From positions 3,743,925 through 3,807,924 of the forward strand of contig OY725488.1 in the NCBI GenBank assembly GCA_963281255.1: DNA of 64,000 nt, written 5' to 3'. Both the position numbers and the translations under genes were made by a program. The stretch comes from Aphrocallistes beatrix. Lineage: Eukaryota; Porifera; Hexactinellida; Sceptrulophora; Aphrocallistidae. The notes below the pieces were generated by a model, which saw only the letters and a program-made list of their open reading frames with translations, was not told the DNA's origin and searched no databases. Numbering within the stretch: position 1 is the stretch's first letter; every line of letters starts with the position of its first letter. This document shows, in pieces, positions 1 to 64,000 of the stretch.

Positions 1-2400
1 TTTATGTAAATTTTAATTATAACTGCGTTGATAGCCAAAATCAAATCTAAAAATATACATATTATTGGTACTACATTGTTTAAAGGATTAAAGATTATTC
101 GGATTCTTATTGATATATTGCCGTCCCTACTAGATTTATTGAGGTTGTGCAATAGAAAATGTTTAATAAAACTGAGAAAATAAATAATTGAAGCATAAAG
201 ACAAAGTCTTTTGATTAGCTAAAGAACGAGCGAGCCAAAATAGCTGTTAGATAAATATACTACACTGTATCAAGTTACTTACAATGGCTATTAATTCAAG
301 CAAATTAGAGAGATCATATCTGGTTTCTAGAGATATTATGGATGCATGGTAATATTCAAGTTTTAATATGGTAATCAAGTTACGATAGAAGTTGTGAATC
401 CATGGTGGTTATCAAGTTACGATAAACCGACTTAAGTGGATTATCGACAATTAATGTTACATCCGAGGTTATGATATCTGAGATCAAGTAAGATACTTAC
501 AAATTCGGACACCAACACTCAATTTAGTTGCAGATACCGTATTAGTTATTAGTTACATATAGGAATTCAACAATTCCAGTCTCGTCTATAAGTTATCCTT
601 TTTGATTTTGTAAATTTGTGTTTGTGATCTAGGATTTCTACATACGTATGTGGCATTATTTGGTATAATTGTTTTTAGATCATTCGTTTGTATATCTGGC
701 TGTTCTCTATATTAATAAGCTTGCTTTACAGGAGTGAAACCCCTGTAGTTGTATGCATATATCCCAGTATGCACTATTGTGAACAAAGATTTCGGGGTAA
801 TCTTTAATTTCGCAATGTCAAGGGTACATGTAACAAAATATCAAACAGGAGGGATACGAAGAGGGAAAAAGTTTGAGAACGAATGCCTTAACTAATTTTC
901 TCAAATGATAATTAATTGCATCAGGAACCGCAGGTTGAGGGGCATCCGTAGCAGTTTGAGTTAAATAGCCACTTCAGTAAGGAAACTCATGCGCAACAGT
1001 ACATCATTGATTGCTGATGTCAGGGTGTTAGCAATAACGGCGTTAACGTTTTACAATTATATAAAATATTCATGGTATGCGACGGTTTCATCTTACAAAC
1101 TTCTCTTTGTTTGCAAAGTCAGTACACACATCAGCCATAATCGTAAAATCCATTCCAGACAAAACTAGCCCCAAATGTGGAAGAATGCCAAGGGCCATGA
1201 TCTGCAAGTGCTCATTCTGGATGGCACTTAAAATGTATTTATGTTTCCTCGCCACCCAATACAGCTACATAATAAGAAGTCGAGTGCACATGGATACTGA
1301 AGTGCGCATACTGATATTTATAGGCACAACAGCATTTTTACATATTACATACATTTTCTCAGTATATTCTGTATTTCTCAATATTTTACCGAGAATGACC
1401 ATGGCGAACGCAAAAAGTTATGCTGCAAAGAATATTAACTCGCTTCAAGCTAATAACCAGACAGGTAGGTGCAGCCTACATATGGGAAGGGGGCATATCG
1501 GTATTGGGAAGTACGATATACACAGATTTTACACACGAGCATACTTCTGAAGTGTGGGGGAGTTTTCCATGCCTCAATGCAAATTCCTCTATTCTGGCTC
1601 AGGAATTCGAGATGGCTGCCTATATCGAAGGTGACCTTAAGAAATTAAACATAACGGCTCTTTATTGGGTCACTCAGAAGTCCGTCGGTTAGTTTAAGGA
1701 TTTAATCCTATAAAAAGTACAATCCTGGATAGATAACATCATTGCAAGTGGATGTTCGAGAATGATCTCCTATACATTCATTGAGAACAGATCGTGTAGA
1801 AGAAGATACTTTATTTTTGTCATCAAAAGAAATGACTATTGTGAGAGATTGCAATGACGATCATATTCATTTTCTCTGGGGGGCAAGCACCCCAGGCCGC
1901 CCTTACCGTCGCTCGCTCTTGGATCCCCCAGATTTTATTTTTCCAAAACGTGGCGCATATGATTTCATCCACGATCGTTTCCCACCATTTGGAACCTATA
2001 AGATTTCAGATGATTCTTTTATACCTGGTATTACTCAATTTCAAGATAAAAAGGAAACTAAACCACTCAGGTCGTTGACTACGCCCCACCAACATGTTTC
2101 ATCACTGTTCTTTCTAATGCGCCTTTTCCTCATTAAGAGTAAATATTCTTAAGTTATTTCCTAGTTCCAACACATTTCTCTCAGAAATTTGCATAAAGTT
2201 TCTGGCTAAGTATTTCTATAATTATCTATAATTTACAAGACCATTTACATTATAATTTGTCTAGGGCCCACTAAGGATGTTTTGCCAGGTAAATGTATTG
2301 ACTATTTTATTACTTGTAGGTTAGTATTTATCTTAACTGTGAGTAAACTTGATAAGATATATCGAATAATCGAATTCTTTCCATTTTATAGAATCAACAC
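1..2400. other. AT-rich stretch, no recognised gene
   Basis: Several open frames of 70-157 codons occur here (for example 1077-1550, 1420-1692 and 1781-2152 on the plus strand). None shows a family motif I recognise, most start at weak or internal codons, and they overlap each other in different frames. A short direct repeat (ATCAAGTTACGATA) occurs near 373 and 411. A C/G-rich patch lies at about 1878-1950. I see no splice-site framed exon that I would defend. Confidence 0.5.
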
Positions 2401-2418
2401 TTTCTTAAGACCTCAATG

Positions 2419-2503
2419 AATAACATCCAAATACAACACGACGGAATTGCACTGGGTCTGCTCCAAGGATACACCAGTAATATTTCTATGCAATTCATAC
2501 TTC
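2419..2503 (+). pseudogene. possible reverse-transcriptase scrap (Penelope-like?)
   Basis: Frame 3 from about 2419 reads a short peptide containing HDGIALGLLQ, nine further residues, then NISMQF, ending at a TGA. This resembles the DG(V/I)AMG...LANIFM stretch around palm motif B of Penelope-like and some LINE reverse transcriptases. The following 150 bases keep a Y-V-H-N-E-S-T string where a YVDD box could once have been, but in another frame. The match is short and the spacing is too tight for a normal RT, so it may be chance. Confidence 0.2.
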
Positions 2504-2699
2504 TCTGAGAAGACTAGTGAAGGACTTGACATACAACTAGCGCTTGTATATGTCCACAATGAGTCAACCCTTAAAATCAATGTTCCAAAAAATGCAACAA
2601 CAGCGAGGGAGTACAGATTTCTGGATACATGCTGCGGCAGTATGCCTAGCTTTTTTTTCTGGAGATGATCCAGCATAAATTAGATGGTGTCAATTAAAT

Positions 2700-3628
2700 A
2701 TACGTAGGCATCTCAGCGAAGACACCAGGGGTTTAAGAGGTTGTCCAATTTAACCGGATTACTTTTGAAAGTGGTTAGATTTAATCGGATCAACCTGGCC
2801 ACCTTTGAAAAGTGGTCCGGTTAAACCGGGACCAGTGGCGCCGGCCCAACCGCGACGTACTGACGCTTTTCCAACTATTCAAAAGATCAACACACGACCT
2901 GATCAAAATTTACCACTTCACATGACCCCTTGTCATTGTCATTGAATTATGTTGTGTTTATGCAAAGGGAGCCACAGTTTGAATATTACTTGGTAGAATG
3001 CTAATTGTATAACAAGGTTTCATAAACCATGTGTTGACCTTCCTGATGATGATAAAGAAGTAGTCAATTTTTCTTCCTCTCTATGTTCACCAGTTAAAAG
3101 TAAATTTAAATTAGTTTAATAATTCTCATTAGTATTAATTAATATACATACGTAGTACACCTCTGATTAAATTAATAGCTTTTCTTAATAACTATCACTT
3201 AAAATGGCAGAGTTATGTGCGAAAATGATTCTAATTATATAAGGTTTCAATTAAGTCACCATTCGGTAATGAGTCAACATCTTCGTTTCTCCTAACTGTC
3301 ATGACAAGTACCATGGTTAGAGAGGAGGGAAGTACAGTAATGCCCTTAAAAATTATTATGCACCGACAGTGGCGTATCTAGAGGGGATTTGGGGGTTCTA
3401 ACACCATCATCCAAGCTCGAGCCTTGACCCGTGGTCAAATTTGCAGCCCTAGGCAAAATGATTCTTTGCCGTCCCCCATCTCCTTTATTCGCAGACCCAC
3501 ATATTCTATTTGGCACCAGAATATTCACTCATAATTGAAATTTGTTTGCCCCAATTGGTACGATTAGCAAATGACTTTATATGCTCATTCTCTGGTCCTG
3601 GAACTTGCTTCCTTTGTATATCACTGTA
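2700..3628. other. intergenic with two small transposon-end-like pieces
   Basis: About 2745-2870 contains repeated AACCGG/CCGGTT words ending in a GGCGCCGGCCCAACC patch, which looks like the edge of a small GC-rich MITE. At 3366 a sequence beginning CAGTGGCGTATCTAGAGGGG matches the usual form of a hAT terminal repeat (CAGTGGCG...), but I find no matching right end. The rest is featureless AT-rich DNA. Confidence 0.35.
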
Positions 3629-3751
3629 AACTAGCGCGCATCGCTTGCTTGCGCTGTGCGGCTGGCGGAGACTGTGTCTGCCGGAGGCCCCCTTTAGGCG
3701 CCTGGCCCAATATTAATTATAAGGTAGATAGCATCTCTTAATACGTCTGCC
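3629..3751 (-). repeat. repeat R copy 1, GC module end
   Basis: This is the GC-rich end of the dispersed repeat R: a GCGC...CGCTTGCTTGCGCT word, then a hairpin derived from GCGGACAC-AAA-GTGTCCGC (mutated here to GGAGACTGTGTCTGCC), then GGCGCCTGG, then the AT-rich GATAGCATCTCTTAATACGTC stretch. It runs into foldback element Y1, whose left flank GTCTGCC matches the R sequence at that point. R copies with the same module occur at about 20.6, 37.5, 40.6, 41.1, 53.3, 62.05 and 63.3 kb. Confidence 0.75.
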
Positions 3752-5770
3752 CATAGCCCTCTGTATATAAGGCTTATCATCTAAATCTCAAAAATGGACC
3801 AGGGATGCGGTCGATGATAGTTAAACTAATACATAATCTGCCTAAAATCATTAACGGCGTATATAAATACGGTGCCAAAGTACACAAATCCAGTGTTAAA
3901 ATTTAAATCCGTCATCACATGATTGAGCAATTGGCCGTTTAAGGTCGCTTCTAGTAAGTGTTTTTATTAGAATTTTTTTCGCACAGAACAGAGCAGGGAA
4001 TGGGCTAGATGCAAAAAAATTGATTTTAAAAATTAAATGTTGATACTTTTTCCAGCGTTGCTATGGAAACGCATTTTACACAGTTGAGGTCATATCTTGA
4101 AAACCGCAATAACTATGCATTCAAATTTGAACTTATTTGATAGCCAATAGACTACTTCCTATAAAGCCATAATATAATTTCCACGTCTAGATTCAATGGT
4201 TTACGAGTTATTCGACAATTTACTAAATGTGACCAAAGTAAAAATTGTCCAATAAATCCTACACCATTGAATTTAGACATAGAAATTATATTATCGCTTA
4301 ATAGGAAGTAGTGCATTGGCTATCAAATAAGATCAAAAATGAATGCATAGCTGTTTCGGTTTTCAAGATATGGGCTCAAATGAGCAAACTGCGTTTCCAT
4401 AGCAACGCTGGAATGTAGCAATATTCCATAAAAAATTAGTGGAAATTTTGCATCAGCCGATTCACAGCTCAGTTCGATGCGAAAGAATTTTTATAATAAA
4501 AACACTTAGAAGCGGCCTTAAACGGCCTCTGAAAATCACTAAATTTGTCCCAAATATGGCCTATTGTACAATCATTTGAATACCAATCTAATTTTAATAA
4601 TGGCATAGCCTACTGTATTTAAAGCCTCACAATTAATTGCGAATTTGAGACTAGGGATGCGGTAGAAGATGGTTGAAATAATACATATGCTGCCTTTATC
4701 ATTAACAAAGCACAATAGAGCTTAGGAATGTATTACCAGCATATATAAATATGGTGTCAAAGTACACATATCCGTTGTAAAAAGTAGATTAGTCACCATA
4801 TGGTGGCACAATAAGTTATATTTGTGATAAATTTAGTGATTTTTAGAGGTCGTTTAAGGGCATTTGTGTTTTTATTATAAAATTTTTCGCATAGAACTGA
4901 GATGTGAATGGGTTAATTAATACGAAAAATTTGGAATTTTCTCATGGAATGTTGCTACATTCTATTGTTGCTATGGAAACGTGTTTTGGTCAGTTGGGAT
5001 CATATCTTGAAAACAGCAAGAGCTAGACATTCAAATGCAGGTACATTTGATAGCGAATAGACTATTTCCTATTAATGATAGTATAATTTATTTGTCTAAA
5101 TTTAATGGATTATGAGTTATTAGACAATTTATCATATTGGTCACATTTGGTGATTCATCGAATATCTTGTAAACCATTGAATTCAAACGTAGAAATTATA
5201 TTATCGCATAGTAGGAAGTAGTCTATTCGCTATCAAATGGAATTACATTTGAATGTATAGCTCTTGCGGTTTTCAAGATATGACCCGAACTGACCAAAAC
5301 ACGTATTCATTGCAACACTGGAATGTAGCAACATTCCATGAAAAATTTTTCGTATTAACCTATTCACATCTCAGTTCTATGCAAAAAAATTTATAATAAA
5401 AACACTTAGAAGTGCCCTTAAACGACTTCTAAAAATCATTAAATTTGTCACAAATATAACCTATTGCGCGACCATATTGTGAGTAATCCAAATTTAACTA
5501 CGGATATGGGTACTTTGACACCATATTTATATATGCTGGTAATACTTTCCTAAGCTCTATTTGCTTTGTTAATGATTTAAGGCAGTCCATGAATTATTTC
5601 AACCATCTTCTACCGTCCCTAGTCCCAAATCCGCAAGTTACATTACAGTAGGCTATGACAATGGATATATGTACTTTGACATCGTATTTATATATGCTGG
5701 TAATAAATTCCGAAGCTCTATTTCCCGTCTTTAATGATTTAAGTAGATCATGTATTAGTTCAACCATTTT
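3752..5770. mobile_element. foldback element Y1 (interrupted, right end lost)
   Basis: The left end is CATAGCCCTCTGTATATAAG. The arm runs through the conserved words CTAGGGATGCGG, CCAGCATATATAAA, TTGCTATGGAAACG and ends near a central palindrome at about 4236 (TTTACGAGTTATTCGACAAT). The complementary arm follows to about 4602, is split by element Y2, and resumes at 5658 as ACAATGGATATATGTAC through TTCAACCATTTTCTTG. No coding capacity is seen. Left flank GTCTGCC lies inside R. Confidence 0.7.
4603..5657. mobile_element. foldback element Y2 nested in Y1
   Basis: A 1055-bp nearly palindromic element running from CATAGCCTACTGTATTTAAA to its complement ending CAGTAGGCTATG. The centre is near 5140. 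The 7 bases before it (ATAATGG) and after it (ACAATGG) match at 6 of 7 positions, as expected for a decayed 7-bp target duplication. The flanking sequence rejoins the two halves of the Y1 right arm. No open frame of note. Long arms (about 500 bp) make it a foldback MITE rather than an autonomous element. Confidence 0.75.
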
Positions 5771-6636
5771 CTTGTATATCTTCGTAAGGATCAGCAAATA
5801 TAATATTATGTACAGAAATCAAATGTTTTCTGAGAACACTCGTGCTGCGGCCACAACAGGCAAGGATTGTTACATTCGGACAAAACATTTGATCCTTTTG
5901 CCCATTCTCCAAAATGATTCCAAACAAGAGATTTGGATCTAGTAGCCATTTCAGTGTAATTAATAGTGTTATCTTGATTTCGTACTCCATAAAATTCGAA
6001 AGTTTTAATGTTTAGATGTACACTATTCAAATAGTTGACCTTGATCATTAAATATTCACCATAAAATTTCTAGGCAATTTGGAGTTGATTTAGTGGTCGC
6101 GTAATGTAGGTTCTGCCTAGTGCAGATTTAAAACAGGATCCGTCTGGTTTTGGGGTTAAGTTGCAAAAGGCGTACTCATGAAATTTAAAGTACACTTTCG
6201 CTAATCCGAACACCCAAAATAGAATAAGTTCGAGAATCCTCGCTGAAAAAGCAATAGTTACTAAATAATATCCTTAATATTCTAGCGATGCAAATTTAGT
6301 CTTAATCACCAAAATGTATCAACGTACTGCAATAAATATAAGTTTTTAGAAATCCATTACTTCAAGTAAATACATGAAACTTGTTATCGTTCGTAAAAGC
6401 ACCTGTAATAAACACATAAAAAGGTAAAACAGGTGATGGCCGTTATACACAGTTTTAGGGGCAGTAAGGGACTACAAACGGGTGGCCGCTGGTCGCGTTG
6501 AGAAGGTGACCGCTAGACACAGGTTCAATATTATGGAATTTCGGACGGGACTGTTCATTGGTGACCGCTATAGACAGGTGACCGTTATATACGTAGAGTG
6601 GACTTTATAGCAGGTTCGAATGTAGTATATATATAC
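5771..6636. other. AT-rich spacer with a decayed MITE at about 6430-6610
   Basis: Most of this stretch shows nothing recognisable; small open frames on both strands at 5655-6048 overlap and carry no motif. About 6430-6610 repeats the word GGTGACCGCTATAGACAG in variant forms (GGTGGCCGCTGG, GGTGACCGCTAGACAC, GGTGACCGTTATA), ending GAGTGGACTTTATA. That is typical of subterminal repeats of pogo/Tigger-like non-autonomous elements. A related scrap (TATAGCGATCACTTGTACATAACGGTCAC) is at about 30950-30980. Confidence 0.35.
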
Positions 6637-6659
6637 CAGGATTGCAACCGAAAAGTTGA

Positions 6660-6825
6660 TCATTCGGTTTAACCAAATAATATTAATTTGGTTAACCGAA
6701 TAATTTGGTCAACCAAATAATTTGGTCAACCGAATAATTTGGTCAACCGAATAATTTGGTCAACCAAATAATTTTGTCAACCGAATCATTTGGTCAACCG
6801 AATCATTTGGCCAATTAAATAATTT
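6660..6825 (+). repeat. 17-bp tandem array, AATTTGGTCAACCGAAT type
   Basis: Eight to nine units of about 17 bases (GGTCAACCGAATAATTT with A/G and A/C variants) lie in tandem. Each unit is itself imperfectly palindromic (ACCGAAT.ATTTGGT). The inverted partner array at about 8286-8350 has only three or four units. The array is the subterminal part of element K. Confidence 0.8.
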
Positions 6826-6940
6826 GCATGCTTTCCCAACACAATTACATGTTATTACATGAGGTGGTCCGAACACAAATAAATCTAATAGGCCTACTTA
6901 TACTTGATTATATTTTTCTAAAAATGTTTATATATTGAAT

Positions 6941-8244
6941 CATAGCCTACTCTAATAATGCCTCACAGTAAAATAACCAAGGATGCGGTAATAGCCGAAT
7001 GGATTAATACACGATTAGCCTAAAATCGTTAACCATGAAGAATAAGCATTAATAATGTATTACCAGCATATATAAACATGGTATCAAAGTACATAGATCC
7101 GTTGTCAAAATTTCGATTAGTCATCATATCATTGCGCAACAGGTCATTTTAAGCACTATTTTGCCAATTTTATATGCTTTTAAGCCTACTTCTAAATGTT
7201 ATTAAATAAATTTCAATATTTCATAACCCCGCAGTCATGCAAAAACAAAGAATCCATTGATGCAACCCTATCATTTTTTGATAAGGTATATGATACATTT
7301 TAAACACCAGGCATTTGCACATATTTTCTGTGACGTGTCATTTTTTCATACTATGCAATGCCATTCAGTCTCTATTGTTCAAAGTATAGCACTAAATACC
7401 AGAAGTTATTGTGAGATTATTAGAGATTTAAAATTTTTTGTTAAGGTAGAATTTTTGTGTAGAATTAAGATTTGTACGAGTTGATTTGAAAAATTTAGAA
7501 TTTTTGAACGGAATGTTATTACATTCCTAAGTTGCTATGGTAAAGCATTTTGATCAGTTTGAGCCATATCCTGCAAACTGTAAGAACTAGGTCTTCAAAT
7601 CTGATCGTGTTTGATAGGGAATTGGCTACTTCCTATTAGGTAATAATATAATTTAAACTTCTAAATTAACAGACTATAGAGTTATGCGACAATTTAGTGT
7701 TTTGGTCACATTCTTAAAATCAACCCATAACTCAAAACTCGCTGAATTTAGAAGTTCAAGTTGTATAATCACCAAATAGGGAATAGTCCATTGCCTATCA
7801 AACACGTTCAAATTTGAAGACCTAGTTACTACAGTTTGCACGAAATGGCCAAAACTGACCAAAATGCTTTACCATAGCAACGCAGGAATGTAACAACATT
7901 CCATTGAAAAATTCTAAATTTTTCAAATCAACTCTTACTAATCTTGGTTAAACACAAAAATCACACCTTAATACCATTTAGAAATAGGGGTAAAACAGCT
8001 TAGAATATCGCTAAAATTGTCCTTAGAATGACCTGTTGCGCAATGATATGATGACTATTCGAAATTTTTCCAACGGATATATGTACTTTTATACCATGTT
8101 TATATATGCTGGTAATACATTCTTAATGCCTATTCTGCATGGTTAACGATTTTAGGCTAATCGTGTATTAATCCATTCGGCTACTACTTCATCCTTAGTC
8201 CATGATTTTCAGTCTACTGTGAGGCATTATTTGAGTAGGCTATG
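6941..8244. mobile_element. foldback element Y3 with perfect 7-bp TSD
   Basis: Runs from CATAGCCTACTCTAATAATG to its complement ...GAGTAGGCTATG. It is flanked on both sides by ATTGAAT (6934-6940 and 8245-8251), a perfect 7-bp target duplication. The arms are about 600 bp and the centre lies near 7700 (ACTATAGAGTTATGCGACAA...). It belongs to the sub-type shared with Y4 (words TAATAGCCGAATGGATTAAT and TAAAATCGTTAACCATG). Non-coding. It sits inside element K. Confidence 0.85.
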
Positions 8245-8460
8245 ATTGAATATATAGTGATTGTGTTGGGAAAGCATGCAAATTATTTCGTTGACCAAAT
8301 TATTCGGTTGACCAAATTATTTGGTCTGACCATTATTCGGTTAAATTGGTATTTGGTTGAAGCGGTTTCAACCTTGATATATACATATATATAAATCTGT
8401 AGCGAATTGATCCATAAAACTGTCATGCATAGAAAGCTGACCTTTGGCATGTGGACGAAA

Positions 8461-10812
8461 ATGACAAATTAACAAATGTAACCAATATGAACTCGAAAGT
8501 CATTGCAACACTGGAATGTAGCAACATTCCAAGAAAAACAAATTTTTCGCATCAACCCATTAACGGCACACTTCTATGCGAAAAACTTTGTAATAAAAAC
8601 ACTTAGGAGTTCCCGTAAACAGACTTTGAAAATCACTAAATTTGTCACATATATAACCAATTGCGCAGTCATATGAAGACTAATCTAAATTTAAACAACG
8701 GATTTGGGTACTGTGACAATGGGTACTGTTTACTATATATGCTGGTAATAAATCCCTAATCTCTACTGTGCATGGGTAACAATTTAGGCTGCTAATGTAT
8801 TAGTTTAAGGATACCGCCCTCGAAAAATCTTGCCTGGCGTAAAAAAAAACTGCAAAATGTTTTATTGCTAATTTCATTGTATTACTGATCGGTCTACCAT
8901 CTGATAGCACTATTTGGACGGCATTTTTTTTTATTTTTTGCGAAATAACCCCCTAAAGTTTAGCGTTAAGAAAAATTGAAAAATTATTAGAGGATTTTAA
9001 CTCATTTACCAATTAGTTTTTAACTTATTTGATATTTTTTTAATGATATGAACCTTAACATTGTTTTAGCACCTTTGGAGATTATAAAACACAAAGATTT
9101 AAAATAATGGGCAAATAAAATCCAAACAAAATAGCTCTATAAGGGAGTTCATTTATATAATCCTCGGGAAATCGCAAGTTTGATCTCAGATATTTAGCGA
9201 TCACTGGGTCAGAAATAAAATTCTGATCGTTTCAAAAAAAAATTTGTTCGGATCCGACCATTTGTACTTGAGATATCGCATATTATAGGTAAAGTTGGGC
9301 CATAATATCCCTCTAAGGTCCCAAAAGAGGCCGATGTCATATCTTAAAAACTATTGTAGATATATAATATATTATATCCATAAATAAAAGGATATATGCG
9401 AAAATATATAGGTTCCTCGACCATTCCTTTGTCAAAAAATAAATAATTCTCGACTTATCATTGATTTAATTGTAATATAAATTATATGGATAACTTTGAA
9501 TCTATTAGAAAATGGCGAATCTAATCATTAAATATGTGTCCAAATTTAGCTATTATGCTAAATAGTGAATACAATTGCCGCTAATAATATGTACAGAAAA
9601 ATTGAAGAACTTTTGATAATTATTTTGAAAGTTCTGGCATTGGACCTCGCAGATTCGGTCAAAAACCCCCATTTAGGGTCCAAAAAGAGATATCTGTAAA
9701 TACAAGTCCAAATTCTTAGTTCTCACTTCCTAATATACTTTTTATGAGTGTACATATATGATTCTTTGATAATAATTGCACTACACCCCATGGAATGTTA
9801 AGTTTTTAGATTTTTGTCATATGATGACGTGGCATTTTTCGAAAATCCTAACTTCGAAACTAAAAGTCGTAGACTTTCGCTCTAACTTCCTAATATACTT
9901 TTTGGAAGCTTTTTATTCATTCTAAACTGATAGATTATACTTCGCAGTGCCAGGAATATGAAATATTATCCACAATTATCTCAAAATATTCGGAGTTAGG
10001 GGACTCAAGGAATTTTGTGGATTTTCAGGGTACTTTTGCTATTTTTGGTAACTATTTGGCATTAATATACCTAAATCAGCAGTATGGATGCGAATAAATG
10101 TCTGTGGATGCTTATGTGCATTATTAATAACTCATTTTACATTCTTCTTAACACCTAAACTTAAAATCTCTATATCTCGGGACTTTAAAATTTCAAAATT
10201 GACCGTCTTTCAGAATTATTTCTCAAATTTGGTTTGAGATAGAAGTTTGAAAATTTCAAGAGTTTTTTCATATCATTAGGCGATGAACGTAGGACCACCA
10301 TTTTTTGGATATATTCTAACTCGGTGATTTTATTCATGATTTTCCCCAAAAAACAGACATTTTGGGCCCTTTTTTGGCCCTTGTTTTTCGGACACCGATA
10401 AAATTTACAATATTTGTCATTTTAACTTTCTTCTGGTCCTATGAAGTTGCAAATATGGTAGACTATCTATGATTCGATTTTGGAAGCGTTTGATTCCTTG
10501 GTATGTCCTAAACAATTCATTGAGTGTCTAAATTTCTACCATTAAGATGTGCTAGCGGAAAATTTAAAAAACAGACTTTGAGACACTGTATCTCAAAATC
10601 TAGAAATGAGAATCAAAAACGGTTTGGAACATGCCTGTATTTCTTGATGGAGATACCTCCCCACGCTTAACATCTCTTATAGCTCTACTTTCATCGTATG
10701 CTGTAATGCAAATCATATGTTTTTTCGAGGGCGGTATCCTTAACCATCTTCTACCGCATCCCTAGTCCAAAATCCGCAAGTTATTGTGAGACCTTATATG
10801 TAGTAAGCTATT
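8461..10812. repeat. Y right-arm fragment carrying element X1
   Basis: 8490-8815 reads as the right arm of a Y1/Y2-type foldback (CACTGGAATGTAGCAACATTCC ... ATATATGCTGGTAATAAA ... GTATTAGTTT). The arm continues after X1 at 10744 (CCATCTTCTACCGCATCCCT, then AAATCCGCAAGTTA) and ends near 10812 in GTAGTAAGCTAT. The join across X1 reconstructs a normal Y arm, so X1 is a clean insertion. Confidence 0.65.
8819..10739 (+). mobile_element. element X1, 1.9-kb non-coding TIR element at TTAA
   Basis: Left end GGATACCGCCCTCGAAAAA and right end TTTTTTCGAGGGCGGTATCC are inverted repeats of about 20 bp. TTAA stands immediately outside each (8815-8818 and 10740-10743). The empty site can be inferred from the surrounding Y arm, where it would read GTATTAGTTTAACC. 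The interior has no open frame over 60 codons on either strand except AT-rich chance frames. TTAA duplications are characteristic of piggyBac-type elements, but the ends do not look like the usual CCY... piggyBac ends, and a TA duplication cannot be excluded. Confidence 0.75.
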
Positions 10813-11044
10813 TTCAAGCTATATTTTGGGGACGTCTGAATAATTTGGACAATTCCACAATCAGGAAATCCTGAAAGATCATGTATTTGAACTCATGGAA
10901 TATAGTGGATCGAAACAAGGGGTCACTCGATAGGGTTACTAGGAGGTTTGAGATTGGAATGTAGGTACTAAGGTACATTCCTGCGTCGTCAAGGAATATA
11001 TTCACCACGAATATGGACATGTGACCACTCAAATTTCTCAAAAT
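10813..11044. repeat. spacer shared with 16780-16920 in inverted form
   Basis: Words such as GGGGTCACTCGATAGGGTTACTAGGAGG and GGACAATTCCACA recur as complements at about 16800-16925 (CCTCCTAGTAACCCCATCAAGTGACCCC and TGTGGAATTGTCC). This is therefore another dispersed repeat, interrupted here by the X1/X2 insertions. No coding sequence. Confidence 0.5.
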
Positions 11045-11048
11045 TTAA

Positions 11049-12977
11049 GGATACCGCCCTCGAAAAACATCGCAAAACATTAAAAAAAATTGTGGAATTT
11101 TTTATTGTCAATTCCATCGGATTATTGAGTAGTCTACCATCTAATCGTACTTGTTGGACGGTATTTATTTTGATATTCTAGAACTGGGCACCTAAAGCTC
11201 AGGCGTACTAAAAATCGGAAAGTTATTCGTGATTTTGCATCGCATTCATCAATTATTTTCTAACTTATCTGATATTTTTTCAATTATACGAACCTCAAAA
11301 TGGTTTTGGCCCCTTTAAATATTATAAAACAGATGAATTTAAAAAAGAGGCACCTGAAATCCAATCAAAATTACCTTTATGAGGGACTTCATTTCTAAAA
11401 TGCTCGGGAAATGGCCGTTGTGATATTAGCTATTGTGTATAGAAAAAAATCCTGAACATTTTAAAAAAAAGTTTGTTCAGATCGGACCATTAGTTCGTAA
11501 GTTATAGTATATTGTAGGTAAAGTTCGGACATCAAACCACTCTATGGCCCCCAAAGTGCTCGATGTCAATGCTTAAAAACTATTGAAGATATATAATCTA
11601 TAATAATCTTAAATGAAAGGATATATATGATAATATATAGGTTCCTCAAACATCTCTTTGTTAAAAAGTAAATATTTCTTGACTAATCATCGTTTTTGTT
11701 GTAATACAAATTCTATGGAGAACTTTGAATATATTAGAAAATGGTGAATCTTGTCATGAAATAAGTTCCCAAAAGTAGCTATTATACTCAAAAAACAATG
11801 CAATAGTCACTAGCAATGTATACAGAAACTTTGAAGCACCCAACATGATTATTTTGGAAGTTCAAAGCATTTATCTCCAAATTTCGGTCAAAGCCCCCCC
11901 ATTTATGGTCCAAAAACAGATTCCTCCATATCTCGGGAAATATACACCAAAATTCTTAGCTCTCAATTCCTAATATACTTTTCAAGACGGTATATATCTG
12001 ATTCTTAAATAATAAATGTACTACATGGAATGGAATGCTAAGTTTCAAATTTTTATCACGTGATGACGTAGCATTTTTCGAAAATCCTAACTTGTAAACT
12101 AAAAGTCGTAGACTCTCGCTCTAACTTCCTAATATACTTTTTGGTAGCTCTTTATTCATTCTAAACCGATGAATTATACATTGTACTGCTAGGAATATGA
12201 TTTACATTCCCTAATTGGTTCAAAATATTCGGGGTTAGGGGCCTCAAGGTAATTTGTGAATTTTCAGTATAATTTTGCTATTTTCACCAAAATCTGTTGG
12301 AATACATCTAATTCATTAGTATACACGCGAATAAATGTCCATGGATGCTTTTATTTTTCGTTAATAGCTCATTTTACATCGTTCTTACCATCAAAACTTC
12401 AAATCCCTATATCTCGGGACTTTAAAATTCCAAAATTGACCGTCTTTCAAAAATTTTAACTCAAAATTGCTTTGAGATAAAGGTTTGAAAATTTCAGGAG
12501 TTGTTCCATATCATTAGGCGATGAGCGTAGGACCACTCAATTTTTGATATTTTATAAATTCGTGATTTTATTGCTGATTTGCAAAGAAAATCGGGCTTTT
12601 TTCGCCGTTTTTTGGCCCTTTTTATTCGGACACCGATAAAATTTACAATTTTTCAAATTTTAACTTTCTTTTGGTCCTATGAAGTGGCAAATATGATAGA
12701 CTATCTATGAATAAATTTTCGAAGCATTTGATCCAAACATGTGCTTTAAAAAAATTACAGAGTGCAGGAGGGCTTACCATTAAGATGTGCTAGGGAAAAA
12801 CGGAAAAAACCGACTTTGAGACGCTGTAATTCAAAAACTAGAAATGTGAACGAAAAACTGTTTGGCATGTCTCAATATTTTTTAATTGCACTACCTGCCC
12901 ACGCTTAACATCTTATATATCTCTATTCTTGATATATGCTGTAAGCCAAACCTATGGATTTTTCACGGGTGGTATCC
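11049..12977 (+). mobile_element. element X2, TTAA-flanked
   Basis: Same family and orientation as X1: left end GGATACCGCCCTCGAAAAAC, right end TTTTTCACGGGTGGTATCC, TTAA on both sides (11045-11048, 12978-12981). It is much closer to X3 than to X1. Its interior shares with the other copies the words CTAACTTCCTAATATACTTTT, TATATCTCGGGACTTTAAAAT and CATATCATTAGGCGATGA. A 67-codon frame at 12256-12459 is conserved in X3 (15556-15759), but it starts at a non-ATG codon and is low complexity, so I treat it as non-coding. Confidence 0.8.
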
Positions 12978-12981
12978 TTAA

Positions 12982-14368
12982 CGCTGAATATGAATAACCT
13001 TAGAGTATGTTATAGCTGGTTCAAACGAGATTGGAAGGGATGGGTATTTACACTGGTACTTATGTCCCAAAAATATTTCCAATGAACTTTGTGTAATATT
13101 AAACATATGTTTAGTAGTGTTTGAAATCCAGATAACAAAGCTACTAGTATTATCCGTCATCTGGATTGTAAATAGTCGGATTTCCGGATTTTAGGATATT
13201 TAGATATCTTGGCTGCAATTGGTAATATGCCAAGGTTTAAGAGAGTCACTGTCATTACATTATTTACAACTTCACTAATATCGATGCGTATCAATGATAT
13301 CAGTTATGATTTTTTGAAAATATGGCAAATAAGTTTAAATAGTCTCATCATTTTTCTCGATTCGGCGATAGCTAGCAAGTTGCAACGCTTGTGATGAAGA
13401 AATTTATTATCAACGTAGTTGTACAAGTGCAATGCGAAACCAATGTCGTTCATTGCATAATATTTGTAACTAAATAACCAAAATTTGTAACTAAGATAAG
13501 AAGCACGCGTAGGTTAGCTCAGTACTTCCTGACCTTTTCATTTGCACGGAACCTTTTCGAAATTGGAAACATTTCACGAAACCCTACTTCTTATTTATTG
13601 AATATCTAGTAGCACAAATTGCACTTGCAACACAAAACTAAAGATAACAAAAACTAATCAGTTAGTGACTTGTTTGTTGTTGTTTCTTCTTCATTATGAG
13701 ATCAAAGCGCGGATTATGATTGGAGAGAGCACATCGCTTGTAGTGTCTAAGTTTTGATTAAGGCTATTCCTTGTTTCCGTCTTTGTGTGTGAGATAAGAA
13801 AATCCTTTCTCATATGGATACGTGTTAGAAAAATACTGGTGTTTTGATTACCTTTTCGGAAAGTATTTTCATTTCACCTTTTTTCAAAACATGATTCGTA
13901 CTCTGCTCTCATTTCTTCACACAATTTCTGGAACATCCAATTTTTTTCCCTTTTCACCAGCTCTGATATAATCTTTCTTCAAATATTAAAGAGTGACACG
14001 TTTGCAGCAGAGCAATAGCTAACCAAATAACTTAGATACGGATAGAATATATTGACAGTCCTGAGTAGTGAGTATCCGGACAGGACTCAAAATTCTCCAA
14101 ACCCGGACAAATTCATCCCATTCCCGGACTCCTGACAAATGGCTCGAAACCCGGACTGTCCGGATCAAACCCGGACGTCTGGCAACCCTACTGCTAACAC
14201 ATATCTAAGTTTCACAATTGATGTAATCCCTCAAGGCAGTTCATATGATTCTTTATTATAAATTATGGCTTTACTGTCAACATAATATCAGATAACAATA
14301 TATACACTGAATCACTAAGTGGTGTTCAGGTTGCTATGTGTGCTAACAATTTTCAATACAGAATATTT
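12982..14368. other. no gene; scraps of degraded elements
   Basis: I see no exon with splice signals. 14060-14195 repeats ACCCGGAC/CCGGAC words and ends CGTCTGGCAACCCTACTG, a form typical of the terminus of a small TIR element (AGGGTTGCCAGACG read on the minus strand). The same terminus appears at 27174 (AGGATTGCCAGACGTCAGGA). I find no partner end nearby for either. Confidence 0.4.
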
Positions 14369-14372
14369 TTAA

Positions 14373-16263
14373 GGATACCGCCCTCGAAAAACATCGCCTG
14401 ACATTAAAAAAAATGGTGAAATTTTTTATTGTTAATTCCATCGGATTATTGAGTAGTCTAACATCTAATCGTACTTGTTGGACGGTATTTATTTTGATAT
14501 TCTAGAACTGAGCACCTAAAGCTCAGTAGTACTAAAATCGGACAGTTATTCGTGATTTTGCGGCACATTCATCAATTATTTTCTAACTTATCTGATATTT
14601 TTACAATTTTAATAACCTCAAAATGGTTTTGGCCCCTTTAAATATTATAAAACAGATGAATTTAGTAAAAGAGGCACTTAATAAAATCCAAATCAAAAAT
14701 ATTTTTATGAGGGACTTCATTTCTAAAATGCTCGGGAAATGGCCGTTGTGATATTAGCTATTGTGTATAGAAAAGAATTCTGGACAGTTAAAAAAAAGAA
14801 TTTGTTCAGATCCGACCATTAGTTCGTAAGTTATAGTATATTGAACCTCTCTATGGCCCCGAAAGTGCTTGATGTCAATGCTTAAAAACTAAGATATATG
14901 TATTATATATTATAATCTTAAATGAAAGGATATATATGATCATATATAGGTTCCTCAAACATCTCTTTGTCAAAAAGTAAATATTTCTTGACCTATCATC
15001 GATTTTATTGTAATACAAATTCTATGGAGAATATATTAGAAAATGGAGAATCTTGTCATGAAATAAGTTGCCAAAAGTAGCTGTTATACTACAAAAAACA
15101 ATTCAATAGTCACTAGCAATGTATACAGAAATTTTGAAGCACTCAAGATGATTATTTTGGGAGTTCAAAGCATTTATCTCCAAAATTCGGTCAAAGCCCC
15201 CATTTATGGCCAAAAACAGATTCCTCCATATTCCGGGAAATATATACCCAAATTCGTAGCTCTCAAATCCTAATATACTTTTCAAGACTTTATATATCTG
15301 ATTCTTAAATAATAAGTGTACTACATGGAATGGAATGCTAAGTTTTAAATTTTTATCACGTGATGACGTAGCATTTTTCGAAAATCCTAACTTGAAAACT
15401 AAAAGTCGTAGACTATAGCTCTAACTTCCTAATATACCTTTTAGAAGCTCTTTATTCATTCTAAACCGATGAATTATACTTTGTAGTGCTAGGAATATGA
15501 ATTATAATCCCTAATTGATTCAAAATATTCGCGGTTATTGCCCTCAAGGTAATTTGTGAATTTTCAGTATAATTTTGCTATTTTCATCAAAATTTGTTGG
15601 AATACATCTAATTCATTAGTATACATGCGATTAAATGCCCATGAATGCTTTTATTTATCTTTTATAGCTCATTTTACATCGTTCTTAACGTTAAAACTTC
15701 AAATCCCTATATCTCGGGACTTTAAAATTCCAAAATTGACCGTCTTTCAAAAATTTTAACTCAAAATTGCTTTGAGATAGAGGCTTGAAAATTTGAGTTG
15801 TTCCATATCATTAGGCGATGAGCGTAGGACCACTCGATTTTCGATATCTTATAAATTTGTGATTTTATTGCTGATTTCCAAAGAAAATCGTACTTTTTTC
15901 GCCGTTTTTTGGCAATTTTTTTCAAACCCTATAAAATTAACAATTTTGGTTATTTTTACTTCTTTTGGTTCTATGCCATAGCAAATTTTATAGACTATAT
16001 ATGAATAAATTTTCGAAGCATTTGATCCAAACGTGTTTCAAAATAATCAGTGGAGGAGGGCTTACCATTAAGATGTGCTAGGGAAAAACGGGAAAAAAAC
16101 GACTTTGAGACGCTGTAACTCAAAAACTAGAAATGCGAACCAAAAACTGTTTGCCATGTCTCAATATTTTTTTGCACTACCTGCCCACGCTTAACATCTT
16201 ATATATCTCTACTCTTGATATATGCTGTAAGCCAAACCTATGGATTTTTCACGGGCGGTATCC
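14373..16263 (+). mobile_element. element X3, TTAA-flanked
   Basis: Left end GGATACCGCCCTCGAAAAAC, right end TTTTTCACGGGCGGTATCC, with TTAA at 14369-14372 and 16264-16267. It is collinear with X2 throughout, differing by small indels (for example it lacks about 35 bases relative to X2 near 14845). No transposase-like frame. Confidence 0.8.
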
Positions 16264-16267
16264 TTAA

Positions 16268-17220
16268 CAATGTAATATAAAATGTATATGTTTCTGAGTC
16301 AAGGAGACCCTATGGAACCCCCAAGTTTCAGGGAACCCTAAAATCACTTTGCCGGAACCCAGTTTGAGAGGCACTGGGTTAGGTGATGATACATTAGATG
16401 GCTTATGTTTTCAAAGAAGTCGCATAAAGACACTAAAGGACTAATTCCTATACCTTAGCTCGTTTAGATATCTATTACTATTCAGATCCTCGATAAACAC
16501 GTTTATTAAATGATCTATACATGAATAATTGGGTTGAATATGAAATATGACCAAATTCAAATGGACATGCTGTTTAACGGATCTCTGGATACCTGACTAA
16601 AATAATATCCGGTATCCGGATATATGTGAATGGCTAATACTTCCAAACACTAATATTTAGGAATAGTATAATAATTTCAGAATGACATCATTCTGCGTTT
16701 TCATCCTATACTACTGTATATAAGTTATCTTGAGACACATTACCATACCATGCGGTTAACCAGCACCTTTTCTGGAATACAATCTCATAATATAAAAAAA
16801 ATACCTCCTAGTAACCCCATCAAGTGACCCCTTGTTTTGCACCACTATATTCTATTAGTTCAAATAAGCATATATCAACACTACATGAGCATTTAGTACG
16901 ATTTCTTGAATGTGGAATTGTCCTTATAATTCAGGCAGTCAAAATATTTAAACTTGCATTAAAAAAATTGCTCAAACATGCAAAAGTGGCATTGGTTTAA
17001 TTTTGGTCAAGGAGACCCCCAAGAACTGAAAAACAGCAGAAATGTTTATACTTCCCAAATTTCTCGGTAGACCCCTAAATCAAGGATTTGTCCCTGGACT
17101 ATATCTACTGTTACATTACTAAGCCTCCTCAGTTTGTTTTACGCTTCAAGTCTCATTAACTAGTAATTTATTAACTACGTACTAGTATTTAATTGCTTTC
17201 AATTTCCCGGTTCCTTTGAC
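16268..17220. other. no gene; hAT-type end at about 16290-16375
   Basis: Read on the minus strand, 16375 downward gives CAGTGCCTCTCAAACTGGGT, the CAGTG-start form typical of hAT ends, followed by decayed G/C-rich sequence (GGGTTCCATAGGG). No right end or duplication is evident. 16780-16925 is the repeat shared with 10813-11044. Nothing else is recognised. Confidence 0.35.
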
Positions 17221-17335
17221 TTAACTGTAGAATGCCCAGCATTTATATGGCTTCACACTTGTATGGCTTCAGTGCCATAGAAAATGGCTGGGAGACATCC
17301 GCGATATCGGGGACACTGTGTCATTCTACGGTTAA
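17221..17335. repeat. small MITE of family M (copy 3)
   Basis: A 115-bp element from TTAACTGTAGAATG to CATTCTACGGTTAA with a core GAAAATGGCTGGGAGACATCCGCGATATCG. The core words recur at 57868-57978 (minus sense of the same core) and at 31967-32350. The TTAA ends may be part of the inverted repeat or a target duplication. Confidence 0.6.
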
Positions 17336-17455
17336 AATACCAGGGTTTTGAATAGTAATTGATTACATGGGTATTTGAGACCCTCGTCCCACCAATACTA
17401 TTAAGTCAGGAATTATTAAAAAGTCATGTTAGTAGAATGTGAATACAGTCGAAAT

Positions 17456-17895
17456 CGGGTTATTTTGACACCGGGTTTTTTTGTCCCATTGGGTTATTTT
17501 GTCGTCAAGTCAGTGTAAAAATTGTTTTATTCATAATTCAATTATAAAATAATCGGATTTTTTTGTCTTCGGGTTTTTTTGTCTTATCGGATTATTTTGT
17601 CTTATCGGATTATTTTGTCTATCTGGTGTGTAAACAATTGATAATTTGTTGGCTTATTTTGTCCTTTATTTAATATTAGCTGTTTTTTTGGTTGTCTTTT
17701 TCAATGAAGAAAACTCCAACAGCTTGTTCATCCAAACCTATCAAGCATTATCGTTTGTCCCTTGAGAAAATTTTTTTTGTCTATCGGGTTATTTTGTCTA
17801 TCGGATTATTTTGTCTACCGGGTTATTTTGTCTATCGGGTTATTTTGTCGTTTTGGCAGTGCAATCAAATGGACAAAATAACCCGATTTCGACTG
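17456..17895. mobile_element. pogo/Tigger-type MITE, TA TSD
   Basis: Ends CAGTCGAAATCGGGTTATTT and AAATAACCCGATTTCGACTG are near-perfect inverted repeats with TA on both sides (17454-17455, 17896-17897). The interior repeats TCGGGTTATTTTGTCT in several tandem and dispersed copies. CAGT-ends with a TA duplication fit non-autonomous pogo/Tigger elements. There is no transposase remnant; the 75-codon frame here is translated repeat. Confidence 0.75.
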
Positions 17896-18344
17896 TATTA
17901 TGATTTAATGGGACATTAGTGATTTTCGGATGTCAATGTCATCATTGGGGAAGAAAGAGAACAAAGTAAATAGGAAACATTGTCCCTCACAATCAATTAA
18001 CATTGTTTCACACTTTTTCACGTATCCTCCAGAATTTAAAATAAAAGCAAAATTGATGTACATGATCTTAGACTGTTATGAGGGATGTATACTATAAGAA
18101 AAAAATATGTGAACGCTACACAGTTTCAAAGTGGCATTGTCACGGCTGTATTAATTTAGCATCTTCGAACGTTCTACAAGACTTTATAGACAAAAAAGAT
18201 GAAGAGATATCAGGTTTCAAGATTGAGTGATGAAACCCCCAATTATTCAGTGATCAGTTTTCAGAGTTATTAGAAAGACCAATATGTATTTGGAAAAATG
18301 ATGGGTGTTCAGATAATACATCGGAAGTGTAAAACAAAATACAG
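17896..18344. other. no gene recognised
   Basis: AT-rich spacer between the pogo-type MITE and the Tc1 remnant. I see no repeat-family word or exon signal that I can support. Confidence 0.5.
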
Positions 18345-18868
18345 TAGACTCGGATGAGACTGGTCATCTTTTCTAACATTGGCCGCTCTAAAATGGATGT
18401 TGTAATGCTAGTACGATTGATTGCATCTTTGTCTTTTCCAAAATTTCATTCCTATAGTAAGAAGCATTTATCGACTGACCCTGTGGGATTATGTGGAGCT
18501 GTGATAGTGCTTGGTGGGACATTAACCCCCCAACATGAATTTTGGTTGGAAATTTAACAGAAATTAATGGTGGAACATCCATGGTAAACTTGGCCCAAAC
18601 ACGATCGTTGTGCCGGACGAAAAGAGTTCGAAGGGAGATTCATCTGACCAGAGAACTTGTTTCTATTCATTGACAGTCCACTGCTAATATCTTTTAGCAA
18701 AATCAAGCCGATCTCGGATATTTTTAAGGGATAAATGGGGAATTCTTTGCCTTTTAAATGCAGTTGCACCAGTGGTATCCTTCAGATGGCGATAAATTGT
18801 CATGTGAGACACTAGAGTACTTTTATTTTTTAGTTTCTGCGTAATCTTTCTGGTTGATTTCACCTGTT
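18345..18868 (-). pseudogene. Tc1-like transposase remnant
   Basis: Minus-strand reading, in order: VSHMTIYRHLKDTTGATAF (second HTH of the DNA-binding region), then RDRLDFAKRY followed by a stop, then WTVNE, then VLWSDESPFELF with the first catalytic Asp, then a degraded KIHVGGLMSHQALSQLHIIPQ stretch corresponding to the usual VMVWG-region. It is cut before the second catalytic Asp (DNAPxH). At least two nonsense changes break it. Tc1/mariner transposases cut and paste at TA; this copy is dead. No inverted ends were found around it. Confidence 0.75.
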
Positions 18869-19354
18869 TACCAAGAGACTTCGATATTACTATTTTATTG
18901 CCAGGTCAATTTAAGTTCAAACTATAAAACGAATTACAAATTATGTCTTGAAAACAGCACTTTTACCACTTTCTCTCCCAATCCCCACTTCCCCACTTGT
19001 AGAGGTTTATCCGTATGGAAAAGAATAATAAAGATGGCATATAATTGCCTCACATATAGAGGATCCCCTAATATAAAGCCACCACTTAGAGGTTATACTA
19101 TAATATTAAATCAATTGTGCAAACATTAAATCTAGCTTCATTTCAAACTTTGCTAAAATTTATTATAATTAATAATTACTCGATAATCATTTTAAACTGA
19201 ATTAAAAAATATCTGATGGGAAAAATTGAATTGAATTGAATCTAAAGCTTTGTCGAATAAGATAACAAGAGTTTAGTCATCCTTGAAAGAAAAACCGAAT
19301 ATTCTTATAGAAATAGATCTACGTATATAATTAATGTATGGATATTTGTCAAAC
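18869..19354. other. non-coding; 3' flank of the candidate exon
   Basis: Contains no recognised repeat. On the minus strand it would be the 3' untranslated region of the exon at 19355-19725, with an AATAAA signal near 19160 (TTTATT on the plus strand). Confidence 0.4.
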
Positions 19355-19725
19355 TTATTTCGTATTAACATACTCTTCTATTAATTCTTTTCCAAATCCA
19401 GTGAGTAGATTGTAAAGCTTTTCAATACATTCTATAGTTTTCAAATGACCAAATTTTTCACACCATTCCAAAAAGATATTTAATCCACCTATATCTTCCA
19501 TATCACCTTTTATAATCCACCACATGAATTCTGTAAAATGTCTCGTATTGATTAATAATGAAAAATTTCTGCTCAAAACAAGATGTCTACATATCCAATA
19601 GTGAAGGTGGATATACATTTCAGAATCTGGTTGAAATAAACTAGAGAGAGTATCAAGCACATAAATATATTCTTGCGAATTCAATAAACCTTCCAAGATT
19701 GATTTGTTATTGAAAATCTCTAATT
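19355..19725 (-). CDS. candidate terminal exon of an unknown host gene
   Basis: Minus-strand frame of about 122 codons after a good splice acceptor: a run of pyrimidines (TTTTTATTTTTCCACTTTC, then TTTTCTAG) ends just before 19725, and the protein then reads ELEIFNNKSILEGLLNSQ and so on to KELIEEYVNTK and a TAA. An AATAAA lies about 190 bases beyond the stop. The residues are mixed and helical-looking (EYIYVLDTLSSLF, TIECIEKLYNLLTGFG) with Trp/His/Cys, as in HEAT/ARM-type helical repeats, unlike the low-complexity chance frames elsewhere. I do not recognise the family. An upstream ATG at 19759 in the same frame lies in the pyrimidine tract and is probably not used. No upstream exon was identified in the window. 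Confidence 0.45.
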
Positions 19726-19974
19726 CTAGAAAAGAAAGTGGAAAAATAAAAAGGATCATTGTATACTACGATAATTATAAGCCTAAATATAGTATATAAA
19801 TGAATTAAAATTCGTTTTTAACCCTTGATATTTTATCTGATTCAATCTTTTAACTTTTGAGTTCTTCTTTGCAAAAGGAGGAATATAACAACATTGCAAT
19901 TTTCGAAATTCACTCTAGCCATAAAAAGTGACCCATGTTTTCTTCAACCAATCATGCTTAGAATTAACTATATC

Positions 19975-20585
19975 CATAGCCTACTGTATATAAGGCCTCA
20001 AAGTAACTTACGGATTTGGACTAGGGATGCGGTCGAAGATGGTAGAACTAATACATGAGCTGCCTTAAATCATTAACAGAGCACAATAGAGCTTAGGAAT
20101 GTATTACCAGCATATATAAATATGGTGTCAAAGTACCCATATCCGTAGTTAAATTTGGATTACTCACCATATGGTTGCGCAATAGGTTATATTTGTGAAA
20201 AATTTGGCGATTTTCAGAGGTCGTTTAAGGGCACTTCTAAGTGTTTTTATTATAAAGTTTTCCGCATAGAACTGAGATGTAAATGGGTTAAAACGAAAAA
20301 TTTTGGATTTTTCATGGAATGTTGCAACATTCCAGCGTTGCTATGGAAACGTTTTTTGTTAGTTGGGGTTATATCTCAAAACCCCGATAGCTGGACATTC
20401 TAATGTAATTCCATTTGATAGCCAATAGACTATTTCCTATTAAGTGATTATATAATTTCGACGTCTAAATTCAATGGTTTACGAGTTATTAGACAATTTA
20501 GCATTGGTCACATTTGGTCATTTGTCGAATATCTCGTAAACCATTGAATTTAGACGTCGAAATTATATTATCACTTAATAGGAAA
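19975..20585. mobile_element. foldback element Y5, truncated
   Basis: Starts CATAGCCTACTGTATATAAG and is collinear with Y2 through the TTGCTATGGAAACG word and the central ACGAGTTATTAGACAATTTA. It stops in the right arm at AATTATATTATCACTTAATAGGAA, where the GC module of repeat R begins (20586). The missing right arm means no target duplication can be read. The left flank is AACTATAT. Confidence 0.7.
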
Positions 20586-21200
20586 CAAGCGCACTTCGCT
20601 TGCTTGTGCTGCGAGGCTGGCGGACACAAAGTGTCCGCCGAATGCTCCCTTCGGTCGCCTGAGGGGACATTGGTTAATTATAAAGGGAGATAGCATCTCT
20701 AAATATGTCTATCTTAGTGTTAAAATCGATATCACTCGAAAAAACACCAAATTTGTCAATTTTTAAAATTTTGATGAGTAATGATGACGTCATAGCAAAG
20801 TGATGAGTCATCATTTCTTGATGATAGTTGCATCATGTGTGAGACGTGTTAGGATACAGATTCTATTAAAATTTCAGCCTTCTATCTCCTATAATGGCTG
20901 AGTTATGCCCGAATAACTGTGTTGCTTAACTTATAAAAATGTGATAATGACGTCATAATTCCATGATGAGTCGACATTTTGCTCTGAGCTCAGAACTTAC
21001 TGGAGCCATAGCTAAAAGACTTCCACATGCCATAAATCAGCTTTCTGCGAGAGGTGCATGGGTGACAAGGCATGTATCTACATGCTTTCAGACATACTTT
21101 ATAAATAGCGAAATTGCAGGGAAGCCTACAAGCCAAGAACGTTGGTCTTGCAAGTGTGCCTTCGATTATGCTAGTACTACTAAACGGCTGTTGTAAAAGA
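20586..21200 (-). repeat. repeat R copy 2
   Basis: Inverted relative to R7. From left: GC module (CGCTTGCTTGTGCTGCG, GCGGACAC-AAA-GTGTCCGC hairpin, CGGTCGCCTGA), the GGAGATAGCATCTCTAAATA word, ATCGATATCACTCGAAAAAA, two TGACGTCA palindromes (near 20786 and 20947), GATGAGTCATC, and the CTGGAGCCATAGCTAAAAGAC tail. An open frame at 20963-21196 is repeat sequence, not a gene. Confidence 0.8.
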
Positions 21201-21234
21201 AGATGTAACAAGGAGCACAATATTTCAGAAACAT

Positions 21235-21772
21235 CATTTAGTTTTCACTGCTGATGCTCAATTAGGGGAAAAAGACATCGTGGAATTGGAACAAGAGAAG
21301 AATGAATTTCTCAATAAGGTGCATCGACCATACCTTTAGAATGTCATCGATCATATTAATGTCAGAATGGAATATTCTGAACTCATTTCAGCAATGTCTG
21401 TTTTTGACCTTTGCCATCTCCTTTATTGTAGTAAATAGGAAGAATGGTCAGAATACGGGATGAAACAGATTAAGTAACACAAGGACTTTTATAGCGTTGA
21501 ACAAAGGGTCAATGTAGGAAGAATGATGCCATATCACAGCATGACATCTCTGCTAAAGAAACATAGTCAGAGTGGAAATTATGCTTAATTTGGTATAGTA
21601 CAAAGCTAGGTCCATACAATTTATACTTTCAAGACTGCTTGGGAGCGAAGAGATATATGTTGCGTTGCAAACTTAGATGTTATTGTAGAACTATTCCCAG
21701 TGACAACAGCCACAGCGGAATGGAGTTACAGCAACATGATATTTATAAAAACGAGGCTGCAGCCGATTGAGT
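21235..21772 (+). pseudogene. hAT transposase C-terminal remnant
   Basis: The plus strand reads VELEQEKNEFLNKVHRPYL at about 21281-21340, then NVIDHINVRMEYSELISAMS after a stop, and at 21640-21772 VIVELFPVTTATAEWSYSNM, then IFIKTRLQPIE and a stop. The last piece is the hAT dimerisation (hATC) signature, usually LP(V/A)(T/S)xxxxERxFSxxKxIKTxLR, here with the Glu-Arg changed to Glu-Trp. Several stops interrupt it and the N-terminus is absent. The element type resembles ZMYM/ZNF862-like hATs, which is inference only. Confidence 0.6.
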
Positions 21773-21774
21773 GA

Positions 21775-22019
21775 ATAGTGAATACACTTAACTATTGCAT
21801 GGGTATATGCATCGAAAATCCAATCGATCCTTTTTGCTTTTTCTGACTGATAAGCTATCTTTCCTTTCGGTTGTGTCACGAGGCCTACCCGGAATAGTGA
21901 GGTCTCTTACCGAGCAAGTCAGTCCATGTTTCCTCAGGATCTCACCAACGCTTTTTTGGCTACACCCAACGATTTAACTACCTCTCTCTGAGTATGGACG
22001 TTTTCCGATACAATATCAG
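21775..22019 (-). pseudogene. Tc1-like transposase N-terminal remnant (split by Harbinger)
   Basis: On the minus strand from 22015 down: SENVHTQREVVKSLGVAKK (first HTH), a broken RKHGLT segment, then GRPRDTTERKDSLSVRKSKK, the GRPR/TTxREDR linker of Tc1 transposases. Frameshifts and stops are present. The 5' part of this relic lies beyond the Harbinger insertion, at 25830-26095, ending in a Tc1-type terminus. Confidence 0.65.
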
Positions 22020-22180
22020 GAGCCGTATTCACTAAGATCTTAAGCACTAAGATCGATCTTAAATCAAGATCGATCTGAGTTAAGATCGATCTTAAGACCA
22101 AACTTAGAGCTATTCACTAAGAATTAAGATCGATCTTAAGATCGAACTTAAAAATAACGTTATGGTTAATATGATTAGAA
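22020..22180. repeat. left subterminal AAGATCGATCTTAAG cluster of Harbinger
   Basis: Dense self-complementary GATCGATCTTAAG words follow the left terminus. The matching cluster is at 25690-25825. Such words are candidates for binding by the element's Myb/SANT-like protein and transposase; that is inference from how the superfamily works. Confidence 0.7.
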
Positions 22181-23169
22181 TATAGCATTATACTAATCAA
22201 ATATAAAACTGCAGTATAAATTAGCAATGATAAGTAGTCATTTATTATTGATCTAGTAAAAATAAACAATATTTCTTCTCTTTGAACAAAATTGAGGCAA
22301 TTAATGTCAATATTAGGAGCAAAGAAGATTGATTAAATCACTCCTGTAAGACATAGCTTCTATCTATGTAGTTGTACCGCCTGGAATGCCTGGTGAGTCT
22401 CTTACAATATCTGTGGTGAAATATTGTTTCGATTTGATTGAATTCTATTATTAAAATTCAATGTTTTATGTGTGTAATCTATAATTATTCGACACTAGTC
22501 AATACCAAAGGAAGACAAGGAATCTTTATGGCAACTAATACATCTTTTGAATGTAATCAGGAATGTACATTGCAAAACTTATACTAGTGAAATACCAGTG
22601 TGATTTTACTTGCACTCCGATGAAATTTACTCGAGTATAATTAAGTTTATAATTTTAAAATACCCACAGACGGGATGGAAGTGTGCTTCCATTTTGCATT
22701 TTGATGACGCCATCGTCACCTTAGAGTGATGGTGATATCATAATATTGTAGAATGTTTAAAGTTGAACATTTCATCCGTCATATGTTTACTTCTATCTAT
22801 TTTCTAACTCGAGGTATCGAACTTTGAATATTTAATGAGATGATGACGAGATAAAAATTTTTGATCCGTCATTGTCACCTTGGATATCGGACCGATTAAT
22901 TGGATACTTTGATACTATCTAGTGGACTCCATTGCCTACCTTCTATAACAATATCAAGTTTCTACTATTTATACTTTGGCTAATACTAAGGTAAGTGACA
23001 AAATGTTGTATCATCATGCTGATTCAGCATAAATCAAAAATCGTATACAGAGGTGCACATTTCTATATCACTTTGCACTTCCTGTAAAAATTTCAAGACG
23101 ATATCTCTTAAACTCCGGTCAGGACACGAATTTCGGACGGCCGGCCGGAACATCCTCATTTTAGTACTG

Positions 23170-23236
23170 TGCATCCTATACTATTAGTATAGTAGCTAGT
23201 ATGCTACTATACTAATACTACGTATAGGAAGCACGC
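23170..23236. repeat. hairpin inside the Harbinger 5' region
   Basis: GTGCATCCTATACTATTAG, then TATAGTAGC, pairs with GCTACTATACTAATA, then CTACGTATAGGAAGCAC, across a 6-base loop, giving a stem of about 27 bp with small bulges. It lies about 65 bases upstream of the transposase ATG. It may be a tiny MITE relic or a local fold; no duplication is evident. Confidence 0.55.
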
Positions 23237-23300
23237 TAAAAATTATATGCATTTTTTCATTTGTTAATAATATTATCATCACTTTTCTCGGCTAATCTAA

Positions 23301-23343
23301 ATGGCAGGAATGATCCCATTGTTTTTAGCAGAAGATTCGGAAG

Positions 23344-23386
<43 letters not shown>

Positions 23387-24332
23387 TCTATGATTATCTA
23401 GAATTGATGCAGCGTTTCCGCTTCTCAAAGTCAGCAATATTAAAGATTACAGAGATAATAGTTGATCATCTTAATACAACTGATAGATCTCATGCTGCAC
23501 ATCCACATGTACTGGTTTGTGTGGCTCTACAGTTTTTTGCATCTGGTACTTTTTAGATTATTTGTGGTGATGGAATTCACGTGAGCCAACCCTCAGCTTG
23601 CAGGTAAATTAGAGCCGTTGCACTTGGACTGCAATCGGTATATTCAATGTATATTAGCATGCCCGGTTCTGCTATCAAGGCTACGATTTAGTCAGTTTTA
23701 TGAACTCGCGAACCTCCCCGATGTTCTTGGACTTGTAGATGGAACGCATATTCGCATTCAAAAGCCTCCTGAAAATGAGGCGGATTATGTAAACCGACAT
23801 TTCTACCACTCAATAAATGTTCAAGCTATCTGTCTACCTGATGGTAGATTTTCAGATGTATTGGAAAGATTTCGCGGTTCAATTCATGACTAACGTAACT
23901 GGAAGCTCTCTCAGGTCGGAACATATGTGGAGAATAACTTCTTGGCTGTTGAGCATTTATTAGGTAATAGTGGGAATATGATGAAATCCTATTTATTAAC
24001 TCAATGCCGGCAACCTGCTTCAAATGCCAAAGAGAATTATAATTACACCCACAAAAAAAACACGTGTATTAATCGAGCAAAACATTGGGAGATGGAAGTG
24101 AAGATTTCATTGCCTTCACGGCGAGATCAGGATGGCTCCAGATAAAGTCTGTACTATTATTCTTGACTGTGCTGTTCTTCATAATATGGCTATTGTTTGG
24201 AAGCACCCCATGTTGGAAGATTCCACTATTGACCATCATACAAGCATTATAGATAAACCGTTTGCATTTGAGGAAACATATTGCTGCAAAACACTACAGG
24301 GATCAGTTTGCCAATCATTTATTTTGAATTAA
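23301..24332 (+). pseudogene. HARBI1-like (DDE_Tnp_4) transposase, broken
   Basis: Starts MAGMIPLFLAEDSEES, then a (CT)n tract that expands the coding sequence, then ELMQRFRFSKSAIL, ALQFFASGTF, a stop, VSQPSACR (helix-turn-helix), a frameshift, VLGLVDGTHIRIQKPPENE (first catalytic Asp) and INVQAI. The second acidic motif, normally GDSGY, reads GNSGN at about 23953, so its Asp is lost. The third region reads TRVLIEQNIGRWK with the Glu intact, then a stop, then RMAPDKVCTIILDCAVLHNM. The DDE nuclease would cut element ends with help from its Myb-like partner. Several stops and frameshifts and a missing catalytic residue make it inactive. Confidence 0.85.
23345..23381 (+). repeat. (CT)n microsatellite in the transposase frame
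   Basis: About 18 CT dinucleotides follow the first 15 or so transposase codons (DSEE-SLSLS). The tract probably arose by slippage after the gene stopped being selected. Confidence 0.95.
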
Positions 24333-24619
24333 TCTAAATTTAGGAGCTATCAAAGAGCATAAGTTGTATCTCATACATTATATTAAACCAAACATATAAA
24401 CAACAAGTGTCTTCATATATTGTAACATGAAAAGCTCTCTAAAACAAAATATCAACACTGGATATGAGAAGTACAATAAATTGAACTCTATCGACGTTAA
24501 AATTTCTGCGTCATTTGGTATTACGAAAATAAATGGTGTCATTAGTGATTATGGCAAGTCTGCGTCCTCCCGTGTATATAAATTGCTGCTGAGTACTTGC
24601 ATTAACAATACCAAAACAA
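24333..24619. other. spacer between the two Harbinger genes
   Basis: AT-rich; a TATA-like TGTATATAAAT at about 24572, some 45 bases before the Myb-like ATG, could have been its promoter. Nothing else is recognised. Confidence 0.35.
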
Positions 24620-25357
24620 ATGGACAAATCCCGCAAAGCAAATTTGACCAGAGAAGAAGAGTGCAGTCTCATTAATGAAATTGAATCAGCATGTGAGATT
24701 TTGAGAGGCTCAGGAAATTCTGCAGACAAAAACAAAGGGAGGAAACAAATCTGGAGAGACATTGCAGCCAAACTCAACTCAGTGCATGGCAATGGCAGGG
24801 CTGCAGAGGATATTAGAAAAAAATGAACCAACCTAAAGCTAAATGCTAAGTCCAAAGTTGATGCAAGCTTTAGGGAAGCCAGAAAGACTGGAGGGGGTTA
24901 CAAACACTGATGGACAGGTAGAAGACGAGGATATGCAAATTCTATCAGTAGATAGAAGTATTTTTGCTGACTCTGCAGATCGCGTAACAGAGATGTTTCA
25001 AAACACCCCTGCTTTTAGTGGAATTTCAGGTGCTGCTGATCTTTTTCAAGCACCAGCAATAGCATCAATAGTATCAGTTGCAGGTCCCGATGAATTTGAA
25101 GGCACTCCAATTTTAGAGCCTCCAGAAATTGAAATCCCGACAACATATAAGGCATCCAAGAAAAGCGTAAGAGAAGGCGAACTGTTGATGAGAAAGATGA
25201 TTCGGTTGAACACTTGAAGGCTGCAGACTTACTTCCATTACAACAGGAAGTTTTGTTCCAACAGATGGCTGTATTCTCAGGACAGCTACAGTTGATAGAA
25301 GAACAGAGGGACTATTATAGATTGAAACGTCAGAGACTGTTGGAAAAATCATTGTAA
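24620..25357 (+). pseudogene. Harbinger Myb/SANT-like DNA-binding protein, broken
   Basis: Starts MDKSRKANLTREEECSLINE at an ATG. The first 70 residues form a trihelix/Myb-SANT domain (KGRKQIWRDIAAKLNSVHG, then AAEDIRKK). A TGA replaces the Trp expected after RKK, then TNLKLNAKSKVDASFREARK continues. A +1 shift leads to an acidic spacer (DGQVEDEDMQ...PEIEIPTTYK), and a second shift leads to the C-terminus DLLPLQQEVLFQQMAVFSG, ending RLKRQRLLEKSL and a stop. In living Harbingers this partner carries the transposase to the nucleus and ends. Two or three lesions make it inactive. Confidence 0.8.
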
Positions 25358-25829
25358 ATAGGAAAATAGGATCAAAGTGATTATTATCAGTCATGTGAAT
25401 CAATATATAAAGCCTGTCTCTATAATTATGCATGTTATAATGAGTGTAAGATTATATAATCAAAGAATGTATGTTTGTTTATTCATACAAATCCTAGAAG
25501 AATTTGCCAAGAATTATAGCATGTGATGGATGTTGCGATGTTACACACAATAAGAGAAACGTTTTAAAATATTTAAATTTTATTTGAAGTCTAATATCAA
25601 TCAAGGTAGATTCAATGTTCGATAGAAGTAAGTTTGAACAACAGTAATTAGTGAAAATCGAATCAATTACAATACTTAAGACACCTCCCTAGCTTGCTTA
25701 AAGTTCGGTCTTAAGTTCGGACTTAAGATCGAACTAAAATCTTAGTGAATACGACTTAAGATCGAACTTAAGACATAAGTACTAAGATCGATCTTAAGTT
25801 CGATCTTAAGTTTTTTGTGAATACGGCCC

Positions 25830-26098
25830 CAGGTTTGCAAGATTTTCAAAGGAAATTCGGGGTTTCGAAGGCACTGAAAATTCGATAAATACTGATAAAT
25901 TGTAATAAAGAGTACAAAAGTGAAAAAGGCAAATTATTTAAATATAATGAATGAAATATCTGTATTACGGTACTCGTATTACATAGCAAAATAAACAACG
26001 ATGTATATGATTTCACAAGAAAGAAACTATCTAGTGAGTCGAAACTATTAGACGTTTACTATTAGTATACATTTATTTTGAGCAATTCTTATTGACCG
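25830..26098 (-). repeat. 5' part of the Tc1 relic that hosts Harbinger
   Basis: Ends at about 26095 with the complement of ACAGTGCCGGTCAATAAGAA, a classic Tc1-type terminus (CAGTGCCGGTCA...). Between it and the Harbinger insertion is AT-rich 5' sequence. It joins the Tc1 HTH sequence at 21775-22019 when Harbinger is removed. Confidence 0.6.
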
Positions 26099-27650
26099 GC
26101 ACTGTATATATCACTACTTTGATCCAATCGTTCCCATAATATGATACTCAAATGAAGTGGCAAGTGGCACAAGGTAACATGTGCAAGCAATTAAGCTTTG
26201 GAAAGGATTAATCCACATAGGAAGCTTCTAAATTGATTAATTCGAGCGTGTAGATTTAAGAAGTGAAGTTTGAATTCATTGGCCTCCATAGATATACCCA
26301 ATTTATGATTACTTATGATGCAAAGCAATATGGTTTTCCAATACTTTTGGAAAAGCAGTGTATCTGGTTAAAAATCTAGAGGAAATACTGGAGCTATATA
26401 CAGGGTGCCATTTAAGTTCTGTTACAAGCTTTATTAGGTATTAAAATTTTAAATTTAAACAAATCTTAGTTATTATTGTTTTCAGATATTGTAATTTGAA
26501 TATTTTCAATAATTTCACCCTCCCCCCACCTGTAACAGTGTTTTGCATAGTGAATATTGTGAAGAAAAAATGTGTCATGGAATGCAGCAAAATGGTCTAC
26601 TGCTTCTATAAATTTTACGTGTAATACAAGTATATACTTTCATTGATAGAAATTTAAATAAACCTTGAAGTTTAAAGTTTCTGTATTTTGATAATTAAGT
26701 ATATATATATTTTGAAAAGCTTCCTCTTCAAATTTAACCCTATCTAGGGGTAGAGGTCAAAGTTTGATAGGTTAAGTACTTTCTTAGATCTTAAGTAACA
26801 TTTTACAAGAATTATATTCATTCAATCAAAAGGAATAAGCTTAAATCTGAAATAGGCCGGGAGGTTTTAAATGACAGAAATAGGACTCCTGGCACAATCT
26901 TTTTTTATTTTTCAAAAGTGGGGGATGGAAGATCGAGCGGAGTGAGCAACGAAGGAGAGGACATGGAGGCATACCCCTCAGGAAATTTCAAAATTCTTGG
27001 ATGCCGATATATATACTTATACTTTTACAGAAGATTTGTGTGCACATTTTGGAACCACGATTCCTCAATGTAAAATGTATAGACGCTAATGATCAATATA
27101 GTCTAGCTGCTAAGTGAGTTATTACGAAGGAATTGTGCCTTATATGATAAAAATTTTTGTAGATTGTAAGTACTAGGATTGCCAGACGTCAGGATTCTGA
27201 TATATTTCTCCAACATAATAGCAACACTTAGCTGTGTCTTACAACTTAGTAACTATTTCCCTGTTACGGACTTCAAGTTTGTCTATTTGGACATCCATTC
27301 TCAAAGAAATAACAAGTAATTATTTTTAAACGGTAGTTTTCCAAATAATTAAATTATTTTGTGTTCTTGTCGTTTAAACTTAATTTATGGTCAAATAGTA
27401 TGATCTAACTTGTTTTCAGTAAACCCTGATGAAAGATAATATAAATACGTATAAGAAAATCTGAGATGGCACTATATCCAAATAGTATCTTCCTTAGGAT
27501 GTTCTATCTATCCATCAAAATCCATGCTTTTATAATAAAATGCACAATATTTTCACTTGCAGGTATATACAACACTAATAAAAAGGTGTGTGAGTATAAG
27601 TATAATTCTTTAGGATAGGTTTGCTATCAGAAATACGCAAAAGAGGTACA
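26099..27650. other. no gene; one solo transposon end at 26403
   Basis: At about 26402 a terminus TACAGGGTGCCATTTAAGTT, then CTGTTACAAGC, reads rightward. Its close complement (GCTTGTAACAGAACTTATGT, then GTCACCCTGTA) ends at about 52791. The two are 26 kb apart and surrounded by unrelated DNA, so I take them as separate truncated copies of one family ('W'). At 27174 AGGATTGCCAGACGTCAGGA repeats the terminus seen at 14195. The rest is AT-rich with nothing recognised. Confidence 0.4.
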
Positions 27651-27654
27651 TTCG

Positions 27655-28135
27655 ATAGGCAAATAAACTAGTAACGTTAATTTTTAGCTATTTGGGGTGG
27701 TTTAATATCAGCTAATAATACATTATCATGACCTAAAATATACCGGTTCCGAATATTGGTTAAAACAGTCGGGATTTGGGAACATTAATAATTTTAAGTA
27801 CGAAAGCTTGTCTCAACTGTGTTCACCAATATCTCGGATCCAGTAGATTTAGGTCATTAAATGTATTATTAGCATACTATATAAACCCCCAAATATCGCA
27901 AAAAATAACGCTATTCTAGTTTCTATCATAAGTATGCCTTTTGCAAATTTAAGCCCCAAACTAGAACAGATCTCATTATAAGTCTGCAAAGGCGGAAATT
28001 AACTTGCACGAGCACTAAATCAAATAAAATAAAATTTTTATGGCAAATATTCGTTAATCAATGGAAACTATTTGAAGCGTGTGCATCTAAAGATTCAAAC
28101 TTCAAATATTTGGAGCACCCTAATATATATATAGT
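27655..28135. repeat. foldback repeat V, copy 1
   Basis: The word TTTGGGGTGGTTTAATATCAG with TACCGGTTCCGAATATTGGT is matched in inverted form by ACCAATATCTCGGATCCAGT and CTATATAAACCCCCAAATAT. The palindrome is centred near 27790 with arms of about 90 bp. Beyond it the sequence stays parallel to 52850-53290 (shared GTGTGCATCTAAAGATTCAA). Confidence 0.6.
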
Positions 28136-28149
28136 ATATGTCCCGAATG

Positions 28150-29600
28150 ATTGAAATAACTGAAAGGCACAGAAAACGATTTTTGGGATGCGGAAGTCTT
28201 TTGGCTAAGTATATAATAAGTTCTGACATCAGACTAAAATGTCGACTAATCATGGAATTATGACGTCATTGTCACCTTTTTTATAATTAGAAATTTCCGT
28301 TTTTACCATAACAGCCATTTTAAGTGATGGAAGGCTGAAATTTTAATAAAATGTGTATATTAATATATCTCACATATGATACAACTTTCATTAAAAAATG
28401 ATTACTCATCACTCTGTTATGATGTCATCGTTACGCATCAAAATTTTAAAAATTGACAAATTTGGTGATTTTTCGTGTACTATCGATTATAACAGTAGGA
28501 CAGACCATAGCCTTCTCTAATAATGCCTCACAGTAGACTGAAAATCATGGACTAGGGATGAAGTAATAGCCGAATGGATTATACACGATTAGCCTGAAAT
28601 CGTTAACCATGCAGAATAGGCATTAAGAATGTATTACCAGCATATATAAACATGATATCAAAGTACATATATCCGTTGGAAAAATTTCGATTAGTCACCA
28701 TATCATTGCGCAACAGGTCATTCTAAGGACAATTTTAGCGATTTTAAAAGCTGTTTTAACTCTATTTCTAAATGGTATTAAGGTGTGATTTTTGTGTAGA
28801 ACCAAGATTAGTACGAGTTGATTTGGAAAATTTAGAATTTTTCAATGGAATGTTGTTACATTCCTGCGTTGCTATAGTAAAGCATTTTGGTCAGTTTTGG
28901 CCATTTCGTGCAAACTGTAGTAGCTGATCTTCAAATTCGATCGTGTTTGATAGGCAATGGCCTACTTCCTATTATGTGTTAATACAACTTGAACTTCAAA
29001 ATTCAACGAGTTTTGAGTTATGGGTTGTTTTAAGAATGTGACCAAAACACTAAATTGTCTCATAACTCTATAGTCTGTGAATTTAGAAGTTTAAATTGTA
29101 TTATTAACTAATAGGAAGTATCCAATTGTCTATCAAATAAAATCAAATTTGAAGACCTAGTTCTTACAGTTTGCAGGATATGGCCCAAACTGACCAAAAT
29201 GCACTACCATAGCAACGCAGGAATGTAGCAACATTCCATTGAAAAATTCCAAATTTTTCAAATCAACTCGTACTAATCTTGGTTCTACACAAAAATCACA
29301 CCTCAATATCATTTAGAAATAGGGTTAAAACAGCTTAGAAAATTGCCAAAATCGTGCTTAAAATGACCTGTTGCCGCAATGATATGATGACGAATCGAAA
29401 TTTTGACAACGGATATATGTTATTTGATGCCATGTTTATATATGCTGGTAAAACATTCTTAATGCCTATCCTACATGGTTGACGACTTTAGGCTAATCGT
29501 GTATTAATCCATTCGGCTATTACCGCATCCTTGGTTATTTTACTGTGAGGCATTATTAGAGTAGGCTATGGACAGACATATTTATAGCGCGCTTGTAGTA
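28150..29600 (+). repeat. repeat R copy 3, split by Y4
   Basis: Reads GGCACAGAAAACGATTTTTG, the TATGACGTCATTG palindrome near 28260, GATGAATAC...ATGATTACTCATCACTC, then TTTTTCGTG and ATCGATTATAACAGTAGGAC up to the Y4 insertion at 28506. After Y4 only GACAGACATATTTATAGCGCGCTTG remains. Confidence 0.7.
28506..29570. mobile_element. foldback element Y4 with perfect 7-bp TSD
   Basis: A 1065-bp near-palindrome from CATAGCCTTCTCTAATAATG to ...TTAGAGTAGGCTATG. GACAGAC flanks it at 28499-28505 and 29571-29577. The centre is near 29040 (AACGAGTTTTGAGTTATGGG). It is the Y3 sub-type and non-coding. The host R sequence at the target (GTAGGACAGACGTATT in intact copies) confirms the duplication. Confidence 0.88.
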
Positions 29601-29774
29601 ATAATTTGGGTCTCTTCATGAAGGAAATACAATCACAATCAAAGAGATACTACTTCATGTAATATCTAATTTCAGATTCTGAAACCAAGCATTCGAATTA
29701 GTCATAGTTGAAGTATTATAACACATTGCTCATCCCAATGAATAAAATTATCAAACTTTGCCATCAGATTTAAT

Positions 29775-29984
29775 CCATCATCATCATGTATGGTGGTAAA
29801 AATGGAAATATGTGGTGCAAAGTGGTACTTCTTGATAATTATAAAAATGTCGGGAATGAATAATTGATTAGGAATATTGCACTATGACTAATTCGAATGT
29901 GTATATTTCGAATCAGAACCCGATTAGCTGCATCCCACACCGTTTAGAAGGATCGTATTCATGAATAGACTCATTTTAGTACTA
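29775..29984 (+). repeat. repeat Q copy 1 (hosts a small pogo-type MITE)
   Basis: Shares with 38283-38500 the words CATCATGTATGGTGGTAAAA (TATAGTGATAAAAAGG in the other copy), GACTAATTCGAA, GAACCCGATTAG and CATGAATAGACTCATTTTAG. The 38.5-kb copy lacks the MITE and therefore shows the empty site. Confidence 0.6.
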
Positions 29985-30158
29985 CAGAAGAATTCGCTTA
30001 TTAGCAACTCGAACTTTTGATCATAAAATGGTTGCTTATACACGATAGTTGCTAAAAGGGAACATAATTAATACAAAATCTTCAACAGGGACCTAAAGAT
30101 TGGTTGCTAATAGAGCAATATTGCTAATAAGGGAGTTGCTAATAAGCAAATTTCATTG
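29985..30158. mobile_element. 174-bp pogo-type MITE, TA TSD
   Basis: Ends CAGAAGAATTCGCTTATTAG and CTAATAAGCAAATTTCATTG are inverted, with TA outside each (29983-29984, 30159-30160). The second arm repeats TTGCTAATA three times. The host repeat Q has an uninterrupted copy at about 38490 (CATTTTAGTATTAAATG). Confidence 0.75.
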
Positions 30159-30214
30159 TATTTGTATGTGAAAAAATGAAGTATCTAAATATTTCTGTCT
30201 GGGTAAGTGTGTAT

Positions 30215-30362
30215 GCTGGTAATATATTCCTAAACTCTGTTTCGCGTGGTTAACGATATTAGGTAACCAATGTATTAGTTCAAACATCTTCTACCGTATC
30301 CCTAGTCCAAAATTCTCAAGTTACTGTTAGACCTTATATGTAGTAGGTCATGGTTTGGCTAA
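30215..30362. repeat. Y right-arm fragment
   Basis: TATGCTGGTAATATATTCCT ... ATGTATTAGTTC ... CATCTTCTACCGTATCCCTA ... GTTACTGTTAGACC ... GTAGGTCATGG is the last 150 bp of a Y foldback without its partner arm. A similar scrap lies at 57290-57425. Confidence 0.65.
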
Positions 30363-31016
30363 GCTATTATAAAATAAATAATTATCTTGTTAAATTAAAC
30401 AATAAATTCTGTTTGACTAATATTCTGGTTATCAATATTTGTATGAAACTTTGTGATCAGTATGAGGCCTTTAATAGATATGGCTATACGTACACGGATA
30501 TCATAGCATGCTAACAAATTTACTAAGGTTAATTTATTCGGGTAATTTAATAAATCAAATGCAATAACAATCAAAATTGATAATGCGAAACACTCAATTT
30601 TCAATAAGCAACATTTCGAGTTATGAAAAAGCACCTGAAAGGCGGGATGGGAGTGTGCTTCAAACCTATTGTGAGTATACGTATGTGAGAAATGTTATGC
30701 TATTGAGTGACTGCACACCGAATTCAAATTTCTTGCTCTCTGTGACGTCATCATGATGAAATTAACATAATATTGTAGAAACATCCGAATTCAACATATG
30801 CTAACTTGTATATCATCTTATTTGCGTAATTTAAATCCTGTTATGAAAGAAAAACACGGATATTTTCTATTTGAATTATCGAATTCTACCACACATTTGG
30901 AAGATTAAAACATTATTTTACCGTTATATATTAAGTGGAGCATGCTATATAGCGATCACTTGTACATAACGGTCACATAAACCGTTCTATCATCAATTTC
31001 CAATTATAATTATAAT
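30363..31016. other. no gene; short shared repeat near 30640-30790
   Basis: 30640-30790 (GGCGGGATGGGAGTGTGCTT ... GTGACGTCATCATG ... CATAATATTGTAGAA) is shared with 22670-22770 inside the Harbinger 5' region. The remainder is AT-rich without signals. Confidence 0.4.
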
Positions 31017-31376
31017 CAAGGCTGGATTCGGTTAACTAGTTAAGCGGCTAACCGCAGTCAATCTCAGTTAAGGAAATCCTCGATCGGTTAACCAATCGGC
31101 TTTATTTTATAAATATTTACACTAATTTCATTGTTTTTCTACGGAGATTCATGAATATTACTTCAAAAAATTTGATAATACAGTATATTTCCTATTTTAT
31201 AATCATATAATATATTTCGAGACCACTGAAAATTATAAAATTTTTGATACCAGGTTAAAGATTAGTCCAAAAATCCATATTTTACTAATTTATATTGCCA
31301 TCGGTTAACCAGCTAACCGCCTTGGAGAAAACCAAAATAACTGAGCCCTAAAATCGGTTAAACAACCCCAGCCCTG
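31017..31376. mobile_element. hAT-type MITE, 360 bp
   Basis: Left end CAAGGCTGGATTCGGTTAAC and right end GGTTAAACAACCCCAGCCCTG are inverted. Each is followed by repeated CGGTTAACCAGCTAACCGC words. TTATAAT precedes the left end and follows the right end (31010-31016, 31377-31383), so the duplication is 7 or 8 bp. Non-coding. Confidence 0.65.
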
Positions 31377-31649
31377 TTATAATGTACACTCCTCTACCAA
31401 TAGTTTTCGTGCACTGCAACAAATACACTAATTTTTATTTTAAATTCGTTTTCTTAAAGTGGCCTAAAAGTGGCCTAAATATAGATGGAACAAAGTGGCG
31501 TGATGAACGCTATAGATCTTGTGAATATGTAATTAAATAGAGTTTATACAAAAAAACATATTCGAGTAGAGACTTTATGAAAAATAAAATTTTGAGAAGT
31601 TTCAATAAAACAATCTTTTTGTTTCGCAATAAACTTTCAATTTTTATAA
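31377..31649. other. no feature recognised
   Basis: AT-rich spacer with no frame or repeat I can assign. Confidence 0.5.
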
Positions 31650-31966
31650 TAACGAACATGAAGTATTCTAAGTGAATATTTAGCTGAAAAACATTTTAGA
31701 ATGGTAAAAGAATATTCATACCAAAGACATAAAGTTATCTCTTCTAATAGTCCTTGAGCGAGGTTGGTTGGTGGATCTAAATCGATGGACAAATTCAATG
31801 AGCTTTTTCGGAAAGGATTATATACCCTCAGAGTTGGAAATAAATGATATACTTACAAGGATGGTAGTTTTTGGCTGTCATTGGCGTTATTTCTAACCGA
31901 CTGTCAGAAATCGGAAGAAATCCAATTTCACAAAATACTATTAAATGACCATATAGTATATGGGTT

Positions 31967-32350
31967 TAATCGAAAACTCGCGATATCACGGATGTCTCCA
32001 GTCATTTTCAATGGGGAAGAAGCATAGGCGTCGTAACCCACCCGGTTACCCGGCAATTGCCGGGAGGCCCAGAGTGAATGCCGGGTACTACCCGGAAAAT
32101 AGCTTAGTGCTATTATGTACTGGTAATTGGTTGTTACTAATTCCTCATGTAGATCAAGGGTCCACGGCCCATTTGGCTGAAGGTAACGCTGGATCAGCTG
32201 AAGATACGGCCCGATTAACTGACTGAACGGCCCTGGATTATTGTAGCCGGGCAGTCCAAGGGTAGGAAATAAAGTCTACGATGCCTATGGGAAGAAGCCA
32301 TAAAGTTGTACCATTGTGGTACATTTCGGTAGTCTTAGGTTAAGCTTCGA
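31967..32350. repeat. MITE M copy 2, containing a nested element
   Basis: TTTAATCGAAAACTCGCGAT ... TCAATGGGGAAGAAGC before and GGAAGAAGCCATAAAGTTGT ... CGGTAGTCTTAGGTTAA after the nested 267-bp element. Together they match the uninterrupted M copy at 57868-57978 read in the other orientation. Confidence 0.7.
32023..32289. mobile_element. 267-bp GC-richer TIR element, 8-bp TSD
   Basis: Ends CATAGGCGTCGTA and TACGATGCCTATG are inverted repeats of 13 bp with one mismatch. GGAAGAAG stands directly outside both (32015-32022, 32290-32297). The interior is much GC-richer than its surroundings (ACCCGGTTACCCGGCAATTG). An 88-codon frame crosses it but begins in flanking MITE sequence, so I do not call a gene. 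An 8-bp duplication fits hAT or P superfamilies. Confidence 0.7.
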
Positions 32351-33055
32351 AAGTTTTTCAGAAGTATTGGCACTAAATTTAAACACTAAGACTTTGAAAA
32401 TGAGACTCATTAATGAACGACTTTTGATTTTAATATTATCATCACTAATTTAAGTCATATCCTGAACTCTAGTAATTTGTTATCTTCCTTTTCGATTTTA
32501 TGCACATTTTGAAATGTTTGGGCATAGAAAGTAATATTTTTGTAGAAAATAGGGGTGAATTCTATCAAATCAGTGAATTCTAGAGTAGACAGTCTCATAT
32601 ATATAGTTCTGGATTTAACTTGAATTAAAAAATGATAATAATAAAATCAAAAGTCGTGCATTAATGAGTCTCACTTTCAAAGTCCTAGTGTCTAAATTTA
32701 GCGTCAATACTTCTGAAAAACATTCGAAGCTTAAACCCATATATATGGTCATTTAATAGTATTTTTGTGAAAGTGGGTTTCGTCCGATTATCTGACAGTC
32801 GGTAAGAAATAACGCTAATGAAAACCAAAAACTAGCATCCTTGTAGTATACCAATTATTTAACTCTGAGGGTATATAATCCTTTCCGAAAATCCTCATTG
32901 ACATTAGTCCATCGATTTGGTTCCACCAACCAAACTAGCTCAAGGAATATTAGAAGAGATTACTTTATGTATTTGGTATGAATATTATTTTTACCATTCT
33001 CAAATGTTTTTCAGTTAAATATACACTTAGAATACTACTAGTTCGTTCTTATTTT

Positions 33056-33445
33056 GCACATTAAAAACTGAAAAAGGAAAAAAATAATAATGAAATTTGT
33101 CGAAAGTTTCTTGAAATGTTTCGGAAGACAAGTTTTTGGCTCACTATGTCCGAAAGTTCGAATCTTAATACAATTCTGTCTAGAATTACTTAGAATTGAT
33201 GATATCAACTAAATATAAATATTCTATGAAGCTAAAGTGTCAAGTAAGACTCGTAATGAAGAAAAGATTTCTCAAATCAGAAAATCGATTCAAAAGTTAT
33301 AACCAAATGATCCCGCAGTAGGAGAAAATTTCCGCATTCAGCGGTCCGTGAGAATATCATAACTTTAAACTGTAAGTACTAGAACTTAGCTTTAGCGATG
33401 AAAAACTCAGAAACATCAGTTTATATACTTTGACAGTGTTTCATA
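33056..33445. other. no feature recognised
   Basis: AT-rich; no repeat family word or exon signal supported. Confidence 0.5.
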
Positions 33446-33619
33446 CAGGATTTGCATGCAAGGGGGGAAATCTGGGATATCTAGATTTTAAAGGGGGAAG
33501 GTACTAGATCACAGCTTTTCATTTAATGCTTCATTGAATTTCTTCATTTTATTTCTAGGGGGGCACTTGATTGAGCAGGGGGGTAAGTGCCTCCCTACCA
33601 CCCACTGTATGAAACCCTG
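33446..33619. mobile_element. hAT-type MITE, 174 bp
   Basis: Ends CAGGATTTGCATGCAAGGGG and CCCACTGTATGAAACCCTG are imperfect inverted repeats of the CAGGGTTTCA... type. The flanks GTTTCATA and CTTTGATA match at 6 of 8 positions. G-rich blocks (AGGGGGGAAAT, AGGGGGGCAC, AGGGGGGTAA) sit near both ends. A similar G-block sequence is at 57010-57120. Confidence 0.5.
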
Positions 33620-33794
33620 CTTTGATAATACTATATTAAGAGCTACAACCGATGGATTATGAGATAACCCATGCGAAAAGCCGAAAATCTGCGAAATTGA
33701 GTGAATTTTCTGAAATTTCTAAAAAAGAAATTTGTAGAATCGAGTCAAAATAAAACGTCTAAAGTTCGAAAATATACTTTTGTGTTTTATTATT

Positions 33795-34235
33795 GATATT
33801 AAAGCTCATTATTATTGATTTTTTGATGAAGTCATAACTGAGTGATGAGCCATCATTTTTTATAAGAGTTGTATCATATATGAGATCTATTAATATGCAC
33901 AATCCATTAAAATTTCAGCCTCCGTTCATCTAAAATGGCTATGGTCGAAAATTTGAAATTCTAATTTTTATAAAGGTGACAGACAATGAGGTCATAATTC
34001 CATAGTGAGTCGAAATTATCGTCTGAGATCATAAATTAGTGCAACCATAGACAAAATACCCCACATTCCAAAATTCAGCTTTCTTTGCCTGGCAGTATCT
34101 TCGAACAATTAGTTTTGTTATTAGAAATTTCAGGTTTTCAACTATAACTCAACCATTTTAGGTGATAGAAGACTGAAATTTTAATTAGAAAGTGTATATT
34201 AATTTATCTCAAATATGATACAACCATTACCAAAA
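33795..34235. repeat. two partial R copies head to head (R4)
   Basis: 33800-34080 reads as R in minus sense (GAAGTCATAACTGAGTGATGAGCCATC ... CTAAAATGGCTATGG ... GGTCATAATTCCATAGTGAG). From 34120 the plus-sense R begins (ATTTCAGGTTTTCAACTATAACTC ... GGTGATAGAAGACTGAAATT ... ATGATACAACCATTACC). Confidence 0.6.
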
Positions 34236-34344
34236 AAGGTCGGATAGTGCAGCTCCAGAAAGTGACTCGAAGGAACATGAAATGTGAATATCAGAATACA
34301 TCGGGAAATACTAATTTTAGAGCACTCTAAGTGTGAGATTTGTA

Positions 34345-34590
34345 ATCTTCATATTAAAATACCCTACATTAGACGTTGAGAACTCGCTTTAAGCTTAAAA
34401 TAATAATTATCTCAAAAGGTGTGAAAATATGTATATATCATATGTTGAATAACTTATAAAACATTCCTGTTTTAACTAGAAAAGAGTGTAATCTTCATAT
34501 TAAAATACCCTATATTCGTCTTTGAGAACTCGCTTTTAGCATAAAATAGGATTTTTTAAGGTGTGAAAATATGCATATAGTATATGCATA
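34345..34590 (+). repeat. direct duplication of about 100 bp
   Basis: GTAATCTTCATATTAAAATA ... GAGAACTCGCTTTAAGC ... AAGGTGTGAAAATATGTATA at 34345-34445 is repeated at 34489-34587 with few differences, 144 bases apart start to start. Function unknown; it lies between two R pieces. Confidence 0.75.
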
Positions 34591-34885
34591 AAATATTTAC
34601 ATTATCACTTTCAAAGTGCGAAAATCGGATCCAATAAGGTAATACCCTCCATTGCCACAGGAATGTGTTGCGTCATTTTCGGTATAACGGGAAGTCATAT
34701 AGTTATGGGTTATTAACATAAATAGAAAATCCCGAGTGCATCGAAGGGTTTTAAACAAACTTTTAGCGGTGTTGTTAAAATATGAATATACCCTTACTAT
34801 TAAAACTCGATTAATGTACAAGTATATGTATATATAGTAGTATATATACAAATTTTGTGATTTTTCGTGTGAAATCGATTATAAC

Positions 34886-37422
34886 TAGGGATTGATCGGT
34901 CCCCCGGCCCCGGCCCCAGCATAAAGTCCTGAACCTGGCCGGGGCCCAGTTGAGTTGGAAAAACATGTTGTTTACGAAGGAAACTATATAATTGTATGAC
35001 AACTACATAAATTTAGCCTATTACCTACTTGCACTAACTACCTATACTAATAAATCTGCACTAACTACCTATACTAACGAATCTACTATCTACCTATACT
35101 AACAAATATTTAAGCCGAACTTTCATCATCAATTTCTGAGTTGCGGTTTGGAAGATCAACTTCAGGAGGTGGCTGAGGTAGCTTGAAAGAACCAAACCCA
35201 ATGGTTCGAAGGTTGTATTTTAGAAACAACAGCTTCTCTATGTTAGGAGGAAGCAAACGGATCCTATCACCTTGAGAAATCTTGCTCGCTATTTAAATTC
35301 TCGTTCACTTGGAACTGATCCGCAAGGTGAACTCAAATACCGAAAGATTGGATATAGGTTCAAGTTCATGCGCCAGTACCACAATGGATCTAGCTCTCTG
35401 GGAATTCTCTTGTCAGCGAAGTAGAGGAATATTTCTTTTTTAACTTTGTCTCTGATCGTATCCATCTCACCACCAATGGTAGAATTACTTACTGAATCGA
35501 ATTTATCATCTGAATCGCTTAAAATTTCATCCCAACAACTGTTCGCGCTGGAATTGGCTTCAATTTCAAAACTGGTTTGTCCTGGAGACCCTTCAATGAT
35601 ATTAGAAGCAAAACTAGTCAATTTCACTTTTCCCTCTTCTGCTTTCACTTTGTCCATAAAGCCAGACGTTTTATATCTAGGATCCAGGAGAGTGGCCACT
35701 GCATGCACTTCACTAACTTCGACATCAATGAAATGCACTCGGGGGTCTTGCCCCCTGAAATAACGGTTCATTTGTACTACCATTTCGTTTTTCATGGTAC
35801 CAATTCCAAATTCATCAATAGCATTCAACTCATAAAATATTTTCTTGATTAATGGTATGGTATCGGAAATGCAAGCATATTCGTGCTCTGCATCCAATGT
35901 TGCATCGGAGAATGGTTTTAATAAACGAATTACCTTTGGGATGAGCATCCAGTCATTTGGATTTAGTTGATATTCTGTAGCAATATCGATATCATCTTCT
36001 GCACAACGAATAGCACGTTTCTGCTGCATTAACCGGAAAACATATTAGTATAGTAAGAACTCCAGCGTGTTTTCTCGCCTAAAATCAAAGTGCATCCAGG
36101 AACCCCATTGTGATCTACTTGATGACCTCTGAGAATTCCCATCGCCTTCGGACTCTTTCGAAAAAAAGAAATCAATTTGGTGGCACGTCCGATCATGGAT
36201 TTAACTCCACTTTGTTCAAAAATAGAATTCATGACCACCAGATGTATCATATGTAAAAAACAACCTGCATTATCCTGTTTGTTGAGAAACATCGCATTCA
36301 CCATATTGATGGCATTATCTCGCACTATCAAGTGGATCTTTCCTTCTCATTTCCAATTAGAAACTATCATGCTTAACGTCTTGGCAATCGAATCAGCTGT
36401 ATGTGCCACATCATAGGGAAAACAACGAAGCACAATTGCCTTTCGCTCCCCTTCCTTGTTGATGAAATGCAGCGTGAAGCTAATAAAAGCGTGCAGACTC
36501 TTTGATGTCCAAATATCAGTCGTTGCACTACAATAATCTCCGATATTATTGTGCAACAATTCCATGATTTTGAATTGTACGCGTCTGTATATATCTGGAA
36601 TAATCTTTTGGCGGAGTACTTTCTCACTTGGATCATCGAATTTGTGATTGAAATGACTAATAAAAAAGTTGAATATCTCGTTTTCGACTGTAGTGTAAGG
36701 GAGAAGCGAATCACAAATCCATTCAGCCAATAAATAATTTCCGCTGATTTGATCAGGATGATCAGGCAGCCATTTGTTTTTCAACTCGAATGTTTCTTCT
36801 AGACTCAGTTGTTTTTGTAAACCTGGAGTAGCCAAAACGTAGATAGACTGTTGCTTCGAATTCTCCTCATCTCTTTTGTACCGCTTTGCTTCATCAGCTT
36901 TTCGCATCATCATTGCCTCCTTGTATTTGGTAGGATGATACGATTCCAAGTGACTCCAAAGTGACTTAGTTTAAAAAGACTTTTTTGACTCTCCATGAGT
37001 ACCCCGTCGTATCTTTCTCGTTTTCCCGTGACATACTGAAATGTTGCAATTGGCAATTGATTCATCTGCAAAATCAATATCATAAAAATTCCAAACCCCA
37101 GATGCGTACCTTTTGGCCATTAATATGAATAGTAATTCGAAACAATTAATGGTACTATTTATTATATTCTATGATATTTACCTTTTGACGCCTTTTTGAT
37201 ATGGATACGATTGGATTACTATGTATTCAGAATCCAGACATTTGATTACAGTTACGATTCTATTCGTACTCACTATTGCTCATTATAATTGCGGTGTTAT
37301 ATTTTTATAAGGTCACTAACGCGACTTGTATTTTATTTAGCATCAACCCCGGCCCCGGTCCCGGCCAAAATAGTTCAGCCCGGTCCCGGCCCCGACTAAA
37401 TTCTCCCCCCGGTCGATCACTA
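34886..37422 (-). mobile_element. hAT element (BED-finger type), perfect 8-bp TSD
   Basis: 2537 bp. Left end TAGGGATTGATCGGTCCCCC and right end, read on the minus strand, TAGTGATCGACCGGGGGGAG are inverted. ATTATAAC flanks both sides (34878-34885, 37423-37430). Subterminal runs of CCCCGGCCCCGG lie at 34901-34938 and 37345-37395. It encodes one transposase on the minus strand that is broken but full length. An 8-bp duplication and hATC domain place it in the hAT superfamily. Confidence 0.92.
35110..37120 (-). pseudogene. BED-finger hAT transposase, full length but broken
   Basis: ATG at 37120 (minus). Residues 10-63 are a BED zinc finger: VWNFYDIDFAD, CNISVC, LWSHLESYHP; the second Cys of the usual C-x2-C is Ser28, with a Cys at 30. 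A TAA stands at codon 50. The catalytic core follows: YCSATTDIWTS (first Asp), a TGA after SNWK at 36347, then IVRDNAINMVNAMF (second acidic motif), CFLHMIHLVV, KTRWSSYY. A frameshift at about 36030 leads to MQQKRAIRC, TLLDPRYKT and the dimerisation region DPLWYW, GSVPSERE. A second shift near 35275 recovers DRIRLLPPNIEKLLFLKYNL and a stop at 35110. So two nonsense codons and two frameshifts in about 670 codons. Closest to ZBED1/ZBED4-like Ac transposases. Confidence 0.88.
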
Positions 37423-37706
37423 ATTATAACAGTAGGACATAGTATGTATTTAGAGATGTTACCCCCTTATAATTAATCAATATGACCCCAGGCGCACAAA
37501 GGGCGCCTCTGGCCGGCACAAAGTGTCCGCCAGCCGCGCAGCGCAAGCAAGCGAAGCGCGGTTGTACTTGCAAAAACCGAAAGTGATGAATTTTTGCGAT
37601 AAAATGTGGACACTGCACATCTAGTACACCATAAAGAGACCATATATGTGAAATTTGATAAAAATCGGACTGTTAGATCCCGCAGTAGCGCGCGTACGGA
37701 CACATG

Positions 37707-37955
37707 CATACATACATACATACATACATACATACATACATACATACATACATACATACATACATACATACATACATACATACATACATACATACATACA
37801 TACATACATACATACATACATACATACATACATACATACATACATACATACATACATACATACATACATACATACATACATACATACATACATACATACA
37901 TACATACATACATACATACATACATACATACATACATACATACATACATACATAC
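37707..37955 (+). repeat. (CATA)n microsatellite, about 62 units
   Basis: Uninterrupted CATA repeats over about 249 bases. The long open frames on both strands here (Met-Tyr-Val-Cys or Thr-Tyr-Ile-His repeats) are artefacts of a 4-base unit without stops. Confidence 0.97.
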
Positions 37956-37959
37956 GCTA

Positions 37960-38260
37960 AATCTGTCCTACGCCTGAGTTCGGAATCTGTCCTAAGATTA
38001 TTCCGAGTTTACCAGTGGGTTTTTGTGTGGGTTTCTGTGTTTACTTTTTGTGTGGGTTTCTGTGGGTTTTTGTGGGTATTCCCACTGATATCCTGTGGGA
38101 ATGGGTTTTGAAATTATATTCTCACGGCAACCCTGACAGATTCCGAACTCGAAATAATCGTAGGACAGATTCCGAACTCAGGTGTAGGAAAGATTCCGAA
38201 CTCGAAATAGCCGTAGGACAGATTCCGAACAGTTTGGTTGTAGGACAGATTACGGTAATA
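37960..38260. repeat. minisatellite foldback, GACAGATTCCGAACTC unit
   Basis: 38137-38260 has four to five units of 24-29 bases (GACAGATTCCGAACTCGAAATA and variants ending GTAG). The complement (GAGTTCGGAATCTGTCCTA) occurs twice at 37964-38000. Between them, 38008-38100 is a T/G-rich tract with TGTGTGGGTTTCTGTG repeats. So a foldback with tandem repeats in its right arm. Confidence 0.75.
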
Positions 38261-38282
38261 TCGTTGTACAGAATCAGGCGAC

Positions 38283-38500
38283 TCGTACATCACCATCATG
38301 TATAGTGATAAAAAGGGACATATGTAGCACAAGGTGGCAGTGATTGATAATTTGAAATACACGTAATTGAGAATTAGCAATTGATTAGAAATATCCTACA
38401 ATAACTAATTCGAAGATTTCGAATTTGAAACCCGATTAGTTGTATCACTTACCGTTTCGGAGTTTCAATCTTCATGAATAGACCCATTTTAGTATTAAAT
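38283..38500 (+). repeat. repeat Q copy 2 (empty site)
   Basis: Collinear with 29775-29984, continuing without the pogo-type MITE (CATTTTAGTATTAAATGCAT). Confidence 0.6.
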
Positions 38501-38740
38501 GCATGTAAGATAATGAAGTGTGCAAATACTATTGTCCGGGTAGTGTATATATACAGAATATTTTCAACATTTTTGTTACAAATATATTTTCGTGCCATTT
38601 TTGTATAATTAATGTTTTCAAATATAATATTTCCGTTTACTAGCATTCTATGTGCAAAAGCATGTCCCTAACTAATAATTGTTTCGAATATATAACTTTG
38701 TTGAACTCCCGAAATCAATCAATCAAAGAAATACTCAAAA
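38501..38740. other. no feature recognised
   Basis: AT-rich tail of repeat Q and spacer. Confidence 0.4.
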
Positions 38741-38744
38741 TTCT

Positions 38745-39345
38745 AGAAGTTGTGATAGCCATTATTCGCCGGGTAATTTGAAGAATCAAGAACAAAGAGG
38801 AATTGAGCCATAGGAAGGGTGGTGGTACACCTCCTATACTCACACAAAGCAACTCAACAAGTCAGAAACGATGAAACTCTAGGTGTAAGAGAAATTCCCT
38901 CGAATATTCGGGAAAGAAGTCGAAGTCGAAGCATCAAAAAGTTTCCAGAAAGGTTATGATGCTATTTGAAGTTAACCGTTGATGAAGGATACAAAGGGAT
39001 AAGAAGATTCAAAATAAACCAAGGGAAACAGGCTGCATTCTCCGATGAGGAATCATTTTCCTTTTCAATGAAAGGGTTAAAATATAGACAAAAAGGATAA
39101 AATGAAGTCTCGAAGTACAATGAAACATGGCGCTAGTGTTCATATTTGGGCCGCATTCTCTTCAATGATAGATAATGACCTGAAACACAAATCAAAGCAA
39201 ATCGAGTGGATGGAGAATAATATGAAGAAAAACATGTTCGAATGGCCAATTCAGAGTCAAGATCTTAACCCAATCGAGAGCTTCCCTGTTATACAGCATA
39301 GGTTAGAAAAGGGGCCTTCATACGAAAGATTTGATCGCTAATCGA
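38745..39345 (+). pseudogene. Tc1-like transposase remnant
   Basis: The plus strand shows, in broken order: GGTPPILTQSNSTSQ (linker region), then FSDEESFSFSMKG (first catalytic Asp region, usual form FSDExxF), then KHGASVHIWAAFSS (the VMVWG-type strand), IDNDLKHKSKQIEWM (second Asp, usual form QDNDPKHTSK), and EWPIQSQDLNPIESF (WPSQSPDLNPIENLW, carrying the Glu). So the DDE triad positions are still readable. Frameshifts and stops separate them, and about 60 residues are deleted between strands. Dead copy. Confidence 0.8.
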
Positions 39346-39364
39346 TATTAGGAATACAATTGAT

Positions 39365-39660
39365 TCTGAATTGACTTATTTTGTGATTTTTCGAGGGATA
39401 TCGATAATATCAGTGGGTTATACATATTTAGAGATATCATCTACCTAATACAGTCAGGGTTGCTTATTATGAACCCGCTTAATATTCATTTTTTCGTTTA
39501 TTATGAACTAACCACCTAGTCTCAATTTCATTTTTTAGAAAGAATTTGTATTGAAACAAGTTTGCTTCTTATTGTGAACCACCAGGTCTCCTGGTGGTTC
39601 ACAATAAGTGATCCTGACTGTAGTCCTTACTATTAAACTCGTGTAAACATGCATGTATAT
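39365..39660 (+). repeat. repeat R fragment carrying MITE Z1
   Basis: TTTTGTGATTTTTCGAGGGATATCGATAATATCAG ... ATATTTAGAGATATCATCTACC, then Z1, then TTACTATTAAACTCGTGTAA and a TA microsatellite. The R tail sequence resumes directly after Z1. Confidence 0.65.
39451..39620. mobile_element. MITE Z1 (pogo/Tigger-type), TA TSD
   Basis: 170 bp, ends CAGTCAGGGTTGCTTATTAT and ACAATAAGTGATCCTGACTG, TA outside both. The interior words TTATTATGAACTAACC and ATTTGTATTGAAACAAG are shared by all Z copies. Inside it TGGTGGTTCACAATAAG forms a second inverted pair with TTATTGTGAACCACCA. Confidence 0.8.
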
Positions 39661-39673
39661 ATATATATATATA

Positions 39674-40158
39674 CACTATCCGGACAAATGTATTCAAACA
39701 CCACGAAAACCTCCATACAAATAGTATTAAAAGTGGATATATTCATTAAGGAATATGTACTCAAACTGTAAGAAATATTCTATTTTTTATTTCAAATCCG
39801 TAAACTACACATCCGAATTACTCATTTTTGAAGCTCCAACAAAGCTTCAAAAATGAAACTCCAACAAAATAATATGTAAAATTATCGATATATGCATTTA
39901 TGCCACTAATCACATCATACGTATATAATGGCCGTGACTAGAGACAATTAGCATCAGGTATCAAGGGTGGATATTTTAAAACTTGGGAGTTTGTAATTGT
40001 GTTGAATTATGCGTAATTTGAATGTGCAAATTATGAATTTGAATAAAAAATAGAAAATTTCTTACAGTCGGAGTACATATTCCTTTATGAATATATCGAC
40101 TTTAAAACTATTTGTATGGAGGTTTTCGAGGTAGTTGAATACTTTTAACCAGGTACTG
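39674..40158. mobile_element. Tc1-type foldback MITE N1, TA TSD
   Basis: 485 bp. Ends CACTATCCGGACAAATGTAT and, inverted, CAGTACCTGGTTAAAAGTAT. The arms extend about 110 bp (CACGAAAACCTCCATACAAATAGT pairs with ACTATTTGTATGGAGGTTTTCG). TA on both sides inside TA microsatellites. The arm words are shared with N2 at 60.6 kb (CATACAAATAGT, GGAGAATTC). Confidence 0.75.
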
Positions 40159-40172
40159 TATATATATATATA

Positions 40173-40760
40173 TCTGTACGAATTGATTTAAGAAACTGCA
40201 AGGCACAGAACGCTGATTTTTGGCATGTGGGAGTCTTTTGGCTAGGGCTCCACTAAGTTCTGACCTCAGACGAAAATGTTGACTCATCATGGAATTATGA
40301 CGTCATTGTCACCTTTTTTATAATTAGAATTCAGTTTTTCGACTATAACACAGTCATTTTAGGTGATAGAAAGCTGAAATTCTAATAGAATGTGTATTAA
40401 AATATACCTCACATAGGATACAACTATAATAAAAAAATGTTGAGTCATCACTCTGAAATGACGTCATTATTATGCATCAAAATTTAAAAAATTGACGAAT
40501 TTGGTGATTTTTCGTGCGATATCGATTATAAAAGTAGGTCAGACGTATTTAGAGATGTTATCTCCCTTATAAATAATTAATGTGACCCCAGGCGCCCACA
40601 GGGCGCCTCCAGTGGACACAAAGTGTCCGCCAACTATGCAGCGCAAGCAACTGTAGCGGGCTTGTTAAACAATATGGGCCCAGGCGCACATAGCGTGCCT
40701 CTGGCGGACACAAAGTGTCCGCCAGCCGCACAGCACAAGTAAGCGAAACGCGCTTATACT
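40173..40760 (+). repeat. repeat R copy 7, near complete, GC module doubled
   Basis: The best full copy: TCTGTACGAATTGATTTAAG, TGGCATGTGGGAGTCTTTTG, two TGACGTCA palindromes (near 40298 and 40460), ATGTTGAGTCATCACTC, GATTTTTCGTGCGATATCGA, GTTATCTCCCTTATAAATAA, then two tandem GC modules (about 40585-40665 and 40680-40757), each with GCGCC...GGCGCC-type and GGACACAAAGTGTCC hairpins. No frame of interest. Confidence 0.8.
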
Positions 40761-41076
40761 ATTCAAAATCGTATGAGATAGATACAAATCTAGATATATA
40801 GTCGCACCTTCCTCAAATTTCAAGTCAGCAATTTTCAAATTCTGGTTAGGAGTACGACCAAGACCAGTAGACTGACCGGATCATCATCCTTAATACTAAT
40901 AGTGGTTATTATAGATGATTGTAATTGTCTATAAAACAAAATAAAAAGGAATAATAAAGAACATATTCATTAGTAGATCATGCAAGCAATGCCAATTCAT
41001 AGTGAAAAAAATTAAACATCAGAATCAATTGTTTGTAGTGAGTATAAAACTGTAATTATTGTCAGATTATAATATT
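40761..41076. other. no feature recognised
   Basis: AT-rich spacer between two R copies. Confidence 0.5.
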
Positions 41077-41316
41077 ACAAGCGCGCTTCGCTTGTTTGCG
41101 CTGCGCGGCTGGCGGACACTTTGTGTCCGCCGGAGGCTCCCTTCGGTCGCCTGGGGTCCCATTGGTTAAATATTAGGGAGATAACATCTATAAATACGTC
41201 TGTCCTACTGTTATAATCGATATCGACTAAAAATCACCAAATTTATCAATTTTAAAAAACTTTATTAGTAATAATGACGTCATAACAATGTGATGAGTCA
41301 TCATTTTTTGATGATA

Positions 41317-41686
41317 CAGTTGAAACTGGTTTTTTTTGACACCACATTTGCACGAAAAAATGCCAAAAAAACCCAGTGTTGCGCATCCCACTCAAAGAAA
41401 ATATATTTTAGAGGTCATAGTAAGAATTATTAAGTATGTAAAGGTTAATTTCTTGACTCCGTAGTCGTTGGCAATAGCCGTCGGAGGGTTACCCTTGTCG
41501 AGACGCAGGACTATCTCGTGCCTTTCCGTCAGTGTCAGACGTTTCTGTTTTGTTATGGATGTCATGAACTAATTGCTGAAAATTGGGTGTCTAAAAAAAA
41601 TTTAGAAAAAGATTTTTACACCAACAATTGTCAAAAATTACCGATTGTCAAATAAATCCAGCGTCAAAAAAACCCGGTTTCAACTG
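41317..41686 (-). mobile_element. pogo deletion derivative, TA TSD
   Basis: 370 bp. Ends CAGTTGAAACTGGTTTTTTT and AAAAAACCCGGTTTCAACTG, TA on both sides (41315-41316, 41687-41688), inserted in R. It retains the first exon-like part of a pogo transposase on the minus strand. Confidence 0.85.
41392..41565 (-). pseudogene. CENP-B/pogo-type N-terminal HTH fragment
   Basis: 57 codons from an ATG at 41565: MTSITKQKRLTLTERHEIV, LRLDKGNPPTAIANDYGVKK. This is the psq/CENP-B N-terminal helix-turn-helix of pogo transposases, which binds the element ends. After Lys39 the sequence leaves the family and stops. The second HTH and DDE domain are deleted, so the piece cannot transpose alone, though it could in principle still bind ends. 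Confidence 0.8.
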
Positions 41687-43123
41687 TAGTCACATCATAC
41701 GTGAGGTCATAGCATTCTAATACACTAAGGCAATGGCGCAGACCTTTTTTTCTGGACCATGGATTGGTTAAAACGCGCTAAGTGAATTTATCAGTAATTA
41801 TCAATTTAACATTCATTCGCTTTCTATTTGTCCACCACACTTACTAAAGTCATATCATTGAGTCCAAAAGGTTAAGTACTTAATAATGAGCGTTTATAAT
41901 CATAACAAGTTCAATTTTAATTGCAAACAAACAAATACATTCGAAATAGATTCATAGCACAGCACGGCAAGGCTAACAATAGACACTAAGTACGAATAAT
42001 CATTATTGAAATGGTGAATTACATGAATTAAAATTAGTAAACTGAGGGATGTTATGAAAATAAGATAATATTCTAAGATTATAAAGAAGATCAAAACGTT
42101 GTTATTCCGTAAGACATCACTTCTCTTTCTTCATCCTTTATTCGGTCTTGTCACACCATTCCTAAGAAAGAGAAGAATTATTATACTTCACAACAACACA
42201 ATTCTCCCACACATATCAATCCATTTGTCATCAACTATGTTTAAAATTAATACTAGTAATTTAGTACGAGTTGAACCGGGATAAAACTGTTTTCGAAGAA
42301 CTTGAGAGTTAGCAATTTGATGAAAGTTTTACGGCTAATACAAGTAGTAACGCAGTCGATAACAGCAATATATGGATACATAAGTGACCCTTGTCTAATA
42401 AATCTATGATAATTTATTGAGATCCCTTATCAGTTGTTAAAAGGTTAGATTTTTTTGTATAAGAGAAAACTGCACACCCAGCCACGTTATTTAGGTACTC
42501 AATTTGTGAATTATTAAATACATTTCATTAAAATCCCTGCAAAGTACATCCAAATATTCTTTAAGAGCTATGACTACTGTTAATAGTAAAGTTGTTTCAG
42601 CTCCTAAAAGACCTTCAGTGGGGATGCGGGCAGGCGTTAAATCATGACCATTATCTCATTATTTTATAATATAATCAAGGAAGATAATTTGATATATAAT
42701 TGGCTACAAACATTTAATTCACGCATTGAAGTCTCAATAACCATCAATATATTTCGAAATGCTGGTATATCGACTCGATCTCTAGCAATAAATCCTTTGG
42801 ATACTGATCCCAAATGACAATATATGCGGTAGCTAAATTTTGATGCGGGCGAGGAGATGAAACACGGTCCCAATTAACAGTCCAATACTAGGATTATTGG
42901 ATTGATGTTTAATCGAAAATTTTTGGAGATAATTGAATAATTGAAGTCGACGTTCACTATCCAAAATTTGACAATAAGAAATATTATACAGTCAGGGTCG
43001 CCGCTTATTGTGAACCACCAAGGGACCAAAAAATCTGTTCATAATATACTTCATATTAAGCGAACTTAATTCAATACAAATCCTATCTAAAAAATGAAAT
43101 TGGGACCAGGAGGTTAGTTCATA

Positions 43124-44456
43124 CTTAGGTCATTTCAAAAGTACTGATCACTATTGATTTTTGACAGCTATTGTATATCTAATGCACCAATTAATATAAT
43201 CCAGATAGCATTACCCATTCTCTCCTAATATCTAAAAGAAATTTTAAGAAAGCATAAGTATTTTTCTTATAATCATCATTTCAATCTTGTCAGTTTTGGC
43301 TACTTATACATTTATGGCTTCAAAATCGTCAATTATTGAGCAAGAGCAAAGGTCGTATATCAAGTTTCGTTCACTGCTAAAAGATTCGAACAGGAACATC
43401 CACAATGATATCGTGGAAGTTTGTGGAGATCAAGCACTTGCTTATTCCACAGTTAGAAGATGGGTTCAACTATTTAGAGAGGGAAGAGACAGCATTGAAG
43501 ATGAGCCTCGGACTGGTAGGCCTAAATCTGCAACCTGTGAACCCTCAATTGAGTTAGTTGGTGAATTTCTTCGAAATGACCCTTGCTGCTCTATTGAACA
43601 GATTTCTAAGTATATGAATATCTCAACGGGAAGTATTTACCGCATTCTAAAGGAAGATCTCGGAGTAAGGAAGGTTTGCGCTCGGTGGGTGCCGTATTTG
43701 TTGTCAGAGGCCCAGATGATTCAGAGGGTAGAATGTTGTGAAAATCTTCTAAATTACGAAAAATTTGATGCAAGGAGACTCTATGAGATAGTAACCATAG
43801 ATAAAACTTTGATTTACTATTCACAACCTAAATCCAAGGAAAAATCTAAGTGTTGGCTGCATCCGGGCGAACCCCGACCTAAAAAACCGCGTCGAGATTT
43901 CCGTGCCAAGAAGGTAATGTATGCAATTCCATTTGACGCCTACGGCCCAGTTGCTCAAGTTTGCGTTCCGAAGGGCCAGAGTGTTACTGGAGACTTTTAT
44001 TGCACTCGTGTGCTCGCAGAAGTCAGTAAACACTACGCAGAGCGTCGGCCGAGAACTGGTCCTCGTGGAATAAAACTTCTACATGACAATGCCAGTAGCC
44101 ATAAAACTAAACAAGTCGCCGCATACATGGAGGATATAGGGATGAAAACACTGAATCACCCTCCCTATTCCCCTGACCTAAGTCCTTGTGACTTCTGGTT
44201 GTTTTCCAAGCTGAAAAGTCATCTCTCTGGCAAGGAGTTCACTAGTCGAATGGAGATCGGATTCGCAATTCATAAGTACCTGAAATCGATCCCACAAACG
44301 GAGTATAAAAAGACATTCCGCTGCTGGGTAGACCATCTAAAGGAGTGTATTCGCGTCAAGGGAGACTATTTCGAGAATATGTAATTAAATAACACATCAG
44401 TCGTTGCTTAATATCAAATTGGTGGGGGGTGATCAGTACTTTTGAAATGACCTAAG
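43124..44456 (+). mobile_element. mariner element 1, complete, perfect TIRs
   Basis: 1333 bp. Left end CTTAGGTCATTTCAAAAGTA (28 bp in all, ending CTGATCAC) is matched base for base by the right end in inverted form. TA duplication at 43122-43123 and 44457-44458. The host Z sequence gives the empty site (GTTCATAATAAACG). Perfect ends and an open transposase frame mean it is the youngest large insertion in the window. Confidence 0.95.
43314..44384 (+). CDS. mariner transposase, uninterrupted, 356 aa
   Basis: ATG at 43314 (MASKSSIIEQEQ); an upstream in-frame TTG at 43287 is not needed. Residues 1-110: two helix-turn-helix units joined by GRPKS (68-72); WVPYLL at 125-130 is the usual WVPHxL. Catalytic core: TIDKTLIYYS with Asp163, LLHDNASSHK with Asp258, PPYSPDLSPCDFWLF with Asp293, giving the D-D34D spacing of mariners. 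Ends RVKGDYFENM. Length is normal for the family (about 345-356). The Asp163 motif is unusual: mariners normally have TGDETW, here TIDKTL, with Gly, Glu and Trp all changed, which may lower or abolish activity. Acts in the nucleus on its own 28-bp ends. Confidence 0.95.
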   Translation: MASKSSIIEQEQRSYIKFRSLLKDSNRNIHNDIVEVCGDQALAYSTVRRWVQLFREGRDSIEDEPRTGRPKSATCEPSIELVGEFLRNDPCCSIEQISKYMNISTGSIYRILKEDLGVRKVCARWVPYLLSEAQMIQRVECCENLLNYEKFDARRLYEIVTIDKTLIYYSQPKSKEKSKCWLHPGEPRPKKPRRDFRAKKVMYAIPFDAYGPVAQVCVPKGQSVTGDFYCTRVLAEVSKHYAERRPRTGPRGIKLLHDNASSHKTKQVAAYMEDIGMKTLNHPPYSPDLSPCDFWLFSKLKSHLSGKEFTSRMEIGFAIHKYLKSIPQTEYKKTFRCWVDHLKECIRVKGDYFENM

Positions 44457-44697
44457 TAATAAACGAATGTTCATATTAAGCGGGTTCATAATAAACGACC
44501 CTGATTGTAGTTTGAACTAGATATCTGACAATATAAGTTGAAATAATGTTTTATTCAGTTTTAATTGATCATTTTGTATTCGAGCCTGTTACTAAATATA
44601 GGTTTCTGAAATAATTATCTTAATTTTTTAAAAAAAATAGTTATTGGACACATGAGCTATCCAGGCGTTTCGTAGGTCGAGCGTCGAGGTCGCTAAG

Positions 44698-44960
44698 CTA
44701 AGAAAGAATATCTGAAAATGAACTAACTAAGAACTTATCTACCTTTTCTTCGTTGTCAGTTATACTCTTAGTAGAGTCGGCAGATTCCGTCAGCAATCGT
44801 TCAGTGTGGTCCAAAGATAGTCTCTTAGGCTTGGAATTCCATTCAGAAAGATAGGAAGGGTAGTCGGGGAATATACTGAGTACTGAAGTTTTCTTTAGAG
44901 CTATTATATCCTGGAAACTGTAACAGTGCGAAGCCCGTCTTTGTAGGTAATGGTTCTCTC
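44698..44960 (-). pseudogene. THAP domain C-terminal exon, copy A
   Basis: The minus strand reads ASHCYSFQDIIALKKTSVLS, then IFPDYPSYLSE, then NSKPKRLSLDHTERLLTESA and DNEEKVDKFLVSSFSD to a TAG at 44698. The segment LKK-S-V-(L)-SIFPDYPSYLS is the AVPxIF end of a THAP domain with a charged linker. CYSF stands where the CxxHF zinc pair belongs, so the His is displaced. An upstream stop separates it from the first exon. Confidence 0.6.
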
Positions 44961-45118
44961 GATGTCATCTGGTTTGAAATAATGTATACATACCTAAACG
45001 GTGTGTAGAAGTGTAAATGTGACAATCAGTTAATACGTATAACACATAAATGATTGAAACTTACTCACATTAGCGTGTTTGCTTCCTTGTCTTTCCGTGG
45101 GCGTGGAATTACCCATAA

Positions 45119-45204
45119 CGATTCTTTGGGAAATGAAAAGCAGAGGGATATTATGCTTCACTTTTATAGTTGGACTTGCAGCCTGGAACAACACAGGACA
45201 TTGT
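45119..45204 (-). pseudogene. THAP domain first exon, copy A (nonsense)
   Basis: From ATG at about 45204: MSCVVPGCKSNYKSEA, then TAA where copy B has GAA, then YPSAFHFPKNRYG and a possible donor (GG|GTAATT). Cys3-x4-Cys8 is the first zinc pair of THAP domains, and FHFPKN is the conserved block. Confidence 0.65.
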
Positions 45205-45670
45205 CGTTCCAGAAGAGTAATAAAGATGGATGCTTATGTGGAGTGTTTCGGATCAACTTTGAGTCGTGTATAGGAAAAGACAGTGATTTGTAAAACTTCA
45301 CAACAAGGTAGCAAATAAATATAATTCATGTGGTTGATTTTAAAACAAAACAAGAAAGTAGTATGTTAATATATAAGTAATATGGTTGCTTAAAATTAGT
45401 TTAACCACAAATTCTCTACAGTGCCATCCTCGAACCAATTTGAAGAAAATCGTTGTAGTATTAATAAAAAGGATCATTACATAATATATGAAGTTATATA
45501 CCAGCATAATCCAACCATTTTCAGAAAAATTCATTAGCTCGTTTAACCAATCCATGGTCCAGAAAAAAAGGTCTGCGCCATTGCCTTAGTGTATTAGAAT
45601 GCTATGGTGAGGTATGTTAGTGTACAGATTCTATAAAAATCAGCCAAAATACTCCCACATGCCATATATA

Positions 45671-45866
<196 letters not shown>

Positions 45867-46284
45867 CATTAATCGAGTTTTAATAGTAAGGATAATACAT
45901 AGCATTCTAATACACTAAGGCAATGGCGCAGACCTTTTTTTCTGGACCATGGATTGGTTAAACGAGCTAAATGAATTTTTCTGAAAATGGTTAGATTATG
46001 CTGGTATATAACTTCGTATATTATATAATGATCCTTTTCATTAATACTACATCGATTTTCTTCAAAATGGTTCGAGGATGGCACTGTAGAGAATTTGTGG
46101 TTAAACTAATTTTAAGCAACCATATTACTTATATATTAACATACTACTTACTTGTTTTGTTTTAAAATCAACCACATGAATTATATATTTATTTGCTACC
46201 TTTTTGTGAAGTTTTACAAATCACTGTCTTTTCCTATACACGACTCAAAGTTGATCCGAATCTTTATTACTCTTCCGGAACGAC

Positions 46285-46377
46285 ATGTCCTGTGTTGTTC
46301 CAGGCTGCAAGTCCAACTATAAAAGTGAAGCAGAATATCCCTCTGCTTTTCATTTCCCAAAGAATCGTTTAGGGTAA
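46285..46377 (+). pseudogene. THAP domain first exon, copy B (open)
   Basis: ATG at 46285: MSCVVPGCKSNYKSEAEYPS, then AFHFPKNRLG and a stop inside the possible intron (donor GG|GTAATT at about 46373). Cys3 and Cys8 plus FHFPKN identify the N-terminal half of a C2CH THAP zinc finger, the DNA-binding domain of P-element transposases. The second half is at about 46500-46770 with more lesions than copy A. Confidence 0.7.
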
Positions 46378-46973
46378 TTCCACGCCCACGGAAAGACAAG
46401 GAAGTAAACACGCTAATGTGAGTAAGTTTCTATAATTTATGTGTTATACGTATTAACTGATTGTCACATTTACACTTCTACACACCTAGGTATGTATACA
46501 TTATTTCAAACCAGATGACATCGAGAGAACCATTACCTAGAATGACGGGCTTCGTACTGTTACAGTTTCCAGGATAGAATAGCTCTAAAGAAAACTTTAG
46601 TACCCAGTATATTCTCTGACTACCCTTCCTATCTTTCTGAATAGAATTCCAAGCCTAAGAGATTATCTTTGGATCACACTGAACGATTGCTGATGGAATC
46701 TGCCTACTCTACTAGGAGCATAACTGAACGAAGAATTGGTAGATAAGTTCTTAGTTAGTTCATTTTCAGATCTTCTTTCTTAGCTTAGCGACCTCGACGC
46801 TCGAGCTACGAAACGCCTGGATAGCTCATGTGTCCAATAACTATTTTTTATTTTTTTAAGATAATTATTTCAGAAACCTATATTTACTAACAGGCTCGAA
46901 TACAAAATGATCCATTAAAACTGAATAAAACACCATTACGGCTTATATTGTCAGATATCTCAAACTACAGTCG

Positions 46974-47141
46974 TTAATTATGAACCCACTTAATATGAAC
47001 ATTGGTTTATTATGAACTAACCTCATAGTCCCAATTTCATTTTTTAGATAGGATTTGTATTGAATCAAGTTCGCTTAATATGAAGTATATTATGAACAGA
47101 TTTTTTGGTCCCCTGGTGGTTCACAATAAGCGACCTTGATT
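46974..47141. mobile_element. MITE Z3 inside copy B
   Basis: Ends CAGTCGTTAATTATGAACCC and ACAATAAGCGACCTTGATTG with TA flanks. It occupies the same position as Z2 in copy A and has no mariner, so it shows the pre-mariner state (TTTATTATGAACTAACC uninterrupted). Confidence 0.8.
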
Positions 47142-47429
47142 GTATAATATTTCTTATTGTCAAATTTTGGATAGTGAACGTCGACTTCAATTATCCAATC
47201 ATCTCACAACAATCCAATAATCCTAGTATAGGACTTTTAATTAGGACCGTGTTTCATCTCCTCGCCCGCATCAATATTTAGCTACCGCATATATTGTCAT
47301 TTTGGGATCAGTATCCCATTCTATTTCAGGTACAAGGATTTATTGCTAGAGATTTAGTTATACAGTCGATATACCAGCATTTCAAAATATATTGATGTTA
47401 TTGAGACTTCATTGCGTGAATTAAATGTT

Positions 47430-47557
47430 CAGGGCCGGCGCCACCGGGAGTGTCCTGGTTGTCCAGACACCCACTGCGTCCTGTTTTATCATAATGTACA
47501 ATAAATATCCCTCCATAAATGGACACCCACTGCCGATAAAACATGGCGCCGGCCATG
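47430..47557. mobile_element. 128-bp GC-rich MITE in copy B only
   Basis: Ends CAGGGCCGGCGCCACC and ACATGGCGCCGGCCATG are inverted; the interior repeats GGACACCCACTGC. Copy A reads straight through the site (AATTAAATGTTTGTAGCC in the same sense), giving the empty site. The flanks ATGTT and ATATT suggest a duplication of about 5 bp, though decay makes the length uncertain. The superfamily is unclear; the ends look hAT-like. Confidence 0.65.
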
Positions 47558-48575
47558 ATATTTGTAGCCAATTATATATCAAACTATCAGCATTGATTAT
47601 ATTATAGATTAATGAGATAATGGTCATGATATAACGCCTGCCCGCATCCCCACTGAAGGTCTTTTTAGAGCTGAAACAACCTTACTATTAACAGTAGTCA
47701 TAGCTCTTAAAGAATATTTGAATAGTTTGCAGGGATTTTAATGAAGAAATGTACGTACGTATTTAATAATTCACAAATTTGAGTACCTAAATAACTTGGC
47801 TGGATGTGCAGTTTTCTCTTATACAAAAAATCTAACCTATTTAACAACTGATAAGGGATCTCAATAAATTATCATAGATTTATTAGACAGGGGTCACTTA
47901 TGTATCCATATATTGCTGTTATCGACTGCGTTACTACTTGTATTATCCATAAAACTTTCATCAAATTGCTAAGTCTCAAGTTCTTCGAAAACAGTTCATC
48001 CCGGTTCAACTCGCACTAAGTTACTAGTATTAATTTTAATCATAGTTGATGACAAATGGATTGATACGTGTGAGAGAATTGTGTTGTTGTGAAGTATAAT
48101 AATTCTTCTCTTTCCTAGGAATGGTGTAACAAGACCGGATAAAGGATGAAGAGAGAGAAGTGATATCTAACAAATAACAACATTTTGATCTTCCTTAATC
48201 ATAGAATATTATCTTCTCTTCATAACATCCTTCAGTTTACTAATTTTAATTCATGTAATTCACCATTTCAATAATGATTATTCGTATTTAGTGTCTATTG
48301 TTAGTCTTGCCATGCTGTGCTATGAATCTATTTCGAATGTATTTGTTTGTTTGCAATTAAAATTGAACTTGTTATGATTATAAACGCTCATTATTAAGTA
48401 CTTAACCTTTTGGACTCAATGATATGACTTTAGTAAGTGTGGTGGACAAATAGAAAGCGAATGAATGTTAATTTGGTAATTTGTGATAAATTGACTTAGC
48501 TCGTTTAACCAATCCATGGTCCAGGAAAAAAGGTCTGCGCCATTGCCTTAGTGTATTAGAATGCTATGGATAATA

Positions 48576-49201
48576 CTATGACAATTATAAGAATTCCTTA
48601 ATATTACATTTTGTGTCCTTACACGTACTTTTTGAGAACACTGGAGCTGCATATAACGAAATAGCACAAACATACGTACCTTAAATATTAAGCAGTATCT
48701 TCTTGTGAATCGAGGAAATATATACCAAGTTGCTGTTCATTTGAAGATATCATGTAATTAGATTAGATGTAATACATAACTAAAAATTGATTACCTTCAC
48801 AAAGCTCGTGGCTAAAATTAGATTTTCTCTCCAGGGAGTGAGAAATATAGTTCTGAAGCAATAAATAACGATTGTTAGAAAGAATAATCTAGTAAAGAAA
48901 AGAATTATCAAATTGATCTGAATATATTTCACCTGCTGTATCCATTTTGTAGATATTCTCTCAATGGGAACTTGAGTAAACTCAGATATATACTTCACAA
49001 GTATTTAAATCAAGTTATAGTATCAATAAAATTTTTTATGCCACTTCAAAATATGGAATCAAAAATTCACATCTATCCATAAATAATACTATATGGCTTC
49101 ACTCCAACAAAGAAATCACTTTATGATACCACAATGAACTATCTTTGCGAAAAATAATAAAAATAACAGCACATATACTACATATATGCTAATCTTCCTT
49201 T
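48576..49201. other. no gene recognised
   Basis: AT-rich. A minus-strand frame at 48780-48998 has no motif. Nothing else seen. Confidence 0.5.
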
Positions 49202-49205
49202 TTAA

Positions 49206-50328
49206 GGATACCGCCCGTAAATATCCATAGGTTTGGCTTACAGCATATATCAAGAATAGAGAGATATAAGATGTTAAGCGTGGGCAGGTAGTGCAATTAA
49301 AAAATAATGAGGCATGCCAAACAGTTTTTGATTCGCAATTCTAGTTTTTGAGTTACAGCGTCTCAAAGTCGATTTTTTTCCGTTTTTCCCTAGCACATCT
49401 TAATTGTAAGCCCTCCTCCACTCTGTGATTTTTTTGAAACACATGTTTGGATCAAATGCTTCGAAAATTTATTCATATATAGTCTATCAAATTCGCTATC
49501 GCATAGGACCAAAAGAAAGTTAAAATAACCATAATTGCTAATTTTATAGGGTTTTGAAAAGAAATTGCCAAAAAACCGGCGAAAAAAGCCCGATTTCTTT
49601 GGAAATCAGCAATAGAATCACAAATTTATAAGATCTACGCTCATCGGCTAGGTCCTACGCTCATCGGCTAATGATATGGAACAACTACTGAAATTTTCAA
49701 ACCTCTATCTCAAAGCAATTTGGAGTTAAAATTTTTGAAAGACGGTCAATTTTGGAATTTTAAAGTCCCGAGATATAGGGATTTGAAGTTTTAATGTTAA
49801 GAACGATGTAAAATGAGCTATTAACGATAAATAAAAGCATCCTTTGGCATTTAATCGCATTTATACTGATGAATTAGATGTATTCCAACAGATTTTGGTG
49901 AAAATAGCAGAATTATACCCAAATTCACAAATTACCTTGAGGTCTCTAACCCCGAATATTTTTGACCAATTGGGAAATATAATTCATACTCCTAGCACTG
50001 TAAAGTATAATCCATCGGTTTAGAATGAATAACGAACTTCTAAAAAGTATATCAGGAAGTTAGAGCGAGAGTCTACGACTTTTAGTTTTAAAGTTAGGAT
50101 TTTCGAAAAATGCTACGTCATCACGTCATAAAAATTTAAAACTTAGCATTCCATACGATGTAGTACAATAATTATTAAAGATTTAGAGATATACCGTCAT
50201 GAAAAGTATATTAGGAATTAAGAGCTAAGAATTTGGGTGTATATTTCCCGAGATTTGGAGGAATGTGTTTTTGGACGTAAATGGGGGGCTTTGACCGAAT
50301 TTTGGGGATAAATGCTCTGAACTAGAGA
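49206..50328 (-). mobile_element. element X4, truncated and inverted
   Basis: Begins GGATACCGCCCGTAAATATC after TTAA (49202-49205) and matches the complement of X2/X3 through GGTCAATTTTGGAATTTTAA and TTTGGGGATAAATGCTCTGAACT, where it stops (50328). The other half and end are missing. A short local duplication (CTACGCTCATCGGCTA twice) is near 49637-49670. Confidence 0.8.
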
Positions 50329-50329
50329 A

Positions 50330-50577
50330 AACAAACACGAGTACTATTATTATTATCATGTAAGAAGTAATACCTTGCGGATGTATGGTATCATTTCTTA
50401 GTGAGGGACTAACGCTAAGGTTGATTTATGACAAGGTATAAACTCACAGATTTGGAAAATAGATGAAGAACATGCAGTGATGGTAGCTTTTGGTTATAAT
50501 GGCGTTATTCCTGCCCGACTGTCATATATTCGAACGAAACCTCCTTTCACAAAAATACTATTAAATTGCCATATAGA
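50330..50577. repeat. fragment of foldback U arm
   Basis: CAGTGATGGTAGCTTTTGGT ... ATGGCGTTATTCCTGCCCGACTGTCA ... AAAATACTATTAAATTGCCATATA is collinear with 31858-31955 of element U. A TATTATTATTATC run is at 50345. Confidence 0.55.
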
Positions 50578-51066
50578 GTAAAACCTCTAAAAATTGAACA
50601 CCGTTTGGACCAGAAAAAAATGTTCACTTTTGAGAGGTGTCCACTTTTCGTGATTTATCATAAGTTAGTCTGTATAGTATGAAATTATGAACGACCAGAT
50701 TTGTCTAAAGATATAATGTATAGGAGCAATTTGTTATGCTTTCAATGTTTAGATAAATGTGTGAAGTCCTAAACAGAAAGAGGGCTTCTTATTTATGATG
50801 AATTCCTATCCAGAATTTACATTTAATATTAACTCTAGCCTATTATCTAATGAAGCCACCGAATATGTTCACTTTTTAGAGGTGATATCCAATGCAATTT
50901 AGTCAATTGGGACCAGATTAGGTGTTCACATTTCACTTTTCAGAGGTGTTCACAAGTTGGAGGTTAATTAAAATGTAACAGAATGGGGAAAATTTGGGAC
51001 TGAGAAAAAGTGTTCATATTTTGGAGGTGTTCACTTGTTAGAGGTGTTCACTTTTGGAGGTTTTAC
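50578..51066. mobile_element. TA-type MITE with GTTCAC repeats
   Basis: Ends GTAAAACCTCTAAAAATTGA and TTTTGGAGGTTTTAC are inverted; repeated GAGGTGTTCACTT/ACTTTTGAGAGGTGTCC words lie near both ends. Inserted at TATA in the U arm. The right half of a second copy lies at 52215-52412 and reads the same words. Pogo-like by end type and the TA site; non-coding. Confidence 0.65.
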
Positions 51067-51307
51067 TATATATGGTATTTTACACTTCTAGTTGCACTTA
51101 GATGACGGAGCGGAGTCGAAAGAGGTCACCCGATATGTTACAAGTATGTTTTAAAAATGGTGTGTTGTCACATTCTTTGCTTAATAATGGTGTTGCTAGG
51201 GTGATAAAGTGCGGCTAATATAATCTTAATCTTGTTCTGATTACGAATTAAGAATTATTGTTAAATAGTCAAATGATAATTCTTTACTAATTAATACTTA
51301 ATCCTGA

Positions 51308-51676
51308 CAGTGAGGGTCGCTTATTGTGAACCAACAGAGGACCAAAAAATCTGTTCATAATAGAGATACAGTTAAGGTCGGTTAGTATCAACCCGCTTAA
51401 TATGAACATTCATTTATTATGAACTAACCTCCTGGTCCCAATTTCATTTTTTAGAGAGGATTTGTATTGAATCAAGTTCGCTTAATATCAAGTATCTATA
51501 TATGAACATATTTTTTTGTCCCCTGGTGGTTCATAATAAGCGACCTTGACTGTACTTCATATTAAGCGAACTAGATTCAATACAAATCCTATCTAAAATT
51601 AAATTGGGACCAGGAGTATAGTTTATAATAAACGAATTTTCATATTAATTGAGTTCATAATAAGTGACACTGACTG
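51308..51676. mobile_element. MITE Z5, split by Z4
   Basis: Outer ends CAGTGAGGGTCGCTTATTGT and ATAATAAGTGACACTGACTG; TA follows the right end. The left half stops at ...TCATAATAGAGATA and resumes after Z4 at TACTTCATATTAAGCG, as in uninterrupted Z sequence. Confidence 0.75.
51369..51552. mobile_element. MITE Z4, inserted in Z5
   Basis: 184 bp, ends CAGTTAAGGTCGGTTAGTAT and ATAATAAGCGACCTTGACTG, TA on both sides (51367-51368, 51553-51554). It is the same family as its host, so the family was active on more than one occasion. Confidence 0.8.
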
Positions 51677-51704
51677 TACTACTGATATTGCAGCAAAATG
51701 TACA

Positions 51705-52005
51705 ACGGATGTTCAATAAGTTCTGATCACTAGCCCAAAAATCTTTAAATACACAATTCACACACTGTTATTGTTTCGTTATTTCAAAATACTCTCCATT
51801 ATTTGGGACATAGCGTTGTATACGCCACTCGAAAAATACATTTTTATAGTCCTCAGCAGGGTGTGTTTGAGATATTGGAAAATTGTCGTTCATAGTGCCT
51901 CATTGCTAGAGAAATGAAGATCAGAGGAAAAGGGAAGATCAGTGCTGCCCATCAACCCTTATGGACGAGTTGCCCTATCACTTGTTAAGAGTAAAGAAAG
52001 AGGTC
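51705..52005 (-). pseudogene. mariner C-terminal fragment
   Basis: The terminus TGTTCAATAAGTTCTGATCA at about 51714 is mariner-like. On the minus strand, in broken frames, the region gives LHFSSNEAL, IFQYLKH, then FEWRIQRYVPNNGEYFE, the RxxxC(x)xxxGxYFE end of mariner transposases (Cys is Tyr here). It is closest to the fragment at 60.9-61.5 kb. The catalytic core is absent. Confidence 0.65.
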
Positions 52006-52849
52006 GGGGGGTCGAATAAGGACTAAATAATAAATTTCCAGAATTAATGCAACCCTATCATTGTTTTCAATGCATAAAGTACATAAGACAATTTTAACAC
52101 CATCTGTAATTGCAGATTTTTCTACGACGTACCATTCATTCATAACCTTTACTTAAAAATTTATTAACCATTTCACACGATGTATTGTAAATAGAATTAT
52201 ATTGTTCTGGATTTAACACCCATTACCAAATGCAATTGTGAGCTTCAATTGGGACCAGATTAGGTGTTCACATTTCACTTTTCGGTGTTGGTGTTCACAA
52301 GTTGGAGGTTAATTAATATGTAACAGAATGGGGAAAATTTGGGACTGAGAAAAAGTGTTCATATTTTGGAGGTGTTCACTTGTTAGAGGTGTTCACTTTT
52401 GGAGGTTTTACTATTTTTTCACATCACAAAAAAATCTAATCCAATTGGTCTTCAAAATGCACTGATCTGAACATCTTATATTTCTACAAATTTAGAGTGT
52501 TCGAGGAAAATGTGTGAGCTAATTTTTCCTAGAATTTGAAGACTCTGGGAAGATAACTTGAAAAGCAGTGGACCTTGATTCACGATTTTCGCTGCGTGCA
52601 AGGACACATTTTTTTTTCTCAAAACTCACCATACAAAACACATTTCTAAGTGATAGAATCGAAAAATCTTTTAAAATCATTGAAAATATTCGAATTACAA
52701 TCTCTAAGGACCATAATAACTAAGATCGTTTGAGTATAAAAAATTTTATACCTAATGAAGCTTGTAACAGAACTTATGTGTCACCCTGTATAATGGGATT
52801 TATCTTGCTTGGAGCTTTAAGTTACAAAAGGCGTAGCTCTGATATTCTA
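52006..52849. other. no gene; MITE half at 52215-52412, solo end at 52791
   Basis: Holds the right half of the GTTCAC-repeat MITE (ending GGAGGTTTTAC at 52412) and the W-family terminus ending GTGTCACCCTGTA at about 52791. The rest is unassigned. Confidence 0.5.
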
Positions 52850-53290
52850 AGAAACTAATAGCTATATTTTTTAGATATTCAGGAGTGGTTTTATATCAGC
52901 TAATAATAAATTATAATGATCTAAAATCTACCGGTTCTGAGATATTGGTGAAAACAGTTGGGACTAGCCTTCGTCAATGAAATTATTAATGGCTACCACT
53001 GTAAATGTATTATTAGATGATATAAAACCACCTTCAAATATCTCAAAAATAAAGTTATTAGCTTCATATAATATCAGAAGTGCTGCTTTTGCAACTTTAT
53101 GCCCCAAGCCGGACAAATCCCAATATAAATCTGCACGAGGTGGAAAATACCATCCGCGACCACTAAATCAACTCCAAATTGCTTGATTTTTATGGTGAAT
53201 ATATGGTAATCAAAGTAAACGATTTGAATAGTGTGCATCTAAAGATTCAAATCTTCGAAATTTTTTGAGCACACTAATGTATGTGAATCA
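52850..53290. repeat. foldback repeat V, copy 2
   Basis: GGAGTGGTTTTATATCAGCT ... ACCGGTTCTGAGATATTGGTGAAAACAG, followed by AATGTATTATTAGATGATAT and AAAACCACCTTCAAATATCT in inverted relation. Collinear with 27655-28135, with one segment replaced. The 69-codon frame at 52977 is repeat sequence. Confidence 0.6.
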
Positions 53291-53296
53291 GTGATG

Positions 53297-53740
53297 ACAA
53301 GCGCGCTTCGATTGCTTGCGCATCGCGGCTGGAGGAGACAAAGTGTCCGCCGGAGGCGCCCTTTGAGCGCCTGGGGTCAAATTGTTTTAATATAAGGGAG
53401 ATAACATCTCTAAATACGTCGGTCCTACTGTTATAATCGATATCGACGAAAAATCACCAAATTTGCCAATTTTTGAAGATGGTTGTATAATATGTGAGAT
53501 ATATTAATATACATTCTATCAAATTTTAGCCTTCTATCAAATGGCTGAGGTCGAAAAACTGAAATTTCTAATTATAAAAAAGGTGACAATAACGTCATAA
53601 TACCATGATGAGTCGGCATTTTCGTCTGAGGTCAGAACCTAGTGGAGCCATAGTCAAAAAGACTCCCAACAATAATCTGATTTCTGCTCCTGGCAGTTTC
53701 TTCAATCAATTCGTTACAGATATATATATAAATTAATCGA
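53297..53740 (-). repeat. repeat R copy 9
   Basis: GC module (53297-53380, GGAGGAGACAAAGTGTCC variant), AACATCTCTAAATACGTC, ATCGATATCGACGAAAAATC, CTATCAAATGGCTGAGGTC, CCATGATGAGTCGGCATTTTCG, and a tail with ATTAATCGAGTTTTAATAGC. It lacks the segment around the first TGACGTCA. Confidence 0.75.
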
Positions 53741-54413
53741 GTTTTAATAGCAAGGATGAATCATAATGAAAATCAAAAATGCTGAATTTGCAATATTCTA
53801 ATAACGGATTTTAATAACGGATATGGGTACTTTACCACCATTTTAATATATGCAGTTCTTTTTTGAATCTTAAAATGCATCCCTCTCAATTCGTGAGGTT
53901 AATCGAGAAAATATAGATGGTCAAATTTTAGACCAATTGGATAACGTTAACAGACCTCTCAAAGTGCATATAGAAATGAAAATTTAACAAAAATCGGACA
54001 ATTTCAACATTTATCCTGGTTCTGAAATTTACAATCATATTAGTAAGACATACCTATTGGGAACTGAAGTGATTTATATTGTTGATTTTTAACGAATAAT
54101 AATGATTAAATTGAAGTAATTAATTCCTTTAAATTATGCTGATTATTATTACATATAGCAATGATTAAATTGAGAAATTATGAATATAAAGTTCACCAAA
54201 AGAACTGGTATATATTTAAACATCCTTTTTTATTGTAAAAGATCAAATTTGAAAACGATTATACTACATCAAACAAACTTTGAAGCTTATTATGGCAAAA
54301 AAGATCACAACTCGAGCGTCAACTAATGTTTTCCTGGTTGGACAGCTACTTCAAATCATATTTTTTAAACGCTAGTCAGTCACCAATTACCGTGGTCGTG
54401 TTGAGGAGACTCT
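53741..54413. other. no gene recognised
   Basis: A short Y-like scrap (AACGGATATGGGTACTTTAC, AATATATGCAG) lies at about 53815-53855. Otherwise AT-rich. 54310-54413 is GC-richer and continues past the hAT MITE (see 54800-55640). Confidence 0.4.
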
Positions 54414-54421
54414 ACCACAGC

Positions 54422-54791
54422 CAGGCCCGGATTATCCATGAGGCAATGGAGGCAGTTGCCTCCGGCCTCCGATTTTTACCGGACCTGAAAACTGGTATCA
54501 TTGATCGTCGTGAGTTATGGGAAATTTTTATGGGCTACTTGAAACAATATATATTTATACAATATCACGTAACAAAGACATTATACACATTATTGTGAAA
54601 ATTTGTGCTAAATAGGAATACTTAAAACTTGAATAATAATAATCTTGCCATCACTACAGTCACCGATGACTGCTTACTTGACTATATTCGTTTCTAATGA
54701 GTATACTACATATTTCATTTGAATGCTATTGCTCAAGGAGGCCCAATTTTATTAAATGCCTCCATCCCAAATGCCCCTTAATCCGGGCCTG
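54422..54791. mobile_element. hAT MITE, 370 bp, perfect 8-bp TSD
   Basis: Ends CAGGCCCGGATTATCCATGA and AAGGGGCATTTGGGATGG-complement, closing ATCCGGGCCTG. ACCACAGC flanks both sides (54414-54421, 54792-54799). CAGGCCCGGATT is a classic hAT terminus. The GC-rich ends contain GAGGCAATGGAGGCAGTTGC. Non-coding; the 90-codon frame across the left end is accidental. Confidence 0.9.
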
Positions 54792-54799
54792 ACCACAGC

Positions 54800-55640
54800 C
54801 TCAAGGTCAAATGGCCAAACCTGTCCCAGAGCGGCAAAGAGGTCGCTGTTGAGGTGATGGAATTATGGGACAAGTTGAAATCCTAACTATATTGTTTCCG
54901 AAAAGATTACATGCTGAGCACACGTCTGTCAGCAAAAACAAACAAAGAAACAGCATCAGCTTGAGACTGCGTTCAATTCTTCCCTGGTGATTCTATTCAA
55001 CATCGCTCACTCAGACTGTGTTCAACTCATACGAATTCCACAGGATCTGGAATTTCTTGTTGATCAGCGGACCTGTAGGAAGATGGCAATGGGGTTGAGG
55101 ATAAAGTATGCAAGTAGCAGGAAAGAAAATGCAGGAAGCGTGATCACGATGAATTAATTATCCAGGCATTATATGGAGGAAATGAGGCAAACATCCTTTT
55201 ACGCTCATTGTTTCATCTTCCAATCAAGTGATGTATCTGAGAACGAAGGAGCCGTCCAGCTCCTCTGGCGAGGAATTTGATACAATCAGCGCAAATCACT
55301 GGAAGCGTATTATGCGTCTATCAGCTGGAAGTGAACCCGTATGATTTTCTGGCTAGTCGCGCTGCATAATACTTGTCGAACAATTTGCTTGGCTTGTTGA
55401 TATTCGTCGCACCTTTCCCACAACTCTGGACTACCTGAAAGGAAGTCTTGTGAACGACAGCGCATCAAATAAGTTCACTAAAAATATGGTAGCAAAGTTT
55501 GCTAGCTCTACCGAGCGGGACTTCTGCATACTCATCGGGCCCAGGCTACGAACCGGCTGAACTCCTGCTTACAAATGATATCGAGTTCCATCAAAAACTT
55601 TTGCCAACAACTGCATCTAAACATATTATTATAGCTCCGA
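54800..55640 (+). other. GC-richer, decayed coding-like stretch
   Basis: Base composition is clearly richer in G and C than the surroundings and several frames give plausible residues, for example a 60-codon plus-strand run ending in LDYLKGSLVNDSASNKFTKN ... ERDFCILIGPRLRTG and a stop at about 55560. Another reads SDCVQLIRIPQ... upstream. No family is recognised. With 54310-54413, which joins it when the hAT MITE is removed, it may be the body of an old transposon or retroelement, or a gene relic. Confidence 0.35.
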
Positions 55641-55648
55641 TATAAATA

Positions 55649-56975
55649 CTAGGCTGTTCAATAAGTCTTGCGGGTCATACTATATTTCGCAATTTGTAAC
55701 AGTATACCCGTCTGTTTTAATATATAATACAACCTTATATCTTAGCTTAATTCACTGAAAATCTTAGCTTGTTTGAATGAAAACTTAAAATTTCTGATCA
55801 ATTCATTTACATATCACTTCAGCATACTACTGGTAAAATTATGGCTTCCAAGGATGACAATTTTAACCAGAAATGGAGGGCTTACATCGAATATCGCACA
55901 AAACTCCATATCCAGCTAGTACTCATCTACAACGAGTTGCAGGAGATATTATGCATGGATTGTCCTTCCAGACCTACGGTAGAGCGATGGCCTGCATTAT
56001 TTCAGTCTGGAAATACAGACGTCACAGATCTACCTCGGTCTGGAAGACCAGTGTCCGTCACCACTCCAGAAAATGTTCTCTAATCGAGAATAAAATCGTT
56101 GAAAATAAATGTATTACAATCGGTCAGTTAGAGCAGGGTTTGGAGATCTCATCGGGCGCCATTCATTCTATTCTGACTACTCAGCTTGGATACCGATCGA
56201 TTTTGGGGGAATGGGTCTCCCCACAACCTCAGCGATCATCAAAAACTTGCACCGTGAATACGGCCAAGAAACTCTTGGAAACCTATGAGGAGTGTGCACC
56301 TAGACGTCTAGCAGAAGTAATAACCGGTGATGAGACTTGGGTATATTATTCAACAACTTATAGCAAGTATAAGATGCGATCATGGGTGAAAAGGGACGAA
56401 AGACCGGCACAAATTCCTAAGCCCGACTTCAGAAAACCGAAGGTCATGTACACGATTTTCTTCAATAGTGGTGGAATTGTCCTGCAGTTACCTTGTGAGA
56501 GTGGTAAGACTGTAAATGCCACGTTTTTTACAGAGAAAGTGCTCCCAAACTTGAAAAAAAATGTAAAAGAGGTCCGTCCCAAGGGTAAAATGAGAGGAAT
56601 CAAATTATTAATTGATAACGCCAGTTCGTATACAGCCAAGCTCACCAAAGATTTCTTGGAAGCAGAGGGGTTAGATTTACTTCCCGCCCCCCATACTCAC
56701 CAGACCTAGCTCCCTGTGATTTTTGGCAGTTCCCCAAGCTCACAATCTACCTTGAATTTGACTCGAGACAAACCCTCGGGACGGCCCTGTACCAGTGCTT
56801 CAAAACTATCCCCGAGGAAGAGAACAGGAGTGTGTTTGTCAAGTGGGTGGATCGATTTAAAAAGTGCGTAGCAGTAGGAGGAGATTACTTCGAGTAAATA
56901 ATAGGTTAAATCGGATTCTATAGCGTTTGTTTATTATTTTATAGCATGATTAGCAAGACTTTTTGAACGCCCTAG
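55649..56975 (+). mobile_element. mariner element 2, full length, decayed
   Basis: 1327 bp. Ends CTAGGCTGTTCAATAAGTCT and, inverted, CTAGGGCGTTCAAAAAGTCT, about 24 bp with four mismatches. TA duplication at 55647-55648 and 56976-56977. Different ends from mariner 1 and a different transposase lineage. Confidence 0.92.
55841..56897 (+). pseudogene. mariner transposase 2, two frameshifts
   Basis: ATG at 55841 (MASKDDNFNQKWRAYIEY). The N-terminal HTH region and LPRSGRPVS linker are in frame 1. A shift near 56080 leads to IENKIVENKCITIGQLEQ, GAIHSILTTQLGY, EWVSPQ (WVPHxL position), then ITGDETWVYYS (first Asp, canonical), KLLIDNASSYT (second Asp; the usual His is Tyr). A missing C in the C-run near 56690 shifts the frame, after which PPYSPDLAPCDFWQF carries the third Asp. 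Ends AVGGDYFE and a stop at 56897. All three Asp are present; only the two small indels break it. Confidence 0.92.
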
Positions 56976-56977
56976 TA

Positions 56978-57867
56978 AATAAGGACCAGTGTTATATCCA
57001 TTCTTAATTCAGGGGGGGACAAGTGTTTCATTTCGGCAGCCAAACACGGGGGATTAACATCTCAGACAGTGATCAAATATATATCCAGGGGGGGGATAAG
57101 CCCCCCTGAAGAGGTGGCTAGATGAAACACAAATAAAGGCATAGTTGCCTGAGACTAGGAGAATAGGGAGAAATGTTAAAATTGTCCGATTTTTGTTAAA
57201 TTTTCATTTATATAGGGTCCGCGAGACGGTATGCATTATCAAATAATAAAAAATTCCTAATAGAAAAATTAAACCCGTAATGCTGGCGATACAATCCTAA
57301 GCTCTATTGCGAGGGGTAAATGATTTAAGACAGCACGTGCACTAGTTCAACCGTGTATCGCTTCCCTAGTCCAAAATCTGCAAGTTACTGTGAGGACTAA
57401 TACGTAGTAGGATATGTTTTATTAGACTTTTTTAGTTATTGATACTATTATACAAAAAAGTTTTTAAAATTCATGCGAGAATTAATTCATAAACACTACC
57501 GGTACAAATATATTTGGAAACACACACATCTTGCAATTAAATAGTACTAAAGTGGGCATAATTTACTAGGAATAATGTATTTAAGTTTTATAGAATGCCT
57601 CAAATTTTATTCCATTTGCAATCTACCAGTGCTCAAAAGATCTAAATTTGGCGGAGGCTATCTTAACCATAATACTATTTTTCATGGTTGCATAATTAGC
57701 CACCAAATTCTAAATACACAATATAAATAAACTAAAACTTAATCGAATTTGATGGCTTAGTTAACCAGCACGCTCACGAATTTTGTGGGTTATTGCTACA
57801 TTTTGGTGGCTATTGCCACCAAACCATTAATTAATCATATTATAATTCGTCAATTAACTCATTCTTA
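56978..57867. other. no gene; G-block MITE, Y and N fragments
   Basis: 57012-57118: CAGGGGGGGACAAG ... CCAGGGGGGGATAAGCCCCCCTG, with an internal hairpin, resembles the element at 33446. 57290-57425: Y right-arm scrap ending GTAGGATATG. 57495-57660: left part of an N-type MITE (CTACCGGTACAAATATATTT, CAAATTTTATTCCATTT). 57690-57830 has a GCCACCAAA/TTTGGTGGC inverted pair. Confidence 0.45.
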
Positions 57868-57978
57868 ACCTAAGACTACCGAAATGTACCACAGTGGTAC
57901 AACTTTATGGCTTCTTCCCCATTGAAAATGGCTTGAGACATCCGCGATATCGCGAGTTTTCGATAATCTAGGGTTAAG
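57868..57978. repeat. MITE M copy 1, uninterrupted
   Basis: TTAACCTAAGACTACCGAAA at left and TTTTCGATAATCTAGGGTTAA at right are inverted; the core is CTTTATGGCTTCTTCCCCAT and GAGACATCCGCGATATCGCG. It provides the intact reference for copies at 17221 and 31967. Confidence 0.7.
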
Positions 57979-58296
57979 GCAAGGATTAAACAAATGACAA
58001 CTCGAAGATTTTCAAAAAGTATTACTACCATCGTATGAATTGGTTATTTATGGCACAAAGTAGACAAATGATGAATTTCTTGAACTATTTCACTTATGTA
58101 GCATATTTATTCAATGTAAAATACTATATAATATAGATTTAGTGTAAGTGTGGCGCTTAAAGTATTTACAAAATGAATTCAATCCATTTTCTGAACTCAT
58201 TTTGAAGATATGGATGGGTTTATCGTGATGTCTATGCGGATTTTGTATGTTATATGTCAGTTATTCTTTTTCTCCGGAGTCAGTCAATTTATATAA
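57979..58296. other. no feature recognised
   Basis: AT-rich spacer. Confidence 0.5.
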
Positions 58297-58298
58297 TA

Positions 58299-59062
58299 CT
58301 TAGGTCATTCTCAAGTAATGAGCCATGTTCTGTATTCAGAAGTTAGTGAAAGTATACTATTTTCGATTTGTCCATTGTATAGCTCAGGGGATCAGCTTTC
58401 GATTTGCATACAGAATTACTGTGATAGGACAATTATTGTGGTTCCTACATCCGGTTTAAGTACTTCAGCTTAGGATACTGCCTCAAACGTGATTTTTGAG
58501 TTTCCTAAGGCTGTTTTTCATTTCTAAGCAAATATAGATTAAAACTGATCCTTCCATTAAATTCTACATATAAAAAACAACATAAATATTGATTTATTTG
58601 TAGCATTATGGTTTTAGGCTGGGGAATAAATTGTTTATGATATGGTATACTACATACCACTTTTGTCCCATTTTTTGGGGGAGAAAATTGGGAAAAATCC
58701 ACGTAAAGTTACATAATTACTTTTTATCACAGGTTATTGCACTGAACACCTCCCGTTTACTTCATCACACATATGTTCTTAATTATTTGACCTTGTAATG
58801 ATCTTATTCCACGAATTCAAAAAAATATCACCAAATTCATTTTTAAACCATTTTCAATGGAGTGATTCCAATTTTTCAAACAGTCACCTAAATCATGTAT
58901 ATAAATCGAACGCACCAATCACCATAATTGTTCTATCACAACAATCCTATATGCAAATCGAAAGCTGATCCCCTGAGTTATACAATGGACAAATCTAAAA
59001 TAGTATATTTCCACTAACTTCTGAATACATATCACGGCTCAGTACTTATGAAATGACCCAAG
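58299..59062. mobile_element. mariner-type MITE with long TIRs, TA TSD
   Basis: 764 bp. Ends CTTAGGTCATTCTCAAGTAA and, inverted, CTTGGGTCATTTCATAAGTA; TA outside both (58297-58298, 59063-59064). The arms extend about 170 bp (TTGTCCATTGTATAGCTCAG, GGGATCAGCTTTCGATTTGC). The first bases nearly match the ends of mariner 1 (CTTAGGTCATTTCAAAAGTA), so it may be mobilised by that lineage. The interior is non-coding. Confidence 0.75.
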
Positions 59063-59064
59063 TA

Positions 59065-60639
59065 GGTTCATTATTAAGACTTTCAAACGATATATATTTA
59101 AAGAAAGTAAGTCCTCTACTTTAAGCAGGATAATTCTAGTCTAGGAATCCTGATGGGTGCAAAGTAGCAGACTTTCGACTAAATATTCAGAAAATAATTA
59201 AATATTTTAGTGGACCAGTTAAGCTGCCAAAATCAAAGGTAGTATTCATTTTTTGAAAAATGAAACTTTTAACAAAATCTACTCAACATATAGAATGTTT
59301 TTAGATGTGGAGCCATCTCGGAATTGATCTCTGAGGATCGTAACACCATGGATTAAAGTATGGCGTCATTATCAACATTTTAACATTCTTCCAGTTTTCA
59401 ACATCAACTGCGTCATTATTGGTGATTAAGGATGAAATTTAATCACAAGTGTCTAAAGCAAAAATTCACTATCTGATTGCATAACCTAAAAAATTTGTGC
59501 ATCATTGAATGATCACGCCATCAAAAATCAAAAGTTAGAATACACTAAATTGATATCATTTGGAAATATATGGTATATACTTGCATGTATGAATATTGGA
59601 CCAATGTGCTTAAATAATAAGTATCAGATTAATATCTGATTAAGAATCGAATATGCTTACTCATTTGTTAATGATGACGTCATCAATTTTAATACTCATA
59701 ATTAATAGCTGACACAAATCCTCATTTTAGGCTTACTCCTACCTCATGCCAAAACATCACATTCTGATATATCACACCACCTTTATTCCTAAATATCCAA
59801 GCAAGCTTGCACTATCAATATAAAATTTTGTGTGCGTTGTCAAAAGTAGAAAAGTCTAGACTCTCAATGTCAAGCTAATTTACCTGGGCCAAACATTGGT
59901 AGCGAATCCAAGTCATTAGCAAGTGACCTAATCTAGTTTAAAGTCGTAGTTCTTTAAACTAGATTAGGTCATACCACTGAAATATATAGATATCGAAAGA
60001 TTTGATCATGGGGATGATTTAAAGCTACTATGATGAAACACCATGTTTTGCAGATATTGGTCCCCCTTCGATATTGGTCCGGGGGAACAATAACTCAAAT
60101 GTTGATTAGTTTTGCAGAAATCGGCCCCCTTTGCGAAAATGGTTCCCCCTTCTCAGATGACCACAAGATGAGAAAACATTACTTTACTTGATGCAAAAAT
60201 CATTAAGATGCGATAATACATTGTCCTTTCATGTTGAGTGATAAATCTCATAATGATTTGGATTAACCACAACATTGATTTACGTAGAATGAATTCGGAA
60301 ATATTATCAGTTATACAATTACGAGTACTATAGCTATTGCAATCAATATTTTTTGCAAAATCTCATCACTTCCGGTTCTATAAGTGTTTATTTATATTTT
60401 AACACGCCCACTGCAAAGCTTTGGTTAAAGGTATGTAAGATCTCAACGACTAATGTAGGGTATTTCACAATGTAGTATCCGATTTTCCCACTTAAAATGT
60501 AATAATGTGAATATTTTATGAATTATTAACATAGTGATATATACATGTTCTTACACTTTTTAAAAAACTTGAAAAAAGAAAATTGCCAAGAATTTTGGGA
60601 TTTATTACTGAGTTATTTTACAAGACTTGGGACTGTATA
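59065..60639. other. no gene; perfect hairpin at 59925-59970
   Basis: AT-rich with a GATGACGTCATCAA palindrome near 59680. Poly-C/G runs (GGTCCCCCTTCGATATTGGT, CCGGGGGAAC) are at 60057-60165. No exon or repeat family is supported apart from the hairpin listed separately. Confidence 0.45.
59925..59970. repeat. perfect 19-bp inverted repeat, 8-base loop
   Basis: GACCTAATCTAGTTTAAAG, loop TCGTAGTT, CTTTAAACTAGATTAGGTC. There are no mismatches in the stem. It is not part of a repeat family I can see elsewhere in the window. Confidence 0.85.
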
Positions 60640-61687
60640 CACCGCCTGAACAAAACTATTCGTACACCCCATAATTCCCTATACAAATAGTTTATTTATT
60701 TAGCGAGTCAAGGTATTTAATTGGTGAGAAATACGCTTAATTTAACTTCAAATTCGAATTCTCTATATTCGAATTACTCACTTTTTAATCTTTCAACTTG
60801 TTTATACTCCCACAAAGTTAAAATTTTAAAAAAATGTGCCAACTCATACCACCAATGCCATCATATACTACGGGCGTTCAATAAGTTCGGATCAGTACAC
60901 TGTAAACATTTTAAATACACAATAAACAAGTTGTTAACGTTTTATTTTTTCAAAATACTCCCCATGATTATTGATACAGCGTTGTAAACGTTCTAACCAT
61001 TGTTCAAATACTTTTTTTTAGTGCTCTGGAGGTAGAATGTTTAGATACTGGAAAATTGCCGAACCCAGTGCTGCATTTGTGACGAAATGACGACCAGAAA
61101 GGTACTCTTTTAGCTTCGGGAATAAATAAAGTCACAAGGAGCTAGGTCTGGACTGTAGGGTGGATGCTCAAGCTCAACCATCCTCATGCTTGCAATTTTG
61201 GCTTTGACATGCTTGGTTTTGTGAGAGCGGGCATCATCGTGCAATAATTTCAACTCCTTCGCTCCAGTAACTAGGTCTTCGTTTAAATAGTCTTTGTTCA
61301 ACTTCACGAAGACACTGGTTATTCTAGAAATTCCCTGTAACGGTTTGTCCTTTTTGACACTATTATCTGAGCAACTGGGCCATATCCATCAAAGAATATA
61401 CGTACAGTACATCACCTTGGATGACCTGAAATAGGGCCTAGGGATCATTGGCGTTACAATGGTGATCACTCGTGACATATGGCATAGGAAAGCACATGCT
61501 AAATATTTTTAATCTTGAAGAATGTTGAAAACTTATAAAGTGGGTAATTTGAATGTGGAGAATTCGAATTTGAAGTCAAATTAAGTGTATCTCTTACCAA
61601 CTAAATACCTTGACTCGCTAAATAAATCAGTATTATAACTATTTGTATGGAGAATTATTGGGTGTACGAATACCTTTGTTCAGGCAG
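60640..61687. mobile_element. Tc1-type foldback MITE N2 hosting a mariner fragment
   Basis: Ends CACCGCCTGAACAAAACTAT and, inverted, TACTGCCTGAACAAAGGTAT. The arms extend about 190 bp (GCGAGTCAAGGTATTTAATT, TTAACTTCAAATTCGAATTC). The mariner fragment sits near the centre. Arm words are shared with N1. Non-coding apart from the fragment. Confidence 0.75.
60869..61480 (-). pseudogene. mariner transposase 3, C-terminal 60 percent
   Basis: The end ACGGGCGTTCAATAAGTTCG lies at 60871. The minus strand reads DGYGPVAQIIVS, KLNKDYLNEDLVTGAKELKL, LLHDDARSHKTKHV (second Asp kept; the following Asn is Asp), ELEHPPYSPDLAPCDF (third Asp), EYLSGRHF, then QWLERLQRCINNHGEYFE. The N-terminal DNA-binding half is absent, and there are several stops and shifts. 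It is a third lineage, close to the fragment at 51.7-52.0 kb. Confidence 0.8.
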
Positions 61688-62052
61688 TATATAATATGGT
61701 GTATATAGTTTGTAAAGAAAATAATCTAACTGGGTAACAATAATCGCGATTCCAGGGCTCACACTTCTGCAAAAAATATTCAAAATCGATTCATAAAGAT
61801 TTGGCATCATATGTCTAACGGTTACAATGGAACTAGTTCATTCATTGGAGGGCTGAAATTAGCTATATTTTGCACAGTAAATCCCCAAATGTCACATCAC
61901 CAAATTTTAGCTGTGACCCAGGAATCATTTTTTCATTCCAAAATCGACCATACAAAATACAGTTCCAATTTCCAGGTCTCAGAGTTGAAAGAACCTCAAA
62001 ATCAATTGGAAATTTAATACAGTTAAACTTGCAACCTTGCCCTATAATGGCT
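61688..62052. other. no feature recognised
   Basis: AT-rich; the small frames on both strands at 61811-62145 overlap each other and run into the R GC module. Confidence 0.5.
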
Positions 62053-62135
62053 AACAAGAGCGCTTCGCTTGTTTGCGCTGCGCGGCTTGCGGACACTGCG
62101 TATCCGCAGAGTCGCCGAGCAGGCACCTGGAGTTA
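62053..62135 (-). repeat. isolated GC module of repeat R
   Basis: ACAAGAGCGCTTCGCTTGTT, TGCGCTGCGCGGCTTGCGGA, a mutated hairpin (GCGGACACTGCGTATCCGC) and GGCACCTGGAG, without the AT-rich body of R. Confidence 0.7.
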
Positions 62136-62820
62136 CTCAATCTAACCTATTTTGGTTTTTTTTCATTATATAAATATTGTAAATTTTTTTCATTATATAA
62201 ATATTGTAAACAATAGTTAACGAATAATTTATCATTTAGGCCTGAAAATATGATATTCGAAATCTACACCCCTGTTGTTGTAAGTTTCGGGTTTTCTAAC
62301 CCGTCATAAATATACCAACTGTCTTCATACCAGGTCTTCAGATAGAAGTGTATTCCAGCATGGAGAGTAAAACAAATTATATTATATTGAAGTTGTTCTT
62401 TATTGTATTTGATTGATAAAGTGTCCTCAATTTGCTTTGGGTGGATGTTATGTTTCTTATTTTCTTTTTCTTGAAATTTGTTAAATATTTGCTCCTATAT
62501 ATCGACATTTGAGGCATTCGAAGCCTGAGCTGATTGGTTAATCTATAGATTTCTGACAACCATCCTTAAAATTATATGTTGAAGATAGGTCAAGACGTTT
62601 CTCAGAGATACAACAGCAACATTGGAATGTAATCATATATAGGTTGAAAGAAAGGTCAATATTCATAAAGAATTCCGCTAGTTTTCCATCGTATCCGAAG
62701 AAGTCAAATTTGGAATCAGTTAGTCGAACCTTTAGTTTGGGAGCAAACCAGTATCGTAAAGTTTGATTTTCGACTAGCTTAATGATAAATTGCGTATAAA
62801 GGGATAGAGTAATTGAAGAT
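62136..62820. other. no gene; short direct repeat
   Basis: TTTTTTTCATTATATAAATATTGTAAA is repeated in tandem at 62157-62212. No exon signal is supported. Confidence 0.45.
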
Positions 62821-62829
62821 AATTTAATT

Positions 62830-63376
62830 GATTTTAAAATCACCAAATTTGTCAATTTGTAAATTTTGATGCGTAATGATGACGTCATAACAAAGTAATG
62901 GGTCATCATTTTTTAAAGATATTCGCATAATAGTATGTGAGGTGTATTAAGCTCAGAACAAAATGTTGACGCATCATGGAATTAAGAAGTCATTGTCACA
63001 TTTTTAAAAGTTAAGCAATACAGTTATTCGAGCATAACTCGGCCATTATAGGAGATAGAAGGCTGAAATTTTAATAAAATCTGTATATTAATATACCACA
63101 CATATGATGCAACTATCATCAAAAAATGATAAGACATCACTTTTTTATGACGTCATCATTACTCATCAAAATTTTAAAATTAGATAAATTCGGTGATTTT
63201 TCGTGCGATATCGATTATAACAGTAGGACAGACGTATTCAGAAATGTCATCTCCCTTTTAATTGATCACTGTGATCCCAGGCGCCCACAGGGCGCCTCCG
63301 GCGGACAGAAAGTGTCTGCCAGCCGCGCAGCGCTTGCAAGCGAAGCGGGCTTGTCTTTACTATTAAAACTCTATTA

Positions 63377-63380
<4 letters not shown>
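62830..63380 (+). repeat. repeat R copy 11 with inverted 5' part
   Basis: 62835-62945 is R in minus sense (CACCAAATTTGTCAATTTGT, GATGACGTCATAAC). From 62950 plus-sense R follows (AACAAAATGTTGACGCATCATGG ... TATGACGTCATCATT ... GATATCGATTATAACAGTAG ... ATGTCATCTCCCTTTTAATT) to a full GC module (63279-63350: GGCGCCCACAGGGCGCC hairpin, GGACAGAAAGTGTCTGCC, GCGCAGCGC). It then runs into TTACTATTAAAACTCTATTAATGT. Confidence 0.75.
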
Positions 63381-63417
<37 letters not shown>

Positions 63418-63418
63418 T

Positions 63419-63465
<47 letters not shown>

Positions 63466-63466
63466 T
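63381..63466 (+). repeat. (TA)n and (GATA)n compound microsatellite
   Basis: About 17 TA units, then about 12 GATA units, at the tail of R copy 11. The same position in other R copies holds TA or AAAT runs. Confidence 0.95.
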
Positions 63467-63840
63467 ATGCTACGGAACATGTTGACATTTGGAAGATGTT
63501 AACATTTTATTTTCAATTTGTTTAATGTATTTTAGACGGCTTCCCTAATGCTTTCACTTTCACATGATAAACATCTTTGATATGTCGATTTTGTAACTGT
63601 TTACATTTTAAATATGTTTACTACCTGATACAGATGGGAGGAACAGGTGCAATAATCGAACTATCGAGAATCAAATTTAAAAAAATAATAAAAATAATGA
63701 TAGATCTTATTTTCTTGACTGCTTTCGTCCTGGTACAGATGGGGCAGATAGATGATCTATCTTTCCTGTTTGTTATAAGAGCCAAATAAATTATAAGCAC
63801 ATATAAAAAATCTTACTTTCCTACACGTACTTTTGTTCAT
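63467..63840. other. no gene recognised
   Basis: AT-rich; contains two copies of CTGGTACAGATGGG-like words (ACCTGATACAGATGGGAGGA at about 63624 and CCTGGTACAGATGGGGCAGA at about 63729), a local direct repeat. A 70-codon frame at 63577-63789 lacks any motif. Confidence 0.4.
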
Positions 63841-64000
63841 ATGTCTGATATTCGTTTAAATTACCACCATCGAAAGTTTGAAGACGAAGTACTGGCTAAA
63901 AAACAGGAGCCAAAGTGTCGTATCTGGAATAATAAAGAGATAGAAGGGATAATCGAGCAACTCTGCGATCCAAGCGGGACGTATCCCCGAGCTGATCGAT
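63841..64000 (+). CDS. ATG-initiated frame running off the window edge
   Basis: From ATG at 63841: MSDIRLNYHHRKFEDEVLAK, then KQEPKCRIWNNKEIEGIIEQ, then LCDPSGTYPRADR, still open at 64000. The charged, mixed composition and the change to higher GC content relative to the preceding DNA suggest genuine coding. The FEDEVLAKK...IWNNKEIEGII pattern vaguely recalls the start of integrase-bearing KRBA2/Ginger-like transposon proteins, but that is weak. It could equally be the first exon of a host gene. Confidence 0.45.
   Translation, partial: MSDIRLNYHHRKFEDEVLAKKQEPKCRIWNNKEIEGIIEQLCDPSGTYPRADR

Follow-up and report, generated by a model that had tools for sequence, protein, structure and literature searches.

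Foldback elements and P-like elements in the window

The window, by which we mean the whole stretch of 64,000 nucleotides analysed here, holds copies and fragments of a foldback family (Y, with subfamilies Ya and Yb) and two P-like elements, A and B (Table 1). A sequence-only reading of this DNA had described Y as the apparent non-autonomous partner of the THAP elements. As it had stated, the Y copies start with CATAGC (3752, 4604, 6941 and 28506), and a further start lies at 19975. CATAGC by itself says little, since the window contains 34 instances against 21.8 expected. The TAAGGC-like block said to follow it in every copy is missing from Y3 and Y4, whose termini carry CATAGCCTACTCTAATAATGCC or near variants; the quoted terminus CATAGCCTACTGTATATAAGGC is exact only in Y5, with two mismatches at 3752 and at 4604. 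A joint pattern for the two quoted ends (Y and P-like) had no match, because their spacings differ.

Table 1. Y copies, Y fragments and P-like elements, by position in the window.
Feature	Position	Strand	Description
Y1, left part	3752..4603	+	Older Ya copy, broken by Y2 at 4604; Ya matches at 3752-3852 and 3933-4595
Y2	4604..5657	+	Ya copy, 1,054 bp, inside Y1; duplication 6/7
Y1, part beyond Y2	5658..5764	+	Ya 904-1011; without right end
Y3	6941..8244	+	Yb subfamily, 1,304 bp; duplication ATTGAAT, 7/7
Ya fragment	8501..8808	+	79% to Ya 706-1010
Ya right-end fragment	10747..10811	+	88% to Ya 1014-1078
Y5	19975..20584	+	Ya copy, left part only (Ya 1-615; 616-1079 absent); exact terminus CATAGCCTACTGTATATAAGGC
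GGACTAGGGATG block of Y5	20018..20029	+	Starts at Y5 position 44; also in ends of P6-type and other THAP elements
Y4	28506..29570	+	Yb subfamily, 1,065 bp; duplication GACAGAC, 7/7
Ya right-end fragment	30212..30347	+	79% to Ya 939-1074
Element A	41708..45606	+	P-like, of a different family; inverted repeats of 85 bp (95%); duplication GTGAGGT, 7/7; mariner inside
Element B	45898..48568	-	Further copy of the A family, reversed relative to A; duplication GATAATA, 7/7
Ya right-end fragment	57280..57416	+	78% to Ya 940-1079

Structure, coding content and abundance of Y

Full Y copies are about 1.08 kb long and consist of two arms of about 540 bp each, and the best genome matches are about 1,080 bp. 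The long palindromic arms reported earlier are well borne out; one copy of 1,079 bp (L045) is self-complementary over its full length at 95%, and in 31 copies of 1,030-1,090 bp the arms within a copy are 75.5-98.7% alike. On average this likeness is 92.2% within a copy vs 87.5% between copies. We considered homogenisation of a copy's own arms, but just 8/31 copies have their best match in their own second arm, which does not make conversion within copies a strong case.

Nor was any coding capacity seen in Y, as had been noted. The longest stop-to-stop frame per copy is 53-163 aa in the same 31 copies (85 aa in 13 of them), and none of the 100 listed Y ends, out of 1,878 genome-wide, has a THAP or RNaseH match within 4.5 kb inside it. 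By end count, Y amounts to about 940 copy-equivalents, or about 1% of the genome. Long Y-ended elements of 5.4 and 8.1 kb, each flanked by a perfect 7-bp duplication, were considered as autonomous forms and rejected; these are Y copies holding other transposons. The insert of L041 has a Gypsy-like LTR element frame and that of L042 has integrase- and OTU-like frames (both named by eye), while L039 (5.8 kb) has no frame longer than 109 aa. One small contig (C5, 33,681 bases) is absent from the hit lists, which its size explains. Elsewhere in the assembly, inspection of the COX1 gene on C28 shows a fit to the invertebrate mitochondrial code (AGA = Ser, ATA = Met, TGA = Trp).

Duplications at insertion sites

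Y3 and Y4 are flanked on both sides by the perfect 7-bp duplications first described for them, and Y2 by its 6/7 match. This length is general: an exact 7-bp duplication was found in 42 of 56 scored Y pairings, where mismatched flanks gave a rate of 0.0006, and one with at most one mismatch in 51. No exact duplication of 6 bp or of 8-11 bp occurred among the 56, and the modal length is 7 bp. Five pairings have no duplication, two of which join an end to the start of a neighbouring copy. The scored copies comprise those at the head of the lists for C1 and C2, the best genome matches and those in the window, and young copies are therefore over-represented. In 14 of 30 loci only one Y end lay within the stretch read, and these were left unscored; L039 and L040 subsequently covered four of these single ends, and Y5 of the window accounts for one. 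The duplications are enriched for G1/C7 (36/84, p 6e-15), but not for T2/A6 (39/84, p 0.14).

The P-like elements share this duplication length with Y, as claimed. It is 7/7 in eight of the nine with both ends placed (those on C6, C15, C15b, C12, C10b, the C2 element, A and B) and 6/7 in the one on C10; a tenth element, on C3, yielded no end pair. We also probed for empty sites. From the window, the joined flanks of Y2 and A align across the junction (those of Y2 with other Y arms), and the probes for Y3, Y4 and B, the other three of the five, gave no aligned site. In a set of 36 probes, at least several aligned.

The ends of Y match the P6 family

Among the elements whose ends were read, the closest match to Y was found in P6, a THAP family represented at C6:2264022-2267663; it is closely related to an element on C16 and more remotely to others on C1, C15 and C10. 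The consensus of 86 Y ends is identical to P6 at 53 of 60 terminal bases without gaps (score 46). None of 2,000 null sequences reached this score (maximum 28), even though the Y copies of the window were part of the sequence that supplied the null; this inflates the null and works against the claim. In BLAST, Ya matches P6 at 87% over Ya 1-69 and at 83% over Ya 997-1079 (E ~1e-19), the C16 relative at 88 and 84% over the same parts, and P15 at 87.5% over 56 bp. The identity between Ya and P6 ends after 69-83 bp, and a search of 15 P-element bodies or part-bodies gave no match to the inner ~450 bp of either Y arm.

P6 has a 193-bp inverted repeat and a 7/7 duplication (AATTAGC). Within the 601 residues searched, it has a THAP domain (1.9e-13) and a TNP-like RNase H domain (RNaseH_N, 1.9e-16). 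The copy that was read has one in-frame stop between parts of 616 and 345 codons, the latter without a Pfam family match, and a PDB search with P6 returned THAP-domain structures only and no P transposase. Of the hits with long open frames, the two nearest to it, of 683 and 990 codons, show 69% identity and have CATGGC ends. Genome-wide, a P6-type 32-mer marks 47 ends (18 exact and 29 with one mismatch), and its reversed control none. A THAP or RNaseH match lies within 4.5 kb inside 22 of the 47 ends, compared with 2 in the outward direction and a random expectation of 0.4 (control on 18 contigs).

Y thus shares its ends with an element encoding THAP and TNP-like RNase H domains and has a duplication of 7 or 8 bp, the marks of the P superfamily. 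Its palindromic shape, as in Foldback elements, could instead suggest a foldback of another superfamily (e.g. MULE/Foldback) with ends that converged on CATAGC. The 7-bp duplication, the 53/60 terminal bases in common with a THAP/RNase H element and the transposase genes bracketed by P6-type ends make this highly improbable.

The ranking of partners is clear for Ya, with terminus scores of 46 for P6, 41 for P15, 40 for P10 and 25 for C15b, and P6 and the C16 relative also match furthest into the arm. In Yb (Y3 and Y4), the scores are about equal for P6 (29-33) and C15b (25-32), and the right end of Y3 slightly prefers C15b, of the CATGGC family. These scores, together with a terminal plan common to most families compared, leave some room for Y having no private partner; P6, P15/C10, C1 and C15b/C12 would then cross-mobilise it, with Ya and Yb using different families. 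Cross-mobilisation is not visible from sequence, and the order seen in Ya speaks against it, so we regard it as possible but doubtful; it is also compatible with movement by a P6-type transposase. The THAP hits number at least 150, and ends were read for about 19 transposase-bearing elements among them; some other family may therefore match Y more closely than P6.

Elements A and B have a relative of their own

The sequence-only reading had instead proposed that the transposase of the window's own THAP elements, the A/B family, moves both them and Y. Both groups start with CATAGC, both have 7-bp duplications, and both have a GGAC(C/T)A.GGAT block at 44-47; through CATAGC and this block, A and Y have a distant terminal plan in common. 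Yet the shared terminus as a whole is weak: 9/24 bases are identical without gaps and 41/60 with gaps (score 10.5), which 44 of 2,000 null sequences equalled. Remnants of THAP-like and following coding sequence were found in B at 46291-46710 (tblastn, weak, E 0.08-0.33). The 24-bp end of A and B is identical in a transposase-bearing relative with a 7/7 duplication, C2:2384350-2388439. The transposase of this relative and that of P6 are 47% identical over the best-aligned part. BLAST of Y against this element found nothing significant (best E 0.16). A-type ends number 237 genome-wide, 100 of which were listed. As P6 matches Y better and A/B have their own relative on C2, the ends do not suggest that one transposase moves both, and we consider this very unlikely. 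The proposal that Y is a non-autonomous partner of THAP elements survives at the level of the P superfamily, with P6 rather than the A/B family as the probable partner.

The GGAC(C/T)A.GGAT block is present in 20 of 21 termini compared, although these include near-identical members of one family and the rows are not independent. Four ends outside this comparison were judged by eye; the block is absent in L113 and present in L115, L117 and L118. It may therefore be superfamily-wide rather than private to the pairing of Y and P6. In the one Y copy scanned, a GGACTAGGGATG-like block occurs once per arm. We suggest this GGACTAGGGATG or GGAC(C/T)AGGGATG block as a candidate transposase-binding block.

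Proposed origin and movement of Y

Judged by its ends, Y is a foldback-shaped non-autonomous element of the P superfamily, most likely moved in trans by cut and paste through a P6-type THAP/RNase H transposase of the same genome and not by that of the A/B family. The THAP domain would bind inside the terminal 60-80 bp common to Y and P6, the candidate site being the GGAC(C/T)AGGGATG block that lies 44-47 bp in from the end. By analogy with P elements, the transposase would then pair two ends, cut, and insert with a 7-bp stagger, which would give the 7-bp duplications observed. The remainder of the arm was probably gained by inverted duplication around other DNA.

We see an even chance that Y is a nearly perfect palindrome of about 1.08 kb amplified by a P-type transposase independently of the fly element Galileo, with arms that do not derive from the master past the terminal 60-80 bp. 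If so, the terminal block alone would suffice for mobilisation, and long arms in the master would not have been needed for the palindrome to arise.

Comparison with known systems

The closest precedents for Y are Galileo and the P-MITEs of Anopheles. In the excerpts cited here, Galileo is a foldback-like element of the P superfamily in Drosophila, with a THAP transposase, mostly 7-bp duplications, terminal inverted repeats (TIRs) of 0.5-1.2 kb and many copies made almost wholly of inverted arms (two-TIR copies) (PMC3688188, PMC3573991, PMC4168063). Y resembles it in its long inverted arms, gene-less copies and 7-bp duplications. Unlike what these excerpts describe, the transposase-bearing P6 lacks the long Y arms and has a 193-bp inverted repeat, of which 69-83 bp are common with Y. 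This contrast is softened because, in the same excerpts, Galileo is conserved between species only over about 40 bp at its extremities, and its longest TIRs in D. mojavensis are in copies without transposase (PMC3688188, PMC3573991, PMC4168063). The Galileo target there, GTANTAC, is at most a partial match to that of Y, given the enrichment at positions 1 and 7 but not 2 and 6. Several transposase-binding sites inside the long arms would be a further Galileo trait; in the one Y copy scanned, the candidate block was seen once per arm.

The P-MITEs of Anopheles gambiae are described, in the part of the report cited, as high-copy, gene-less elements that share roughly their outermost 100 bp, and also the length of their duplications, with P-masters in the same genome; their duplications are 8 bp, and their names imply elements of 205-675 bp (PMC1562414). 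Y is similar in that its terminal part matches a P family and its centre matches none of the P-element bodies searched. P-MITEs of this type are usually <600 bp. Y differs from them in its 7-bp duplications, its length of ~1.08 kb and its palindromic structure throughout. The Drosophila P element, as covered in the excerpt cited, encodes a THAP and RNase H transposase, as does P6, and has a terminal repeat and an internal binding site; its duplications are 8 bp and its terminal repeats 31 bp, in contrast to 7 bp and 193 bp in P6 (PMC7776569). With Foldback and Tetris-type elements (Tetris: PMC4079207), as far as the excerpt goes, Y has long inverted arms and a hairpin shape in common.

The earlier reading knew of no description of such a pair. 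Our literature search likewise found none of this particular pair, but its kind is known, and Y/P6 is a new example alongside the P hitchhiker/master pairs of flies and mosquitoes. Its value is that of a master and a hitchhiker of the P superfamily found together, in many copies and with a 7-bp signature that is clean. End similarity is graded across several related THAP families of this genome, and such a natural series could help to identify which terminal bases are required by a THAP transposase, and to ask why P derivatives of palindromic form have arisen repeatedly.

Copies and genome-wide abundance of Y

Elements in the window (C1:3743925-3807924)
Element	Position	Orientation	Duplication	Remarks
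Y1	3752 (start)			host of nested Y2
Y2	4604-5657			nested within Y1
Y3	6941-8244			subfamily Yb
Y4	28506-29570			subfamily Yb
Y5	19975 (start)			fifth copy, additional to Y1-Y4
A	41708-45606		GTGAGGT (7 bp)	holds internal mariner
B	45898-48568	reverse	GATAATA (7 bp)	

The palindromic foldback elements starting with CATAGC (Y) lie where the sequence-only reading had placed them for Y1 to Y4. Once joined, the flanks of the nested Y2 align over the junction with the arms of other Y copies. Y3 and Y4 form a diverged subfamily (Yb), 83-86% alike but only about 70% alike to the main family (Ya). A ATTTGGTCAACCGAATAA-like repeated stretch flanks Y3 on both sides (window 6660-6830 and 8280-8340). Elsewhere in the window, open frames at 35289-36970 and 55867-56709 resemble, by eye, hAT and mariner transposases. 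On inspection, the mitochondrial COX1 is consistent with the invertebrate mitochondrial code.

Across the genome (100.5 Mb, 28 contigs), the end pattern CATAGCCTACTGTATATAAGGC, allowing up to 3 mismatches, occurs at 943 places on the plus and 935 on the minus strand, while its reversed control occurs at none. Half of these places multiplied by 1,080-bp copies gives an estimate of ~1% of the genome, which is not a count of intact copies. A full-length search gave 2,302 candidates; of the 40 that were scored, the best are some 1,080 bp long and align on both strands, as expected of a palindrome. Over 31 copies, arm-to-arm likeness averages 92.2%, and the longest frame between two stop codons ranges over 53-163 aa among copies.

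Two Y copies with perfect 7-bp duplications enclose other frames, named by eye: a Gypsy-like LTR element (stretch L041) and integrase/OTU-like frames (L042). Y has also inserted into Y in L042 (near 752) and L081 (near 1501), by eye at an arm position equal within a few bases (about ACTA.TTCCTATTAAG), as if at a preferred site.

A tabulation of duplication lengths over at least 50 copies, as the sequence-only reading had suggested, was run on 56 pairings: 42 have exact 7-bp duplications, nine match at 6/7 and five at 3 or fewer, two of these five joining a copy's end to its neighbour's start. No exact 6-, 8-, 9-, 10- or 11-bp flank match occurs among these pairings, and the chance rate of an exact 7-bp match is 0.0006 (mismatched flanks as control). 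The duplications prefer G first and C last (36/84, p 6e-15); a T2/A6 preference is not significant against AT-rich flanks (39/84, p 0.14).

A probable P6-type partner for Y

P6, picked up among the first THAP matches (C6:2264022-2267663; 3,642 bp), encodes THAP and RNase H domains, starts and finishes with CATAGCCTACTATACATAAGGCCTCACAGTAA, and has 193-bp inverted repeats (97%) and the duplication AATTAGC (7/7); the copy read carries one in-frame stop. Relatives on C15 and C10 terminate similarly and show duplications of 7/7 and 6/7, respectively. In a majority consensus built from 86 Y ends, 53 of the first 60 bases are identical to P6, ungapped (score 46), and 51 to each of these relatives. 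Further transposase-bearing P-like elements score low: C15b (43/60, score 25), C12 (42/60, 23) and C10b (40/60, 11.5). The proposal that the window's THAP elements A and B are the partners of Y probably gives way to P6; the ends of A and B match Y at 41/60 (score 10.5). The Yb terminus has no single nearest family among the P-like ends compared.

In BLAST, the match of Y to P6 and a C16 relative extends 69-83 bp inward and then ends, and the inner Y arm has no match in 15 P-element bodies or part-bodies. Y is palindromic and gene-less, with 7-bp duplications and P6-type ends, and we infer that a P6-type transposase moves it. A better match than P6 is possible, since the about 19 transposase-bearing elements whose ends were read are part of at least 150 THAP matches.

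The P6 end (a 32-mer, up to one mismatch) occurs at 47 places genome-wide, its reversed control at none. A THAP or RNaseH match lies within 4.5 kb inward of 22 of the 47 ends and outward of two (random expectation 0.4). At the same distance, 100 listed Y ends have none in either direction; 100 listed A ends have seven inward and four outward. Upstream of other THAP genes, 16 stretches were compared: CAT(A/G)GCCTACT is exact in eight, has one or two changes in three, is more degenerate in one and is absent from four, and no such end was found on their opposite strands. Of these ends, the two on C16 and C1 are closest to Y. Five THAP matches (C2:4368346, C4:1968347, C8:2696692, C11:2903335, C14:2775098), each with a 245-aa open frame and with near-identical scores, are possibly a recently amplified THAP-bearing repeat.

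Elements A and B

A and B are two copies of one family, whose 24-bp end occurs at 237 places genome-wide. Their THAP protein survives as remnants alone (weak tblastn match at 46291-46710, E 0.08-0.33). The natural transposase source for both is C2:2384350-2388439, where a pair of A/B-type ends with the duplication GATTGGG (7/7) encloses THAP, TNP-like RNase H and TNP-like GTP-binding domains. The mariner inside A (43122-44458, named by eye) has an open frame of 378 aa and is bounded by inverted ends of 30 bp. Between the oppositely oriented A and B lie about 290 bp (45607-45897), mostly an AAAT tandem array.

A shared subterminal block

Of 21 compared ends, which are not independent of one another, all but C10b carry a GGAC(C/T)AGGGATG-like block, with up to 3 mismatches, at 44-47 bp from the terminus; A and B are among these 20. 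The chance level is 361 of 20,000 random 70-mers. This common block is a candidate transposase binding site. The analogy is with Galileo, for which a site roughly 70 bp inside the terminus is reported (PMC3688188), and with the internal sites of the P element (PMC7776569).

Comparison with known systems

The sequence-only reading knew of no description of such a pair. Our literature search likewise found none for Y and P6, though one may exist under the host's name; the kind itself is already described. As far as the cited passages go, Galileo combines a foldback shape, a P-superfamily transposase and 7-bp duplications (PMC3573991, PMC3688188, PMC4168063), and P-MITE/P-master pairs of Anopheles have about 100 terminal bases in common (PMC1562414). 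Y fits this kind. Unlike in Galileo as described there, the transposase-bearing relative found here is without long arms, while size and the full palindrome set Y apart from the Anopheles P-MITEs.
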